DNA from: Prostheceraeus crozeri
Lineage: Eukaryota > Platyhelminthes > Polycladida > Euryleptidae
Direction: 5' to 3'
Length of the DNA stretch: 64,000 nucleotides
Assembly: GCA_907163375.1 (NCBI GenBank)
Contig: CAJQUW010005287.1
Span: 124,001-188,000, forward strand
The position numbers were made by a program, and so were the translations under genes. The first letter of the stretch is position 1, and the number at the start of each line of letters is the position of its first letter. Shown here in pieces: positions 1 to 64,000 of the stretch. The notes under the pieces are model-generated. The model made no database searches. It was given only the letters and a program-made list of their open reading frames with translations, and was not told where the DNA came from.

Positions 1-1
1 G

Positions 2-247
2 AAAAATTTACAAGAAAACTCTAAAGAAAATAAAGAACAGTTAGATTCTGTTAAAAGACAATTAGATGTTCTTAAAATTAAGTTAAATGCTCTTAAAACG
101 GCGTTGAAGATTAATCAGCAGAATATGCAAGTTAATAGAAAAGAAATTAAAGTACATCACACGCTGCTTGACGCAATAGATAAAGTGCAACAGTCAATTA
201 ATAAAGTTATCTCGAAGTTGTTGTCCATTCACAAACGTAAATCTTGA
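2..247 (+). CDS. Fibre-like coiled-coil virion protein, C-terminal end (partial)
   Basis: The frame is open from the window edge to TGA at 245-247 and gives about 81 residues rich in Lys, Gln, Asn and Leu with a heptad-like pattern, ending in a basic tail. It matches the C-terminal part of the - strand gene at 17,840-18,302, whose N-terminal part lies at 44,997-45,368. From that fuller copy the protein is a long coiled coil, probably a structural or fibre-like protein of the adintovirus/Polinton provirus. This copy keeps about 15 C-terminal residues that the other lost. It stands directly upstream of the 133-aa virion protein gene, as in the inverted copy. The function is inferred from context. 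Confidence 0.55.
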   Translation, partial: KNLQENSKENKEQLDSVKRQLDVLKIKLNALKTALKINQQNMQVNRKEIKVHHTLLDAIDKVQQSINKVISKLLSIHKRKS

Positions 248-267
248 TCGACGAAGTCTTGGGTTTC

Positions 268-327
268 TAACCTATCGGAGCGAAGCTCCTCTGGCTTCAG
301 CCGATCGGACCAAAGGTCCTGAGGTTA
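268..327. other. GC-rich three-hairpin (cloverleaf-like) module
   Basis: An outer stem TAACCT (268-273) pairs with AGGTTA (322-327). Inside are three perfect hairpins: GGAGC-gaa-GCTCC (277-289), GGCT-tc-AGCC (293-302) and GGACC-aaa-GGTCC (307-319). A diverged module at 14,740-14,797 has the same layout with a different first stem, and a shorter form lies at 17,762-17,800. The module sits just after the coiled-coil stop codon in otherwise AT-rich DNA. It may be a small mobile palindrome or a structured transcript end; the sequence does not decide. Confidence 0.6.
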
Positions 328-407
328 TTACCTTATCATAAACGTAAATCTTAGCGCAAATATTAACGTAAATATTTTTTCCCAAAAGTCAAATTTAATC
401 CTAAAAA

Positions 408-809
408 ATGCCTATAATTAATAAACACAATCTTAAACATTTTGCTTCAAATAAAAAAATTGCTCATGAACCATCTATGAAATCTGTTTACCATTATGAC
501 AGTGTAGAAACAATCGGAACACAAAAGTTCCTAGGCACCGCAGGTGCCGTTCAAAAAGAAGGGGCTGGCATCTTTTCTGGTATTGGAAGTGTCGTTAACT
601 TAATTAAAAGTAATAAAGATTTGATTACATCTGCTGCAAAAGGAGCAGCTGCTATAGGTAGTACAGCTAGTGCAATATCAAATGCTGTTAAATCTCAAAA
701 CGAATTAAAACAACTAGAAGCTATTCGTAAACTTAGGAATGATTCTGAAGAACTAAAAAATTTAAAAAAACTTTCAGAGGAAACAAAAAACAAAATTGCT
801 AAAACATAG
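408..809 (+). CDS. 133-aa Gly/Ala-rich virion protein (pVI-like candidate)
   Basis: ATG at 408 sits in the TAAAAATG context used by this provirus. The product has a basic, Asn/His-rich start, a Gly/Ala/Ser-rich amphipathic stretch at about residues 50-95 with little charge, and a Lys/Glu-rich helical tail. Small virion proteins with a membrane-active amphipathic segment (adenovirus pVI type) occur in adintoviruses, so pVI-like is a possible but weak assignment. It lies between the coiled-coil gene and the major capsid gene, and the inverted copy at 17,300-17,706 keeps this order. Compared with that copy it carries an in-frame 36-nt hairpin insertion at about 511-548, adding 12 residues. Confidence 0.5.
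   Translation: MPIINKHNLKHFASNKKIAHEPSMKSVYHYDSVETIGTQKFLGTAGAVQKEGAGIFSGIGSVVNLIKSNKDLITSAAKGAAAIGSTASAISNAVKSQNELKQLEAIRKLRNDSEELKNLKKLSEETKNKIAKT
511..548. other. Double-hairpin insertion inside a coding region
   Basis: GGAAC-acaaaa-GTTCC (516-531) is followed at once by GGCACC-gca-GGTGCC (534-548). The inverted sister copy near 17,600 lacks both: the flanking bases match, but 37 nt here replace 1 nt there, a net 36 nt that keeps the frame. This looks like insertion of a small palindromic module, as with Rickettsia palindromic elements or yeast mitochondrial GC clusters. The analogy is mine; no sequence relationship is claimed. Confidence 0.6.
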
Positions 810-1096
810 CTGTGGGGGAAACCTTGAGGAGCGGAGCTCCGTCAGATAGTAAACATAAGAAGAAAACAGGCGTAGCCATAAAACGTTCAATTGAAGAAAT
901 AAGAGGTAATGGTGTTAACAGCAACCTTCGGTCTAACCAGCAAAGCTGTAGCGGAGCTGGTCTAGCAAATTTCTAAAATTATATTTTAGTAAAATTTTTT
1001 TAGTAAATTATTTTTAGTAAAATTCTAAAATTATATTTTAGTAAAAATTTTTCCTGTCTGTGAGAAAAACAAAAATTCAAATTATTTTTTATAAAA
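810..1096. other. Intergenic region with GC-rich hairpin modules
   Basis: No gene seen. Hairpins stand out from the AT-rich background: GGAGC-gga-GCTCC (828-840), GGC-gta-GCC (869-877), ACC-ttc-GGT (924-932), and ACCAGC (936-941) pairing with GCTGGT (956-961) around an inner CAGC-aaa-GCTG. The sister region at 17,210-17,320 lacks most of these but keeps the flanking bases, so they were gained here or lost there. The end of the interval is very AT-rich and leads into the capsid start. Confidence 0.5.
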
Positions 1097-1099
1097 ATG
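1079..1099 (+). promoter_or_regulatory. AT-rich TATAAAAATG start context
   Basis: The capsid start codon is preceded by a T run and ATAAAA running straight into ATG. Similar T-run plus TAAAA(A)ATG contexts precede the provirus starts at 408, 2508, 45,415, and on the - strand at 17,196, 45,368, 52,271, 53,098 and 53,955. This suggests a shared compact promoter/initiator giving very short 5' leaders. Base composition alone explains part of it. Confidence 0.35.
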
Positions 1100-2432
1100 T
1101 CTTCGCTAATCGAAAATAAATTTAGATTAGACGATCCTCCGTTCGTCAGTTATAATCAAAAAAAGAATGACTATATAAGAATTGCTATGAATCCCGGATC
1201 TTCCAGTAGAGTAAATACTGGAGGTGATTTAATTTTTGAAGTTGATAATCAACAAAGTTATTTATATTTACCTGATTCCTTTTTACACTGTGAATATTCT
1301 TTATATAGTGATGCCAATTTTACAACACCATTACCAGATACCGATAATATTGCATTAGAGAATAATTTCTTTCCAAGATTATTTGCACAAATGCGTTTAG
1401 ATGTTGCAACTCAAAATATAGAAACAATAAGTGATTCTCCAGGTGTAATTTATACAATGCTTAGATTTGTAACAATTGGTGAAAATAATAGAAAGTATGA
1501 AATCGAAGGTTGGTTTCCTGATACTAATGATGGTATAATTATAGATGATTTAACTCACGCTGGAACAGATGCAGCAGGAATTGCGAAAGATGTAGAAAAT
1601 ATTGCAAATCATTTAAATAAAACAAACAATTGTGCATATAAAGAAAGACGTGAATTTAACAAGAAAAGTAAACAGACAGTAAATTGGTCATTGCCTCCAT
1701 TATTCGGATATTTAGATTATGATAAAATATCATATCAATTAAAATTTAAATTAATAATTCATCGTACAGCAAATAATGAATTAATCTTTTTTGGTAGGAC
1801 TGGAAAAAAAAGCATATTTAAAAATTGATAGACTTGAATGGTGGATTAAGCATATTACTCCTAGTTTAGAGATTGAAACAGCTATTGCAAAAAGATTAAA
1901 TACTAACAAACCAATTCCAGTAAATTTTCTAAAGCGAACTGCTAGTTCAGTAACTTTTTCCGAACAAAGATTTAACTGGCATTTTACTAGAACTGCGAAT
2001 ACTCCAAGATATTTATTACTAACATTTCAAAGAAATAATTCTCCAAGTTTTGATAAGAACAACAATCTTTTTCATATTAATACAATTCGAAGTTTACAAG
2101 TTTCATTAAATCAAACCCGATATGCAATTGATCCATTAAGATTCGATGATACCAATAATCAATTTATGGAAGGATATGATTCTTATCGAAATCTTTGTAT
2201 AGAATTTGGAGTTGAACCACAATTAACTCCTGGAGATTGGAGACATTTATATCCTGTTTTCTGTTTCGATTTAAGTGCACAATCTGAAGATATTATCAAG
2301 ACTGGTTGTGATGTAACAATTAATATTGAAAAGAAAGATTCCACAACTTCATTGATGGCTTATGGTTTATTGCTAGAAGATGTAAAATATTCTATTGAAA
2401 TTCTTAATGGAAAGATGGCTAGGATTAATTAA
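1097..2432 (+). pseudogene. Major capsid protein (double jelly-roll, hexon-like), frameshifted
   Basis: Two overlapping frames (1097-1828 and 1791-2432) together give about 440 residues that read as an adintovirus/Polinton major capsid protein. This structural protein forms the double jelly-roll capsomers. Conserved features include the Pro-rich PPF near the start, a PLFGYLDYDK motif near residue 200, and the second-half stretch with WWIKHITPS and TPRYLLL. The frame breaks at an A run near 1,804-1,812. This copy has 8 A, the inverted copy at 14,799-17,196 has 6, and 7 would keep the frame, so slippage or sequencing error is likely. The A-rich start context and the order coiled coil, 133-aa gene, capsid match the second copy. 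Confidence 0.8.
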
Positions 2433-2507
2433 TTTTTTTCATAACTTAAAATTTTCATAACTAGAATAGATTAAAATTTTTGATAACTTAAAATTTTTTT
2501 ATTAAAA

Positions 2508-2618
2508 ATGTCGCAAGCGAAAAGTAATAATAATAAAACTGTTCAATTAAAACTACGTAACATTGTTGACAAAAATACACCTAAAACTATTACGATTAAC
2601 AAAAAAAGTATTACATAA
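2508..2618 (+). CDS. 36-aa basic small protein
   Basis: ATG at 2508 follows a T run and ATTAAAA, the same context as the capsid start, and the frame ends at TAA 2616-2618. The product is polar and basic (Lys, Asn, Thr) with no recognised domain. The pX-like reading frame starts 8 nt after the stop in another frame, so this could be a real small gene or the start of a larger broken one. The inverted copy keeps only its first few codons, next to the breakpoint at about 14,668. Confidence 0.4.
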   Translation: MSQAKSNNNKTVQLKLRNIVDKNTPKTITINKKSIT

Positions 2619-2626
2619 GTAAACCA

Positions 2627-5600
2627 ATGATAGAGAATATTCAATTACAAGAAGAAAAGAATGGCGGGATTCTCCCATTAATTCCCCTAATAATAGGTGG
2701 CATAGCAGCTGCAGGAAGTGTTGCAGGCGGGACAGCTGGTATTGTCCAAGCAGTAAATAAAAATAAATCAGAGAAGGCAGCATTAGAAGAACAAAAACGT
2801 CATAATAGAGAGTTAGAGAAAGTTGCTAGGGGTGACGGAATAGTAGATAATTTTATTAGTAAATTAAAATTAGGTTTGTGTTGTGTTGTTGTTTTGTTGT
2901 GTTGTTTGTTGTTGTGTTGTGTGTTTGTTTGTTGTGTTGTTTTGTTGTTTGTTTGTGTTTGTTTGTGTTTTGTTTGTGTTTGTGTTTGTTGTTTTGTTGT
3001 TTGTGTTTTTTGTGTTTGTGTTGTTTTGTGTTGTTGTTGTTTGTTTTGTGTTGTTGTGTTGTTTGTTTGTTTGTGTTTTGTTTGTTGTTTTGTTGTGTTG
3101 TTGTTTGTTGTTGTGTGTTTTTGTTGTTGTTGTTTGTTGTTTTGTTTGTGTGTTGTTGTGTTGTTTTGTTGTTGTTTGTGTTGTGTTTTTTGTTTGTGTT
3201 GTTGTGTTGTGTTTTGTTGTGTTTTGTTGTTTGTTGTGTTTGTGTTGTTGTTGTTTTGTTGTTTGTGTTGTTGTGTTTTGTTGTTTTTGTTGTGTTTGTT
3301 TGTTGTGTTTTGTGTTGTTTTTGTTGTTTGTTGTTGTGTTTTTGTGTTGTTTGTTGTTTTGTTGTGTTTGTTGTTGTGTGTTTGTGTTGTTTGTTTGTTT
3401 TGTTTGTGTGTTTGTTTGTGTTTGTTGTTTTTTGTTGTTGTGTTTTGTTTGTTTTGTTGTGTTTGTTTTTTGTGTTGTGTTTTTTGTGTTGTGTTTTGTG
3501 TGTTTTGTTGTTGTTTGTGTTTGTTGTTTTGTTTGTTTTGTTTGTTTTTGTGTTGTGTTTTGTTTGTGTTGTGTTTGTTGTTTTGTGTTTTTGTTGTTTT
3601 GTTGTTTGTTGTTGTGTGTTTGTTGTTTGTTGTTTTGTTGTTTGTGTTTGTGTGTTTGTTGTGTTTTGTTGTTTGTTTGTGTGTTTTGTTTGTTGTTGTG
3701 TTGTGTTGTTTTTGTGTTTTGTGTTGTTGTGTTTGTTTGTGTTGTTTTTGTTTGTTGTTGTTGTGTTTGTGTTTGTGTGTTTGTGTGTTGTTGTTTGTGT
3801 TGTTTGTGTTTTGTTGTTTTTGTTGTGTTTGTGTTGTTGTTTTGTGTTGTTGTTGTTTTGTTTGTTGTTTGTGTTGTTTGTTGTTTGTTTGTGTTTTTTG
3901 TTTGTTGTTTGTTTTGTGTTTGTTTGTGTGTTTGTGTTGTTGTTTTGTTTGTTGTGTTTTGTTGTTTTTGTGTTGTTTGTTTTTGTTGTTGTGTTGTTTT
4001 GTTGTTGTTTTGTGTTTTTGTTGTGTGTTTGTTGTTTTGTTGTTTGTTTGTGTTTGTGTTTTGTGTTTTGTTGTTTGTTTGTTTTGTTGTTTTGTGTTGT
4101 TTGTTGTTTGTGTTGTTTGTGTTTGTTGTTTTTGTTGTTGTGTGTTTGTTTGTTGTTTTGTTGTGTTTTTGTGTTTGTTGTTGTTTGTGTTTGTTTGTTG
4201 TTTGTTTTGTTTGTGTTGTTGTTTGTTGTTTTGTGTTGTTTGTTTTTGTTGTTGTTTTGTGTTTGTTTGTTGTGTTTTTTGTGTGTTGTTGTTTGTTGTT
4301 TGTTGTTGTTGTTTTGTTTGTTGTTGTTGTTTTGTGTTTGTTGTTGTTTGTTTTGTGTTTTTTGTGTTTGTTTGTTTGTTGTTGTGTTGTTTGTTTGTTT
4401 TGTGTGTTGTTGTGTTTTTGTGTTGTTTTGTTGTGTTTTGTTTTGTGTTTTTGTTGTTTGTTTTTGTGTTTTGTGTTTGTTGTTTGTTGTTGTTTTGTTG
4501 TTTGTTTGTGTGTTTTGTTTGTTGTTTTGTTGTTGTTTGTGTTTTTGTGTTTTTTGTTGTTTGTGTGTTGTTTTGTTTTTGTTGTTTTTTGTGTGTTGTG
4601 TTTGTGTTTTTGTTGTTGTTGTTGTGTTTGTTGTTTGTGTTGTTTGTGTGTTGTTTGTGTTTTGTGTTTGTTGTGTTTTGTTTGTTGTTTGTGTTGTGTT
4701 TGTTTGTTTGTGTTTGTTGTGTTTGTTTGTTGTTTGTTTTGTGTTGTTTTGTTGTTGGTGTTTTTGTGTTTGTGTTTTGTTGTGTTGTTTTGTTGTTTGT
4801 TGTTTTGTTTTGTTTTGTGTTTGTTGTGTGTTTGTGTTGTTTTTGTTGTTTTGTTGTGTTGTTGTTGTTTTGTTGTGTTGTTGTTTGTGTTTTTTGTGTT
4901 GTGTTTTGTTTTTGTGTTTTGTTGTGTTGTTTGTTTTGTTTGTGTTGTTGTTTGTTTTGTTGTTGTTGTTGTTTTGTGTGTTTGTTTGTTGTTTTTGTTG
5001 TTTGTGTGTTTGTTTTGTTGTTTGTGTTGTGTTTTTGTTTGTTTGTGTTTGTTTGTGTTTTTGTTGTTTTTGTTTGTTTTGTTTGTTGTTTTGTGTGTTG
5101 TTGTTTTTTGTTGTGTTTGTTGTTGTTTGTGTTTGTGTTTGTTGTGTTGTGTTTTGTTTGTTTTTGTTGTTTTGTTTTGTTTGTTGTGTTGTTGTTTTGT
5201 TGTTTGTTTTGTGTTTTTGTGTGTTTGTTTTTTGTTTTGTTTGTTGTTGTTGTTTTGTTTGTTTTTGTTGTTGTTTGTTGTTTGTTTGTTGTGTTTTTTG
5301 TGTTTGTTGTTTTGTTTTGTGTGTTTGTTGTGTGTTTTGTTGTTGTTTGTTGTTGTGTTTGTTTTTGTTGTTGTTTGTGTTTTTGTTTGTGTTGTTGTGT
5401 TTTGTGTTGTTTGTTTTTGTTTTGTTGTTGTGTTTGTTGTTTGTTTTGTTGTTTTGTGTGTTGTTTGTTTGTTTTGTTTTTGTGTTGTGTTTGTTGTGTT
5501 GTTTTTGTTTTGTTGTGTTGTTTTTGTGTTTTGTTGTTTGTGGTTTGTTTGTTGTGTTTGTTGTTGTTTGTTTTTTGTGTTTGTTTTGTTGTTTTGTTGT

Positions 5601-8600
5601 TTTTGTGTGTTGTGTTTGTGTTGTTGTTTGTTTTGTGTTGTTTGTGTGTTTTGTTTGTTGTGTTTTGTTTTTGTTTGTTGTGTTTTGTTTGTGTTGTTTG
5701 TTTTGTTGTTTGTTTTGTGTTGTGTTTGTTGTGTTTGTTGTTGTTTGTTTTTTGTTTGTTGTTGTTTGTTGTGTTTTGTGTTGTTGTGTTGTTTTGTTGT
5801 TTGTGTTGTGTTTTTGTGTTGTTTTGTTGTTGTGTTTTGTTTGTTGTTGTTTGTGTTTTGTGTTGTTTTTGTGTTTGTTGTTTTGTTGTGTGTTGTTTTG
5901 TTTTGTTTTGTTTGTGTTTGTTTGTGTTTTTGTTTGTTTGTTGTTTTGTTGTGTTTGTTTGTGTGTTTTTTTGTTTGTTGTTTTTGTTTTGTTTTGTTGT
6001 GTTTGTTTGTTGTGTTTTTTGTTGTGTTGTGTTTTGTGTTGTGTTTTTTGTGTTGTTTTGTTTGTTTTGTGTTTTTGTTTTGTGTTGTTTTGTTTTGTGT
6101 TGTGTTTGTGTTTTGTTGTTTTGTTGTGTGTTTTGTTGTTTGTTGTTTGTTTGTTGTTGTTGTTTGTTTTGTTGTGTTTTGTTTGTTGGTTGTTGTGTTT
6201 TTTGTTTGTTTGTTTGTGTTGTTTTGTTGTTTGTTTGTGTTGTGTTTTTTTTGTGTTTTGTTGTGTTGTTGTTTTGTGTTGTTTTGTTGTTGTTTGTGTT
6301 TTGTTTGTTGTGTTGTGTTTTGTTTTGTTGTTTGTTTTGTTGTTGTTTTTTGTTTTTGTTTGTTGTTTGTTGTTTGTTTTGTTTTGTTTGTTTGTTTTGT
6401 TGTTGTTTGTTGTTGTTTTGTTGTGTTTGTGTTTTTTGTTGTTTGTTTGTTTTGTTGTTTGTTTTGTTTGTTGTTTTTGTTGTTGTTTTGTTTGTTGTTG
6501 TTTGTTTTGTGTTTGTTGTTTGTTGTTGTTTGTGTTTGTGTTTGTTTGTTTTGTTTGTGTTTTGTTGTTTTGTTTTGTGTGTTTTGTTTGTGTTGTTTTT
6601 GTGTTTTTGTGTTGTTGTTTTGTGTTGTTTTGTTGTTGTGTTTGTTTGTGTTGTGTGTGTTTGTGTTTTTTGTGTTTGTTGTTTTTTGTTTGTGTTTTGT
6701 GTTTGTTGTTGGTTTGTGTGTTTTGTTTGTTTGTGTTGTTTTGTTTTGTTGTTTTGTGTTTTTGTTGTGTTTGTTGTTTGTGTTTTTGTTGTGTTTTTGT
6801 GTTTTGTTGTGTTTTGTGTTGTTTGTGTTGTTTTGTTTGTTGTGTTTGTGTTGTTTTTGTGTTGTTGTTTTTTGTTGTTTGTGTTGTTTTTGTTTGTGTT
6901 GTTTTGTTGTTTGTTGTTGTGTTGTTTTGTTTTTGTTTGTTGTTTTGTGTTTGTTTTGTTGTGTTTTGTTGTTTGTTGTTTTTGTTTGTTGTTGTGTTTG
7001 TTGTTTTGTTGTTTGTTTGTTGTTTGTTGTTTGTTGTTTGTGTTGTTTTTGTTTGTTGTGTTTGTTTGTTGTTTTGTGTTGTTTGTTGTTTGTTGTTGTT
7101 GTTTTGTTTGTTTTGTGTGTTGTTTGTTGTTTTTGTTGTGTTTGTTTGTTTGTTTTTTGTTGTGTTTTGTTGTTGTTTTGTTGTTTGTGTTTTGTTTGTT
7201 TGTGTTTTGTGTTTGTTTTGTTGTTTGTTTTTGTGTTGTTTTTGTGTTGTTTGTGTTGTTTTGTGTTTGTTTGTTGTTGTGTTTGTTGTTTGTTGTTTTG
7301 TTGTTTGTTTGTTTGTTTTTGTTGTGTGTTGTTTTTGTGTTTTGTGTTTGTTTTGTTGTTTGTTGTTTGTTTGTGTTTGTTGTTGTTTTGTGTTTTTTGT
7401 TGTTTGTTGTGTTGTTTTGTGTTGTTTGTTTTGTTTGTGTTGTTTTTGTGTTTGTTTTGTTGTTGTGTTTGTTTGTTGTTGTTTTGTTGTTGTGTTGTTT
7501 GTGTTTGTTTGTTGTTTGTTTGTTTTGTGTTGTTGTTTGTTTTTGTGTTGTTGTTGTGTTGTTTGTTGTTTGTTTTGTTGTTTTGTTTTTGTTTGTGTTT
7601 TTGTTGTGTTTGTGTTTTGTTTTTGTGTTTTGTTTGTTTGTGTTTGTTGTGTTTGTTTTTGTGTTTTTGTTGTTGTTTGTTGTTGTGTTGTGTTTTGTTG
7701 TGTTTGTTGTTTGTTTTGTTGTTTTGTTTTGTTTGTTGTTTGTTGTTTTGTTGTTGTTGTTGTTTTGTTTTTTTGTTGTTTGTTGTGTTGTGTTTTGTTG
7801 TTGTTTGTGTTTTGTTGTTTGTTTGTTGTTTGTGTTTGTTTTTGTGTTGTTTTGTTGTTGTTTTGTGTTGTTGTTGTTTGTTGTTGTTTTTGTGTTTGTT
7901 TTGTTTGTGTTGTTGTTTGTTTTTGTTGTTGTTTGTTTTTGTGTTTGTGTTTGTTGTTGTTTTGTTTGTTGTTTTTGTGTTTGTGTTGTGTTTGTTGTTT
8001 GTTGTTTGTTTTTGTTGTGTTTGTTGTTTGTGTTGTTTGTGTGTTTTTGTTTGTTTTGTTTGTTGTTTGTTGTTGTGTTTGTTGTTGTTTTTGTTGTTGT
8101 GTTGTTTTGTGTGTTGTGTTGTGTTTGTTGTTGTTTTGTTGTTGTTTGTGTTGTTTGTTGTGTTGTTTGTTGTTTGTGTTTGTTTTTGTTTGTTTGTGTT
8201 GTTGTTTTGTTTGTGTTTGTGTTGTTTTGTTTGTGTTTGTTGTTTGTGTGTTTTGTTTTGTTTGTTTGTTTGTGTTGTTTGTGTGTTGTTTTGTTGTTGT
8301 TGTTTGTGTTGTTGTTTTGTGTTTGTTTGTTGTTTGTTGTTTGTGTTGTTTTGTGTTGTGTTTTTGTGTTGTTTGTGTTTGTGTTGTTGTTTTGTGTTGT
8401 TTGTTTGTTTGTTTGTTGTTGTGTTGTTTGTTTGTTGTTTTGTTTGTGTTGTTGTTGTTTTGTGTTTGTTTTGTTTGTTGTTTGTTGTTGTGTTTGTTGT
8501 GTTGTTTGTGTTTGTTGTTGTTTGTGTTTTGTTTGTTTGTGTTTTTGTTGTTTGTTGTTGTTTGTTGTTTGTGTTGTTTGTGTTTTGTTTTTGTGTTGTG

Positions 8601-9911
8601 TTTGTTTTGTTGTTGTTGTGTTTGTTGTTTGTTTGTGTTGTTGTTTGTTGTTGTGTTTGTTGTTTGTTTGTTGTTGTGTTTTGTGTTTTGTTGTTTGTTT
8701 GTTGTTTTGTGTTGTTGTTTGTTGTTTTTGTGTGTTGTTTTGTGTTGTGTTTTGTGTTGTTTTGTGTTTGTTGTTGTTTGTTTGTGTTTTGTTGTGTTTG
8801 TGTGTTTTGTTTGTTGTGTTTGTGTTGTTTGTTGTGTTTGTTGTTTGTTTGTTGTTGTTGTTGTTTTGTGTTGTTTGTTGTTGTGTTTTGTTGTTTGTGT
8901 TGTTGTTGTGTTTGTTTGTGTTTGTTTTTGTTGTTGTTGTTTTGTTTGTTTTGTTGTTTTGTTTGTGTTTGTTTTGTTGTTTGTTTGTTTTTGTTTTGTT
9001 TGTGTTGTTTGTGTTGTTGTGTTTGTTGTGTGTTTGTTTTGTTTGTTGTTGTTTGTTGTTTTGTTTGTTGTTGTTTGTTGTTGTTTGTGTGTTGTTTGTG
9101 TTTTGTGTTGTTGTTTGTGTTTGTTGTTTGTGTTTTGTTGTTTTTGTTTGTTGTTGTTGTGTTTTGTTGTTTGTTGTTTTGTGTTTTGTTGTGTTTGTTT
9201 GTTGTTTGTGTTGTGTTGTTGTGTTTGTTGTTTGTGTTTTGTTGTGTTGTTGTTTGTTTTGTTGTGTTGTTTTGTTTGTTGTTGTTTGTTGTTGTTTTGT
9301 TGTGTTGTTTGTTTGTGTGTTGTGTTGTTTTTGTTTTTTGTTGTTGTTGTTTTTGTGTTTGTTTTGTGTTGTGTTGTTTTGTTGTTTTGTTGTTGTTTGT
9401 GTTGTTGTTTGTTTTGTTTGTTGTTTTGTTTGTTGTTTGTTTTTGTTTGTGTTGTTTTTGTGTTTGTTTGTTTGTTGTGTTTGTTGTTTGTTTTGTGTTG
9501 TTTTGTGTGTTGTTTGTTGTGTTGTTTGTGTGTTTGTTGTTGTTTGTTTGTTTTGTGTTGTGTTTTGTGTTTGTTTGTTGTTTTTGTTGTTGTTTTGTGT
9601 TTGTGTTTGTTGTTTTGTGTTGTTTTGTTGTGTGTTTTGTGTTGTTTGTGTGTTGTTTGTTGTTGTGTTTTGTGTTTGTTGTTGTTTTGTTTGTTTGTTG
9701 TTTGTTGTGTGTTTGTTGTGTTTGTTTGTTGTTGTTTGTTGTGTTTTTGTTTTTGTGTTGTGTTTTGTTGTTGTTTGTTGTGTTGTTTGTGTTTTGTTGT
9801 TTGTGTTGTTGTGTTTTTGTTTTGTTGTTTTGTGTTTGTTGTTTTGTTTGTTGTTGTTTGTTGTGTGTTTGTTTGTTGTTGTGTTGTTTTGTGTTTGTTT
9901 GTTTGTGTGTG

Positions 9912-9942
<31 letters not shown>

Positions 9943-12235
9943 GTTGTGTTTGTTTTGTTGTTTTGTTGTTGTGTGTGTTTGTGTTGTTGTTTGTTTGTTT
10001 GTGTGTTGTTTGTGTGTTTGTTTTGTTTGTTGTGTTTTGTGTTGTTTTTTGTGTTTGTGTTGTTTTGTGTGTTTGTGTTGTTTGTTGTGTGTTTGTTGTG
10101 TTGTTTTGTGTTTGTTGTTGTGTTGTTGTTGTTTGTGTTTGTTGTTTGTTTGTTGTTTTGTGTTGTTTGTTGTTTTTGTTGTTTGTTGTTTGTTTGTGTT
10201 GTGTTGTTTTGTGTGTTTGTTTTGTGTTTGTGTTGTTTGTTGTTTGTGTGTTTTGTTTGTTTGTGTTGTTTTGTGTTTGTGTGTTTTGTTGTTTGTTTGT
10301 GTTTGTTTTGTGTGTTGTTTTGTTTTGTTTTGTTGTTGTGTTTTGTTTTGTTGTGTGTTGTGTTTGTTGTTTGTTGTTGTTTGTTGTTTTTGTTGTGTTT
10401 GTTTGTTGTGTTTGTTTGTTTGTTGTTGTGTTTTGTGTTTGTTTTTGTTTTGTGTTTTGTTGTTGTTTGTGTTTGTTTGTGTTTTGTTGTTTGTTGTTGT
10501 TTTGTGTGTTTGTTTTGTTTGTTGTTGTGTTTTGTTGTGTTTTGTGTTGTTTGTTTGTTGTTTGTTTGTTGTTTGTTTTGTTGTTTTTGTGTGTTTGTTT
10601 TGTTGTTTTGTTGTTTTGTGTTGTTTTGTTTTGTGTGTTGTTGTTTGTTGTTTTTGTGTGTTTGTGTTTGTTTTGTGTGTTTTGTTGTGTGTTGTTTGTT
10701 GTTTGTTTTGTTTGTTGTTTTGTTGTTGTTTGTTTGTTGTTTGTTGTGTTTGTTGTGTTTTGTTTGTTGTTGTTTTGTTTTTGTTTGTGTTTGTTTTTGT
10801 GTTGTGTGTTTTGTTTTGTGTTGTTTTTGTGTTGTTGTTTGTTGTGTTTGTTTTGTTGTGTGTTTTTTGTTTTGTTTGTTGTTTTTGTGTTGTTGTTTGT
10901 TTGTTGTTTGTTGTTTTGTGTTGTTGTGTTGGTTTTGTTGTTGTTGTTTGTGTTGTTTTTTGTGTTTTGTGTTTGTGTTGTTGTTTTGTGTTTGTTTGTT
11001 TGTTGTTGTTTGTGTGTTGTTTTGTTTGTGTTGTGTTGTTGTGTTGTTTGTTGTTTTGTTGTGTTTGTTTGTTGTTGTTTTGTGTTGTTGTTTGTTTGTT
11101 GTTTGTGTTTTGTGTTGTTGTTTGTTTTGTTGTGTTTTGTTTGTTTTGTTTGTTGTTTTGTTGTTTGTTGTTGTGTGTTTTGTTTTGTTGTTTTTGTTTT
11201 GTTTGTGTGTTGTTTGTGTTGTTTGTTTTGTTGTTTGTTTTGTGTGTTGTGTTTGTGTTTGTTTGTTGTTTTGTGTTTTGTGTTGTTTGTTTGTGTGTTT
11301 GTTTGTTTTGTTTGTTGTTTTGTTTGTTGTGTTTTGTTGTTTTTGTTTTGTTTGTTTGTGTTGTTTTGTTTGTTTGTTGTTTGTGTTGTGTTTTGTTGTT
11401 TGTTTTTGTGTTGTGTTGTTGTTTTTGTTGTGTTTGTTGTTGTGTTGTTTGTTGTGTTGTTTTGTGTTGTTTTTGTGTTTGTTTTTGTTGTTGTGTTTGT
11501 TTGTTGTTTGTGTTGTTTGTTGTTTTTGTTTTTGTTGTGTTTGTTGTTTTGTGTGTTTTGTTGTTTGTTGTGTTTGTTGTTTGTTTGTTGTGTTTTGTTT
11601 GTTTGTTGTTTGTTGTTTTTGTTGTTGTTTTGTTTGTTTGTGTTGTTGTTTGTTGTGTTTTGTTGTGTTTTTTGTGTTTGTTGTTTTGTTTTGTGTTTGT
11701 TTTGTTGTGTTTGTTTGTTTTGTGTTTTGTTTGTTGTTGTTTTTGTGTTGTTTGTTGTGTTTGTTGTTGTTTTTGTTGTGTTGTTTGTTTGTTGTTGTTT
11801 GTTGTGTTTGTTTTTGTTGTTTGTGTTGTTGTGTTTGTTGTTTTGTTTTGTTGTTGTTTGTTGTGTTGTTTTGTGTTGTGTTGTTTGTTGTTTGTGTTTG
11901 TGTTGTGTTTTTGTTTGTTTGTTTTGTGTTGTTGTTTGTTTGTTGTTTTGTGTTTGTTTGTTTTTGTGTTTGTTGTTTGTTGTTTGTTTTGTTTTGTTGT
12001 TTTGTTGTTGTTTTGTGTTGTTTGTGTTTTGTTGTTTGTTTTGTTTGTTGTTGTTTTGTGTTGTTTGTTGTTTTTGTTGTTGGTTTGTTTGTTGTGTTGT
12101 TTTGTTTTTGTGTTTGTTGTTGATGAAGGAAAACGAGTTCTTAAAAATATTCTCCACAATGTTGATAATTTAATTGAAATTAAAGAAACTAAAGTTGGTT
12201 CTGGAATATACCTAAGTCCTAGTATGATAAGGTAA
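2627..12235 (+). pseudogene. pX-like core protein gene split by a T/G-only tract
   Basis: Only the ends code for a plausible protein. Residues 1 to about 83 (2,627-2,875) include a Gly/Ala/Ile-rich hydrophobic stretch LIPLIIGGIAAAGSVAGG and a Lys/Glu helix. The last 37 codons (12,124-12,235) carry the motif GSGIYLSP. A hydrophobic Gly-rich segment with a C-terminal GSG(L/I)YLSP-type motif is characteristic of the small pX-like core/virion protein of Polintons and adintoviruses. Between them lie 9,250 bases of T and G that stay open in every frame because stops cannot form. The intervening translation (only Cys, Phe, Leu, Val, Gly, Trp) should not be read as protein. The gene lies between the capsid and PLA2 genes. 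Confidence 0.6.
2873..12122. repeat. 9,250-bp tract made only of T and G
   Basis: From 2,873 to 12,122 I see no A and no C on the + strand. G is almost always single, with T runs of 1 to about 8; GG occurs only a handful of times (near 4,757, 5,541, 6,187, 6,711, 10,931 and 12,082). There is no fixed period: TG, TTG, TTTG and longer steps mix irregularly. All six frames are open because no stop codon can be spelled on either strand, which explains giant spurious reading frames. It could be an expanded degenerate (TG/TTG)n satellite or a base-calling/assembly artefact. Confidence 0.9.
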
Positions 12236-12257
12236 AACATTTATTTTATCTTTTAAA

Positions 12258-12755
12258 ATGAATTCTACAAATTCCGAAAATTAAATTAAATTAAAAATTG
12301 CTAATTTAGATTTATTAAATTATCTATTAAACAAAAATAAAAACTCAAATTGTAAAATTTATGAAGGTAACGACGACAAACAAAGTTTGGCTACTACCTA
12401 CGGTGGTGACATACAAAAAACATTAGAAAACTTTCCTGGTTTTATTTGGAGTAAATATTCGAAAGAAAAACATCTTCCTGGACATTCATATACCGGTCCA
12501 GGAACTCGATTAGATTTAAGACTAGATGAGAATAATAATCCGAAACCAGGTGAAGAACCAATAAATAGAGTAGATGCCGCCGCTTATAGACATGATTTAG
12601 CTTATCGAAATCATGATCTAAGTTCTCGACATGCAGCTGATAAGAAGATGATTCAAGAATTAGATAGTATTCAAAATCCTACATTTAGAGAAAAAATGAA
12701 AGAATGTTTGTTAAGAAAGCTTTACAAGCTAAAATATTATTCGGCCAGGGTTTAA
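12258..12755 (+). pseudogene. Parvovirus-type phospholipase A2 domain protein, damaged
   Basis: The frame holds the Ca-binding loop YTGPGT and the catalytic His-Asp in AAAYRHDLAY, followed by an ADKKMI helix. This is the compact PLA2 of parvovirus VP1 N-termini, also found in adintovirus/Polinton virions, where it hydrolyses phospholipid during entry. The likely start is ATG 12,258 in the TAAAATG context, but TAA at 12,282-12,284 follows after 8 codons. A start at TTG 12,387 is unlikely in a eukaryote. The C-terminus shifts frame near 12,704, where the tail continues in the frame that becomes the integrase reading frame. A 9-kb T/G tract upstream and hairpins at 12,763-12,791 flank it. Confidence 0.75.
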
Positions 12756-13585
12756 ATGAAACGACAGCAAAGCTGTCTGAGAGCAACGCTCGAACCTATG
12801 CCTCTGAAATTCATAGGGAATACAGAAGGCCTAAATATTTATTGAAAGTAAAAGTATTTATTAAAGATGATATTTGGAGTGCTGATCTTATTCATATGCC
12901 GAATGAAAGGGAGGACAAATACGCATTGATCGTTATAGATTTATATACACGATACGCTTGGGTAAAGCCTTTAAAAAATAAAAGTGGTCTATCAGTTAAA
13001 TATGCGTTTGAAGAAATCTTTAAAGAAAGTAATAGAAAGCCAAAAAAATTGTTTGTAGATAAAGGGTCGGAATTTTATAACCGAAACGTTCAGCCACTAT
13101 TTGAAACTGTTTATTCAACTGAAAACGCTGGAAAAGCTGTAGTGATAGAAAGATTCAATCGGACGTTAAAAAATAAATTATTCAAGAAATTTACTGAGCA
13201 AAGAAATCAGAAATGGTTGAAGATATTACCAGGAGTTGTAGAAGAGTACAATAATAAAGTTCATTCTGGTATTGAAGAAACTCCAAAGAATGCTTCTGAC
13301 GACCCTGATTTGATAAGAAAAAAAATATTCGAGAATAATTATTCGAATGAGAGTAATCCGAATTTGCAGAAACTTAAGCCGAAATTTAAAATTGGTGATA
13401 GAGTTAGAATATTTAAGTATAAGAATAAATTTGAAAAGGGCTTCGTCGGATACTGGACGAAAGAGATATTTGATGTTTGTAAAATAAATCAAACTTATCC
13501 GATTACTTACGAAATCAAAGATTTAGATGATGAAGATATCAGAGGCCGATTTTATCAAAATGAATTACAACGAAGTGATTTTTAA
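12704..13585 (+). CDS. Polinton/adintovirus retroviral-type integrase (DDE, rve)
   Basis: The 293-residue frame has a rve-type catalytic core: Asp61 in WSADLIHM, Asp119 in FVDKGSEFYN and Glu149 in VVIERFNRTLK, then a C-terminal SH3/chromo-like part with IGDRVRI and GYWTKEIFDV. It would join the provirus ends to host DNA. The first ~25 residues probably belong to the PLA2 protein through a frameshift; the integrase proper likely starts near TYASEIHREYRRPK. Spacing between the second Asp and the Glu is 29 residues, shorter than the usual ~35, so a small deletion may have inactivated it. It converges on the protease gene, overlapping it by 4 nt. Confidence 0.8.
   Translation: MFVKKALQAKILFGQGLNETTAKLSESNARTYASEIHREYRRPKYLLKVKVFIKDDIWSADLIHMPNEREDKYALIVIDLYTRYAWVKPLKNKSGLSVKYAFEEIFKESNRKPKKLFVDKGSEFYNRNVQPLFETVYSTENAGKAVVIERFNRTLKNKLFKKFTEQRNQKWLKILPGVVEEYNNKVHSGIEETPKNASDDPDLIRKKIFENNYSNESNPNLQKLKPKFKIGDRVRIFKYKNKFEKGFVGYWTKEIFDVCKINQTYPITYEIKDLDDEDIRGRFYQNELQRSDF
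12763..12791. other. Double hairpin at the PLA2/integrase junction
   Basis: GACAGC-aaa-GCTGTC (12,763-12,777) is followed by GAGC-aac-GCTC (12,781-12,791). Three-base loops and back-to-back arrangement match the modules at 277-319, 516-548 and 828-961. It lies in the segment between the PLA2 tail and the integrase core, where the reading frame stays open across it. Confidence 0.55.
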
Positions 13586-14019
13586 TTATCATTATTTTCA
13601 TTCAATTCTAACACAATATCAAGAAATGGTACTCCTTTTTGTAATTTAAATAAAACATAAAGACATAATTGACCACAGTAAGTAGTTCCTGGTTTTTGAA
13701 TTTGAAATGTATTATAAGTTCCATTGCCAAGTAATTTTTTGACTTCATTTGTAGGTGGAAGCCCATAGGAGTCGAAATAGTAATTATCTCGATTTTTATT
13801 AAAGATACCTGCAGACCAATGTACTCCTTTTTCATCTGTTGTGTGAAGATTTGTTATGAAATTTATAGTTATTGTTGGCTTATTTCTGATCAATTGTAAT
13901 TCGGCTCTCATTAGAACATGAAAATTCTTTATTCCTAATTGATTTCCAATTTTCTTTAGATCAAAATTTGTAGTTGTTTGCGTTCCATATAATTTTAAAA
14001 ACTCATTTATGTTGTTCAT
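13582..14019 (-). CDS. Adenain-like cysteine protease (C5 family)
   Basis: Taking ATG at 14,017-14,019 gives 145 residues with the adenovirus-type protease triad in order: His67 in GVHWSAG, Asp83 in YYFDSYG and Cys119 in TYCGQLCLYV, with Gln residues just upstream that could form the oxyanion hole. The frame continues upstream to another Met, but that part does not resemble the family. The enzyme matures virion proteins in adenoviruses, adintoviruses and Polintons. It is intact, somewhat shorter than adenain (about 200 residues), and convergent with the integrase, whose last codons it overlaps by 4 nt. Confidence 0.85.
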   Translation of the reverse strand: MNNINEFLKLYGTQTTTNFDLKKIGNQLGIKNFHVLMRAELQLIRNKPTITINFITNLHTTDEKGVHWSAGIFNKNRDNYYFDSYGLPPTNEVKKLLGNGTYNTFQIQKPGTTYCGQLCLYVLFKLQKGVPFLDIVLELNENNDN

Positions 14020-14667
14020 TTTATAACAAAAAAATTTCTTAAGGGACGCCGGAGTAGGATTTGCTGGATATATATTCCACGTCTTACAAATTTCTAAGTG
14101 GGTGTAGCAGCTGTTTGTTCTTTCATACATTGTTTCCTTTCAAATGTTTGAGTTGGAGGTCACAGCTCTTTACACTGAAATGCCTTTTATTCATAAATGC
14201 GAGAAGCAGATGTTCTCTACAATTGAGTGATCATCTGAGTGCAAAGCAGTAGCAACTACTGGAATTACTAAAACACCTTGAACGGTCATGATTTTCAAAG
14301 TAAAATGTCACAATCACAAATTTGAGATTCTTAACTTTTCTGATTTTTTTGGTGTCCTGGAACGGTCATGATTTTAAGGGCGAGTGTAAAATTGTAATTC
14401 TCAAATTTTGAGATTTTGAAAAATTTGAAAAATTGGGTATTTTTAAAAACGGGTTTTTCTTCATAACCTGAAAAAGGGTTCAAATTCATGAATTTATGTC
14501 GTTTTTAAGAATACCATTTTTTGAAAAAATGGTACTTTTTGAATGGATTAAATTCATGTATTTAGGTCTTAAAAACCTGAAAAAGGGTTCAAATTCATGA
14601 ATTTATGTCGTTTTTAAAGATACTATTTTTTTGAATTTTATGGTGTCCTGGAACGGTCTTTTGCCCA
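14020..14667. other. Provirus end region with GTCCTGGAACGGTC repeats
   Basis: No gene seen. At 14,246-14,272 about 27 nt match the membrane-protein gene near 54,395, so this is a remnant of that gene beside the protease. From 14,278 the sequence carries TGAACGGTCATGATTTT, then two copies of GGTGTCCTGGAACGGTC (about 14,349 and 14,642), and two copies of a ~45-bp AAAAGGGTTCAAATTCATG segment (about 14,471 and 14,582). Similar GTCC(T/G)(A/G)GAACGGT or GGGACCGGTC words recur just outside the other provirus end (about 55,075-55,160), suggesting decayed terminal repeats. Confidence 0.45.
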
Positions 14668-14739
14668 TTACTCGCTTGCGACATTTTTAATAAAAAATTT
14701 TAAGTTAAGAACAAATTTTAAGTTACCAAAAATTTTAAT

Positions 14740-14797
14740 TAACCTATAGAACTTTGTTCAAGAGGCTTTAGCCGATCGAACCAAAGGTCCTCAGGTT
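14740..14797. other. Cloverleaf-like hairpin module, second form
   Basis: Outer stem AACCT/AGGTT (14,741-14,745 with 14,793-14,797) encloses GAAC-ttt-GTTC, GGCT-tt-AGCC and a third hairpin around ACC-aaa-GGT with one mismatch. The layout equals the module at 268-327, but the first stem has a wholly different, still self-complementary sequence. It lies just after the stop of the second major capsid copy, reading on the - strand. Confidence 0.6.
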
Positions 14798-15334
14798 ACT
14801 AACCTGTCCTAACCATCTTTCCATCAAGAATTTCAATAGAATATTTTACATCTTCTAGCAGTAAACCATAAGCCATTAATGAAGTTGTGGAATCTTTCTT
14901 TTCAATATTAATTGTTACATCACAACCATTTTTAACAATATCTTCAGATTTTGCACTTAAATCGAAACAGAAAAAAGGATATAAATGTCTCCAATCTCCA
15001 GGAGTTAATTGTGGTTCAACCCCAAATTCTATACAAAGATTTCTATAAGCATCATATCCTTCCATAAATTGATTATTAGTATCAACGAATCTTAATGGAT
15101 CAATAGGATAACGTGTTTGATTTAAAGCAACTTGTAAACTTCGAATTGTATTAATATGAAAAAGATTGTTGTTCTTATCAAAACTTGGAGAATCATTTCT
15201 TTGAAAAGTTAGCAATAAATATCTTGGAGTATTCGAAGTTCTAGTAAAATGCCAGTTAAATCTTTGTTCAGTAAAAGTTAGATAACTAGCAGTACGCTTT
15301 AGAAAATTTACTGGAATTGGTTTGTTAGTATTTA

Positions 15335-16400
15335 ACCGAACTTTTCTTCCAAAACTTTATTAAGGAAAAATACAAGCTATTCAAAGCTATCACCCTCAAA
15401 GTAATCGCCTTTGCTAATAATACATCGTTCCCAACGTTGTTTCCAGCTCCTGAAGGCTGTCTGGAAGGCTTCTTTGGGGATGTCTCGAAGATGCACCTGC
15501 GAATTCTTCTTGATCTCATCGATTGAATCAAATCGTCGTCCCTTCAGCGTGAATTTTAACTTTGGGAACAGGAAAAAGTCTGCTGGGGCAAGATCAGGGG
15601 AGTACGGTGGCTGGGGAAGCACAGTCGTTTCAGATTTTGCACAGTAATCACGAATCAGTAACGATGAGTGGGCAGGGGCATTGTCATGGTGCAGGACCCA
15701 TGATTTCCTGCTCCACAGCTCAGGCCTCTTCCTACGAATGTTCTCCCTCAAGCGACGAAGCACTTCAAGGTAGTAATGGCGGTTCACAGTGCCACCTTGA
15801 GGTAGGAATTCGTGGTGGACAACACCGTGAACGTCAAAAAAGACGGTTAGCATCACTTTGACATTCGACCGGACTTGTCGTGCCTTCTTCGGTCGCGGCG
15901 ATCCTTTCCCCTTCCACTGTGAGGATTGGCTTTTCGTCTCCACGTCGTAGCCGTAAACCCATGTTTCGTCGCCAGTGATTATGGATTCCATGAAGTTTCC
16001 ATCGTCGTTGGCACGATCCAGGAGCTCTTGACAGATTGCAACGCGATTGATCTTTTGCTCTTGTGTCAAGAGTCTCGGGACAAACTTGGCAGCAACGCGG
16101 CGCATCCCCAAGTTTTCAGTCAGAACGCTCTGACAGGATCCAAACGAAATATCACAATCATCAGACATCCCTCGAATTGTTAACCGTCGATTCGAATGCA
16201 CTAGTTCATCGACCAGGCTCACATGGCAAGCATCTGTTGATGTTGAAGGCCGGCCTGAGCGATGGTCATCTTCAACTGATTCCCGTCCAGTCTTGAACCT
16301 TCGGAACCACTCGTAGCACTGGGTTCGGCTGAGGGAGTTGTCACCGTAAACTTGCTTGATCATTTCAAATGTCTCGGTAAAAGTCTTTCCAAGTTTGTAA
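15335..16400 (-). mobile_element. Mariner (DD34D) element, 5'-truncated
   Basis: The insert interrupts the second capsid copy: capsid sequence stops at about 15,334 and resumes at about 16,401. The transposase reads on the - strand, and its first residues plus the 5' terminal repeat appear missing, because the conserved KLGKTFTETFE segment lies directly against capsid sequence. The 3' side keeps a short untranslated tail (15,335-15,376). No clean pair of terminal inverted repeats or TA duplication is evident. Confidence 0.75.
15377..16363 (-). CDS. Mariner transposase (DD34D)
   Basis: This is an open frame of 328 residues from ATG; homologous sequence continues upstream to about 16,400. Order: helix-turn-helix DNA-binding region (about 1-100, with YEWFRRFK), then the catalytic core with Asp132 (ITGDETWVYGYD), Asp227 (VLHHDNAPAHS) and Asp262 (YSPDLAPADFFLFP). 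The last two are separated by 34 residues, the mariner signature. The C-terminus (KGDYFEGDSFE) is complete. This enzyme cuts and pastes its own element at TA sites. The frame has no internal stop, so the insertion is probably young, though the missing N-terminus suggests it cannot move itself. Confidence 0.9.
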   Translation of the reverse strand: MIKQVYGDNSLSRTQCYEWFRRFKTGRESVEDDHRSGRPSTSTDACHVSLVDELVHSNRRLTIRGMSDDCDISFGSCQSVLTENLGMRRVAAKFVPRLLTQEQKINRVAICQELLDRANDDGNFMESIITGDETWVYGYDVETKSQSSQWKGKGSPRPKKARQVRSNVKVMLTVFFDVHGVVHHEFLPQGGTVNRHYYLEVLRRLRENIRRKRPELWSRKSWVLHHDNAPAHSSLLIRDYCAKSETTVLPQPPYSPDLAPADFFLFPKLKFTLKGRRFDSIDEIKKNSQVHLRDIPKEAFQTAFRSWKQRWERCIISKGDYFEGDSFE

Positions 16401-17299
16401 CTTTTTGCAATAGTTAATTCAACCTCTAAACTAGGAGTAATATGTTTTATCCACCATTCAAGTCTATCAATTTTTAAATATGCTTTTTTCCAGTCTTGCC
16501 ATAAAAGATTAATTAATTATTTGCTGTACGATGAATTATTAATTTAAATTTTAATTGATATGATATTTTGTCATAATCTAAATATCCGAATAATGGAGAC
16601 AATGACCAATTTACTGTCTGTTTACTTTTCTTGTTAAATTCACGTCTTTCTTTATATGCAGTATTATTTGTTTTATTTAAATGATTTGCAATATTTTCTA
16701 CATCTTTCGCAATTCCTGCTGCATCTGTTCCAGCGTGAGTTAAATCATCAACAATTATGCCATCATTATTATCTGGAAACCAACCTTCGATTTCATACTT
16801 TCTATTATTTTCACCAATTGTTACAAATCTAAGCATTGTATCAATTACGCCTGGAGAATCACTTATTGTTTCTATATTTTGAGTTGCAACATCTAAACGC
16901 ATTTGTGCAAATAATCTTGGAAAGAAATTATTCTCTAATGCAATATTATCGGTATCTGGTAATGGTGTTGTAAAATTGGCATCACTATATAAAGAATATT
17001 CACAGTGTAAAAAGGAATCAGGTAAATATAAATAACTTTGTTGATTATCAACTTCAAAAATTAAATCTCCTCCAGTATTTACTCTACTAGAAGATCCGGG
17101 ATTCATAGCAATTCTTATATAGTCATTCTTTTTTTGATTATAACTGACGAACGGAGGATCGTCTAATCTAAATTTATTTTCAATCAGGGAAGACATTTTT
17201 ATAAAAAATAATTTGACTTTTTTGTTTTTTCAAACTAGAAAATATTTTAGAATTTTGCTAAACCATTACCTCTTATTTCTTCAATTGATTTCTCCTCAT

Positions 17300-17706
17300 G
17301 TTTACTATCAGACCCTGCTGCTCTTTTAGCAATTTTGTTTTTTGTTTCCTCTGAGAGTTTTTTTAAATTTCTTTAGTTCTTCAGAATCATTCTTAAGTTT
17401 ACGAATAGTTTCTAGTTGTTTTAATTCGTTTTGTTGTTTTGAATTCGTTAACAGCATTTGATATTGCACTAGCTGTACTACCTATAGCAGCTGCTCCTTT
17501 TGCAGCAGATGCAATCAAATCTTTATTATTTCTAATAACATTAACGATACTTCCTATATTATCACTGATGCCAGAAAAGATACCAGCTCCTTCTTTTTGA
17601 ACAGTTTCTACATTGTTATAATGTTAAACAGATTTCATAGATGGTTCATGGGCAATTTTTTATTTGAAGCAAAATGTTTGAGATTGTGTTTATAAATTAT
17701 AGGCAT
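17300..17706 (-). pseudogene. Second copy of the 133-aa virion protein gene, degraded
   Basis: Starting at ATG 17,704-17,706, the sequence follows the 133-aa gene at 408-809 almost throughout but has several stops and single-base shifts. It lacks the 36-nt double-hairpin insertion of the first copy and probably shows the ancestral arrangement at that point. It sits between the inverted capsid gene and the coiled-coil gene, preserving gene order. Confidence 0.7.
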
Positions 17707-17761
17707 TTTTAGGATTAAACTTGACTTTTGGGAAAAATTATTTACGTTAATATTTACGTGT

Positions 17762-17800
17762 GTGATCGGCTAAAGCCTCTGAACAAGGTCCGATTAAGAT
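17762..17800. other. Short two-hairpin form of the GC-rich module
   Basis: On the - strand, ATCGG and CCGAT can form an outer stem around GGAC-ctt-GTTC (with one G.U pair) and GGCT-tt-AGCC. It occupies the same place, between the coiled-coil and 133-aa genes, as the larger module at 268-327 in the other copy, so the two sites differ by gain or loss of hairpin arms. Confidence 0.5.
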
Positions 17801-17839
17801 TTACGTTTATGAATGGACAACAACCGCGTGATAACTTTA

Positions 17840-18302
17840 TTAATTTTCTGTTTGCACTCTATCTATTGCGTCAAGCAGCGTGTGATGTATTTTAATTTCT
17901 TTTCTATTAACTTGCATTTTCTGCTGATTCATCTTCAACGCCGTTTTAAGTGCATTCAATTGAACTTTAAGAACATCTAACTGACTTTTAGCAGCATCTA
18001 ATTGTTCTTTATTTCCCTTATAATTTTTCTTTAATTCATTTTCTAAATTGATTTTAAGAGTTTTCATTTTATCAACTTCTTGATTTAGTGAGTTTACTTC
18101 ATCTATTATTGTATTCATCTTTTTCATTTGTTCAGTAATTTTAGAACTTAATTCATCAGCACTTTTTTGGAATGTAGCTTGTAACTTATTTAAACTTTTG
18201 AAAATTTTTTAGGAAGTTTTTCTAATTCATTTTCGAATTGTTCTTTCAATAGTTGTATCTGATGTTTATTTTTAATGACTGCAGATTTTAACTTTATAGA
18301 AA
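17840..18302 (-). pseudogene. Fibre-like coiled-coil gene, C-terminal part, cut by gypsy
   Basis: Reading from the gypsy boundary at 18,302, the frame gives a Lys/Gln/Glu-rich coiled coil. It shifts once near 18,210, then runs through an intact 95-residue segment (18,127-17,840) with regular heptads. The tail is cut short compared with the copy at 2-247. The N-terminal part of the same gene is at 44,997-45,368, on the far side of the retrotransposon. Together they describe a long coiled-coil protein, probably an extended virion or fibre-like component. Confidence 0.65.
18298..18302. other. Left target-site duplication of gypsy (AGAAA)
   Basis: AGAAA directly precedes the 5' LTR and directly follows the 3' LTR at 44,997-45,001. 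A 5-bp duplication is normal for Ty3/gypsy integrases. Confidence 0.85.
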
Positions 18303-18443
18303 TGTGGTGCTTCGTTGTTTATTCCTATCAATAATTGCCATTTTAGTAGAGTCTGTGTTTATATGCAAGTAATAACAAATAAACGAAAGTATCAGAAGCG
18401 TAACGTGTTCTACCTCGTTATTAAGCATTGTTGAAGTACAACA
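18303..18443 (+). repeat. 5' LTR of gypsy (141 bp)
   Basis: Starts TGTGGTGCTTCG and ends GAAGTACAACA. It aligns with 44,856-44,996 without gaps, with 5 mismatches. Confidence 0.95.
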
Positions 18444-18445
18444 TA

Positions 18446-18463
18446 TGGCGACGATATGAACCT
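18446..18463 (+). promoter_or_regulatory. Candidate tRNA primer-binding site
   Basis: TGGCGACGATATGAACC follows the 5' LTR by 2 nt. TGG complements a tRNA CCA end, and the GAACC would pair with a T-arm GGTTC. The tRNA species is not determined. Confidence 0.35.
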
Positions 18464-18506
18464 ACGAGCTAACTACGAGTGATTTGATTACGAAAATTAT
18501 GGACTA

Positions 18507-19589
18507 ATGGCTTCTACTGTTTGTGCTCCCATTCTGCCTGCAAATCCAAAGTCTGGTGACTTTACTTACTTTGTCCGACTGTTCGAAAATTACGTCGAAA
18601 TTGTTGAGGCAAAAGATGCTACAAAATTGCCTTTATTGCTGAATTGCCTTGGTAGAGATGGACTATCCATATACGATGAACTAAAGGATCCTAAATCTAA
18701 GTACGACGATGCGAAAGATCGCCTGCTGGAATATTTCTCCGGTAAAACGTCCATTTTGTTGTGGCGAAAACAATTTTTTGAGGCGCGTCAGGGTTCTCAG
18801 GAATCAGTAACTGACTTTGCATGTCGACTTCGTCGTCTAGTGAAGCATTTTGGTTTCAAGGACGAACAGGAGATGCTGCGCGATGTTTTCACTATTGGAG
18901 TCTACAACGATGCTCTTGGTGAGAAGTTGCTGACTGAGGACGCTTCTATACTAACTTTTGATGCTGCTGTATGTCGAGCCGAAACGGTTGAGCGTGCAAT
19001 GTGCGACCGTGCTAAAGTTCAGTCATCTTCGGATCTAAACCGTGTTAAACCTTCCCAGCAATTCAATCGTCAGAGTAGCAAACCGACTTGGAAGGGTTAT
19101 AGGCCTACTGGTACGTCTACCGCATCGAAAACTGGTAACAACGTGACATCTACGAGTGAGAAAGGAAGGTGCTACAGATGTGGTGACCCCTTCCACATTG
19201 CGAATGACCCCAAGTATCCGGCCAGAAGCATGATCTGCAGCTTTTGTCATGTGCGTGCTCATTTTGCTCGGATGTGTTCAAAGAAGGAGTCGAGTGAATC
19301 TGGTGGAGTTGTTCGAGAAGTTACCGTCGAAAGAAGTGATCCAGTTCTGACCCCAGTGGTGCATCATGTGTATTCCGTTGACGTCGATGAGAAGGATTGC
19401 GTGAGTGTTGCTCTCAATGGTAAATCTACAATGTGTCTTGCTGACACAGGAGCGAAGGCGTGCGTAATTCCTGAACAGTACTTACCGCCTGATGCTGAAG
19501 TGATTCCTACAAGTGTCAAGTTGAGTGCATACGGTGGATTATTTGTGTATTTGTTATCTGTTATATTTTTTATCTGTGTCTTATGGTAA
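18507..19589 (+). CDS. gag: Gag and start of aspartic protease (Ty3/gypsy)
   Basis: ATG at 18,507 opens 360 codons. Residues 1 to ~190 are a gag capsid-like region (FFEARQGSQESVTDFACRLR is typical). About 222-258 hold two zinc knuckles: the first, CYRCGDPFHIANDPKY, lacks its final Cys, while the second, CSFCHVRAHFARMC, is complete. The protease follows with active-site Asp-Thr-Gly in LADTGAKACVIP. After about 19,540 the frame runs into unrelated residues because of a frameshift, and the true continuation is in the next frame. Gag packages the RNA into virus-like particles and the protease cleaves the polyprotein. Confidence 0.85.
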   Translation: MASTVCAPILPANPKSGDFTYFVRLFENYVEIVEAKDATKLPLLLNCLGRDGLSIYDELKDPKSKYDDAKDRLLEYFSGKTSILLWRKQFFEARQGSQESVTDFACRLRRLVKHFGFKDEQEMLRDVFTIGVYNDALGEKLLTEDASILTFDAAVCRAETVERAMCDRAKVQSSSDLNRVKPSQQFNRQSSKPTWKGYRPTGTSTASKTGNNVTSTSEKGRCYRCGDPFHIANDPKYPARSMICSFCHVRAHFARMCSKKESSESGGVVREVTVERSDPVLTPVVHHVYSVDVDEKDCVSVALNGKSTMCLADTGAKACVIPEQYLPPDAEVIPTSVKLSAYGGLFVYLLSVIFFICVLW

Positions 19590-19797
19590 GAAGACCTGTA
19601 AACCGTTGTTTTACGTAGTAAGTGCTGATGAAATTCCTCTTTTGTCACGTGAAACATGCTTCTCTTTGGGTATTTTGAGACCTGGGATAAATGACATTGA
19701 TGTACATGCAAATGCGTTGTCATGTGAAAGTGATATTTTCTCTGAATTTTCTAATTTGTTCTCTGGTGTCGGAAATGTGATCGGTGTTGATTATGAG
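19545..19797 (+). pseudogene. pol: Pol fragment: end of protease to RT linker, cut by the palindrome
   Basis: This frame gives residues typical of the end of a Ty3/gypsy protease (PLFYVVSADEIPLLSRETC, then LGILRPG) and the acidic linker before reverse transcriptase, where FSNLFSGVG corresponds to the common F..VF.G.G motif. It ends at the TATGAG duplication. The same frame resumes in pol sequence at 42,172. Confidence 0.8.
19792..19797. other. Left 6-bp target duplication of the palindromic element (TATGAG)
   Basis: TATGAG precedes AGTAGTAAG at 19,798. The same 6 bp follow CTTACTACT at 42,165. Dropping the element and one copy restores the pol reading frame exactly across the junction, an independent check on the boundary. 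Confidence 0.9.
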
Positions 19798-19850
19798 AGT
19801 AGTAAGAAAACGGCGAACACCAGATAGCGCAAGATGGCCGCCATCGCTGA

Positions 19851-20060
19851 CGTCCCCCCCCTCTGGAACGGCAGAGTGTCGTGGTCGGCCGCCGTGGTGT
19901 TTCGGGTCTGAGTCCCCCCCCCTCTGGAACGACAGAGGTTGTAGTCTGTCGTGGTGTGCCGACCAGGTGGGTTCACAAACTGTTCGCTGACGTCCCCCCC
20001 CTCTGGAACGATAGAGTGTCGTGGTGGACTTGGGCGACCGCCAGGATTAGTCTTGAGGCT
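19851..20060. repeat. Three poly-C/CTCTGG hairpin units near the left end
   Basis: Three units have a C8-9 run followed by CTCTGGAACG and a matching CAGAG or ATAGAG: CTCTG-gaacgg-CAGAG, CCTCTG-gaacga-CAGAGG, and CTCT-ggaacgat-AGAG. The right arm holds the mirror copies at about 41,960-42,110. Poly-C lengths vary between copies. Confidence 0.7.
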
Positions 20061-20389
20061 ATAGTGTGTGATGTTTTTCGTGCAATCTGCTGAATTTTGG
20101 GTTGTAAAATGGGTTGTTTCGAGTGGAAGGAGTGGTCGGATAAGAAAACGGAGGTCGGATTCGTATTCAGCGTGAAATTCTGCATCGGTATGGTGAGTTT
20201 CAAGGCAATCGGTGAGAAAAAATTTTCAACATTTTTCGAAAAGCGACAGAGTTAGAATTTGGGACGTTTTGGTGTGTAGCGCCCAAACGAAGCATCGGAT
20301 GAGAAAACGGAGGTCAGATTGGGATTCAGCGTGAAATTCTGCATCGCTATGGTGAGTTTCAAGTCAATCGGAGAGAAAAAATTTTCGGC

Positions 20390-23300
20390 TGACGTCCCCC
20401 CCCCTCTGGACAGCTTGCTTCGATTTTGGCTTCCAGTGGACGGATTTTGTCGTGCGATAGCTCGTTTGAAAGCTAAGAGTGAGACAAATTCAGTGAAAGA
20501 ATCGGCTTGTTCCTATCTGTCTTCGTTCAAAAGTTAGAGCGGTTACAAGATTTTAGGTCGGAGCTCGCTCACCTGAAAAAATCCTAAGTGTCAAAGTGAC
20601 TTTGTATGGGTAAAATTTTGAAAATTTTCCAAAGTGTGGAATTTCGACCTGGGACCGTCACCAAAACATTTTTCATCAAATTTCACTGACCTCCCCCCCC
20701 CCGACAGCAATCTTCTAACTTTGGTTCTAGTGAACGGATTTTGTTCGTTCGAGTTGCATTCGAAAGAGGAGAAAAAGCTGCTCGACAACATTTTTTGTTG
20801 CGAGTCAATCGGAACAGCCGTTCAAAAGTTAGAGCGGTTACAAGATTTTAGGTCGGAGCTCGCTCACCTGAAAAAATCCTAAGTGTCAGAGTGACTTTGT
20901 ATGGGTAAAATTTTGAAAATTTTCCAAAGTGTGGAATTTCGACCTGGGACCGTCACCAAAATATTTTTCATCAAATTTCACTGACCTCCCCCCCCCTCTG
21001 GACAGCTTGCTTCGATTTTGGCTTCCAGTGGACGGATTTTGTCGTGCGATAGCTCGTTTGAAAGCTAAGAGTGAGACAAATTCAGTGAAAGAATCGGCTT
21101 GTTCCTATCTGTCTTCGTTCAAAAGTTAGAGCGGTTACAAGATTTTAGGTCGGAGCTCGCTCACCTGAAAAAATCCTAAGTGTCAAAGTGACTTTGTATG
21201 GGTAAAATTTTGAAAATTTTCCAAAGTGTGGAATTTCGACCTGGGACCGTCACCAAAACATTTTTCATCAAATTTTGAAATTTCACTGACGTCCCCCCCC
21301 CTCTGGACAGCTAGCTTCGATTTTGGCTTCCAGTGGACGGATTTTGTCGTGCGATAGCTCGTTTGAAAGCTTAGAGTGAGACAAATTCAGTGAAAGAATC
21401 GGCTTGTTCCTATCTGTCTTCGTTCAAAAGTTAGAGCGGTTACAAGATTTTAGGTCGGAGCTCGCTCACCTGAAAAAATCCTAAGTGTCAGAGTGACTTT
21501 GTATCGGTAAAATTTTGAAAATTTTCCAAAGTGTGGAATTTCGACCTGGGACCGTCACCAAAACATTTTTCATCAAATTTCACTGACCTCCCCCCCCCCC
21601 GACAGCAATCTTCTAACTTTGGTTCTAGTGAACGGATTTTGTTCGTTCGAGTTGCATTCGAAAGAGGAGAAAAAGCTGCTCGACAACATTTTTTGTTGCG
21701 AGTCAATCGGAACAGCCGTTCAAAAGTTAGAGCGGTTACAAGATTTTAGGTCGGAGCTCGCTCACCTGAAAAAATCCTAAGTGTCAGAGTGACTTTGTAT
21801 GGGTAAAATTTTGAAAATTTTCCAAAGTGTGGAATTTCGACCTGGGACCGTCACCAAAATATTTTTCATCAAATTTCACTGACCTCCCCCCCTCTGGACA
21901 GCTTGCTTCGATTTTGGCTTCCAGTGGACGGATTTTGTCGTGCGATAGCTCGTTTGAAAGCTAAGAGTGAGACAAATTCAGTGAAAGAATCGGCTTGTTC
22001 CTATCTGTCTTCGTTCAAAAGTTAGAGCGGTTACAAGATTTTAGGTCGGAGCTCGCTCACCTGAAAAAATCCTAAGTGTCAAAGTGACTTTGTATGGGTA
22101 AAATTTTGAAAATTTTCCAAAGTGTGGAATTTCGACCTGGGACCGTCACCAAAACATTTTTCATCAAATTTTGAAATTTCACTGACGTCCCCCCCCCTCT
22201 GGACAGCTTGCTTCGATTTTGGCTTCCAGTGGACGGATTTTGTCGTGCGATAGCTCGTTTGAAAGCTAAGAGTGAGACAAATTCAGTGAAAGAATCGGCT
22301 TGTTCCTATCTGTCTTCGTTCAAAAGTTAGAGCGGTTACAAGATTTTAGGTCGGAGCTCGCTCACCTGAAAAAATCCTAAGTGTCAAAGTGACTTTGTAT
22401 GGGTAAAATTTTGAAAATTTTCCAAAGTGTGGAATTTCGACCTGGGACCGTCACCAAAACATTTTTCATCAAATTTCACTGACCTCCCCCCCCCCCGACA
22501 GCAATCTTCTAACTTTGGTTCTAGTGAACGGATTTTGTTCGTTCGAGTTGCATTCGAAAGAGGAGAAAAAGCTGCTCGACAACATTTTTTGTTGCGAGTC
22601 AATCGGAACAGCCGTTCAAAAGTTAGAGCGGTTACAAGATTTTAGGTCGGAGCTCGCTCACCTGAAAAAATCCTAAGTGTCAGAGTGACTTTGTATGGGT
22701 AAAATTTTGAAAATTTTCCAAAGTGTGGAATTTCGACCTGGGACCGTCACCAAAATATTTTTCATCAAATTTCACTGACCTCCCCCCCCTCTGGACAGCT
22801 TGCTTCGATTTTGGCTTCCAGTGGACGGATTTTGTCGTGCGATAGCTCGTTTGAAAGCTAAGAGTGAGACAAATTCAGTGAAAGAATCGGCTTGTTCCTA
22901 TCTGTCTTCGTTCAAAAGTTAGAGCGGTTACAAGATTTTAGGTCGGAGCTCGCTCACCTGAAAAAATCCTAAGTGTCAAAGTGACTTTGTATGGGTAAAA
23001 TTTTGAAAATTTTCCAAAGTGTGGAATTTCGACCTGGGACCGTCACCAAAACATTTTTCATCAAATTTTGAAATTTCACTGACGTCCCCCCCCTCTGGAC
23101 AGCTTGCTTCGATTTTGGCTTCCAGTGGACGGATTTTGTCGTGCGATAGCTCGTTTGAAAGCTAAAAGTGAGACAAATTCAGTGAAAGAATCGGCTTGTT
23201 CCTATCTGTCTTCGTTCAAAAGTTAGAGCGGTTACAAGATTTTAGGTCGGAGCTCGCTCACCTGAAAAAATCCTAAGTGTCAAAGTGACTTTGTATGGGT

Positions 23301-23520
23301 AAAATTTTGAAAATTTTCCAAAGTGTGGAATTTCGACCTGGGACCGTCACCAAAACATTTTTCATCAAATTTTGAAATTTCACTGACGTCCCCCCCCCTC
23401 TGGACAGCTTGCTTCGATTTTGGCTTCCAGTTGACGGATTTTGTCGTGCGATAGCTCGTTTGAAAGCTAAGAGTGAGACAAATTCAGTGAAAGAATCGGC
23501 TTGTTCCTATCGGTCTTCGT
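20390..23520 (+). repeat. Tandem array of ~300-bp units with 3-unit higher-order period
   Basis: Poly-C anchors recur at about 20,393, 20,693, 20,990, 21,291, 21,588, 21,888, 22,190, 22,488, 22,786, 23,085 and 23,391, roughly every 300 bp. Two flavours alternate: one continues CTCTGGACAGCTTGCTTCG, the other CCGACAGCAATCTTC. The second flavour returns about every 897-900 bp, giving a three-unit higher-order repeat. The right arm has only about one such unit (41,250-41,560). Short reading frames inside repeat from unit to unit and look spurious. Confidence 0.85.
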
Positions 23521-24258
23521 TTAGATGTGAGACGCCATTTAAGATTTTGGGACATTGGCGAAAAACGACAGAGTTAGAATTTGGGACGTTTTGGGCTGTA
23601 GCTTCAAAACGAAGCATCGGATGGGAAAACGGATTTCAGATTTGGAATCAGCGTGAAATTCTCTATCTGTATGGTGAGTTTCAAGTCAATCGGAGAGAAA
23701 AAATTTTCAACATTTTTCGAAAAAACGACAGAGTTAGAATTTGGGACGTTTTGGTGTGTAGCGCCCAAACGAAGCATCGGATGAGAAAACGGAGGCCAGA
23801 TTCGGATTCGGCGTGAAATTCTGCATCGGTATAGTGAGTTTCAAGTCAATCGGAGAGAAAAAATTTTCGCTGACGCCCCCCCCCTCTGGACAGCTTGCAT
23901 CGATTTTGGCTTCCAGTGGACGGATTTTGTCGTGCGATAGCTCGTTTGAAAGCTAAGAGTGAGACACATTCAGTGAAAGAATCGGCTTGTTCCTATCTGT
24001 CTTCGCTTAGATGTGAGACGCCATTTAAGATTTTGGGACATTGGCGAAAAACGACAGTTAGAATTTTTGCGATGGCTGCCTACTGTAGAGCCAAAACGAA
24101 GCATCGGATGGGAAAACGGAGGCCAGATTCGGATTCAGCGTCAAATTCTACATGGAAATGGTGTATTTCCAGCTCAATCGGAGCACTAGAACCGGAGATA
24201 GACGGGTTTTTTAGTGTTTGGATGATGGGTATTACGTCATCAGCTGATCGCCACACAC
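23521..24258 (+). repeat. Diverged outer repeats before the TATA block
   Basis: Related segments around CAATCGGAGAGAAAAAATTTTC, CAAAACGAAGCATCGGATG and one more poly-C/CTCTGGACAGCTTGC unit (about 23,874). The mirror lies at about 40,390-41,250. No convincing gene. Confidence 0.6.
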
Positions 24259-24266
24259 TATATAAG
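24259..24266 (+). promoter_or_regulatory. TATA box (TATATAAG) at the start of the hairpin-rich block
   Basis: TATATAAG lies in a locally GC-richer setting and marks the shift from satellite to structured sequence. The mirror copy is CTTATATA at 40,385-40,392. No long ORF follows, so a transcript starting about 24,290 would be largely structured and noncoding. This is inference from sequence alone. Confidence 0.45.
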
Positions 24267-24289
24267 CTGGGAACCGAGAGAGACTTGTC

Positions 24290-25780
24290 ATTTAGAGGAG
24301 AACGATTGTCAGAGGTAGGTCGTCTCTCTGAGCTCCGATGATAGCTTCGGACATTCCAAATCCCGAGTTTCTGTAAGAAACCGACTTAGAAAATTTCATT
24401 GCTGATATCAGCTAAGGCGTCAGACTTAGAGGTTTGCCAGGAGATGGCCTTCGTCTCCAGGCCATAAAAGACTCCAAAACTTTAAAGGCTTGTAACTTTG
24501 CTTCTACAAGTCCGTTTGACTTGATTCAAAAAAGGTTCGGTCGCTATTGACCTGCCCTAAGTGATAGACTACTTATAAAGTTTCATAAGTAGTGCTAAAA
24601 AGTTGAAAAATTTAAATTCACTAGTTTTGGAGGTTTTCTGGGGTTTTCGACCCTGCTGAAGTCAATGAGAGCATTTTTAATGATGTCTGAGCCAGTCTTC
24701 TCATGCTATAAGCGGCTTTTCACTGAAAGCGAGCAAGACACGGAGAGTTTTGCTGTAATATTCCACTGACAGGGTGTTCCTTCGGGACGGCGGACGATGC
24801 CGTAGTGATAAGTGTGGCAAGGGAATGTGTCATATTTGAGACCGTAACCGCTGGGACAACTCATGTCTCATGTTGGGCATTTGACACAGCTCTCAACGTA
24901 GCACTTTGAACGCCAATCGGTTGAGTCTTAGCTATCTTGTCATGGGTGGCCTCTAAACATCTCCATTGCAAAACGCTGGTGAATCAAGCTCTCTACGGCT
25001 TGCTATCAAGCTGATCAAAGCAATAACTTGGGATGTTTCCTCAAGGTTTTCAAGTATGCTGAGTTCAAATCTGCTATCAGATTTCAAATTTAACTAAGAC
25101 TAAGGCAGCTTTGAGGGGTTAGATCCCAGCTACTGTTCACTACCTTTGACTCGGCGTTGCTGTTACCACTTCGGGGCAGTGACAATGATGTCTTCAGCTG
25201 TAAAGAGCGGGTATCGGGGAAGATCTCTCACTTCCCTAGTGATCAGTACAAGGCCTTCGGGCTGTCGACGGGATCGAGTGCCACTCACTACACTCAAATC
25301 TATCATTCCTCACTAAGTGTAAATTACTGACTATACATTTGTCCTGCTATCAGGTTGTTTTGACTTGCTATCTAGTTGAATAGTCTCTTGCTATCAAGAG
25401 ATTCACTTCTGCTCATAAAGCACATCATCGCTGTAATACCTCCTTTGCTCGAGCGTTCCTTCGGGACGGCGGGTACTGCCGTAGAGGGATTGCGTTGCAC
25501 GGGTTGTTCGTCGTTTGTTAGACCGAAACCTCTGAGCCGTTGCTCATGTTGGGCATTCGACTTCATACTCAACGTGACGTTTTCTCTCGCCAGGTCAGAG
25601 TACTTCAGCCATTCGACAAAGGTTAGTCTTTATGATATGGAGTAGAGTGAAATGTAATTCATTAGATGCCCCTTCAATGATTGCTCCCATGATAAACGTT
25701 GATGAGACAAATGAAATGATTCTCATCTTCCTTTTTCAGTGATTGAAATCTACTAACACACTACCGTATAATCGACCACT
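24290..25780 (+). ncRNA. Hairpin-dense block, candidate structured RNA
   Basis: No convincing protein. C(UUCG)G tetraloop hairpins occur at about 24,775-24,789, 25,252-25,263 and 25,454-25,468, with ACGGC/GCCGT at 25,466-25,482 directly after. CTAT-loop hairpins occur at 24,998-25,011, 25,067-25,084, 25,343-25,354 and 25,382-25,403. Two diverged ~170-nt modules share the order TGTAATA, GTTCCTTCGGGACGGCGG, TGCCGTAG, then CATGTTGGGCATT (from about 24,754 and 25,431); a third, weaker one starts at about 26,379. A TATA box precedes the block. UUCG loops are stabilising in RNA, so an RNA role fits. Mirror: about 38,880-40,360. Confidence 0.45.
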
Positions 25781-25887
25781 ATGGGGCAAGACATGATAGA
25801 GCCTCCACGCGCTTTGCCCTGGGCAGTCTTCGGACTGGCGAATACTATCATTAAGTTGAATCTGCTATCAGTCAACTTGAACGTTGC
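25781..25887 (+). repeat. 107-bp direct repeat, copy 1 (left arm)
   Basis: Starts ATGGGGCAAGACATGATAG and holds CAGTC-ttcg-GACTG (25,824-25,837) and a CTAT hairpin with 7-bp outer stem AAGTTGA/TCAACTT (25,853-25,878). Copy 2 at 26,257-26,363 differs at about two positions. Each encodes the same start of a short ORF (38 codons here, ending TAG 25,895-25,897). The METPN gene lies between the copies. Confidence 0.8.
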
Positions 25888-25902
25888 GTCGCATTAGAGG
25901 GG

Positions 25903-25910
25903 TATATAAA
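25903..25910 (+). promoter_or_regulatory. TATA box of the METPN gene (left arm)
   Basis: TATATAAA lies 32 nt before ATG 25,942, with a T/C-rich CATTTCATTTCATTTC leader between. The spacing suits a short 5' UTR polymerase II transcript. Mirror copy TTTATATA at 38,741-38,748. Confidence 0.6.
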
Positions 25911-25941
25911 CCACTGCCTCTCATTTCATTTCATTTCAATC

Positions 25942-26208
25942 ATGGAGACGCCGAACGCTGCAGTCAACTCTCCTCGCGGACCGCAGTTAAGACCGCGAAA
26001 TTTATTTAATGAATTTGCTAGAATAGAGGAGCAAGACAGAGTTTTTAATAATCTTGCTCGGATTGGCAATCCGATGACAGCAACTGCTGTCAATCCAACG
26101 GAATGGCGCTACATTCCACTTTTCAGCCATGTACCAGTTAGTGTGGAAGTCGACAGTGCTACCAAAGAGAGAGTCAAAGACTCTCTCAGTAGAATTGGTA
26201 GGGTGTAA
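25942..26208 (+). CDS. Unknown 88-aa protein (left arm)
   Basis: ATG follows a TATA box by 32 nt. The product starts METPNAAVNSPRGPQ, is rich in Arg, Asn and Pro, and has a mixed-charge middle (NEFARIEEQDRV). No family is recognised. After TAA (26,206-26,208) the same frame stays open for 66 more codons, through ATG 26,257 with a GCCACCATGG context, to TAA 26,407-26,409, so a readthrough product of about 154 residues is possible. Both arms carry the same stop. The opposite strand is also open (26,109-26,588), but the promoter favours this strand. Confidence 0.5.
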   Translation: METPNAAVNSPRGPQLRPRNLFNEFARIEEQDRVFNNLARIGNPMTATAVNPTEWRYIPLFSHVPVSVEVDSATKERVKDSLSRIGRV

Positions 26209-26256
26209 GATGACGTTACTCCCGAGAACGAACCACCGGCTCTCTTAAGGGCCACC

Positions 26257-26363
26257 ATGGGGCAAGACATGATAGAACCTCCACGCGGTTTGCCCTGGGC
26301 AGTCTTCGGACTGGCGAATACTATCATTAAGTTGAATCTGCTATCAGTCAACTTGAACGTTGC
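26257..26363 (+). repeat. 107-bp direct repeat, copy 2 (left arm)
   Basis: Second copy of 25,781-25,887, with the same UUCG hairpin (26,300-26,313) and CTAT hairpin (26,329-26,354). Mirror copies in the right arm are 38,288-38,394 and 38,764-38,870. Confidence 0.8.
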
Positions 26364-26409
26364 AAATGAAGTTCGGTGTAATACTTCCTTTCGACGGGCG
26401 TTCCTGTAA
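26257..26409 (+). CDS. 50-aa ORF in the second 107-bp repeat (left arm)
   Basis: ATG in GCCACCATGG opens 50 codons beginning MGQDMIEPPRG, ending TAA at 26,407-26,409. The first 107 nt repeat the segment at 25,781. It is in frame with the METPN ORF upstream, separated from it by one TAA and 16 codons. It could be the C-terminal part of a longer protein or just part of the hairpin repeat. No homologue recognised. Confidence 0.3.
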   Translation: MGQDMIEPPRGLPWAVFGLANTIIKLNLLSVNLNVANEVRCNTSFRRAFL

Positions 26410-26609
26410 AGGGCGGCGGTGAAACCCGTAGCTATGTATACCGCAAGGGACATTCGGCAATGGTCAATCTTGTTAAACCTCTCTGCGTCATGTTTGCAAG
26501 TGATTGCCTCTGTCTCAACGTAGTATGCATTCGCGCCAGGGCGACATTTAGCCAACTGTCGAAGGTTGCCTAAAACTATCCATTGCATACATTATGAGAA
26601 CCATGAGTT

Positions 26610-26807
26610 CTACCTGTCTCTATCAATGAGATGAATTGATGAATGGAATGAAATGGGAGGACACTCACGCGCCACACGCAACATAACACACTTCTCTCTT
26701 CCGTAGTCTAACAAGCTCTTTACACATGGATCGCAGTCGATTGCTATCCCTGTATCAGAAGTGTAAGCTATCTTAATTTTATTTAACACTATTTCATCTA
26801 CCATCAT
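26610..26807 (-). CDS. Unknown 65-aa ORF (left arm)
   Basis: Reads away from the axis. The product (MMVDEIVLNKIKIAYTSDTG...) has three Cys around DCDPCVKSLLDYGREKC and a basic end. The right-arm copy at 37,844-38,041 is open too, with a few amino-acid changes (D4Y, N8D, H59R). Both staying open gives weak support for coding. No family recognised. Confidence 0.35.
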   Translation of the reverse strand: MMVDEIVLNKIKIAYTSDTGIAIDCDPCVKSLLDYGREKCVMLRVARECPPISFHSSIHLIDRDR

Positions 26808-27018
26808 CAGCCATATGAAGTGTCATAAGATTTACAAGTTAGACTAAGCGTGCTACTATTTCCAAATGAAAAAGTATACATGGTTAAATCATCCACTGAA
26901 GCCCCATTCAAGTAAGTCAGTATGAAAGCAAAGATAATATGAAATAAAAATTTATTATGGCATGTATTTCAAAAGGTCTTCATCGTCAATATCGTCCCAG
27001 AGTCTGGCTTCACATAGA

Positions 27019-27168
27019 TTACAAAAAACAGTTCACTTGCTTCAATCGTTCTTCTACCGCGAGCCTCACTTTGTCGATATACTCCCACTCCGCTATAGTT
27101 CGTGACTGGGAGTTAGGGGTGTACCATTCCCATAATTGGTGGAGGAATTTGGTGCTGGCGATCTCCAT
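27019..27168 (-). CDS. Unknown 49-aa helical ORF (left arm)
   Basis: ATG at 27,166-27,168 on the - strand opens a Trp/Glu/Arg-rich product starting MEIASTKFLHQLWEW, with a helix-like charged second half (EWEYIDKVRLAVEERLKQV). An open frame exists on the other strand (26,957-27,190), but this composition looks more protein-like. The mirror copy at 37,483-37,632 is also open. Function unknown. Confidence 0.35.
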   Translation of the reverse strand: MEIASTKFLHQLWEWYTPNSQSRTIAEWEYIDKVRLAVEERLKQVNCFL

Positions 27169-27199
27169 CACTATTCGTGAGTGTCGTTAGAAAGTGTAT

Positions 27200-28300
27200 C
27201 ATGGTTTGTAAAAGTTTTACTGCAACACAGGTTGATGTATAGTTAGAAAAGTTTGATCATCAACGTTGTATTCGTAAGTCTAGTCAGAAACTTTATCATG
27301 TTGTACAAAAGTTTTATTGCAACACAGGTTGATGTATAGTTAGAAAGTTTGATCATCAACGTTTTATTTGTAAGTCTAGTCAGAAAGTGCATCATGGTTT
27401 GCAAAGTTAGTGTAGTCAAATAAATTTACTGTGACACCCGTTTGAGAAAGTAAAGTCTGATCATCGAAGTTGTATTCGTGAGTGTCGTTAGAAAGTGTAT
27501 CATTGTTTGTAAAAGTTTTACTGCAACACAGGTTGATGTATAGTTAGAAAAGTTTGATCATGACGTTTTATGAAACACACATGTCATGAAATGTAAGCGT
27601 TAGTGTAGTCAAATAATTTACCGCGACGCACGTTTGTGAAAATAAAGTTTGATCATTGACGTTATATGACTGACCGAACTCATCACAGCACTAGAAAGTT
27701 TTAGAAGGTTTTATTTACTGCACAGTGTAGATTGTCTTGTAACTTACTTTCACAGTGTTAGAAAGTTTTATTGGAGACAGTTGCCAAATGTTTCCCTATT
27801 AGAAATTCAAACTTCATGACTGTTAGATTAGCTTCATCAGGTTTAGTAAAAGCAGTTTTCTACTGCAGTAAGACTGCGAGTTTAGAATGTTATATGAAAA
27901 CAGTGTTCATCACAGCGCTAGAAAGTTTTACTGTGCTGTGTAGATTGTTTCACACAAGGTCTTATAGTCAGCGTTGAATGTTTTATAAAACCAGATGTTG
28001 TCACACACGTTGAGTGTATGAGAGCTAGTTCCATGACATTGAATCGCATGGATTGTAAAGTTCATAATCCAAGGCTAGGCTCCTGTACGGTTGGATTTAG
28101 GGTTTTATATTACATGCGTTAACCGTTCGTGTAGAATATGTGAAGCAGATGTTCGCTTAAATGCAAATGTTGAAATAAGTTTGTAAGAAATCTTTGACAG
28201 GTTGTTGTGAAACGTAGCGAACGTTGAAGAAATGTTTCTGCAGTCACACTCGTTAGCGTGCCAGCTTTACTAAATGTATTCTATTCTCCAATGAGGATTG
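27200..28300 (+). other. Imperfect repeats, no clear gene (left arm)
   Basis: Segments such as GTTAGAAAGTGTATCATGGTTTG, CAGGTTGATGTATAGTTAG and AAGTTTGATCATCAACGTT recur imperfectly up to about 27,700. Later sequence (27,750-28,300) is unique, with scattered TAGAAAGTTTTA words. The mirror lies at about 36,650-37,460. Confidence 0.5.
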
Positions 28301-28307
28301 TTGTCTA

Positions 28308-28595
28308 ATGAGAATCAAGTCTTCCACAGTGAGAATCATTCCATCGTTGAATCATACAAGTGATGGACGCACATTCTCTCTTTGGGATATCATTTTCAAA
28401 GTGAATGGGCTATATTATGGTCAGCACAAGGATAACAAAATAGCCTCTCTCTCGATATACACTGAATTCATCCTATATATTCCAAAGCCACCCAACGTAG
28501 ATGACATTATTGACTTCCTTAACGGGGGTGGTATGAAGCGCAAGTCGGAGAAGAATGCTACCTCCAAACGCAAGTCAAGGAAAGAGAATTGCTAA
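28308..28595 (+). CDS. Unknown 95-aa protein with basic tail (left arm)
   Basis: ATG 28,308 opens 95 codons. The first part alternates hydrophobic and polar residues as in a small beta-rich domain (TFSLWDIIFKVNGLYYG). Residues ~65-95 hold PPNVDDIIDFLNGGG and a Lys/Arg-rich end (KRKSEKNATSKRKSRK) that looks like a nuclear localisation or nucleic-acid binding tail. It overlaps the RING-like ORF by 41 nt in the +1 frame and has an open mirror copy at 36,357-36,644. No homologue recognised. Confidence 0.5.
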   Translation: MRIKSSTVRIIPSLNHTSDGRTFSLWDIIFKVNGLYYGQHKDNKIASLSIYTEFILYIPKPPNVDDIIDFLNGGGMKRKSEKNATSKRKSRKENC

Positions 28596-28755
28596 TCCTT
28601 TCCTAACTCTACCCTATGACAATTCGCTTATGTGCTTTGAGTGTCGTAGACGTGGTCTTATTAGATACATTTTACTTCTTCGTTGCCATCATATCATTTG
28701 CGTATTTTGTCGTGAAAAGCATCGATGTAATTCTTCATTTTGCAATATGTTATAG
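28555..28755 (+). CDS. RING-like zinc-binding small protein (left arm)
   Basis: A 66-residue frame with Cys/His spacing close to a RING finger: MCFEC (C-x2-C), then CHHIICVFC (C-x-H-x2-C-x2-C), then CNSSFC (C-x4-C instead of the usual C-x2-C). Small RING proteins are common in large DNA viruses as E3 ligases or structural factors. Here the match is by pattern only, and the odd last pair may mean a variant fold. It overlaps the basic-tail ORF and precedes the exonuclease-like gene by 52 nt. The right-arm copy at 36,197-36,397 is identical in translation. Confidence 0.5.
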   Translation: MLPPNASQGKRIANPFLTLPYDNSLMCFECRRRGLIRYILLLRCHHIICVFCREKHRCNSSFCNML

Positions 28756-28807
28756 AACGCTTCCTTAGATGTGTAAATTTCCGTTTTAGACTTCTATCAT
28801 CATTTTT

Positions 28808-29338
28808 ATGGATTGTGAGGGTGAACCTGTACAGTAGCTCAGTGCTATTGCTATGAACAATTGGACATATCAGATTGTTAGTGTCTATCATCAACATGCC
28901 AACTGTGATCCCAATGTTGATCAATGGGCGAGAAAACACATTCATGGACTTAATCTGAAATATTTGCAAGACTATGGCTTTTCTTGTGAGAGTGCTCTTC
29001 TTATTGACTTTAAACGATGGTTAGCTGCTTTCAATGTTATACGCATCTTTTGTAATAATCCTGGTAAGGAGAGGAAAGTATTTCCCAATCTAATCATTGA
29101 TGATATTTTGCTCCCGCCTTGGGATAGTAGAGTGAATCAACATTATCATGAAGTCACGAAACGTTTTAAGGATTTATGTGTTCCTATTTTGTCTGTTCGT
29201 TGTAGTAGCTACGTTCATAACCAATGCTTCTTTCCTCCTTACCTCAACACTGCCAAAGTCCTGTATGGTTATCATTGCTCGCTGTATGATAGTTACCAGC
29301 TGTATCTATTTTATCTCTTTCAAACCATTGATTTATAA
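28808..29338 (+). pseudogene. DEDDh exonuclease-like gene with a premature stop (left arm)
   Basis: From ATG 28,808 the frame begins IFMDCEGEPVQ-like: the Asp-x-Glu of exonuclease motif I follows a hydrophobic strand. TAG at 28,835-28,837 interrupts it, and then about 166 residues stay open with ARKHIHGLNLKYL, LIDFKRWLAAFNVI, LIIDDILLPPW and near the end YHCSLYDSYQLYLF, whose H-x4-D fits motif III. Families of this type (E/QELSAI after motif I) occur as repeated ORFs in invertebrate genomes; I recall the pattern but not a name. The mirror copy at 35,611-36,144 has the same stop and one extra codon. Confidence 0.55.
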
Positions 29339-29479
29339 TGCATGCTTGTTATAGTGATTCAATAAATGTTACTATGAGAAGAGTTGTTGTTTTCATGCAA
29401 TGAATGGGTTAGATAAAGGGCGATCATGTCTTTCTCAAACGACTGTGGAACATTGATTTCCATGATGAAGATTTAAACA

Positions 29480-32400
29480 GTTAGATTCGATGACAAATAA
29501 GATTTATTAGTTTGCAAGTTAGACTAAGCGTTCTATTATTTGTAAATGAAAGATATAGTTTCAACAGTGTGTACGTTAGAAATAAAGTTTTATCTGTTTG
29601 TAAAATGAGATTGTAGGATTTACTAGTTTGCAAGTTAGACTAAGCGTTCTACTATTTGTAAATGAAAGATATAGTTTCAATAGTTTACAGATTACAAAAT
29701 AAAGTTTCAATAGTGTTTATGTTAAAAATAAAGTTTAAGCTGTTTGTGTGTTAGAAATAGAATAAAGTTTCAACAGTTTGTTGATTAAAAATAAAGTTTC
29801 AACAGTATGTACGTTAGAAATAAAGTTTTATCTCTTTGTAAATGAGATTGTAGGATTTACTAGTTTACAAGTTAAGAATAAAGTTTTATCTGCTTGTATG
29901 TCAGAAATGAAATAAAGTTTCACCAGTTTAAAAGTTAAGAATAAAGTTTCAATAGTGTGTATGTTAAGAATAAAGTTCTGTCTGTTTATATGTTAGAAAT
30001 AAAATGAAGTTTCGCCAGTTTACAAGTTAAGAATAAATTTTATCTGCTTGTATGTTAGAAATAAAACAAAGTTTCAACCGTTAACAAGTTAAAAATAAAG
30101 TTTCAGATTAAAATAAAGTTTCAATAGTGTATATGATGGAAATAAAGTTTAAGCGCTTTGTGCGTTAGAAATAAAGTTTCAGCCGTTTACAAGTTAAAAA
30201 TAAAGTTTCAACAGTGTGTACGTTAAGAATAAAGTTCTATCTGCTTATATGTTAGAAATAAGAATGAAGGTTCACCAGTTTACAAGTTAAGAATAAAGTT
30301 TTATCTGCTTGTATGTCAGAAATGAAACAAAGTTTCACCAGTTTACAAGTTAAAAAATAAAGTTTCAATAGTGTGTGCGTTAGAAATAAAGTTTCAATAG
30401 TGTGTATGTTAAGAATAAAGTTTTATCTGTTTGTATGTTAGAAATAAAATGAAAGTTCATCAGTTTACAAGCTAATAATAAAGTTTTATCTGTTTGTATG
30501 TTAGAAATAAAACAAAGTTTCAACCGTTAACAAGTTAAAAATAAAGTTTCAGATGAAAATAAAGTTTCAATAGTGTATATGATGGAAATAAAGTTTAAGC
30601 GCTTTGTGCGTTAGAAATAAAGTTTCAGCCGTTTACAAGTTAAAAATAAAGTTTCAACAGTGTGTACGTTAAGAATAAAGTTCTATCTGTTTATATGTTA
30701 GAAATAAGAATGAAGGTTCACCAGTTTACAAGTTAAGAATAAAGTTTTATCTGCTTGTATGTCAGAAATGAAATAAAGTTTCACCAGTTTAAAAGTTAAG
30801 AATAAAGTTTCAATAGTGTGTATGTTAAGAATAATGTTTTATCTATTTGTAGGTTAGAATTAAAACAAAGTTTCAACCGTTTACAAGTTAAAAATAAAGT
30901 TTCGATAGTTAACACGTTAAAAATAAAGTTTCAATAGTGTATATGTTAAGAATAAAGTTCTATCCGTTTGTATGTTAGAAATAAAAATGAAGGTTCACCA
31001 GTTTACAAGTTAAGAATAAAGTTTTATCTGCTTGCATGTCAGAAATGAAATAAAGTTTCACCAGTTTAAAAGTTAAGAATAAAGTTTCAATAGTATGTAT
31101 GATGGAAATAAAGTTTAAGCGCTTTGCGCGTTAGAAATAAAGTTTCACCAGTTTACAAGTTAAAAAATAAAGTTTCAATAGTGTGTACGTTGGAAATAAA
31201 GTTTCAATAGTGTGTATGTTAAGAATAAAGTTTTATCTGTTTGTATGTTAGAAATAAAACAAAGTTTCAACCGTTAACAAGTTAAAAATAAAGTTTCAGA
31301 TTAAAATAAAGTTTCAATAGTGTGTATGATGGAAATTAAGTTTAAGCGCTTTGCGCGTTAGAAATAAAGTTTCAGCCGTTTACAAGTTAAAAATAAAGTT
31401 TCAATAGTGTGTATGTTAAGAATAAAGTTCTATCTGTCTATATGTTAGAAATAAAATGAAGGTTCACCAGTTTACAAGTTAAGAATAAAGTTTTATCTGT
31501 TTGTATGTTAGAAATAAAATGAAGGTTCATCAGTTTACAAGTTAATAATAAAGTTTTATCTGTTTGTATGTTAGAAATAAAACAAAGTTTCAACCGTTAA
31601 CAAGTTAAGAATAAAGTTTCAATAGTTTTCAAGTTAAAACTAATGTTTGAATAGTGCGTATGTTAAGAATAAAGTTTTATCTGTTTGTATGTTGGAAATA
31701 AAATGAAGCTTCGCCAGTTTACAAGTTAAGAATAAAGTTTTATCTGCTTGCATGTTAGAATTAAAACAAAGTTTCACCAGTTTACAAGTTAAAAATAAAG
31801 TTTCAATAGTGTGCACGTTAGAAATAAAGTTTCAACCGTTTACAAGTTAAAAATAAAGTTTCAACAGTGTCTACGTTAGAAATAAAGTTTTATCTGTTTG
31901 TAAAGTACGATCGTAGGATTTACTAGTTTGCAAGTTAGACTCAGCATTCTACTAGTTGTAATTGAAAATATCGTTTCAACAGTTTACAGATTAAAATAAA
32001 GTTTCAATAGTGTGTATGATGGAAATAAAATTTAGGCGCTTTGTGCGTTAGAAATAAAGTTTCAGCCGTTTACAAGTTAAAAATAAAGTTTCAACAGTGT
32101 GCACGTTAGAAATAAAGTTTCAACAGTTTACAAGTAGAAAAATAAAGTTTCAACAGTGTGTACGTTAGAAATAAATGAAAGTAAGAACTTCATCGTATGA
32201 GTATTCAAAGCATGTTTTGTAAATCAAATGTGTATAGTCCTGACATGATAGAATCGTGTTAGAAATAAAGTTTCAGCCGTTTACAAGTTAAAAATAAAGT
32301 TTCAACTGTGTGTACGTTAGAAATAAAGTTTTAGCTGTTTATATGTTAGAAACAAAATAAAGTTTCAACAGTTTACAAGTTGAAAAAAAAAGTTTCAACA
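29480..32400 (+). repeat. AATAAA-rich tandem array, left inner arm
   Basis: Dozens of 25-45-bp units of the type GTTAGAAATAAAGTTTCAACAG or TTTACAAGTTAAAAATAAAG. Nearly every unit contains AATAAA. Larger blocks of a few hundred bp are themselves repeated (for example the stretch near 30,060-30,330 recurs near 30,480-30,760). The mirror is 32,640-35,450. No gene. Confidence 0.85.
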
Positions 32401-32660
32401 GTGTGTACGTTAGAAATAAATGAAAGAAAAGAACTTCATCGTATGAGTATTCAAAGCATGTTTTGTAAATCAAATGTGTATAGTCCTGACATGATAGAAT
32501 CAAATGAACTTGACAAACGCGTTTGTCAAGTTCATTTGATTCTATCATGTCAGGACTATACACATTTGATTTTAAAAAACATTTTTGATGAAACTCAATA
32601 CGATGAAGTTTTTTTCTTTCATTTTTTTTAACGTAACACACTGTGAAAACTTTTTTTTAC
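32380..32660. other. Axis of the palindrome, no spacer
   Basis: The self-complementary word TGACAAACGCGTTTGTCA is centred between 32,519 and 32,520, and symmetry continues outwards through AATCAAATGAACT and TATCATGTCAGGACTATAC. There is no loop sequence. The arms near the axis differ by small changes (for example TTTTGTAAATCAA on the left against TTTTAAAAATCAA on the mirrored right), so the axis is not a perfect copy of one strand. Confidence 0.9.
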
Positions 32661-35450
32661 TTGTAAACTGTTGAAAACTTAATTTTTTTTTCTAACATAT
32701 AAACAGCTAAAACTTTATTTCTAACGTACACACTGTTGAAACTTTATTTTTAACTTGTAAACGGCTGAAACTTTATTTCTAACACGATTCTATCATGTCA
32801 GGACTATACACATTTGATTTACAAAACATGCTTTGAATACTCATACGATGAAGTTCTTACTTTCATTTATTTCTAACGTACACACTGTTGAAACTTTATT
32901 TTTCAACTTGTAAACTGTTGAAACTTTATTTCAAACGTGCACACTGTTGAAACTTTATTTTTAACTTGTAAACGGCTGAAACTTTATTTCTAACGCACAA
33001 AGCGCCTAAACTTTATTTCCATCATACACACTATTGAAACTTTATTTTAATCTGTAAACTGTTGAAACGATATTTTCAATTACAACTAGTAGAATGCTGA
33101 GTCTAACTTGCAAACTAGTAAATCCTACGATCGTACTTTACAAACAGATAAAACTTTATTTCTAACGTAGACACTGTTGAAACTTTATTTTTAACTTGTA
33201 AACGGTTGAAACTTTATTTCTAACGTGCACACTATTGAAACTTTATTCTTAACTTGTAAACTGGCGAAGCTTCATTTTATTTCCAACATACAAACAGATA
33301 AAACTTTATTCTTAACATACGCACTATTGAAACATTAGTTTTAACTTGAAAACTATTGAAACTTTATTTTTAACTTGTTAACGGTTGAAACTTTGTTTTA
33401 TTTCTAACATACAAACAGATAAAACTTTATTATTAACTTGTAAACTGATGAACCTTCATTTTATTTCTAACATACAAACAGATAAAACTTTATTCTTAAC
33501 ATACACGCTATTGAAACTTTATTTCTAACGTACACACAATTGAAACTTTATTTTTTAACTTGTAAACTGGTGAAACTTTGTTTTAATTCTAACATACAAG
33601 CAGATAAAATTTATTCTTAACTTGTAAACTGGTGAACCTTCATTTTATTTCTAACATATAAGCAGATAGAACTTTATTCTTGACATACACACTATTGAAA
33701 CTTTATTTTTAACTTGTAAACGGCTGAAACTTTATTTCTAACGCGCAAAGCGCTTAAACTTTATTTCCATCATACACACTATTGAAACTTTATTTTAATC
33801 TGAAACTTTATTTTTGACTTGTTAACGGTTGAAACTTTGTTTTATTTCTAGCATACAAACAGATAAAATTTAATTCTTAACATACACACTATTGAAACTT
33901 TATTTCCAACGTACACACTATTGAAACTTTATTTTTTAACTTGTAAACTGGTGAAACTTTATTTCATTTCTGACATGCAAGCAGATAAAACTTTATTCTT
34001 AACTTGTAAACTGGTGAACCTTCATTTTTATTTCTAACATACAAACGGATAGAACTTTATTCTTAACATATACACTATTGAAACTTTATTTTTAACGTGT
34101 TAACTATTGAAACTTTATTTTTAACTTGTAAACGGTTGAAACTTTGTTTTAATTCTAACCTACAAATAGATAAAACTTTATTCTTAACATACACACTATT
34201 GAAACTTTATTCTTAACTTTTAAACTGGTGAAACTTTGTTTCATTTCTGACATACAAGCAGATAAAACTTTATTCTTAACTTGTAAACTGGTGAACCTTC
34301 ATTCTTATTTCTAACATATAAACAGATAGAACTTTATTCTTAACGTACACACTGTTGAAACTTTATTTTTAACTTGTAAACGGCTGAAACTTTATTTCTA
34401 ACGCACAAAGCGCTTAAACTTTATTTCCATCATATACACTATTGAAACTTTATTTTCATCTGAAACTTTATTTTTAACTTGTTAACGGTTGAAACTTTGT
34501 TTTATTTCTAACATACAAACAGATAAAACTTTATTCTTAACATACACGCTATTGAAACTTTATTTCTAACGTACACACTATTGAAACTTTATTTTTTAAC
34601 TTGTAAACTGGTGAAACTTTGTTTCATTTCTGACATACAAGCAGATAAAACTTTATTCTTAACTTGTAAACTGGTGAACCTTCATTCTTATTTCTAACAT
34701 ATAAACAGATAGAACTTTATTCTTAACGTACACACTGTTGAAACTTTATTTTTAACTTGTAAACGGCTGAAACTTTATTTCTAACGCACAAAGCGCTTAA
34801 ACTTTATTTCCATCATATACACTATTGAAACTTTATTTTCATCTGAAACTTTATTTTTAACTTGTTAACGGTTGAAACTTTGTTTTATTTCTAACATACA
34901 AGCAGATAAAATTTATTCTTAACTTGTAAACTGGCGAAACTTCATTTTATTTCTAACATATAAACAGACAGAACTTTATTCTTAACATACACACTATTGA
35001 AACTTTATTCTTAACTTTTAAACTGGTGAAACTTTATTTCATTTCTGACATACAAGCAGATAAAACTTTATTCTTAACTTGTAAACTAGTAAATCCTACA
35101 ATCTCATTTACAAAGAGATAAAACTTTATTTCTAACGTACATACTGTTGAAACTTTATTTTTAATCAACAAACTGTTGAAACTTTATTCTATTTCTAACA
35201 CACAAACAGCTTAAACTTTATTTTTAACATAAACACTATTGAAACTTTATTTTGTAATCTGTAAACTATTGAAACTATATCTTTCATTTACAAATAGTAG
35301 AACGCTTAGTCTAACTTGCAAACTAGTAAATCCTACAATCTCATTTTACAAACAGATAAAACTTTATTTCTAACGTACACACTGTTGAAACTATATCTTT
35401 CATTTACAAATAATAGAACGCTTAGTCTAACTTGCAAACTAATAAATCTT
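32640..35450 (-). repeat. AATAAA-rich tandem array, right inner arm
   Basis: Mirror of 29,480-32,400, seen here as TTTATT-containing units (GAAACTTTATTTCTAACG...). Unit order largely follows the left array, with local differences. Confidence 0.85.
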
Positions 35451-35610
35451 ATTTGTCATCGAATCTAACTGTTTAAAGCTTCATCATGGAAATCAATGTT
35501 CCACAGTCGTTTGAGAAAGACATGATCGCCCTTTATCTAACCCATTCATTGCATGAAAACAACAACTCTTCTCATAGTAACATTTATTGAATCACTATAA
35601 CAAGCATGCA

Positions 35611-36144
35611 TTATAAATCAATGGTTTGAAAGAGATAAAATAGATACAGCTGGTAACTATCATACAGCGAGCAATGATAACCATACAGGACTTTGGCAGT
35701 GTTGAGGTAAGGAGGAAAGAAGCATTGGTTATGAACGTAGCTACTACAACGAACAGACAAAATAGGAACACATAAATCCTTAAAACGTTTCGTGACTTCA
35801 TGATAATGTTGATTCACTCTACTATCCCAAGGCGGGAGCAAAATATCATCAATGATTAGATTGGGAAATACTTTCCTCTCCTTACCAGGATTATTACAAA
35901 AGATGCGTATAACATTGAAAGCAGCTAACCATCGTTTAAAGTCAATAAGAAGAGCACTCTCACAAGAAAAGCCATAGTCTTGCAAATATTTCAGATTAAG
36001 TCCATGAATGTGTTTTCTCGCCCATTGATCATCAACATTGGGATCACAGTTGGCATGTTGATGATAGACACTAACAATCTGATATGTCCAATTGTTCATA
36101 GCAATAGCACTGAGCTACTGTACAGGTTCACCCTCACAATCCAT
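35611..36144 (-). pseudogene. DEDDh exonuclease-like gene, right-arm copy
   Basis: Mirror of 28,808-29,338. It has the same TAG after nine codons and the same motifs, plus one extra Asp codon in PNVDDQWARK (PNVDQWARK on the left). A shared stop with a private 3-nt change means the lesion predates or was copied between the arms, while the arms have since drifted. Confidence 0.55.
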
Positions 36145-36196
36145 AAAAATGATGATAGAAGTCTAAAACGGAAATTTACACATCTAAGGAAGCGTT

Positions 36197-36397
36197 CTAT
36201 AACATATTGCAAAATGAAGAATTACATCGATGCTTTTCACGACAAAATACGCAAATGATATGATGGCAACGAAGAAGTAAAATGTATCTAATAAGACCAC
36301 GTCTACGACACTCAAAGCACATAAGCGAATTGTCATAGGGTAGAGTTAGGAAAGGATTAGCAATTCTCTTTCCTTGACTTGCGTTTGGAGGTAGCAT
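36197..36397 (-). CDS. RING-like zinc-binding small protein, right-arm copy
   Basis: Identical in translation to the left copy at 28,555-28,755, with the same Cys/His pattern (C-x2-C, C-x-H-x2-C-x2-C, C-x4-C). Confidence 0.5.
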   Translation of the reverse strand: MLPPNASQGKRIANPFLTLPYDNSLMCFECRRRGLIRYILLLRCHHIICVFCREKHRCNSSFCNML

Positions 36398-36644
36398 TCT
36401 TCTCCGACTTGCGCTTCATACCACCCCCGTTAAGGAAGTCAATAATGTCATCTACGTTGGGTGGCTTTGGAATATATAGGATGAATTCAGTGTATATCGA
36501 GAGAGAGGCTATTTTGTTATCCTTGTGCTGACCATAATATAGCCCATTCACTTTGAAAATGATATCCCAAAGAGAGAATGTGCGTCCATCACTTGTATGA
36601 TTCAACGATGGAATGATTCTCACTGTGGAAGACTTGATTCTCAT
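36357..36644 (-). CDS. 95-aa protein with basic tail, right-arm copy
   Basis: Identical in translation to 28,308-28,595 and overlapping the RING-like ORF by 41 nt in the same way. Confidence 0.5.
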   Translation of the reverse strand: MRIKSSTVRIIPSLNHTSDGRTFSLWDIIFKVNGLYYGQHKDNKIASLSIYTEFILYIPKPPNVDDIIDFLNGGGMKRKSEKNATSKRKSRKENC

Positions 36645-37482
36645 TAGACAACAATCCTCATTGGAGAATAGAATACATTTAGTAAAGCTGGCACGCTAAC
36701 GAGTGTGACTGCAGAAACATTTCTTCAACGTTCGCTACGTTTCACAACAACCTGTCAAAGATTTCTTACAAACTTATTTCAACATTTGCATTTAAGCGAA
36801 CATCTGCTTCACATATTCTACACGAACGGTTAACGCATGTAATATAAAACCCTAAATCCAACCGTACAGGAGCCTAGCCTTGGATTATGAACTTTACAAT
36901 CCATGCGATTCAATGTCATGGAACTAGCTCTCATACACTCAACGTGTGTGACAACATCTGGTTTTATAAAACATTCAACGCTGACTATAAGACCTTGTGT
37001 GAAACAATCTACACAGCACAGTAAAACTTTCTAGCGCTGTGATGAACACTGTTTTCATATAACATTCTAAACTCGCAGTCTTACTGCAGTAGAAAACTGC
37101 TTTTACTAAACCTGATGAAGCTAATCTAACAGTCATGAAGTTTGAATTTCTAATAGGGAAACATTTGGCAACTGTCTCCAATAAAACTTTCTAACACTGT
37201 GAAAGTAAGTTACAAGACAATCTACACTGTGCAGTAAATAAAACCTTCTAAAACTTTCTAGTGCTGTGATGAGTTCGGTCAGTCATATAACGTCAATGAT
37301 CAAACTTTATTTTCACAAACGTGCGTCGCGGTAAATTATTTGACTACACTAACGCTTACATTTCATGACATGTGTGTTTCATAAAACGTCATGATCAAAC
37401 TTTTCTAACTATACATCAACCTGTGTTGCAGTAAAACTTTTACAATCAATGATACACTTTCTAACGACACTCACGAATAGTG

Positions 37483-37632
37483 ATGGAGATCGCCAGCACC
37501 AAATTCCTCCACCAATTATGGGAATGGTACACCCCTAACTCCCAGTCACGAACTATAGCGGAGTGGGAGTATATCGACAAAGTGAGGCTCGCGGTAGAAG
37601 AACGATTGAAGCAAGTGAACTGTTTTTTGTAA
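37483..37632 (+). CDS. 49-aa helical ORF, right-arm copy
   Basis: Mirror of 27,019-27,168, open from ATG to TAA, with the Trp/Glu/Arg-rich composition. Confidence 0.35.
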   Translation: MEIASTKFLHQLWEWYTPNSQSRTIAEWEYIDKVRLAVEERLKQVNCFL

Positions 37633-37843
37633 TCTATGTGAAGCCAGACTCTGGGACGATATTGACGATGAAGACCTTTTGAAATACATGCCATAATAAA
37701 TTTTTATTTCATATTATCTTTGCTTTCATACTGACTTACTTGAATGGGGCTTCAGTGGATGATTTAACCATGTATACTTTTTCATTTGGAAATAGTAGCA
37801 CGCTTAGTCTAACTTGTAAATCTTATGACACTTCATATGGCTG

Positions 37844-38041
37844 ATGATGGTATATGAAATAGTGTTAGATAAAATTAAGATAGCTTACACTTCTGATACA
37901 GGGATAGCAATCGACTGCGATCCATGTGTAAAGAGCTTGTTAGACTACGGAAGAGAGAAGTGTGTTATGTTGCGTGTGGCGCGTGAGTGTCCTCCCATTT
38001 CATTCCATTCATCAATTCGTCTCATTGATAGAGACAGGTAG
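37844..38041 (+). CDS. 65-aa ORF, right-arm copy
   Basis: Mirror of 26,610-26,807 with a few substitutions (MMVYEIVLDK against MMVDEIVLNK), still open. Reads away from the axis. Confidence 0.35.
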   Translation: MMVYEIVLDKIKIAYTSDTGIAIDCDPCVKSLLDYGREKCVMLRVARECPPISFHSSIRLIDRDR

Positions 38042-38287
38042 AACTCATGGTTCTCATAACGTATGCAATGGATAGTTTTAGGCAACCTTCGACAGTTGGC
38101 TAAATGTCGCCCTGGCGCGAATGCATACTACGTTGAGACAGAGGCAATCACTTGCAAACATGACGCAGAGAGGTTTAACAAGATTGACCATTGCCGAATG
38201 TCCCTTGCGGTATACATAGCTACGGGTTTCACCGCCGCCCTTTACAGGAACGCCCGTCGAAAGGAAGTATTACACCGAACTTCATTT

Positions 38288-38394
38288 GCAACGTTCAAGT
38301 TGACTGATAGCAGATTCAACTTAATGATAGTATTCGCCAGTCCGAAGACTGCCCAGGGCAAACCGCGTGGAGGTTCTATCATGTCTTGCCCCAT
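38288..38394 (-). repeat. 107-bp direct repeat, copy 2 (right arm)
   Basis: Mirror of 26,257-26,363, with the UUCG and CTAT hairpins. Confidence 0.8.
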
Positions 38395-38442
38395 GGTGGC
38401 CCTTAAGAGAGCCGGTGGTTCGTTCTCGGGAGTAACGTCATC

Positions 38443-38709
38443 TTACACCCTACCAATTCTACTGAGAGAGTCTTTGACTCTCTCTTTGGTAGCACTGTCG
38501 ACTTCCACACTAACTGGTACATGGCTGAAAAGTGGAATGTAGCGCCATTCCGTTGGATTGACAGCAGTTGCTGTCATCGGATTGCCAATCCGAGCAAGAT
38601 TATTAAAAACTCTGTCTTGCTCCTCTATTCTAGCAAATTCATTAAATAAATTTCGCGGTCTTAACTGCGGTCCGCGAGGAGAGTTGACTGCAGCGTTCGG
38701 CGTCTCCAT
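38443..38709 (-). CDS. Unknown 88-aa protein, right-arm copy
   Basis: Identical in translation to 25,942-26,208. The TATA box (38,741-38,748) lies upstream at the same distance, and the same TAA is followed by an open frame into the 107-bp repeat. Confidence 0.5.
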   Translation of the reverse strand: METPNAAVNSPRGPQLRPRNLFNEFARIEEQDRVFNNLARIGNPMTATAVNPTEWRYIPLFSHVPVSVEVDSATKERVKDSLSRIGRV

Positions 38710-38740
38710 GATTGAAATGAAATGAAATGAGAGGCAGTGG

Positions 38741-38748
38741 TTTATATA
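38741..38748 (-). promoter_or_regulatory. TATA box of the 88-aa gene, right arm
   Basis: TTTATATA on the + strand, mirror of 25,903-25,910. Confidence 0.55.
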
Positions 38749-38763
38749 CCCCTCTAATGCGAC

Positions 38764-38870
38764 GCAACGTTCAAGTTGACTGATAGCAGATTCAACTTAA
38801 TGATAGTATTCGCCAGTCCGAAGACTGCCCAGGGCAAAGCGCGTGGAGGCTCTATCATGTCTTGCCCCAT
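38764..38870 (-). repeat. 107-bp direct repeat, copy 1 (right arm)
   Basis: Mirror of 25,781-25,887. Confidence 0.8.
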
Positions 38871-38879
38871 AGTGGTCGA

Positions 38880-40360
38880 TTATACGGTAGTGTGTTAGTA
38901 GATTTCAATCACTGAAAAAGGAAGATGAGAATCATTTCATTTGTCTCATCAACGTTTATCATGGGAGCAATCATTGAAGGGGCATCTAATGAATTACATT
39001 TCACTCTACTCCATATCATAAAGACTAACCTTTGTCGAATGGCTGAAGTACTCTGACCTGGCGAGAGAAAACGTCACGTTGAGTATGAAGTCGAATGCCC
39101 AACATGAGCAACGGCTCAGAGGTTTCGGTCTAACAAACGACGAACAACCCGTGCAACGCAATCCCTCTACGGCAGTACCCGCCGTCCCGAAGGAACGCTC
39201 GAGCAAAGGAGGTATTACAGCGATGATGTGCTTTATGAGCAGAAGTGAATCTCTTGATAGCAAGAGACTATTCAACTAGATAGCAAGTCAAAACAACCTG
39301 ATAGCAGGACAAATGTATAGTCAGTAATTTACACTTAGTGAGGAATGATAGATTTGAGTGTAGTGAGTGGCACTCGATCCCGTCGACAGCCCGAAGGCCT
39401 TGTACTGATCACTAGGGAAGTGAGAGATCTTCCCCGATACCCGCTCTTTACAGCTGAAGACATCATTGTCACTGCCCCGAAGTGGTAACAGCAACGCCGA
39501 GTCAAAGGTAGTGAACAGTAGCTGGGATCTAACCCCTCAAAGCTGCCTTAGTCTTAGTTAAATTTGAAATCTGATAGCAGATTTGAACTCAGCATACTTG
39601 AAAACCTTGAGGAAACATCCCAAGTTATTGCTTTGATCAGCTTGATAGCAAGCCGTAGAGAGCTTGATTCACCAGCGTTTTGCAATGGAGATGTTTAGAG
39701 GCCACCCATGACAAGATAGCTAAGACTCAACCGATTGGCGTTCAAAGTGCTACGTTGAGAGCTGTGTCAAATGCCCAACATGAGACATGAGTTGTCCCAG
39801 CGGTTACGGTCTCAAATATGACACATTCCCTTGCCACACTTATCACTACGGCATCGTCCGCCGTCCCGAAGGAACACCCTGTCAGTGGAATATTACAGCA
39901 AAACTCTCCGTGTCTTGCTCGCTTTCAGTGAAAAGCCGCTTATAGCATGAGAAGACTGGCTCAGACATCATTAAAAATGCTCTCATTGACTTCAGCAGGG
40001 TCGAAAACCCCAGAATACCTCCAAAACTAGTGAATTTAAATTTTTCAACTTTTTAGCACTACTTATGAAACTTTATAAGTAGTCTATCACTTAGGGCAGG
40101 TCAATAGCGACCGAACCTTTTTTGAATCAAGTCAAACGGACTTGTAGAAGCAAAGTTACAAGCCTTTAAAGTTTTGGAGTCTTTTATGGCCTGGAGACGA
40201 AGGCCATCTCCTGGCAAACCTCTAAGTCTGACGCCTTAGCTGATATCAGCAATGAAATTTTCTAAGTCGGTTTCTTACAGAAACTCGGGATTTGGAATGT
40301 CCGAAGCTATCATCGGAGCTCAGAGAGACGACCTACCTCTGACAATCGTTCTCCTCTAAA
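38880..40360 (-). ncRNA. Hairpin-dense block, right-arm copy
   Basis: Mirror of 24,290-25,780, with the CTAT-loop hairpins (seen here as ATAG loops), the UUCG hairpins and the two ~170-nt modules. A mirrored TATA box lies at 40,385-40,392. Confidence 0.45.
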
Positions 40361-40384
40361 TGACAAGTCTCTCTCGGTTCCCAG

Positions 40385-40392
40385 CTTATATA
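40385..40392 (-). promoter_or_regulatory. TATA box of the hairpin block, right arm
   Basis: CTTATATA, mirror of 24,259-24,266. Confidence 0.4.
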
Positions 40393-42165
40393 GTGTGTGG
40401 CGATCAGCTGATGACGTAATACCCATCATCCAAACACTAAAAAACCCGTCTATCTCCGGTTCTAGTGCTCCGATTGAGCTGGAAATACACCATTTCCATG
40501 TAGAATTTGACGCTGAATCCGAATCTGGCCTCCGTTTTCCCATCCGATGCTTCGTTTTGGCTCTACAGTAGGCAGCCATCGCAAAAATTCTAACTGTCGT
40601 TTTTCGCCAATGTCCCAAAATCTTAAATGGCGTCTCACATCTAAGCGAAGACAGATAGGAACAAGCCGATTCTTTCACTGAATGTGTCTCACTCTTAGCT
40701 TTCAAACGAGCTATCGCACGACAAAATCCGTCCACTGGAAGCCAAAATCGAAGCAAGCTGTCCAGAGGGGGGGGGACGTCAGCGAAAATTTTTTCTCTCC
40801 GATTGACTTGAAACTCACCATACCGATGCAGAATTTCACGCTGAATCCGAATCTGGCCTCCGTTTTCTCATCCGATGCTTAGTTTGGGCGCTACACACCA
40901 AAACGTCCCAAATTCTAACTCTGTCGTTTTTTCGAAAAATGTTGAAAATTTTTTCTCTCCGATTGACTTGAAACTCACCATACAGATAGAGAATTTCACG
41001 CTGATTCCAAATCTGAAATCCGTTTTCCCATCCGATGCTTCGTTTTGAAGCTACAGCCCAAAACGTCCCAAATTCTAACTCTTGTCATTTTTCGCCAATG
41101 TCCCAAAATCTTAAATGGCGTCTCACATCTAAACGAAGACAGATAGGAACAAGCCGATTCTTTCACTGAATTTGTCTCACTCTTAGCTTTCAAACGAGCT
41201 ATCGCACGACAAAATCCGTCCACTGGAAGCCAAAATCGAAGCAAGCTGTCCAGAGGGGGGGACGTCAGTGAAATTTCAAAATTTGATGAAAAATGTTTTG
41301 GTGACGGTCCCAGGTCGAAATTCCACACTTTGGAAAATTTTCAAAATTTTACCCATACAAAGTCACTCTGACACTTAGGATTTTTTCAGGTGAGCGAGCT
41401 CCGACCTAAAATCTTGTAACCGCTCTAACTTTTGAACGAAGACAGATAGGAACAAGCCGATTCTTTCACTGAATTTGTCTCACTCTTAGCTTTCAAACGA
41501 GCTATCGCACGACAAAATCCGTCCACTGGAAGCCAAAATCGAAGCAAGCTGTCCAGAGGGGGGGGGGACGTCAGCCGAAAATTTTTTCTCTCCGATTGAC
41601 TTGAAACTCACCATAGCGATGCAGAATTTCACGCTGAATCCGAATCTGACCTCCGTTTTCTCATCCGATGCTTCGTTTTGACGCTACACACCAAAACGTC
41701 CCAAATTCTAACTCTGTCGCTTTTCGAAAAATGTTGAAAATTTTTTCTCACCGATTGCCTTGAAACTCACCATACCGATGCAGAATTTCACGCTGAATAC
41801 GAATCCGACCTCCGTTTTCTCATCCGACCACTCCTTCCACTCGAAACAACCCATTTTACAACCCAACATTCAGCAGATTGCACGAAAAACATCACACACT
41901 ATAGCCTCAAGACTAATCCTGGCGGTCGCCCAAGTTCACCACGACACTCTATCGTTTCAGAGGGGGGGGGGACGTCAGCGAACAGTTTGTGAACCCACCT
42001 GGTCGGCACACCACGACAGACTACAACCTCTGTCGTTCCAGAGGGGGGGGACTCAGACCCGAAACACCACGGCGGCCGACCACGACACTCTGCCGTTCCA
42101 GAGGGGGGGACGTCAGCGATGGCGGCCATCTTGCGCTATCTGGTGTTCGCCGTTTTCTTACTACT
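40393..42165 (-). repeat. Outer poly-C repeats, right arm
   Basis: G-run anchors (poly-C on the - strand) occur near 40,767, 41,257, 41,557, 41,962, 42,042 and 42,102, mirroring the left outer region but with the 300-bp array cut down to about one unit. Right terminus CTTACTACT at 42,157-42,165. Confidence 0.8.
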
Positions 42166-42171
42166 TATGAG
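42166..42171. other. Right 6-bp target duplication of the palindromic element (TATGAG)
   Basis: Matches 19,792-19,797 exactly. Confidence 0.9.
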
Positions 42172-44684
42172 TTGACTGTGAAGAGTGATGCTAAACCGAG
42201 ACATATTCCTCCGAGACGTGTCCCTCCTGCTATGATTGAAGGCATTAAAAAAGAACTTGATAAAATGATGAGTGATGGCATTATTATTCCTGCGGAAACT
42301 TCACAATGGAGCTCGCCGATTGTACCTGTTTTGAAAAAGAATAGTGAGATTCGAATTTGTACTGATTTCAGATACGTAAACAGTGTGATTGAGCGAAAGT
42401 ATTATCAGATACCTACTCTTGAAGAGATACTGATGCAGTTGAATGGTGCAAAATTTTTCTCTTGTTTAGATGCTAGAAATGGCTATAAATTTCTGTTAGT
42501 AAAAGTTCTCAAAAGTTCTTGGTTTTTAGTACTCCAGTTGGAAGTTTTCAATATACTCGTCTTTCGTTCGGAATTTCCACTGGTCCGGAAATTTTTCAGA
42601 AAGTTATACAGCACTTGGTGCAAGATCTTCAAGGTGTGATTGTATATTTTGATGATATCTTGATTTTTGCTGAGACTGAGGAAGACCACAAAAAGAGGCT
42701 TTATGCTGTTCTCAACAGACTGAATGAGAAAGGTTTGAGATTGAATGGTGAGAAATGCCAGTTTCACAAAAAGGAAATAGAGTTTCTAGGTCACAATTTG
42801 ACAGCTGAAGGAGTGAAACCGCTTGAAAGCAAAATCGCTGCGATTCTGAATTTTCCCAAACCTGTTAATGAGTCTGAGCTTCGTTCGTTTATTGGGCTGA
42901 CTGAGTATGCTGCTCACCGCTTTGTACCCAACTTCTCAAGTTATGCAGCTCCTCTGTATGACATGTTGAAACTGAAGGAATTTTCTTGGACTGATGATTC
43001 AAGTAAGGCTTTCAATAAGATAAAGCAAGTTGTCCAAAGCATTGAACCTTTGAAATTTTTTAACTTGTCTGAGAAGTCTGTAGTCAGAACTGATGCATCC
43101 GGTGTTGGATTAGGTGCCGTGTTACTCCAAGGTGACAAGCCCATTCTTTCTCCGTCTAGAAAGCTCACTGACGTGGAAAAGCGTCATTCTCAATTAGAGC
43201 GTGAATTTTTAGGAATTCTCTTTGCTGTTACGCGTTTCAGGACTTTCCTTTTTGGAAGCAAGTTCGTAGTGGAGACAGACAACAAACCGATTGTTTCGTT
43301 TTTTGAGAAGGATGTTGATAAATTACCGTTACGGGTACAACGTTGGATTTTACATCTACAGTCTTATCACTTCGATGCTCATCATATACCTGCGAGTGAG
43401 AATAAAATTGCTGATATTCTGTCCAGATGTCCGTCTGACGACCCAAGTTCTTGTCTTGAGGATACCTCATTGTCTGTTTGCTTGATTTTGAAAAACCTGC
43501 CTGTTACAACAGATGATCTTGTGCTCGCAACTGAAAAAGATGCCGAATTGATCGAAATTAAATCAAAATTGCAGAAAATGACTGATTGGGGTAGGAACTC
43601 ATCCATAAATTTGCGTCAGTACTTCCATATTCGGAATGAGCTGTATGTTTCTGATGAAGGCTTAGTGATGCATGGAAACAGAATTGTTGTGCCACAAGCA
43701 CTCAGAGACAGAATTTTGCTCCAAGCTCATGAAGGACATGTAGGTTCAACGAAAATGAAGGAAGTTCTCCGTTCTTATTTTTATTGGCCTAAGATGACCA
43801 AGGAAATTGATGAAAAGTCAAGAGTTTGTGAACATTGCGTCAAGTTTTCCAACTGTAATACGCCTGCTCCGATGGTTTCTGTAGCTGAACAAGTAAATGG
43901 TATTTGGGATGTGGTCGCTATTGACTTCGTAGGGCCTTCTTCAAGACTTCATGGCAAAACCTATCTTTCTGTCATAGATGCATGTTCTCGTTTTCCGTTC
44001 TTGATTGAAGTGACTTCCACATCGGCTTCGCAAACTATTAGTGGACTGAGATCTTTGTTCTCTACTGTGGGACTTCCCAAAGTTATCCTGAGTGACAATG
44101 GTTCGGCATTCACCAGCCAAGAATTTGATGATTTCTTGTCAAAATGTGGGATTCATCACAAGCGGTCAAGCCCATATTACCCACAAGGTAATGCTATAAT
44201 AGAGCGATTTCATGGTACTTTGAAGAATCGACTCGATAAGCTCTTAGATGAAGGAGTGTTGCATTCTGCTGCCTTGCAGCAAGTGATGTTTGACATACGA
44301 AGTACTCCTAACGAATCGACAGGGAAGCCTCCATTTACTTTGTTCTACAATCGTGAAATGTCTACTAAGGGGAGTTTGATTAGTGAGACTGCAGTCAGGA
44401 CTAAACCTAGATGTTTGTCTGATCAGTATGAAAGAAGTCAAAAGCGAGTAGGATGTTTAGAGTTTGACGTTGGTGAAAGAGTTGTGCTGAGAAGAGGAAA
44501 TACAAGCAAATTTACTATTCCTGCTGTTGTTATAGGGAAGAAAGGTCATGGTGCGTATGAATGCAAGATTTGTAGTGATGGTAGATTGACTGTGGTGAAT
44601 CAGAGATTTATGAAACGCATGAAATGGAGTAATGCACTGAACACTGATTTTGATCGGTTATGGGAGTGTTTCTTTAAATTGTAA
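42172..44684 (+). pseudogene. pol: Gypsy pol: reverse transcriptase, RNase H, integrase
   Basis: The first frame (42,172 to about 42,495) carries the RT fingers/palm start (PRRVPP, SQWSSPIVPVLKK, FSCLDARNGY). A frameshift near 42,500 moves to a frame open from 42,519 to 44,684. In that 721-residue frame: RT active site YFDD at 43-46; RNase H with TDAS at 191 and ETDNKP at 252; integrase zinc domain His404, His407, Cys437, Cys440; catalytic Asp469, Asp526 and Glu562 (D-x35-E). Domain order RT-RH-IN places it in Ty3/gypsy. Apart from the early frameshift and the palindrome insertion, the catalytic residues are intact. Confidence 0.9.
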
Positions 44685-44845
44685 TAGTGAAGTCCGCCGC
44701 AGTGTATCCAATGATTTATTACGGAACAATGAGCATCACTCAAGAACTCAACGTGATTTTAATCTTCGACCTAAGCGAACTGATCCTGCGAAATACCGTG
44801 TGTGATTCTATTTGAAATATGTATGTCATGTGATTGTAATTCACC

Positions 44846-44855
44846 AGGGGGAGAA
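44846..44855 (+). promoter_or_regulatory. Polypurine tract of gypsy
   Basis: AGGGGGAGAA lies directly against the 3' LTR, where plus-strand DNA synthesis is primed. Confidence 0.8.
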
Positions 44856-44996
44856 TGTGGTGCTTCGTTGTTTATTCTTATCAATAATTGCCACTTTAGT
44901 AGAGTCTGTGTTTATATGCAAGTAATAACAAATAAACGAAAGTATCAGAAGCGTAACGTGCTCTCCCTCATTATTAAGCATTGTTGAAGTACAACA
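44856..44996 (+). repeat. 3' LTR of gypsy (141 bp)
   Basis: Gap-free match to 18,303-18,443 with 5 differences, followed by AGAAA (44,997-45,001). Confidence 0.95.
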
Positions 44997-45368
44997 AGAA
45001 AGTAATATTAAAATTTTTGATTGTTCTGTAATTTTTTTAAAAAGTTTTGCTATATTTACTTCTAGCTCTCTATCCCTTTTATCAAGTTTTAATAATTTTT
45101 CGTTTATTGATTTGTCATTAAGTTTAAGCAACTTTAATTCATTCATCAGTGGAACCAAAACATCATTTATATATTTTTCTTTTAAGTCATTGATTTGTGT
45201 ATCAACATATTGTTTATTCGTTAACTCTGTATTTTGTTGCGGAAGAATAGAAAGATGTAATGGGCCAGATAAAACGTCTCCAGTTTTCATGATATAATTT
45301 TCTATTTCTATTTCTGATTCACGATTATTCGGGATATATGCACCTCCACCAACATTTGGTAACATCAT
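44997..45368 (-). pseudogene. Fibre-like gene, N-terminal part, cut by gypsy
   Basis: Starts at ATG 45,368 after a TTAAAAAATG context. Residues ~25-60 contain a TGDVLSGPLHLS motif followed by TNKQYVDTQI, which resembles the repeat found in phage tail-fibre proteins (T-G-x-x-x-G-x-L ... KQYVD). The rest is Lys/Leu-rich coiled coil up to the gypsy junction, and the gene continues at 18,302 downwards. A fibre or spike role is plausible but inferred. It diverges from the + strand genes at 45,415 with only 46 nt between. Confidence 0.6.
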
Positions 45369-45414
45369 TTTTTAACAATAAAAAGGTAATTTTTTCTCAC
45401 ATAAAAATAAAAAA

Positions 45415-45525
45415 ATGAAAATGAGTCAAATGTACCAAATTATGAATCCTAAGTCAGCGTTCTATGATAGTAAATATCAGTGTACGGATTGTTTAAAAGC
45501 AAAAGTAATGTGTTTAGGTTGTTGA
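45415..45525 (+). CDS. 36-aa protein with two Cys pairs
   Basis: ATG in the AAAAAATG context, ending TGA 45,523-45,525. The C-terminal half reads YQCTDCLKAKVMCLGC, giving C-x2-C-x6-C-x2-C, a compact zinc-ribbon-like spacing. It lies 21 nt upstream of the next gene on the same strand. It is too short to assign, but size, context and Cys spacing favour a real gene. Confidence 0.45.
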   Translation: MKMSQMYQIMNPKSAFYDSKYQCTDCLKAKVMCLGC

Positions 45526-45546
45526 AAAATTATATTGAAGAAAAAA

Positions 45547-47055
45547 ATGGAAAACGGCAATTTAGAAAAATTACATTCGCCCGTATCATCCTGTTCTCAT
45601 TCGACGAGATCATCGGGATTTGAAAATAAATGTTTTGATAATAATAATAATCCATGTTAATCTTTTGTTTGAATTACAAGCTGAAATATTTAAAGAACAG
45701 ACTAAAGGTTTACCTAACATTGAAACAAATTATTGTTTATTTCCAGGTGATCCATTTATAAAATTTATGGATATTGTAAGTAAATATAATGATGTTGCAT
45801 ATGTAGAACTGAATAAAGAAAATATGGTTATCATAGGGTATAATAGTGTATATGGGTTTATTAGAGTGGTTTTACCAATTAGTAATACTGATTGGATTGA
45901 AACAAAAATTATCAATTATATCAACGTTAGAGAATTAGTAAAAAAATTAAAATCTTTCTCAAAATCTAAAATTAGATTATTTGTAGACGAATTAAATCAA
46001 TATAATATTCATATTGAAAGTAAAAAACATAATGATGAATTATTATGTCAAGTATATTATAGAGATACTGTTTATAAAAGAGAAATGGTAGTAATGCCCC
46101 AAAGATATGATAATGACAAATATGTGGGATTCTATTCTAATTTAAACATTAATTTATTAAAATCATATATAAATAGTTTAGCACAACAAGAAAAAAATTA
46201 TATGTGGACAACACCTTATAATATTAACAATGTCCATAATCATAATCATGATCATAATCATAATCAAATTAATTCTGTGAATCATATTGAAGAATCTGAT
46301 AATAAGGATGATAATAATGATGATAGTAATGATGATAATAATGATTCTAATACTACATATAATCAAAATTGATCTAAATTTCATTTTTTAACAATTGAAA
46401 ATAATAATGATGGCATAGTTGAAGATGCTATTAGACAACTATGTGTTGGGTCTACAAAATTTAAATTAGGATTCACATCTAATCAATTTAAAATTTTATC
46501 ATCTTTAATAAAAACTAAAAATGATTCAGATTATGGTGGTGTTATTAAATTTTCCAATAGAGATCAAAGACCAATATTTTTCTCTATTATATTATTATCA
46601 GAAAATAAATATAATTTGGAATTAGATATTCCTATCAGGGAATGGCATCCTATACCAAAAAGTGTAATTTATGATGTTGATGAAGAATCAAAAATAAATT
46701 AAAATTATCTTTTAATAAGACTTTATATGATAAAGAAAATAAAATAACTAAGGAACGTGATATTATACGTGAAATATTTCATTATCTTCCTAATTATTAT
46801 TCTAGTCATGAAAATAATGTTACAAAAGAAATTTATACTGATTCAAATAAAGAAGTCTATTATTGTATTTCACATCATGATAAAACGGTAATTCATTTCT
46901 TATATTTAAATTTCGGGGAATATAAAGATACTATCCCTTATTTTAAAGAAATTAATGATATTAAAGAATTTGATGTTGAACTTTTAGAAATTGTAAAAAA
47001 ACGATTAGAAACTAAATATAAGGTTCATAAATTTTTAGATGTAATAAATTTTTAG
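45547..47055 (+). pseudogene. Unknown gene upstream of DNA polymerase B, broken
   Basis: ATG 45,547 opens MENGNLEKLHSP; a frameshift near 45,650 leads into a 250-residue frame up to TGA 46,370-46,372. The same frame continues to 46,702, then a shift at an A/T-rich run leads to a last segment ending TAG 47,053-47,055. The middle has FPGDPFIKFMDIV, then alternating strands, a His/Asn stretch (VHNHNHDHNHNQ) and an Asp/Asn-rich linker, then a second domain-like half. The pattern of two beta-rich halves around a linker could suit a sliding-clamp fold, but that is a guess. Family not recognised. Confidence 0.4.
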
Positions 47056-47272
47056 ATGTAATAAAATTTTCATATGTAATAAGTTCTTAGATGTAATAAA
47101 AAAATTATCATTCCCACGAGTCATCATTTGATATTAGAATGTCTATATCTAAAATTAAAACTCAAATTTTTTCTTTAAAAAACAAATAATAGAAAATACC
47201 AAGTTTTAGTGTGTCTTATATAAAAGACAGTTACAAACAAAAAGAAGCTATCAATCTCATTTAAAAAGTAAA
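47056..47272. promoter_or_regulatory. Leader of the polymerase gene with TATA box
   Basis: TATATAAA at 47,217-47,224 lies 48 nt before ATG 47,273. The start of the interval has three near-repeats of TTTTTAGATGTAATAA. No gene in this stretch. Confidence 0.5.
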
Positions 47273-50200
47273 ATGCATTTACAAAATGTAGATCGAGCTG
47301 ATGAGGGAAATATTTCAAAATTAAATAATCACAAAAACTATCTAGATACATTACCTACTGATATAAAAGTTAAAAAAATATTTGATGATTATTCACATTC
47401 GGAATATAAAAAAGTTTTTAATAGTGAAGATTTTTTTGGGGAAATCGAAGGTTCTAGTACTTCGCCCGAAGGTTCTAGTACTTCGCCCGAAACAGATAAA
47501 AGATATTTATTCAATGAAACTGGCAAAACCGACGAAGCTGTAACAGATATAAAATATTTATTTGATGAGTCTGTTGAACATAATGAAACCGATGAAACTT
47601 TTTATGATGTATTAACAAACTTTTATAATATATTTAAGAAATCTTTTAAATGTTATATGAATGTAGAAGTACTTTATACAAAAACTGGATCCGATGGAAT
47701 GATTGAAGAAATAATACAAGGACATTTTACACAGACACAAGAAATTCATAATGTAAATGATATACAACCCATATTTGAAACAATGATAAATAAATCAAAA
47801 GATGAAATAACTGAAGCTCAGTTGCGTGAATCTGGTTGGAGATTTATTGCAATACTATCTAAGAAAATAGTAATTGACAAATATAAAAATAATACTGGTG
47901 GTAGCTACATACCCCTTCCTTTCAGTTCTCCACAAATAATCAACATACAGAATGAAGATGAATATTGTTTTCTGTGGAGTGTTATAGCACATTTGCATCC
48001 TGCAAAATATCACAAAGAAAGACTAAGTCATTATAATAAAGAAGAATATATAAATGAATTTGATCTCTCTGATGACTTAGATGAAGGTCCGTATAATTAT
48101 AATAAATTAATGAAGTTTCATAAAGAGAATAAAAATTTAATAGAAGTAAATGTTTTTGAATTAAATGTGAAGTATGTTTCTATTGGTGATGTTACTCCCT
48201 TATATCCCGGAGATATTGAAGTTAATAACATTGTTTATAACAACTTTAAAGATTTTTATTTGAATAACAAAAATTTATGCCAAACAGAAATAGTATACAA
48301 TGAAAGAGGAAATTACATGCATCATAATATTATTTACAAAGGAAATGTAATATGTACTGGAAAATATGAAATTATAAAAGCATTATCACCAATAATAATT
48401 AATCATAATAATTATAAAGGACGTGGATTTCCCTATAAGTATGAAACAGACTATTCATCTCTATCATCAGAATATAGACATAAGTTAGAGATGCTACCGC
48501 AACTATATAAAAAACAATATCAACAAGAATATCAACAAGAGGTACAAATGTTACATAATCAATATCTACAAGAATGTCAACAAGAAGAAACTATATTATT
48601 TCACAAATATATTGAAGACAAAAGGAATCTTGAAGATGAAGAATATTTGAAATTATCATACATAGTCAACCAACAATGTAATTCTCAATTCAATGAACTA
48701 GAATGCCATCCAAAAGATCTACAACAATATAAAGAACATTGTCAACAAAAAAATCTACAAGAATATCATATGAGTAAAAATATATTAAGTAAGGAATATA
48801 TATCATGAACAATATGAAGAACAATGTCGAAAAAATTATGAAGAACAATTTCAAAAAAAATATCAAGAACAATATCAAGAACAGTTAGAAATATTACAAC
48901 AGGAATATCAACAAAAGTTAAAAATGTTAAAGCAGCAGTTAATGCAACCAGCACAAGCGAATATACTCTATTATCAAGGTCATTACATATTGTGTAAAGA
49001 TATTTTTATATTTACAAAAACTTCAGATAATGCAAATTTTCCCTGTCTCCATTGTATGACGAGCTTTCGAACTAAAGAAGAAATGAATAGACATTTGGAG
49101 AATTGTCAACAAAATGAAGCAGTCAGAAACACATTTCCAAAAGATGATTATTTAGAATATAATAAATGGTATTTTAAAAATAAAGTACCCTTTACAATAT
49201 ATTGTGATTTTGAAGCATATAATGTTAACATGACACAAAGTTCTAGTAAGCATTTGCTTCAACAAAAGCCATTATGTTGGGGAATGTACATTCATTCAAA
49301 TTATCCTGAATTATTTAAATCAGAATATTATCAATACTATGGTGAAGATAGTTCAGAAATGTTTATAAAGAAAATAGAAGAATTACAAAAATATTTTTCA
49401 CAATTGCTTAAAACAAATAAACCAGTGCTTCCATTAACGTATGACCAATTAGTACAATTTGATAATGAAAAAAATTGTTATTACTGTGGAAAAGAATTTA
49501 CAACTTATAAAGTAAAAGATCATGATCATCTAAATGGATTATATAGAGGTGCAGCACATAATTCTTGTAATCTTAATGCTAATAAATTTAGATATAACTT
49601 TGTACCTTTATATTTCTACAATGGTTCTAAATATGATTTCCATTTAATAATAAAAGATCTATTCTCATCTGAAAAATTACAACAACTAAGAACAAACGTA
49701 CTATGTAAAACAGAAGAAGAATATTTTTCAATGCAATTTGGTTGTATTAGAATATTAGTTGCATTTAGATTTTTTACTCCTTATTCATTAGTGTTCACGG
49801 GAAAAACTTTGAAACCTGAACAATGTAAAATATTAAATAAATATAATTTAAAACCTTTAAAAGGTATTTTCCCTACGAATATTTAACTGGAGATGTGTAT
49901 AGAATATTATGGAATAGATCCATGTTATACATATAGTACACCAGGTTTAACATGGTTGGCAGGATTAAAACATACAAATGTTAAACTTAAATATTATAAA
50001 GAAATTTCTTATGATAAATTATTACTTTTGGAATCTGGAATTAGAGGTGGTGTTTCATCTGTTCTAGGTAATAGATATGTTAAATGTTATAATAAGAAAG
50101 TAAATCCTGATGATTGCGGTTATTTAAAAATTTCAAATCCAGAAGAAAAAGATCAATTTATAAAATTGTCTAATCAAAATATAGAAGGACTAATATCAAG

Positions 50201-51374
50201 TGAACAGAGTCAAGCAGCAGTTGATGAATTCATGCGAGAAAACTATTTGTTATATTATGATTTTAATAGCTTATATTCTTCTTGCATGATACAAGAATTA
50301 CCAACAGGTGAAATGGAGTACCATTCTTGAATACGAACCTACATTAGATGGTGAAAATAATTATGGTTATATATATGAAGTTGATTTAGCATACCCTGAT
50401 TATATAAAAGGCGCAACAAAGTATTATCCTTTCTGTCCCGAAAACAAAATTCCCAATATAGAAGATTTTTCAGATTATCAAAAATCTTTAATTCCTAAGA
50501 AATACAGGCCAACAAAAAACTTGTGTTAACACAAAGTAATAAAGGAAAGTATGTTGTTGAAGGAAGAATGCTAGATTGGTATTTAGATCATGGAATGATT
50601 CTTTTTAAAATTCACCGGCAACTAGTGTATAGAAAATCTAGGTGGTTAAAAGATTATATCGAGTTCAATATTGAAAAGCGTAAAATAGCTAAAAGAAATA
50701 AAGATGATTTTGGAAACGTGTTCTTTAAATTAATGAATAATGCATTTTATGGTAAGACTTTAGAAAATGTGCGTAATAGACAAAATATTGAAATAGTTTA
50801 TGATAGAGATAGGTTTCAAAATTTAACAAGGAAACCTACATATAAAAGAACTAGATTTAGTAATGAACTATGTGCAGTGCATCTAAGACGAAACATTATA
50901 AAACATGATAAGTTTAATTTTATAGGATTCACTATATTAGAATTAGCTAAACTATTTATGTATAGATTTATATATGATTATTTAGCACCTGCTTATGGCA
51001 AAAACTATAAATTACACTTTACAGATACTGATAGCGCTTTCTTAAAATTAACAATACCGTATAATTCTTCACTTGATGAAGAAATTAATAAAATAAAAGA
51101 TATCATTCATCCTTCTGATTTATGTAAAGTAAAAGATGAACTAGAAGGAAATGAAGCGTACATAACAGAAGCTGTATTTTTAAAATCTAAATGTTATTGT
51201 TATAACACAAATTCTAACACAAATTCAAAAACATCTAAAACATTAAAAGGAATTTCAAAGGCATCAGTGGCTAACCAAATAACATTTCAAGATTATAAGA
51301 ATACATTATTTAATAATGAAATAAAAACAGCATGTAATTATAGACTTAATTCAAAGAAACACAAAATGTATTGA
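47273..51374 (+). pseudogene. Protein-primed family B DNA polymerase (pPolB), multiply broken
   Basis: Successive frames: 47,273-48,808; 48,924-49,886; 49,893-50,330; 50,308-50,529; 50,523-51,374. Features in order: CFLWSVIAHLHP N-terminal motif; a Gln-rich coiled region (48,500-48,930); zinc finger FPCLHCMTSFRTKEEMNRH; exonuclease I YCDFEAY; a Cys/His knot YYCGKEF...HDHLNG; exonuclease II FYNGSKYDFHL; exonuclease III region YTYSTPGLTW; polymerase A DFNSLYSSCM; B KLMNNAFYGKT; C FTDTDSAF. It replicates the provirus genome from a terminal-protein primer. Breaks occur near 48,807, 49,880, 50,320 and 50,520; the C-terminus stops soon after the thumb, about 40-50 residues early. Confidence 0.9.
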
Positions 51375-51482
51375 AAGAGGAACCTTTTTCTTAACCTTTA
51401 CCTTTTAAATTATCTAATTTTTAAATTTCTAAAGATTAAAAAAAAAAAAATTATTCGATCACTCCGCGAAAATATTTTCTAT

Positions 51483-51495
51483 CGACTTTCAGTCG
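51483..51495. other. Hairpin CGACT-ttc-AGTCG between convergent genes
   Basis: A perfect 5-bp stem with a 3-base loop in the 130-bp gap between the polymerase and ATPase genes, followed by GGGGCGAAGCTTAGTC. It resembles the other GC-rich modules and might also aid transcript ending. Confidence 0.4.
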
Positions 51496-51504
51496 GGGCG
51501 AAGC

Positions 51505-52271
51505 TTAGTCAGCGAACAATTGTTCGATAACTCTATCATGAATTGTTTTATCAATATTAATTGTAATGAAGCCATAATCTTTTGACCAAGCATTGTTAAA
51601 CGATTGTTTAAATTCATCTTTATTTCTTACACATAAATCTCTTAACAAATCACTTAAGTTTTTTGCATTTATTTCAAATAGTGTAAATATATTTGCATTC
51701 TTTCTAATAACACTTCCGTCTAATGAATACATACTTTGCGTTAAATAAAAAACACTACAGTTGTTATGTCTTCCTCTTGTGAAATAATTTCTCTGAACTG
51801 ACTGATTTCTATCATTAACGCAATCATCAAAAATTACACAATGTTTCATTGTTTTATCTAGTTTACTAGGATCTTGCATATTACCACTATCATCTATTAA
51901 TTGCATCTTTACATGGTTATTTTTATTGGATTCTACTAACTGATTATTTTTTGCTGCTTCTTCACACCACGAACTTATTTCTTCTTCATCTTCAGATTTT
52001 TCATATTCTTTGAATAATGAAGCAATTGCTGTTTTTTAAGATTATTTTCAAATCCATATTTTAAAAATTGATAGACGGGTTGTTCTGCTGTTGTTGTATA
52101 AATTATAAGATTGTTATAATCCAAAAAATTTGGAGTCGTTAAAATTTTAAATAATAAATATGTTTTTCCACATCCTGATCTACCACAAATAACTGTCAAA
52201 ACTTTATTAGATAAATTTGGATGATGATCAAATTTAAGTTTCTTTTTATTTAATGGGGGCACTTCACTCAT
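51505..52271 (-). pseudogene. FtsK/HerA-type genome-packaging ATPase, frameshifted
   Basis: The N-terminal frame (52,271-51,975) has Walker A GRSGCGKT at about residues 30-37; the C-terminal frame (51,906-51,505, open further upstream) has Walker B HCVIFDDC and the downstream NCSVFYLTQS motif. The frame changes near 52,036 at an A run. This is the A32-like packaging ATPase that drives DNA into capsids in Polintons, adintoviruses and giant viruses. It starts in the ATTAAAAATG context and lies next to the penton-like gene. Confidence 0.85.
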
Positions 52272-52311
52272 TTTTAATAAAAAAAATTTTTATTTTTTAA
52301 GAAGAAAAAAA

Positions 52312-53098
52312 TTAAACTTCTCTAACCAAAAGATCTATCATAATCTCTTCACCTCCAAAATTTATTTCTTGTCCTTTCTCATCCGTAATTCTAATGTTAA
52401 TGTTGTTAATAATTTTTCTTGTAATAGGGAAATATATTAATGTTTGTGGAATTACATTTAATCTATAACAAATGGGTACAGTAAAAGCTGGAAAACTGAA
52501 TATTAAATTTGACAATTTACCATTTATATATCCTCCTTCAATAATGTCACAATGTACAACAATTGAATTTATTTCAGTTATTTTAGGAATCTTCTCACCT
52601 AAATGATAACCTTGACTATAGGTTTGTTTATTAAATCCCAATAGTTTTGACAATGATCTATCATGATTAAAATCAACTTGATGATTTTCGTCTAAAGTAA
52701 GAGAAATTTATTGACTGCTGGTTCAACTGCGAAATGTAATTGCTTCTTATCTTTAAATGGTATACCTAAATGTCTCTTAATTCATTTGATATTGATTCAA
52801 CTTCGTAAGAACCAGGAAGAAAAGTTAGTACTTTCCACGTTTTGCCTTTATCAGTAGAATATCTAAATTGATCATTCACATCTTTGATAACGTTTTGAAT
52901 AGTGTTAAATGTGGAGAAACTAGTCAATGCAATTTGATAATTTTTATTTTGCTCCAAATGTAGAATGGGTTCTAAATTACAAGTGTGTGATGAAGTAGTT
53001 GTTATAATTTTTAACGTCGTACTAAATTTTGATGAACCCAAAATCTCTGTCAAATTTTCTAAATGATTATTAATATTTTCTAAATCTGCTGAACACAT
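52312..53098 (-). pseudogene. Minor capsid (penton-like) protein, frameshifted
   Basis: N-terminal frame 53,098-52,766 (MCSADLENINNHLENL, SSKFSTTLKI, YQIALTSFSTFNT) and C-terminal frame ~52,695-52,312 (QVDFNHDRSLSKLLGF, LIFSFPAFTVPICYRL, INNINIRITDEKGQEINF) match the single jelly-roll penton-like protein of Polintons/adintoviruses, about 260 residues. The frames are joined by one or more shifts between about 52,700 and 52,770. It forms the five-fold vertices. Gene order ATPase, penton fits the group. Confidence 0.8.
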
Positions 53099-53139
53099 TT
53101 TTTAGATAAAAATTTTAAATAAATATTTTTTTATTAAAA

Positions 53140-53955
53140 TTAAAAACCGCATATTTCAGCTATACTTTTATAATCCTCTTCATTTATAATCTTCTTTTCT
53201 AACAGTCTTTTCAATATAGCATGAATTTCATTAAAAATAGAATTATGACCTTCTTTTATTGCAGATATTAAAATATTTAATCTATTTAATAATTCTTGGG
53301 GATCATCTGGTAAAAATATAGTTGTTTCTGTTTTAAAACCTTTTTCTACTTTAGGTGCTGTTGGTAATAAATTTTCTAATTGTTTATAACGTCTAAGAGA
53401 TTTTACTGCACCAACTCTATCTAACATAGCTTTATATTTTATGAGATCTTCTACAGCATAATTATTTAAATCTGCTCCTCTTAAAAGATCAACAAAATTT
53501 CTATCTTAACTAAAAGGAGATTTATCTGGTGAAAAAATTAAACCTCGAAAAGGTTGTGGAAATATTTCTTTTCCGCCAAGATAAAATCTTGCGAATAATT
53601 TTTTATCTTAAAAGAAAGTAGAATGTTCAAATAACATAGATTTTGGTAATTTTTTTTCTATATTTGCTTCTAACAATTCATAATCATCTAATAATGTTTT
53701 AAGTTCTGGATCTGTTACATTTACTCGGTTATCCTGATTAGCAAGTTCTTTTTCGAGAGTTTTAAATGGTTCAATAGTTTTTTCAAAATCAGTTTTTACT
53801 TGTTCGTTTTGCTGCATTTTTTCAAACACATCAGATTGCATACCAGCTTTTATCATTCTATGTTGAAGATGATTTTCTTTCATAATATTTCTTTGTTTTA
53901 TTAACTCTTCTAATTGTTTTATTCTTTTAAAATTATCAGCTCTAATTTTATCCAT
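53140..53955 (-). pseudogene. Coiled-coil virion protein with two in-frame TAA codons
   Basis: From ATG 53,955 a single frame runs to 53,140 (about 271 codons) except for TAA at 53,608-53,610 and TAA at 53,506-53,508. Order: Lys/Glu coiled coil (residues 1-115), a conserved-looking FYLGGKEIFPQPFRGL segment right after the first stop, then a Leu-rich helical C-terminus. Both stops are followed by GAT. The FYLGG and PQPFRG words recall an adintovirus accessory virion protein, but I cannot name it. The frame between and after the stops is clean, so the stops look recent or tolerated. Confidence 0.5.
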
Positions 53956-54101
53956 TTTTAAAATATAATATTTGAATTTTGTGGTAACATTGGAATACAA
54001 CAAAAACATTTTACTGAACAAATTATTTTTATTGCTTAGTCGTCTGACATCTTTTCGTCTAAAATTTTGTTTAATAAAGTTTTTAGTTCTTCTAAAAAAA
54101 T

Positions 54102-54723
54102 TTAATCATTTTCTTCACTAGAAATTTTACCAACATGTTTATTCTTGTCATTAACTTGTGTCTGTAATTGAAATGATATTTGATTTACTTCATTAGCTAT
54201 CTGATCAAATTTTTCAATCTCATCTAACGTGATAACATTATCATCACATGCTCTTTGAAAGCAATAATGCAGTTTATCATAAACTTCTTTAACGTGAGAA
54301 TATTTATTTTTTAATGATTTTCGTTTCTTAGTAATTAAAGATTTATCTAACATTGTAACAAGTGATGTTGCAAAAACACCCGTACCTGTTAAAGCTGTAG
54401 CAACTACTGGAATTACTAAATCACCCGAAGTTATTATATGTGTGAATACCCCCAAACTTACTGTTATAAAGATTCCAATTCCTTGTGTTACATTCTTAAC
54501 TTTATACCATCTCCTTCTTAATTTATCATAATGCTCTAATCTCAATAATAATTGAGATTCCTTATCTTACATATACCATATCTTTGTGCTTTTCTTTATT
54601 CATTTTTTCAATGTCCATTTCACTTGTTTTTAATTGTGATAACGAAGGATATATTCTCGTCGTCGTCGCCCCCGTCGAAGTTTCTTCCATTCTCGAAGTT
54701 TCTTCCACTTTTGAAGTTTCCAT
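54102..54723 (-). pseudogene. Membrane protein of the provirus, one frameshift
   Basis: ATG at 54,721-54,723 begins METSKVEETSRMEE, a Thr/Glu-rich head; a shift near 54,565 moves to the frame open to 54,102. That frame has a hydrophobic span GIGIFITVSLGVFTHII and a second LVIPVVATALTGTGVFA, then a charged helical tail (about 85 residues). Two-span membrane proteins of this kind are common next to the capsid genes of Polinton-like viruses. A 27-nt match to its second membrane span survives at 14,246-14,272. Confidence 0.5.
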
Positions 54724-54736
54724 TTTTTGATAAATA

Positions 54737-55627
54737 TTTTGATATTTTTTGGTCCATGTGAAAAGACTACGTAAATTTTTGGACTACGTGAAATTTTGAG
54801 ACAACTTAAATGTTCGACCACGTGAAATTTTTGAAACCTCTTTTCAGTATATGAAAAAATTCCAACGAGCTTAAAACTGTTTTTTGATTTTATCCTTAAA
54901 ATTATTTTTATTTATAAAACTCTTTTTCAGTGTATGAAATATTTCCTATACTCATTCTCAGTATATGAAAAAATCCCAACGAGCTTAAAACTGTTTTTTT
55001 GATTTTATCCTTAAATTATTTTTATTTATAAAACTCTTTTTTTGGTACCTTATTTTTTTTATTTTTTGGCTGTCCGGGACCGGTCATATATTCATTTTTT
55101 TGCATTTTTGGGGTATCTTATTTTTTTATTTTTTTATTTTTTGCTTGTCCTAGAACGGTATTATATCCATTACTTTTGGGTTTCTATGCAATGCAGATTG
55201 GCTCCTGACTAAGCGCTGCTATCACGGCCGAAATTATGTATGTTTCAAAACTGAATACACTTCCACACTATGAGCACTGAATTATGTGATGCCAGAATAA
55301 AATCGCATGTTTTGTTGGATTGATTCGTCGCGTCGATGCACTGAGATTCCAACTAAGACTACAGAATGTTCTAAAAATTAGCAAACTTTCCACCGCACCG
55401 GAAATGTACTTTCCGGTGAGCCGTGCGATTTGATCTCATGAATTTTCTGAGAATTTTGTGCAGGCTTTCCAGAATAAGCAAACTATTTAGCCTACATCAG
55501 AACCTTCACCAGTGAAAAGCTCACATGGTACAACAGTGGGCCTATTACCAAGTACATGTGTATAGTAAAGACTAAACAGTTTGCTTTTAGTAGTATTTTT
55601 TTAGTAGTAGCTTTTAGTAGTGCGGCA
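54737..55627 (+). repeat. Repeat R1, copy 1
   Basis: Begins TTTTGATATTTTTTGGTC near the membrane gene start and ends TTAGTAGTGCGGCAT. It recurs at 59,628-60,402 and 60,619-61,304, and its last 144 bp at 63,577-63,720. It includes (T)GTCC(T/G)(A/G)GAACGGT-type words and a 9-bp stem hairpin CACCGGAAA-tgtac-TTTCCGGTG (near 55,395-55,417). It may have started as provirus terminal sequence and spread by duplication. Confidence 0.75.
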
Positions 55628-55867
55628 TAAAGATCTCCCCGATTTGCCATAGTTATGAAACGAAAAAGAAGACAGATGCAAGAATTCTTTTATATTCCAA
55701 AAGTAGTTCATATAATGCCATTATCATATTTTCTATGCAAAACGTGTCTTCTCTTATTTGCGATTCTGATAGTCTAGGTTAACAAAAGACACTACTGAAG
55801 TGACTCATCTCCGCTCTCTTATTGGCGTTCACGTGCCGTATAACAGCATTCTTGGAATTGCATTGTC
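55628..55867 (+). other. 5' flank of the transposase fragment
   Basis: Unique sequence between R1 and the transposase ATG; identical in arrangement to 63,721-63,960. No gene seen. Confidence 0.5.
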
Positions 55868-56236
55868 ATGGCGTGGAGTGGAAAGCATCGTGCCTTTGTT
55901 GTCGAGGAACATATCAAGAACGGTGAATCCGTGATAACGACGCAGCGCGCGTTCCGTAGGCGTTTTGGTCTCGGTCGTCATGCTCCTGTCCCAGAGGGAA
56001 AGACGATTCGCCTTTGGGTTTCAAATTTTAAACTCACTAGCTCAGCTTTAAAAAGACAAAGTCCCGGCCGACCAAGGACCGCAACAGGGGTAGAGAATGT
56101 TACACTTGTGAGAGCTTCGATACAGCACTCTCCCAGGCGTTCAGCACGGAAACATGCGGCTGCCCTAGGCATGTCAGATCGAAGTGTCCGCAGAATTTTA
56201 CATCAGGAACTCAACATGCATCCCCTACAACATTGA
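55868..56236 (+). pseudogene. Tc1/mariner-like transposase, N-terminal part
   Basis: ATG opens 122 codons: MAWSGKHRAFVVEEHIKNGESV is the DUF4817-type helix-turn-helix start common in arthropod transposases, followed by a second DNA-binding region (RSARKHAAALGMSDRSVRRILH). The match ends at NMHP; the remainder of the protein resumes at 59,209. A copy of its start is at 63,961-64,000. Confidence 0.75.
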
Positions 56237-59205
56237 AACGTTTCCGTTATGTTTCAAATTAGTCTCAATACGTCTCATTATGTTCCCCAGACACAAAATG
56301 TCGGTTTGAGAGTTTTAAGAAAGGTATAGTATAATTTAAGTAAAATTAGACCATATTGAATGATCATTTATTAGTTATATGATCTTTTAGCTGATGTATC
56401 GAGGTATAATGATTATTCGCCTCTTTTTCGTTCCCGCACGTCTCGATAAGTTTCATTTCATTCACCATCATCCAACACCTTGTTGATATTTAATGTGAGG
56501 TTTTTCATAATCAGAAGACAACATATTATGATAAGATTCACATTAAATTAAGCTGGTTACTCTAGTTTGTCTGACACGTAATGAGACGAATTGAGACTTA
56601 TTGAAACGTTTGTTTTATAAGTTTCAATTGGTCTCAATTTGTTTCATGCGAAACTTTAACTTTAAAATGAGGCATGCTTGAACTATGCATCTGAGGGAAC
56701 GATTAATATAGTTCACTATTGTTAAGGATCGCAATTATTGTAAATTTTTGTTAAACCAATTAACCCTCGAAAAATTAACACTCGATGTCTCTGTAATGTC
56801 TCATGGAATAACACGAAAGATTCAGATATCAATCAGATTCACATATCAGCTGGAACGCAATGCGATCACCTACGATTAAAAAATTATGCTAAATGCAAAT
56901 CAATACCGAAACAGTCGTGATACTTGATAAATCTCGGCGTATACTTGCGTGTTAATCAGGAAATTAGTCTGAAAATAAAAATCTTGATAATGAATTTGGA
57001 ATATATGCAATTTATTTACGATTCGTTCCTTCACAATTTGATATATATGATCAATGTTGATCTATCAAATTGTCGTGACTTTGGTTGCTGGACACGTCAA
57101 AAACTTCGGAAGTCTGCTTTACATTCAATTTGAATATGCAAAAATTTTACAGCATATACTATGCTCATGGAGTTCTATATGTAGTCTATATATGATGTAA
57201 AAATTCATCATTAATTTCTACCCATGCATCTCTTATATTTATAGGATTCATGATGGTATCAGAAGAATCACAATTTTGCGACTGCATTTGGAATAGATTA
57301 TAATTACAACATTTTAATATTATCATGCAGCAAGTCTTTTTACGGCTGTGCTTATTCGATGCATGGACTGAGTCTGTCTTTCGATGATTTACGCAGCTTT
57401 AAGATAAAGCGGTCATTGCATGCCCATCGCATTTCATTTCCGAATAGACGAGAACTGCGCACAGATTATTTCCCCACTCCCGCCTGAGCGACTGACCTTC
57501 AAATCGACGCGTCACCATCGATAATCACATGACAGCGAGAAGGGAAACGTGCAAACGGTCTTCATTTCATTCCTGGCTACTCTGCGCATCGAACGTGATT
57601 CATTTGTCTAGCATTACGATTTTAGTGAAACGTCTACGACTTAGACCAAATTTTCTTAAACGACGCGTTGATCACCATCTTTTCTTTGGACATTTAGAGG
57701 AACTCAAATTCCGCGAACCATATTCGACCTCCACAATCAATTTACAGGTCATTTATTTTGTCTTTTCAAGTTGCCGATTAAGCTTTTACCGTTATCATCT
57801 TACAAAATATTTCGTGATTTGGTTTACTTCATATTTAGTGACTTGACTCTATTTCCTACGTTCGTAGCTGAAAACCAGGGCTTTGAATGTCATCTCGTGA
57901 TAGTTTGATGCATTCTGACCACAAAATGTGTTTGGATTAATATTACCAAATGCCAGAGCTTACAGGTGAGATGTCTATACTCCTTTCATTGCCTAAGTTT
58001 AAATGAATTAATTCTGTATTAGTTATACACGTATTTTCACGAAATTATATGATTTACATTTTGAAACTTCATGAAATCACAAAAAATAAAAGAAAAATGA
58101 TATTTGTTGTCAATAAAACGATAGCGTCATCTGATATCAATTAATTTGTTGCGAATTTCTTCACTCTTGAATTCTATCCGAGTCAGATTGCTTCCTCACG
58201 CCTAAGATAATTTATCATAATTAGAGGCTTGCATATTCCGAATGTTTTGTAATCCTGGAATATTATGTGGTAAATGACATCGATCGCCAGTCGCGGGTAT
58301 AATTTAATTATTATTGCTGAGACTACTGTTATAAATACGTACGTGTACACAATTCTTAATGTTTATGGACTAGTGCATGCAATATGTTATGATTATGCGT
58401 GCATCCATTTGTCGAAAATCTATTTTCTATTTCCTCCAAAGAGCCGCATGAGTGTACTTTGAACCAGTCGGATGTGGATTAATTGTGCCATGTTAAGTCC
58501 TCATGCAAATTGAGTGCAAATCCATGTATCTATGAATTGTCCCATCATCTTTTTAAAACTCTGTTTCATTATCTAAGAAAAAGACTTTCTGAAATTCTCT
58601 GTAAATGTTTTAATGATGTGAATTGTTTTTTTTTGAAATATACTATGAATGTTAACGAATTGTGCCATTCGAAAGATGTTTTGCAAACTTATGTTTTTTG
58701 CTTATAAAACAAAATCTTTATTGTGTATTTCAGAGAAAGAATCGCTGCACGGAATCGCTGTCCTACAACAATCAAAACTGAAAATATGAATGGATTTAAC
58801 CAAATTGATTCATCGAGTCCGTCCATAAAGTCAAGTAGCGGACTGATGTGTTCAAGTTTTCTGTTATTAGATGGAGGCTGAAGACATGGTAAGTCATTTA
58901 ATTTTGTTCATCAATGTCTGTTTCAACTGCGACACAGTCCATGATGCTGTCAATTTTAGAACTCGCATCTAAGACTGCTGTTATTGTTACACAGACGTGA
59001 GCGGCGAACATTTTATGTTATCGAACTTGAATTGCATTCAATAATTTATCAAAAATGTATCTCTGTAACATTCTAACAAAGTTTCCTGGAAACGCTTTGA
59101 AACGTTCCGTTACGTAAACATAATGTGCAAGCGCTACGTATCGGAGACGTTTCCTGAAACGTATATGGAACGTTTCCGAAACGTAACGTTACGTCACATT
59201 GTTGA
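56232..59205. mobile_element. ~3-kb insert in the transposase, probable nonautonomous DNA transposon
   Basis: The transposase is interrupted after GCATCCCCTACAA (left) and resumes at GCATCCCTACAAAATG (right). The insert's left end CATTGAAACGTTTCCGTTATG and the reverse complement of its right end CAATGTGACGTAACGTTACG share CA.TG..ACGT..C plus GTTA, an imperfect terminal repeat. GAAACGTTTC-type words recur near both ends. An inner inverted pair (56,245-56,283 with 56,574-56,612, GTCTCAATACGTCTCATTA type) marks a possible smaller element. The interior is AT-rich with no gene I can support. The exact target duplication is unclear because 7 extra bases (TTGATGG) sit at the right junction. Confidence 0.45.
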
Positions 59206-59208
59206 TGG

Positions 59209-59628
59209 GGCATCCCTACAAAATGATGGTCGTGCAGGAGTTGAATGAGACAGACTATGAAACCAGAACAACTTTGTGTGGAGGCATTCTCAGGGAGGTT
59301 CCCCCTACAGCCGTTATGATCTGCAGCGATGAAGCGCATTTCCATTTATCGGGGATAATTAATAAACAGAACTTTCGCTACTGGTCTGACACCAATCCTC
59401 AGGAACTTCATCAGCGACCGCTCCACAGTCCGAAAGTTACTGTTGGGTGTGCCGTAGGAAATTTCGGAGTTTGGGGTCCTTATTTTTTTTGAAGAGGATG
59501 GTGTTACAGTAAGGGTAACGTCTGATCGTTATTGTAAAATGCTAGAGCATTTTCTTCGTCCGAAAGTCACCGATTTACTCAATGATCAGGAGGACTTGTG
59601 GTTCCAACAAGATGGTGCTACATCTATA
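59209..59628 (+). pseudogene. Tc1/mariner-like transposase, C-terminal part
   Basis: Continues the protein of 55,868-56,236: YKMMVVQELNETDYE, first catalytic Asp in CSDEAHFHLSG, FRYWSDTNPQEL, then a frameshift at a T run (59,483-59,490), then RYCKMLEHFLRP and the second Asp in WFQQDGAT. It ends abruptly in R1 at about 59,628, so the third acidic residue is missing. Confidence 0.75.
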
Positions 59629-60402
59629 TTTTGATATTTTTGGTCTATGTGAAAAGACTACGTAAATTTTTGGACCACGTGCTATTTTGAGACAACTTAA
59701 ATTTTCGACCACGTGAAATTTTTGAAACCTCTTTTCAGTATATGAAAAAATCCCAACGAGCTTAAAACTGTTTTTTGATTTTATCCTTAAATTATTTTTA
59801 TTTATAAAACTCTTTTTTTGGTACCTTATTTTTTTTATTTTTTGGCTGTCCGGGACCGGTCATATATTCATTTTTTTGCATTTTTGGGTACCTTATTTTT
59901 TTATTTTTTTATTTTTTGCTTGTCCTAGAACGGTATTATATCCATTACTTTTGGGTTTCTATGCAATGCAGATTGGCTCCTGACTAAGCGCTGCTATCAC
60001 GGCCGAAATTATGTATGTTTCAAAACTGAATACACTTCCACACTATGAGCACTGAATTATGTGATGCCAGAATAAAATCGCATGTTTTGTTGGATTGATT
60101 CGTCGCGTCGATGCACTGAGATTCCAACTAAGACTACAGAATGTTCTAAAAATTAGCAAACTTTCCACCGCACCGGAAATGTACTTTCCGGTGAGCCGTG
60201 CGATTTGATCTCATGAATTTTCTGAGAATTTTGTGCAGGCTTTCCAGAATAAGCAAACTATTTAGCCTACATCAGAACCTTCACCAGTGAAAAGCTCACA
60301 TGGTACAACAGTGGGCCTATTACCAAGTACATGTGTATAGTAAAGACTAAACAGTTTGCTTTTAGTAGTATTTTTTTAGTAGTAGCTTTTAGTAGTGCGG
60401 CA
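59628..60402 (+). repeat. Repeat R1, copy 2
   Basis: Close to copy 1 with small indels (some ~100 bp shorter overall). It joins transposase sequence at both sides, so R1 appears to have been inserted in, or recombined with, the transposase. Confidence 0.75.
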
Positions 60403-60619
60403 TCAGCGACCGCTCCACAGTCCGAAAGTTACTGTTGGGTGTGCCGTAGGAAATTTCGGAGTTTGAGGTCCTTATTTTTTTGAAGAGGATGGTGTTACAG
60501 TAAGGGTAACGTCTGATCGTTATTGTAAAATGCTAGAGCATTTTCTTCGTCCGAAAGTCACCGATTTACTCAATGATCAGGAGGACTTGTGGTTCCAACA
60601 AGATGGTGCTACATCTATA
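60403..60619 (+). pseudogene. Second copy of the transposase middle part
   Basis: Repeats 59,413-59,628 (CAGCGACCGCTCCACAG to GCTACATCTATATTTT). The T run is one base shorter, so the frame stays open there, but a TGA replaces the Trp codon near 60,463. Part of a ~990-bp tandem duplication of transposase plus R1. Confidence 0.75.
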
Positions 60620-61304
60620 TTTTGATATTTTTTGGTCTATGTGAAAAGACTACGTAAATTTTTGGACCACGTGCTATTTTGAGACAACTTAAATTTTCGA
60701 CCACGTGAAATTTTTGAAACCTCTTTTCAGTATATGAAAAAATCCCAACGAGCTTAAAACTGTTTTTTTGATTTTATCCTTAAATTATTTTTATTTATAA
60801 AACTCTTTTTTTGGTACCTTATTTTTTTATTTTTTGGCTGTCCGGGACCGGTCATATATTCATTTTTTTCTCTTTAGTTGTCCTGAATCGGTCATATATT
60901 CATTTTTTTCGCATTTTTGGGGTACCTTATTTTTTAATTTTTTTATTTTTTGCTTGCACTAGAGCGGTCTTATATCCATTACTTTTGGGTTTCTATGCAA
61001 TGCAGATTGGCTCCAGACTAAGCGCTGCTATCACGGCCGAAATTATGTATGTTTCAAAACTGAATACACTTCCACACTATGAGCACTGAATTATGTGATG
61101 CCAGAATAAATCACATGTTTTGTTGGATTAATTCGTCGCGTCGATGCACTGAGATTCCAACTAAGACTACAGAATGTTCTAAAAATTAGCAAACTTTCCA
61201 CCGCACCGGAAATGTACTTTCCGGTGAGCCGTGCGATTTGATCTCATGAATTTTCTGAGAATTTTGTGCAGGCTTTCCAGAATAAGCAAACTATTTAGCC
61301 TACT
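60619..61304 (+). repeat. Repeat R1, copy 3 (truncated)
   Basis: Follows the second transposase piece and ends at CTATTTAGCCTAC, where Penelope-like sequence begins about 30 bp later. It has an extra TTTAGTTGTCCTGAATCGG segment near 60,875 compared with the other copies. Confidence 0.75.
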
Positions 61305-61337
61305 TCAAATCGCGAAATATGTTAGATCCCTTGGATA

Positions 61338-62372
61338 CCTTGTAGATGAAAATAGAAACCGCATTTATTGTTTGTTGCAACGCGACATGTTTCGCCTGTT
61401 CTGCTTCACGCGTGACACAGGAATGAAATACACAATGTTGAACATGATCTTGAATGAGAACACAAATATCGATCTAAGAGAGAGACAGACAAGGTCAAAC
61501 ATTAACATGCGGACACATAATTGGAACGGTAGTCTAGATTAGAACACAAGCTACACATGTAATAACATGTGTACACGGTCTGCAATAGAGAAGTCATACA
61601 AATAATTAAAGAGAAAGTTACCAAGGCAGACTAAGTGAAATAACGAAATCTTTTTGTACACATAGGTCGGGAGAAAAACGGCGAATAGTGAGGGCTTCCA
61701 TGAAGGACAAAATAAAATAGCGTTGGTGATAAAACATGACTTTAAAAGAAGAGCGTGCTGTGGAAACGTCACAGTTGCAGGACTGCAAATGTCGAGTTAT
61801 AGCACTGGACGGATTACGTGTAGATCGGGGCGGCTTACGGACGGGATTGCTCAGCCACTTCGGTACATGCTCCGGAATTCGCTCACCTAGTCTACGGTTC
61901 GTTCTACCAATATACCTGCTACTGCAGGTGCACGTGTATGAGTATATAACGCTGGAGCGTTGGTGAACAGGAACCGCATCTTTCGCTGAACGCACCGGAA
62001 CACGTCGGGTGCTGAAAACGACAACAGCTTGAGCAGCCGGGAATAGACTCAAAGTCTTCTTTACCGCAGCTTTGAAGAATGCAGCTGCTCTCTCGCCGAT
62101 GTAAGGAGCCTTCACAATAATCCTCTTCTTTTCGGGTCCCATCTCTGCTGGCTTATCTTCTTGAGAGCACTGACTCATGTACTTTTCGATGAAGAATAGA
62201 GGATAGCCATTAACCATCAAAACTTGCTTTATCAGTCGCAGTTCTGCACCCAAAGTCTCCGGCGAACATATTCTATGCGCCTTCATGGTAAGCGTTTTAA
62301 CTAAATTGACTTTTGTAGATGCGTGGAACGAAGCTGTAAAAACTGGTGTAAAGTCCCGTCCACGTCGGTTTT
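61338..62372 (-). repeat. Left arm of the inverted Penelope-like pair
   Basis: Reverse complement of 62,546-63,576. At least one substitution separates the arms (AAAATAGAAACC here against AAAATAAAAACC in the mirrored right arm). The loop of about 173 bp (62,373-62,545) holds unique reverse transcriptase sequence. Confidence 0.85.
61618..62286 (-). pseudogene. Penelope-like element: RT end and GIY-YIG nuclease (left arm)
   Basis: A 222-residue frame; residues 1-100 are the linker after the RT domain (SPETLGAELRLIKQVLMVNGYP). Residues ~113-143 hold the GIY-YIG start IYSYTCTCSSRYIGRTNRRLGER, followed by EHVPKWL and a His/Cys pair (TRHLQSCNC). GIY-YIG endonucleases in Penelope-like elements nick target DNA. 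The upstream RT is separated by a frameshift at an A run near 62,317. Confidence 0.8.
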
Positions 62373-62629
62373 CTGTAGATAGAAGTCATCACTAAGCCAT
62401 CATCCCGACGAAAACAATTTACATCAAGAAAATGCAAACTGTTGGCTGTCTCCAGCTCACATGTAAATCGAATAGACGGATGTACACTATTGAAGGCTTG
62501 CAGATGACTATCAATATCACCGTCTGAGGAAACCACCAGAAACCACCGACGTGGACGGGACTTTACACCAGTTTTTACAGCTTCGTTCCACGCATCTACA
62601 AAAGTCAATTTAGTTAAAACGCTTACCAT
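62297..62629 (-). pseudogene. Penelope-like reverse transcriptase fragment in the loop
   Basis: The central part, about residues 28-85, reads as the end of a Penelope-like RT: DIDSHLQAFNSVHPSIRF, NSLHFLDVN and TSIYRKPTWTGLYTSF are typical. The flanks of this frame are arm sequence (the first ~27 residues come from the opposite arm) and are not part of the protein. The catalytic YxDD region is absent. Confidence 0.75.
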
Positions 62630-63576
62630 GAAGGCGCATAGAATATGTTCGCCGGAGACTTTGGGTGCAGAACTGCGACTGATAAAGCAAGTTTTGATGG
62701 TTAATGGCTATCCTCTATTCTTCATCGAAAAGTACATGAGTCAGTGCTCTCAAGAAGATAAGCCAGCAGAGATGGGACCCGAAAAGAAGAGGATTATTGT
62801 GAAGGCTCCTTACATCGGCGAGAGAGCAGCTGCATTCTTCAAAGCTGCGGTAAAGAAGACTTTGAGTCTATTCCCGGCTGCTCAAGCTGTTGTCGTTTTC
62901 AGCACCCGACGTGTTCCGGTGCGTTCAGCGAAAGATGCGGTTCCTGTTCACCAACGCTCCAGCGTTATATACTCATACACGTGCACCTGCAGTAGCAGGT
63001 ATATTGGTAGAACGAACCGTAGACTAGGTGAGCGAATTCCGGAGCATGTACCGAAGTGGCTGAGCAATCCCGTCCGTAAGCCGCCCCGATCTACACGTAA
63101 TCCGTCCAGTGCTATAACTCGACATTTGCAGTCCTGCAACTGTGACGTTTCCACAGCACGCTCTTCTTTTAAAGTCATGTTTTATCACCAACGCTATTTT
63201 ATTTTGTCCTTCATGGAAGCCCTCACTATTCGCCGTTTTTCTCCCGACCTATGTGTACAAAAAGATTTCGTTATTTCACTTAGTCTGCCTTGGTAACTTT
63301 CTCTTTAATTATTTGTATGACTTCTCTATTGCAGACCGTGTACACATGTTATTACATGTGTAGCTTGTGTTCTAATCTAGACTACCGTTCCAATTATGTG
63401 TCCGCATGTTAATGTTTGACCTTGTCTGTCTCTCTCTTAGATCGATATTTGTGTTCTCATTCAAGATCATGTTCAACATTGTGTATTTCATTCCTGTGTC
63501 ACGCGTGAAGCAGAACAGGCGAAACATGTCGCGTTGCAACAAACAATAAATGCGGTTTTTATTTTCATCTACAAGG
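62546..63576 (+). repeat. Right arm of the inverted Penelope-like pair
   Basis: Mirror of 61,338-62,372. Confidence 0.85.
62628..63296 (+). pseudogene. Penelope-like GIY-YIG part (right arm)
   Basis: Same 222-residue translation as the left arm, with the GIY-YIG motifs intact, but with no reverse transcriptase upstream. Confidence 0.8.
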
Positions 63577-64000
63577 TATTTAGCCTACATCAGAACCTTC
63601 ACCAGTGAAAAGCTCACATGGTACAACAGTGGGCCTATTACCAAGTACATGTGTATAGTAAAGACTAAACAGTTTGCTTTTAGTAGTATTTTTTTAGTAG
63701 TAGCTTTTAGTAGTGCGGCATAAAGATCTCCCCGATTTGCCATAGTTATGAAACGAAAAAGAAGACAGATGCAAGAATTCTTTTATATTCCAAAAGTAGT
63801 TCATATAATGCCATTATCATATTTTCTATGCAAAACGTGTCTTCTCTTATTTGCGATTCTGATAGTCTAGGTTAACAAAAGACACTACTGAAGTGACTCA
63901 TCTCCGCTCTCTTATTGGCGTTCACGTGCCGTATAACAGCATTCTTGGAATTGCATTGTCATGGCGTGGAGTGGAAAGCATCGTGCCTTTGTTGTCGAGG
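63577..64000 (+). repeat. R1 end plus transposase start, copy of 55,484-55,907
   Basis: Follows 55,484-55,907 base for base in spacing: R1 tail to 63,720, then the transposase 5' flank, then ATG at 63,961 with the first 13 codons (MAWSGKHRAFVVE) before the window ends. A further transposase copy therefore probably continues beyond the window. Confidence 0.85.

Follow-up and report, generated by a model that had tools for sequence, protein, structure and literature searches.

The 64,000-nucleotide stretch of the Prostheceraeus crozeri genome analysed here (the window) contains a long segment, termed PAL1, whose halves mirror each other inside another mobile element, raising the question of what kind of element it is and how it became palindromic. 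The boundaries given by a sequence-only reading proved exact to the base, with AGTAGTAAG running from 19798 and CTTACTACT up to 42165, and TATGAG was found on both sides as a target-site duplication (TSD). The left flank has 36 matches in the 2.05-Gb host genome; one is the window, and the other 35 all end at base 19797. All six of these 35 Ty3/Gypsy retrotransposon copies that were read onward carry the empty site, a single TATGAG followed by the right flank of the window (in copy L072 with a 3-base shift after 40 bases). These results confirm the proposed true insertion with mirror arms: the region 19798-42165 is one insertion into a Ty3/Gypsy retrotransposon and is palindromic over its length. 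The same reading held that removal of the element restores a pol frame. The junction phase is 0 for both flanking reading frames, by arithmetic alone with the sequences not joined, but the pol concerned, with RVT_1, RNase H, H2C2 and rve domains, is that of the retrotransposon and not a Polinton polymerase.

Table 1. Features of PAL1 and its insertion site (positions in the window)
Feature	Position	Strand	Length (bases)
Ty3/Gypsy gag-protease side, broken by PAL1	18483..19797	+	
TSD TATGAG, left copy	19792..19797	+	
PAL1, palindromic Polinton-derived element	19798..42165	.	
Left end motif (AGT)2	19798..19803	+	
Left arm	19798..32519	+	12722
305-bp tandem array, 10.5 units, in left terminal region (much shorter in right arm)	20389..23521	+	
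Segment common with left part of C7, 95% (arm 6426-7390)	26223..27187	+	
Segment common with right part of C7, 95.6%, inward orientation (arm 8585-9657)	28382..29454	+	
Open frame of 166 codons, derived from a Polinton gene whose function is unknown	28838..29338	+	
A+T-rich arrays of inner left arm, 29-bp unit and multiples	29508..32420	+	
Palindrome centre, perfect, without loop	32467..32572	.	53 + 53
Right arm, shorter mirror of the left	32520..42165	-	9646
A+T-rich arrays, mirror copy	32685..35448	-	
Same open frame, mirror copy, starting from the same residue	35611..36114	-	
Right end motif (ACT)2	42160..42165	+	
TSD TATGAG, right copy	42166..42171	+	
Ty3/Gypsy reverse transcriptase, RNase H and integrase side	42172..44684	+	

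The symmetry axis of PAL1 falls between 32519 and 32520; the match is perfect for 53 bases on either side, and the terminal inverted repeats reach all the way to the centre. The sequence to the right of this axis seems poorly called. The start of the 166-codon frame is cut by an in-frame stop, and in the ordinary copies compared it is open further upstream (182 codons in copy C33). In agreement with the earlier statement that no recognised enzyme lies inside, none of the five internal frames tested contained an accepted Pfam domain, and no gene for PolB, an RVE integrase or a double-jelly-roll capsid protein was found in PAL1.

The ends and the 6-bp TSD had been read as the signature of a Polinton-type integrase, and this was borne out by the Polinton/Maverick (polintovirus) copies of the same genome. 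Ends of the type (AGT)2//(ACT)2 or (AG)3//(CT)3 with a perfect 6-bp TSD are Maverick features, the motif pair being given for vertebrate Mavericks in the available part of PMC8097293. Four ordinary copies (C7, C33, C65 and C382) have the ends of PAL1 and a 6-bp TSD, and full copies encode PolB, an RVE integrase with a chromodomain, and a double-jelly-roll capsid protein. A single frame of C7 matches both rve (E 1.8e-9) and Chromo (8.8e-7). The polymerase region is 58-63% identical to proteins bearing PF03175, and Pfam reported no polymerase in the 1284-aa frame. The capsid structure model P0001 (pLDDT 84.6) covers 99% of the C7 protein at 100% identity, and as a predicted fold it matches the capsid proteins of PBCV-1, iridovirus, Sputnik and mavirus. 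When solved structures were searched by sequence, the capsid alignment retrieved none but two chance-level DARPins and the polymerase frame mainly zinc fingers; in viral_contigs no relatives of the capsid protein were confirmed. The family is very common in the genome, its capsid marker having 5445 matches there.

Of the 12.7-kb left arm of PAL1, 7.8 kb is common with these ordinary Polintons, and about 5 kb has no match in the four copies read. The arm is a chimera of left and right terminal regions, and at E 1e-30 it contains no match longer than 150 bases to the 8.5-kb middle of C7 (L012). Since the PolB, integrase and capsid genes are all missing, PAL1 is a non-autonomous Polinton/Maverick derivative and not a Polinton proper; unlike the gene-bearing copies, it is a palindrome over its full length. 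The total size of PAL1 resembles that of full Polinton copies, although size was one of the criteria by which the sample was selected. The sequence-only reading had suggested that an integrase was borrowed from the surrounding provirus family. A Polinton integrase does fit best, but the DNA of the surrounding provirus matches none of the four ordinary copies at E 1e-3 and, to judge from this comparison, is a lineage other than the donor family.

The spread of PAL1 was assessed with markers from its end, centre and arm. The 18-base end occurs 1095 times in forward and 1086 times in reverse orientation and is not a chance match, because the reversed-letter control gave 0. The inner 24 bases of the centre were found at 435 places with at most one mismatch (control 0), and at the six centres read the symmetric half-lengths were 53, 64, 206 and 379 bases and, at two of the centres, at least 400, with no loop. 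The arm marker has 354 matches (184 + 170); among the 100 listed, 84 form 42 neighbouring pairs, all inward-facing, with no same-strand or outward pairs and 16 singles. The existence of another copy flanked by a 6-bp duplication of its own had been set beforehand as a test, and all six further copies whose two ends were read are flanked in this way: AAGGTA, CTGGTT, CTTTTG, GGAGAT, CATTGA and TTTCAG, each perfect and different from the others and from that of the window. Near its own axis, copy C83 bears the final 164 bases or so of the window arm; it was considered as an independent palindrome, rejected on this account, and grouped with PAL1.

The two arms of PAL1 are 98.4-100% identical over the aligned positions of each 500-column block, falling to 93.7% in the block adjoining the axis. 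Several blocks contain few or no aligned positions, and the arms differ in length (12722 versus 9646 bases), because the 305-bp array is much longer on the left. Differences between copies outside the arrays are mostly common to both arms of a copy, while the arrays often differ between arms. Among 13 substitution columns in an arm test of three copies, 9 were common to both arms of one copy, 3 were in one arm only and 1 was complex; none was shared arm-wise between copies. In C472, the left and right arms differ at 4/1550 and 5/1846 positions (plain distance), and its right arm differs from the left arm of the window at 3 and 4, about as many as between its own arms. All 31 one-mismatch centres listed (of 416) share one A/C asymmetry, located 12 bases from the axis, so correction between arms is incomplete. 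Near the axis, the arrays are unequal in length between arms in four of six copies (gap columns: window 252, C7510 1100, C91 580, C12411 578). Pieces taken at a fixed distance from four further PAL1 centres landed in A+T-rich arrays, because the arrays are longer at these copies, and are unusable for an arm test of unique sequence; left and right differed at 0/1299 positions in C8968, 6/1011 in C12411, 66/1236 in C8775 and 230/1135 in C91, the values for C8775 and C91 being due at least in part to arrays out of register.

In a second palindrome, PAL2, a left-side Polinton region that includes the polymerase frame is present on both sides of a mirror axis. At its turn, ordinary Polinton sequence extends as far as position 1948 of L012 and then goes back from 1879, giving a 10-bp stem (9/10 paired) and a 59-nt loop. 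Copy C388 of PAL2 has a TSD, and its two arms are 99.94% identical across 4925 bases. Both further copies fetched show the same junction, and so does C388, which in addition skips about 175 bases further on. At no more than two mismatches, the genome holds 6 PAL2 junctions versus 5288 ordinary ones. By eye, C388 is the only close convergent pair among the 100 PolB markers listed (of 2453), and events of the PAL2 type are therefore rare. The PAL2 junction looks like a frozen record of the extrachromosomal copying of such elements. C184, with convergent capsid markers 10.4 kb apart, was tried as a third palindrome and rejected; its 2-kb middle is plain Polinton without an inverted self-match.

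We consider it probable that PAL1 is a defective, palindromic (snap-back) Polinton/Maverick genome that arose from protein-primed, strand-displacing replication and was integrated and amplified in trans. An ordinary Polinton would have been copied as free linear DNA, as its PolB and what is known of the family suggest. A growing or displaced strand would then fold on a short inverted repeat and copy itself to its own end, and one more round would turn the resulting hairpin into a palindrome whose two ends are the same; the PAL2 junction displays such a turn, and PAL1 may have arisen likewise. The family integrase could insert the product, because two proper ends are kept, and would leave the 6-bp duplication observed. 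PAL1 would subsequently be copied and inserted in trans, as it must be if every recognised gene is lost and yet the centre lies at 435 places; from the missing genes and the copy number we infer dependence on a helper. The pattern in the three copies suggests that, when single strands fold, one arm can be corrected against the other, so that the non-arrayed parts stay alike. A tentative extension, which we think doubtful, is that PAL1 is a true satellite without genes, replicated by the Polinton polymerase, packaged in Polinton capsids and inserted by the Polinton integrase, that spreads by parasitising a virus-like transposon; its mirror arms might also give rise to long double-stranded RNA that silences this helper. 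The founding event of PAL1 is not directly readable, because its centre is perfect and without a loop. A centre of this kind would equally result from the fusion of two molecules at their ends.

Such a fusion, in which host repair joined two linear sister molecules or broken halves head to head before the dimer was integrated and amplified, is an unlikely competitor. It accounts for the perfectly symmetric, loopless centre at the six places read, but the PAL2 turn has the stem and 59-nt loop that self-priming predicts. Inverted duplication in the chromosome after an ordinary Polinton had integrated is refuted for the window copy and C388: such duplications happen in genomes generally, but here the entire palindrome is enclosed by two proper ends and one TSD and is therefore older than integration.

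The new class of foldback element that the sequence-only reading had also entertained, a DNA transposon with its own transposase and Polinton-like ends by convergence only, is close to refuted. A palindrome over the whole length with no recognisable enzyme would suit it, but full Polintons have exactly this 18-base end, the shared arm blocks are about 95% identical, the TSD length is equal, and the shared 7.8 kb of the left arm tells against a class apart. Foldback/Galileo-type transposons leave TSDs of 7-9 bp, against 6 bp in the 7/7 copies read here, and the enzyme differs. They resemble PAL1 in their long inverted repeats, which also contain repeats internally (PMC3573991, in part). A sequencing, amplification or assembly artefact that mirrored one arm is equally improbable. 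Strand-displacement amplification does yield long palindromes (part of PMC9484634), and the seemingly poor calling right of the axis fits this account, but the flanks of PAL1 are not mirrored, TSDs differ in all seven copies read at both ends, an empty site exists, and the same centre is present at 435 places.

The snap-back reading of PAL1 has parallels outside the Polintons. Adenoviruses, with protein-primed linear DNA, form palindromic or end-duplicated defective genomes, and fold-back of such DNA would yield the structure seen here; to our knowledge these are known from culture and not as germline families. One genome end twice around a mirror axis, the mark of a snap-back defective genome, is present in PAL2, and so is the turn at a short inverted repeat with a loop, whereas the PAL1 centre is loopless. 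Snapback genomes of adeno-associated virus, found in defective particles, are self-complementary, contain one moiety and are symmetric or asymmetric, and template switching has been proposed for its nonunit-length genomes (PMC8235507, in the portion available). That virus is of another kind with another replication, and the palindromes described here are integrated and amplified to hundreds of places. The strand-displacing T7 replisome switches template at a short inverted repeat to give a long hairpin (PMC9484634, in part). The PAL2 junction has the form of these products (and, by analogy, of phi29 products), though theirs is in vitro chemistry and this is an inherited element. Among the papers listed in a literature search, none described palindromic or snap-back Polintons.

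The replication mode of Polintons is largely inferred from gene content. Maverick particles have not been observed so far, according to the accessible part of PMC8097293, although capsid genes are present. Palindromes that are bounded by proper ends and a TSD and contain a fold-back junction look like molecular fossils of free linear DNA copied via single strands. They indicate that defective, probably helper-dependent genomes can grow into a large inherited family, here at several hundred places, and they make the Polinton life cycle testable using existing long reads.

The genome analysed comprises 2.05 Gb in 14165 contigs, of which C4395 (bases 124001-188000) supplies the window. The palindromic element lies in a Ty3/Gypsy-type retrotransposon, which is itself nested in an old Polinton-like provirus with matches to double-jelly-roll, rve and PolB. 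The ends, 6-bp duplication and mirror symmetry proved to be as first described from the sequence alone. That reading had also claimed a true insertion and proposed a search for empty sites and for the flanking 6-mers of further copies, and all three points were confirmed. Besides the window itself, the left flank has 35 matches in Gypsy copies, and all of them end exactly at the element boundary; the six of these that were read onward carry a single TATGAG followed by the window's right flank, which in one site (L072) agrees for 40 bases before a 3-base shift. Six copies read at both ends showed six perfect, mutually different 6-bp duplications. Because the window arms differ at only 5 of about 3400 bases (two regions compared), the insertion is young by the yardstick of common animal mutation rates.

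Features of the window and of related sequences (window coordinates unless another sequence is named)
Feature	Position	Strand	Remark
Ty3/Gypsy protease side	18483-19589		
Ty3/Gypsy reverse transcriptase to integrase side	up to 44684		
Palindromic element	19798-42165		axis between 32519 and 32520
Stretch just right of axis	32573-32790		likely base-call errors; counterpart perfectly symmetric in some other copies
Mirrored provirus around the Gypsy element	C4395:113817-178619		L010/L009 plus window 1-54619; pieces 85-97% identical
Provirus mirror, piece in L009	54434-44997		matches L009, inverted
Provirus mirror, piece within window	8-2424 and 18034-14807		inverted match
T/G array	2873-12122	+	9250 bases, solely T and G; mid-mirror of older provirus
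Mariner/Mos1-type transposase frame (Transposase_1)	15377-16516	-	in one arm of older provirus
Inverted repeat	61335-63579		1.04 kb, 99.7% identical, spacer 161 bases; each arm has a frame resembling, by eye, a Penelope-like retroelement end (RT + GIY-YIG)
Harbinger-type transposase gene apparently holding palindrome C83	L019 468-1088; L020 8966-9892		by eye
Turning points of second palindrome family	L012 1870-1879 and 1939-1948		10-bp stem, 9 bases paired, 59 bases enclosed

The window arms are 98.4-100% identical per block at aligned positions, with 93.7% in the block that adjoins the axis. Because a 305-bp tandem array is much longer in the left arm, several blocks contain few aligned positions or none at all. 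Long homopolymers right of the axis suggest poor base calls there. Nanopore base calling is described as degrading at inverted duplicates in one report (PMC7229812); the window's sequencing platform may be another.

The 18-base end of the element occurs 2181 times genome-wide (control 0). The ordinary copy C7 has ends identical to those of the window element, plus a duplication, with open frames between them. One frame carries rve and a chromodomain, and another carries an endonuclease VII domain; a longer counterpart of the latter is present in the palindrome C388, and its downstream part is 58-63% identical to PF03175-carrying proteins. A 428-codon frame is predicted to encode a double-jelly-roll capsid protein, as modelled on its near-identical relative P0001, whose model matches PBCV-1, iridovirus, Sputnik and mavirus. 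A packaging ATPase is probable from weak matches only (Pox_A32, E 0.026; phage ATPase, E 0.0072). The (AGT)2//(ACT)2 end motif with a 6-bp duplication is the pair given for vertebrate Mavericks in the account of PMC8097293. Capsid and PolB markers gave 5445 and 2453 genome matches, respectively (≤1 mismatch; control 0 for each). If most capsid matches come from ~22-kb copies, the family would make up ~6% of the genome; 5445 capsid matches are, to our knowledge, an unusually large expansion for one Polinton family. P0001 is a metagenomic protein, 100% identical across 99% of the C7 capsid protein, with a longest contig of 12.9 kb. The capsid relative P0015 and the polymerase relative P0124 both give a longest contig of 21290 bases, which is perhaps one near-complete element outside the P. 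crozeri genome.

The ordinary copies C7, C33, C65 and C382 jointly match 7766 of 12722 bases of the window left arm, tandem repeats included. The matched blocks correspond to the two terminal regions, left and right, of ordinary copies, the unique blocks being oriented inward. At E 1e-30 the 8.5-kb middle of C7 had no match longer than 150 bases in the window arm. The earlier statement that no recognisable enzyme lies inside the element held: five internal frames yielded no accepted Pfam match (one zf-RING_5, E 0.36). One gene fragment is left over, and in each arm its start follows the same in-frame stop. The element is a non-autonomous derivative of a Polinton/Maverick family, and not a Polinton proper since it is without the defining genes. 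Four of the 17 copies with both ends examined (the window, six copies, and ten sampled by two 2.5-kb pieces each) are palindromes, namely the window, C83, C388 and C472; the other 13 show the ordinary order of genes, either as such or reversed, judged for nine from two pieces only. The palindromes measure 17.7-22.8 kb and the ordinary copies 19.2-25.3 kb, a likeness that is only suggestive because the ten copies were picked by pair length (20.9-25.3 kb, from 26 pairs of 11.5-39 kb).

The surrounding provirus is itself a mirror. Its unpaired middle contains the T/G array together with a frame for an rve integrase and what, by eye, may be a protease frame. The ends of this provirus were sought and not found, and it had no DNA match at E 1e-3 to four ordinary donor-family copies. 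A second, older Polinton lineage may also have made palindromes.

In a second palindrome family, PAL2 (C9688, C10555 and C388), the sequence follows an ordinary copy up to one point and then reverses along itself at a short stem within L012, the 8.5-kb middle of C7; in C388 some 175 further bases next to the turn are skipped. This junction occurs six times in the genome, against 5288 occurrences of the uninterrupted sequence. The C388 arms are 99.94% identical over 4925 bases, and C388 is bounded by a proper end on either side and by a duplication; the turn is therefore older than integration. Hairpins at short inverted repeats are described as made in vitro by strand-displacing polymerases (PMC9484634), and snapback genomes as produced by AAV (PMC8235507).

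The window family, PAL1, multiplies in palindromic form. Its 24-base centre was found at 435 places (19 exact, 416 with one mismatch) and its arm marker gave 354 matches, counts that may take in both haplotypes of one locus; the marker is absent from 16 comparison stretches, C83 and C388 among them. Among 100 marker matches listed, 42 inward-facing pairs (a median of 8.0 kb apart, with a single pair at 28 kb), none in another orientation, and 16 single matches were found, four of the latter ≤3.5 kb from a contig start. Perfect symmetry at six centres read extends 53 (window), 64, 206, 379 and twice at least 400 bases per side. Copy C5, fetched in part, has a PAL1 centre between its two ends.

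The two arms of a copy remain similar, though not completely. Across 955 columns of three PAL1 copies, 13 carry substitutions: nine are common to both arms of one copy, three are single-arm and one is complex, and no substitution recurs in corresponding arms of different copies. In a comparison of two regions totalling 3404 columns, the first of which overlaps those 955, the window and C472 differ by symmetric changes (5 substitutions, 5 gap columns) and single-arm changes (14 substitutions, 3 gap columns), with no arm-wise change. Beside the centre, the left and right arms of C8968 are identical over 1500 bases and those of C8775 differ at 1 of 1500, and the two copies are 6-7 bases and 372 gap columns apart in both arms. 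These patterns point to arm correction via folded single strands that would be frequent and incomplete and would work poorly within arrays and close to the hairpin tip. Three observations speak against perfect correction: array length is unequal between arms at the other four centres, the C472 arms differ about as much from each other as one of them does from the window, and the same asymmetry stands 12 bases from the axis in all 31 one-mismatch centres among those listed.

The window element behaves like a snap-back defective genome, one that probably depends on a helper. Polinton DNA would replicate in a free, protein-primed form, in which a founding event could have created the PAL1 palindrome; PAL1 may be packaged, and an integrase acting in trans would insert it.
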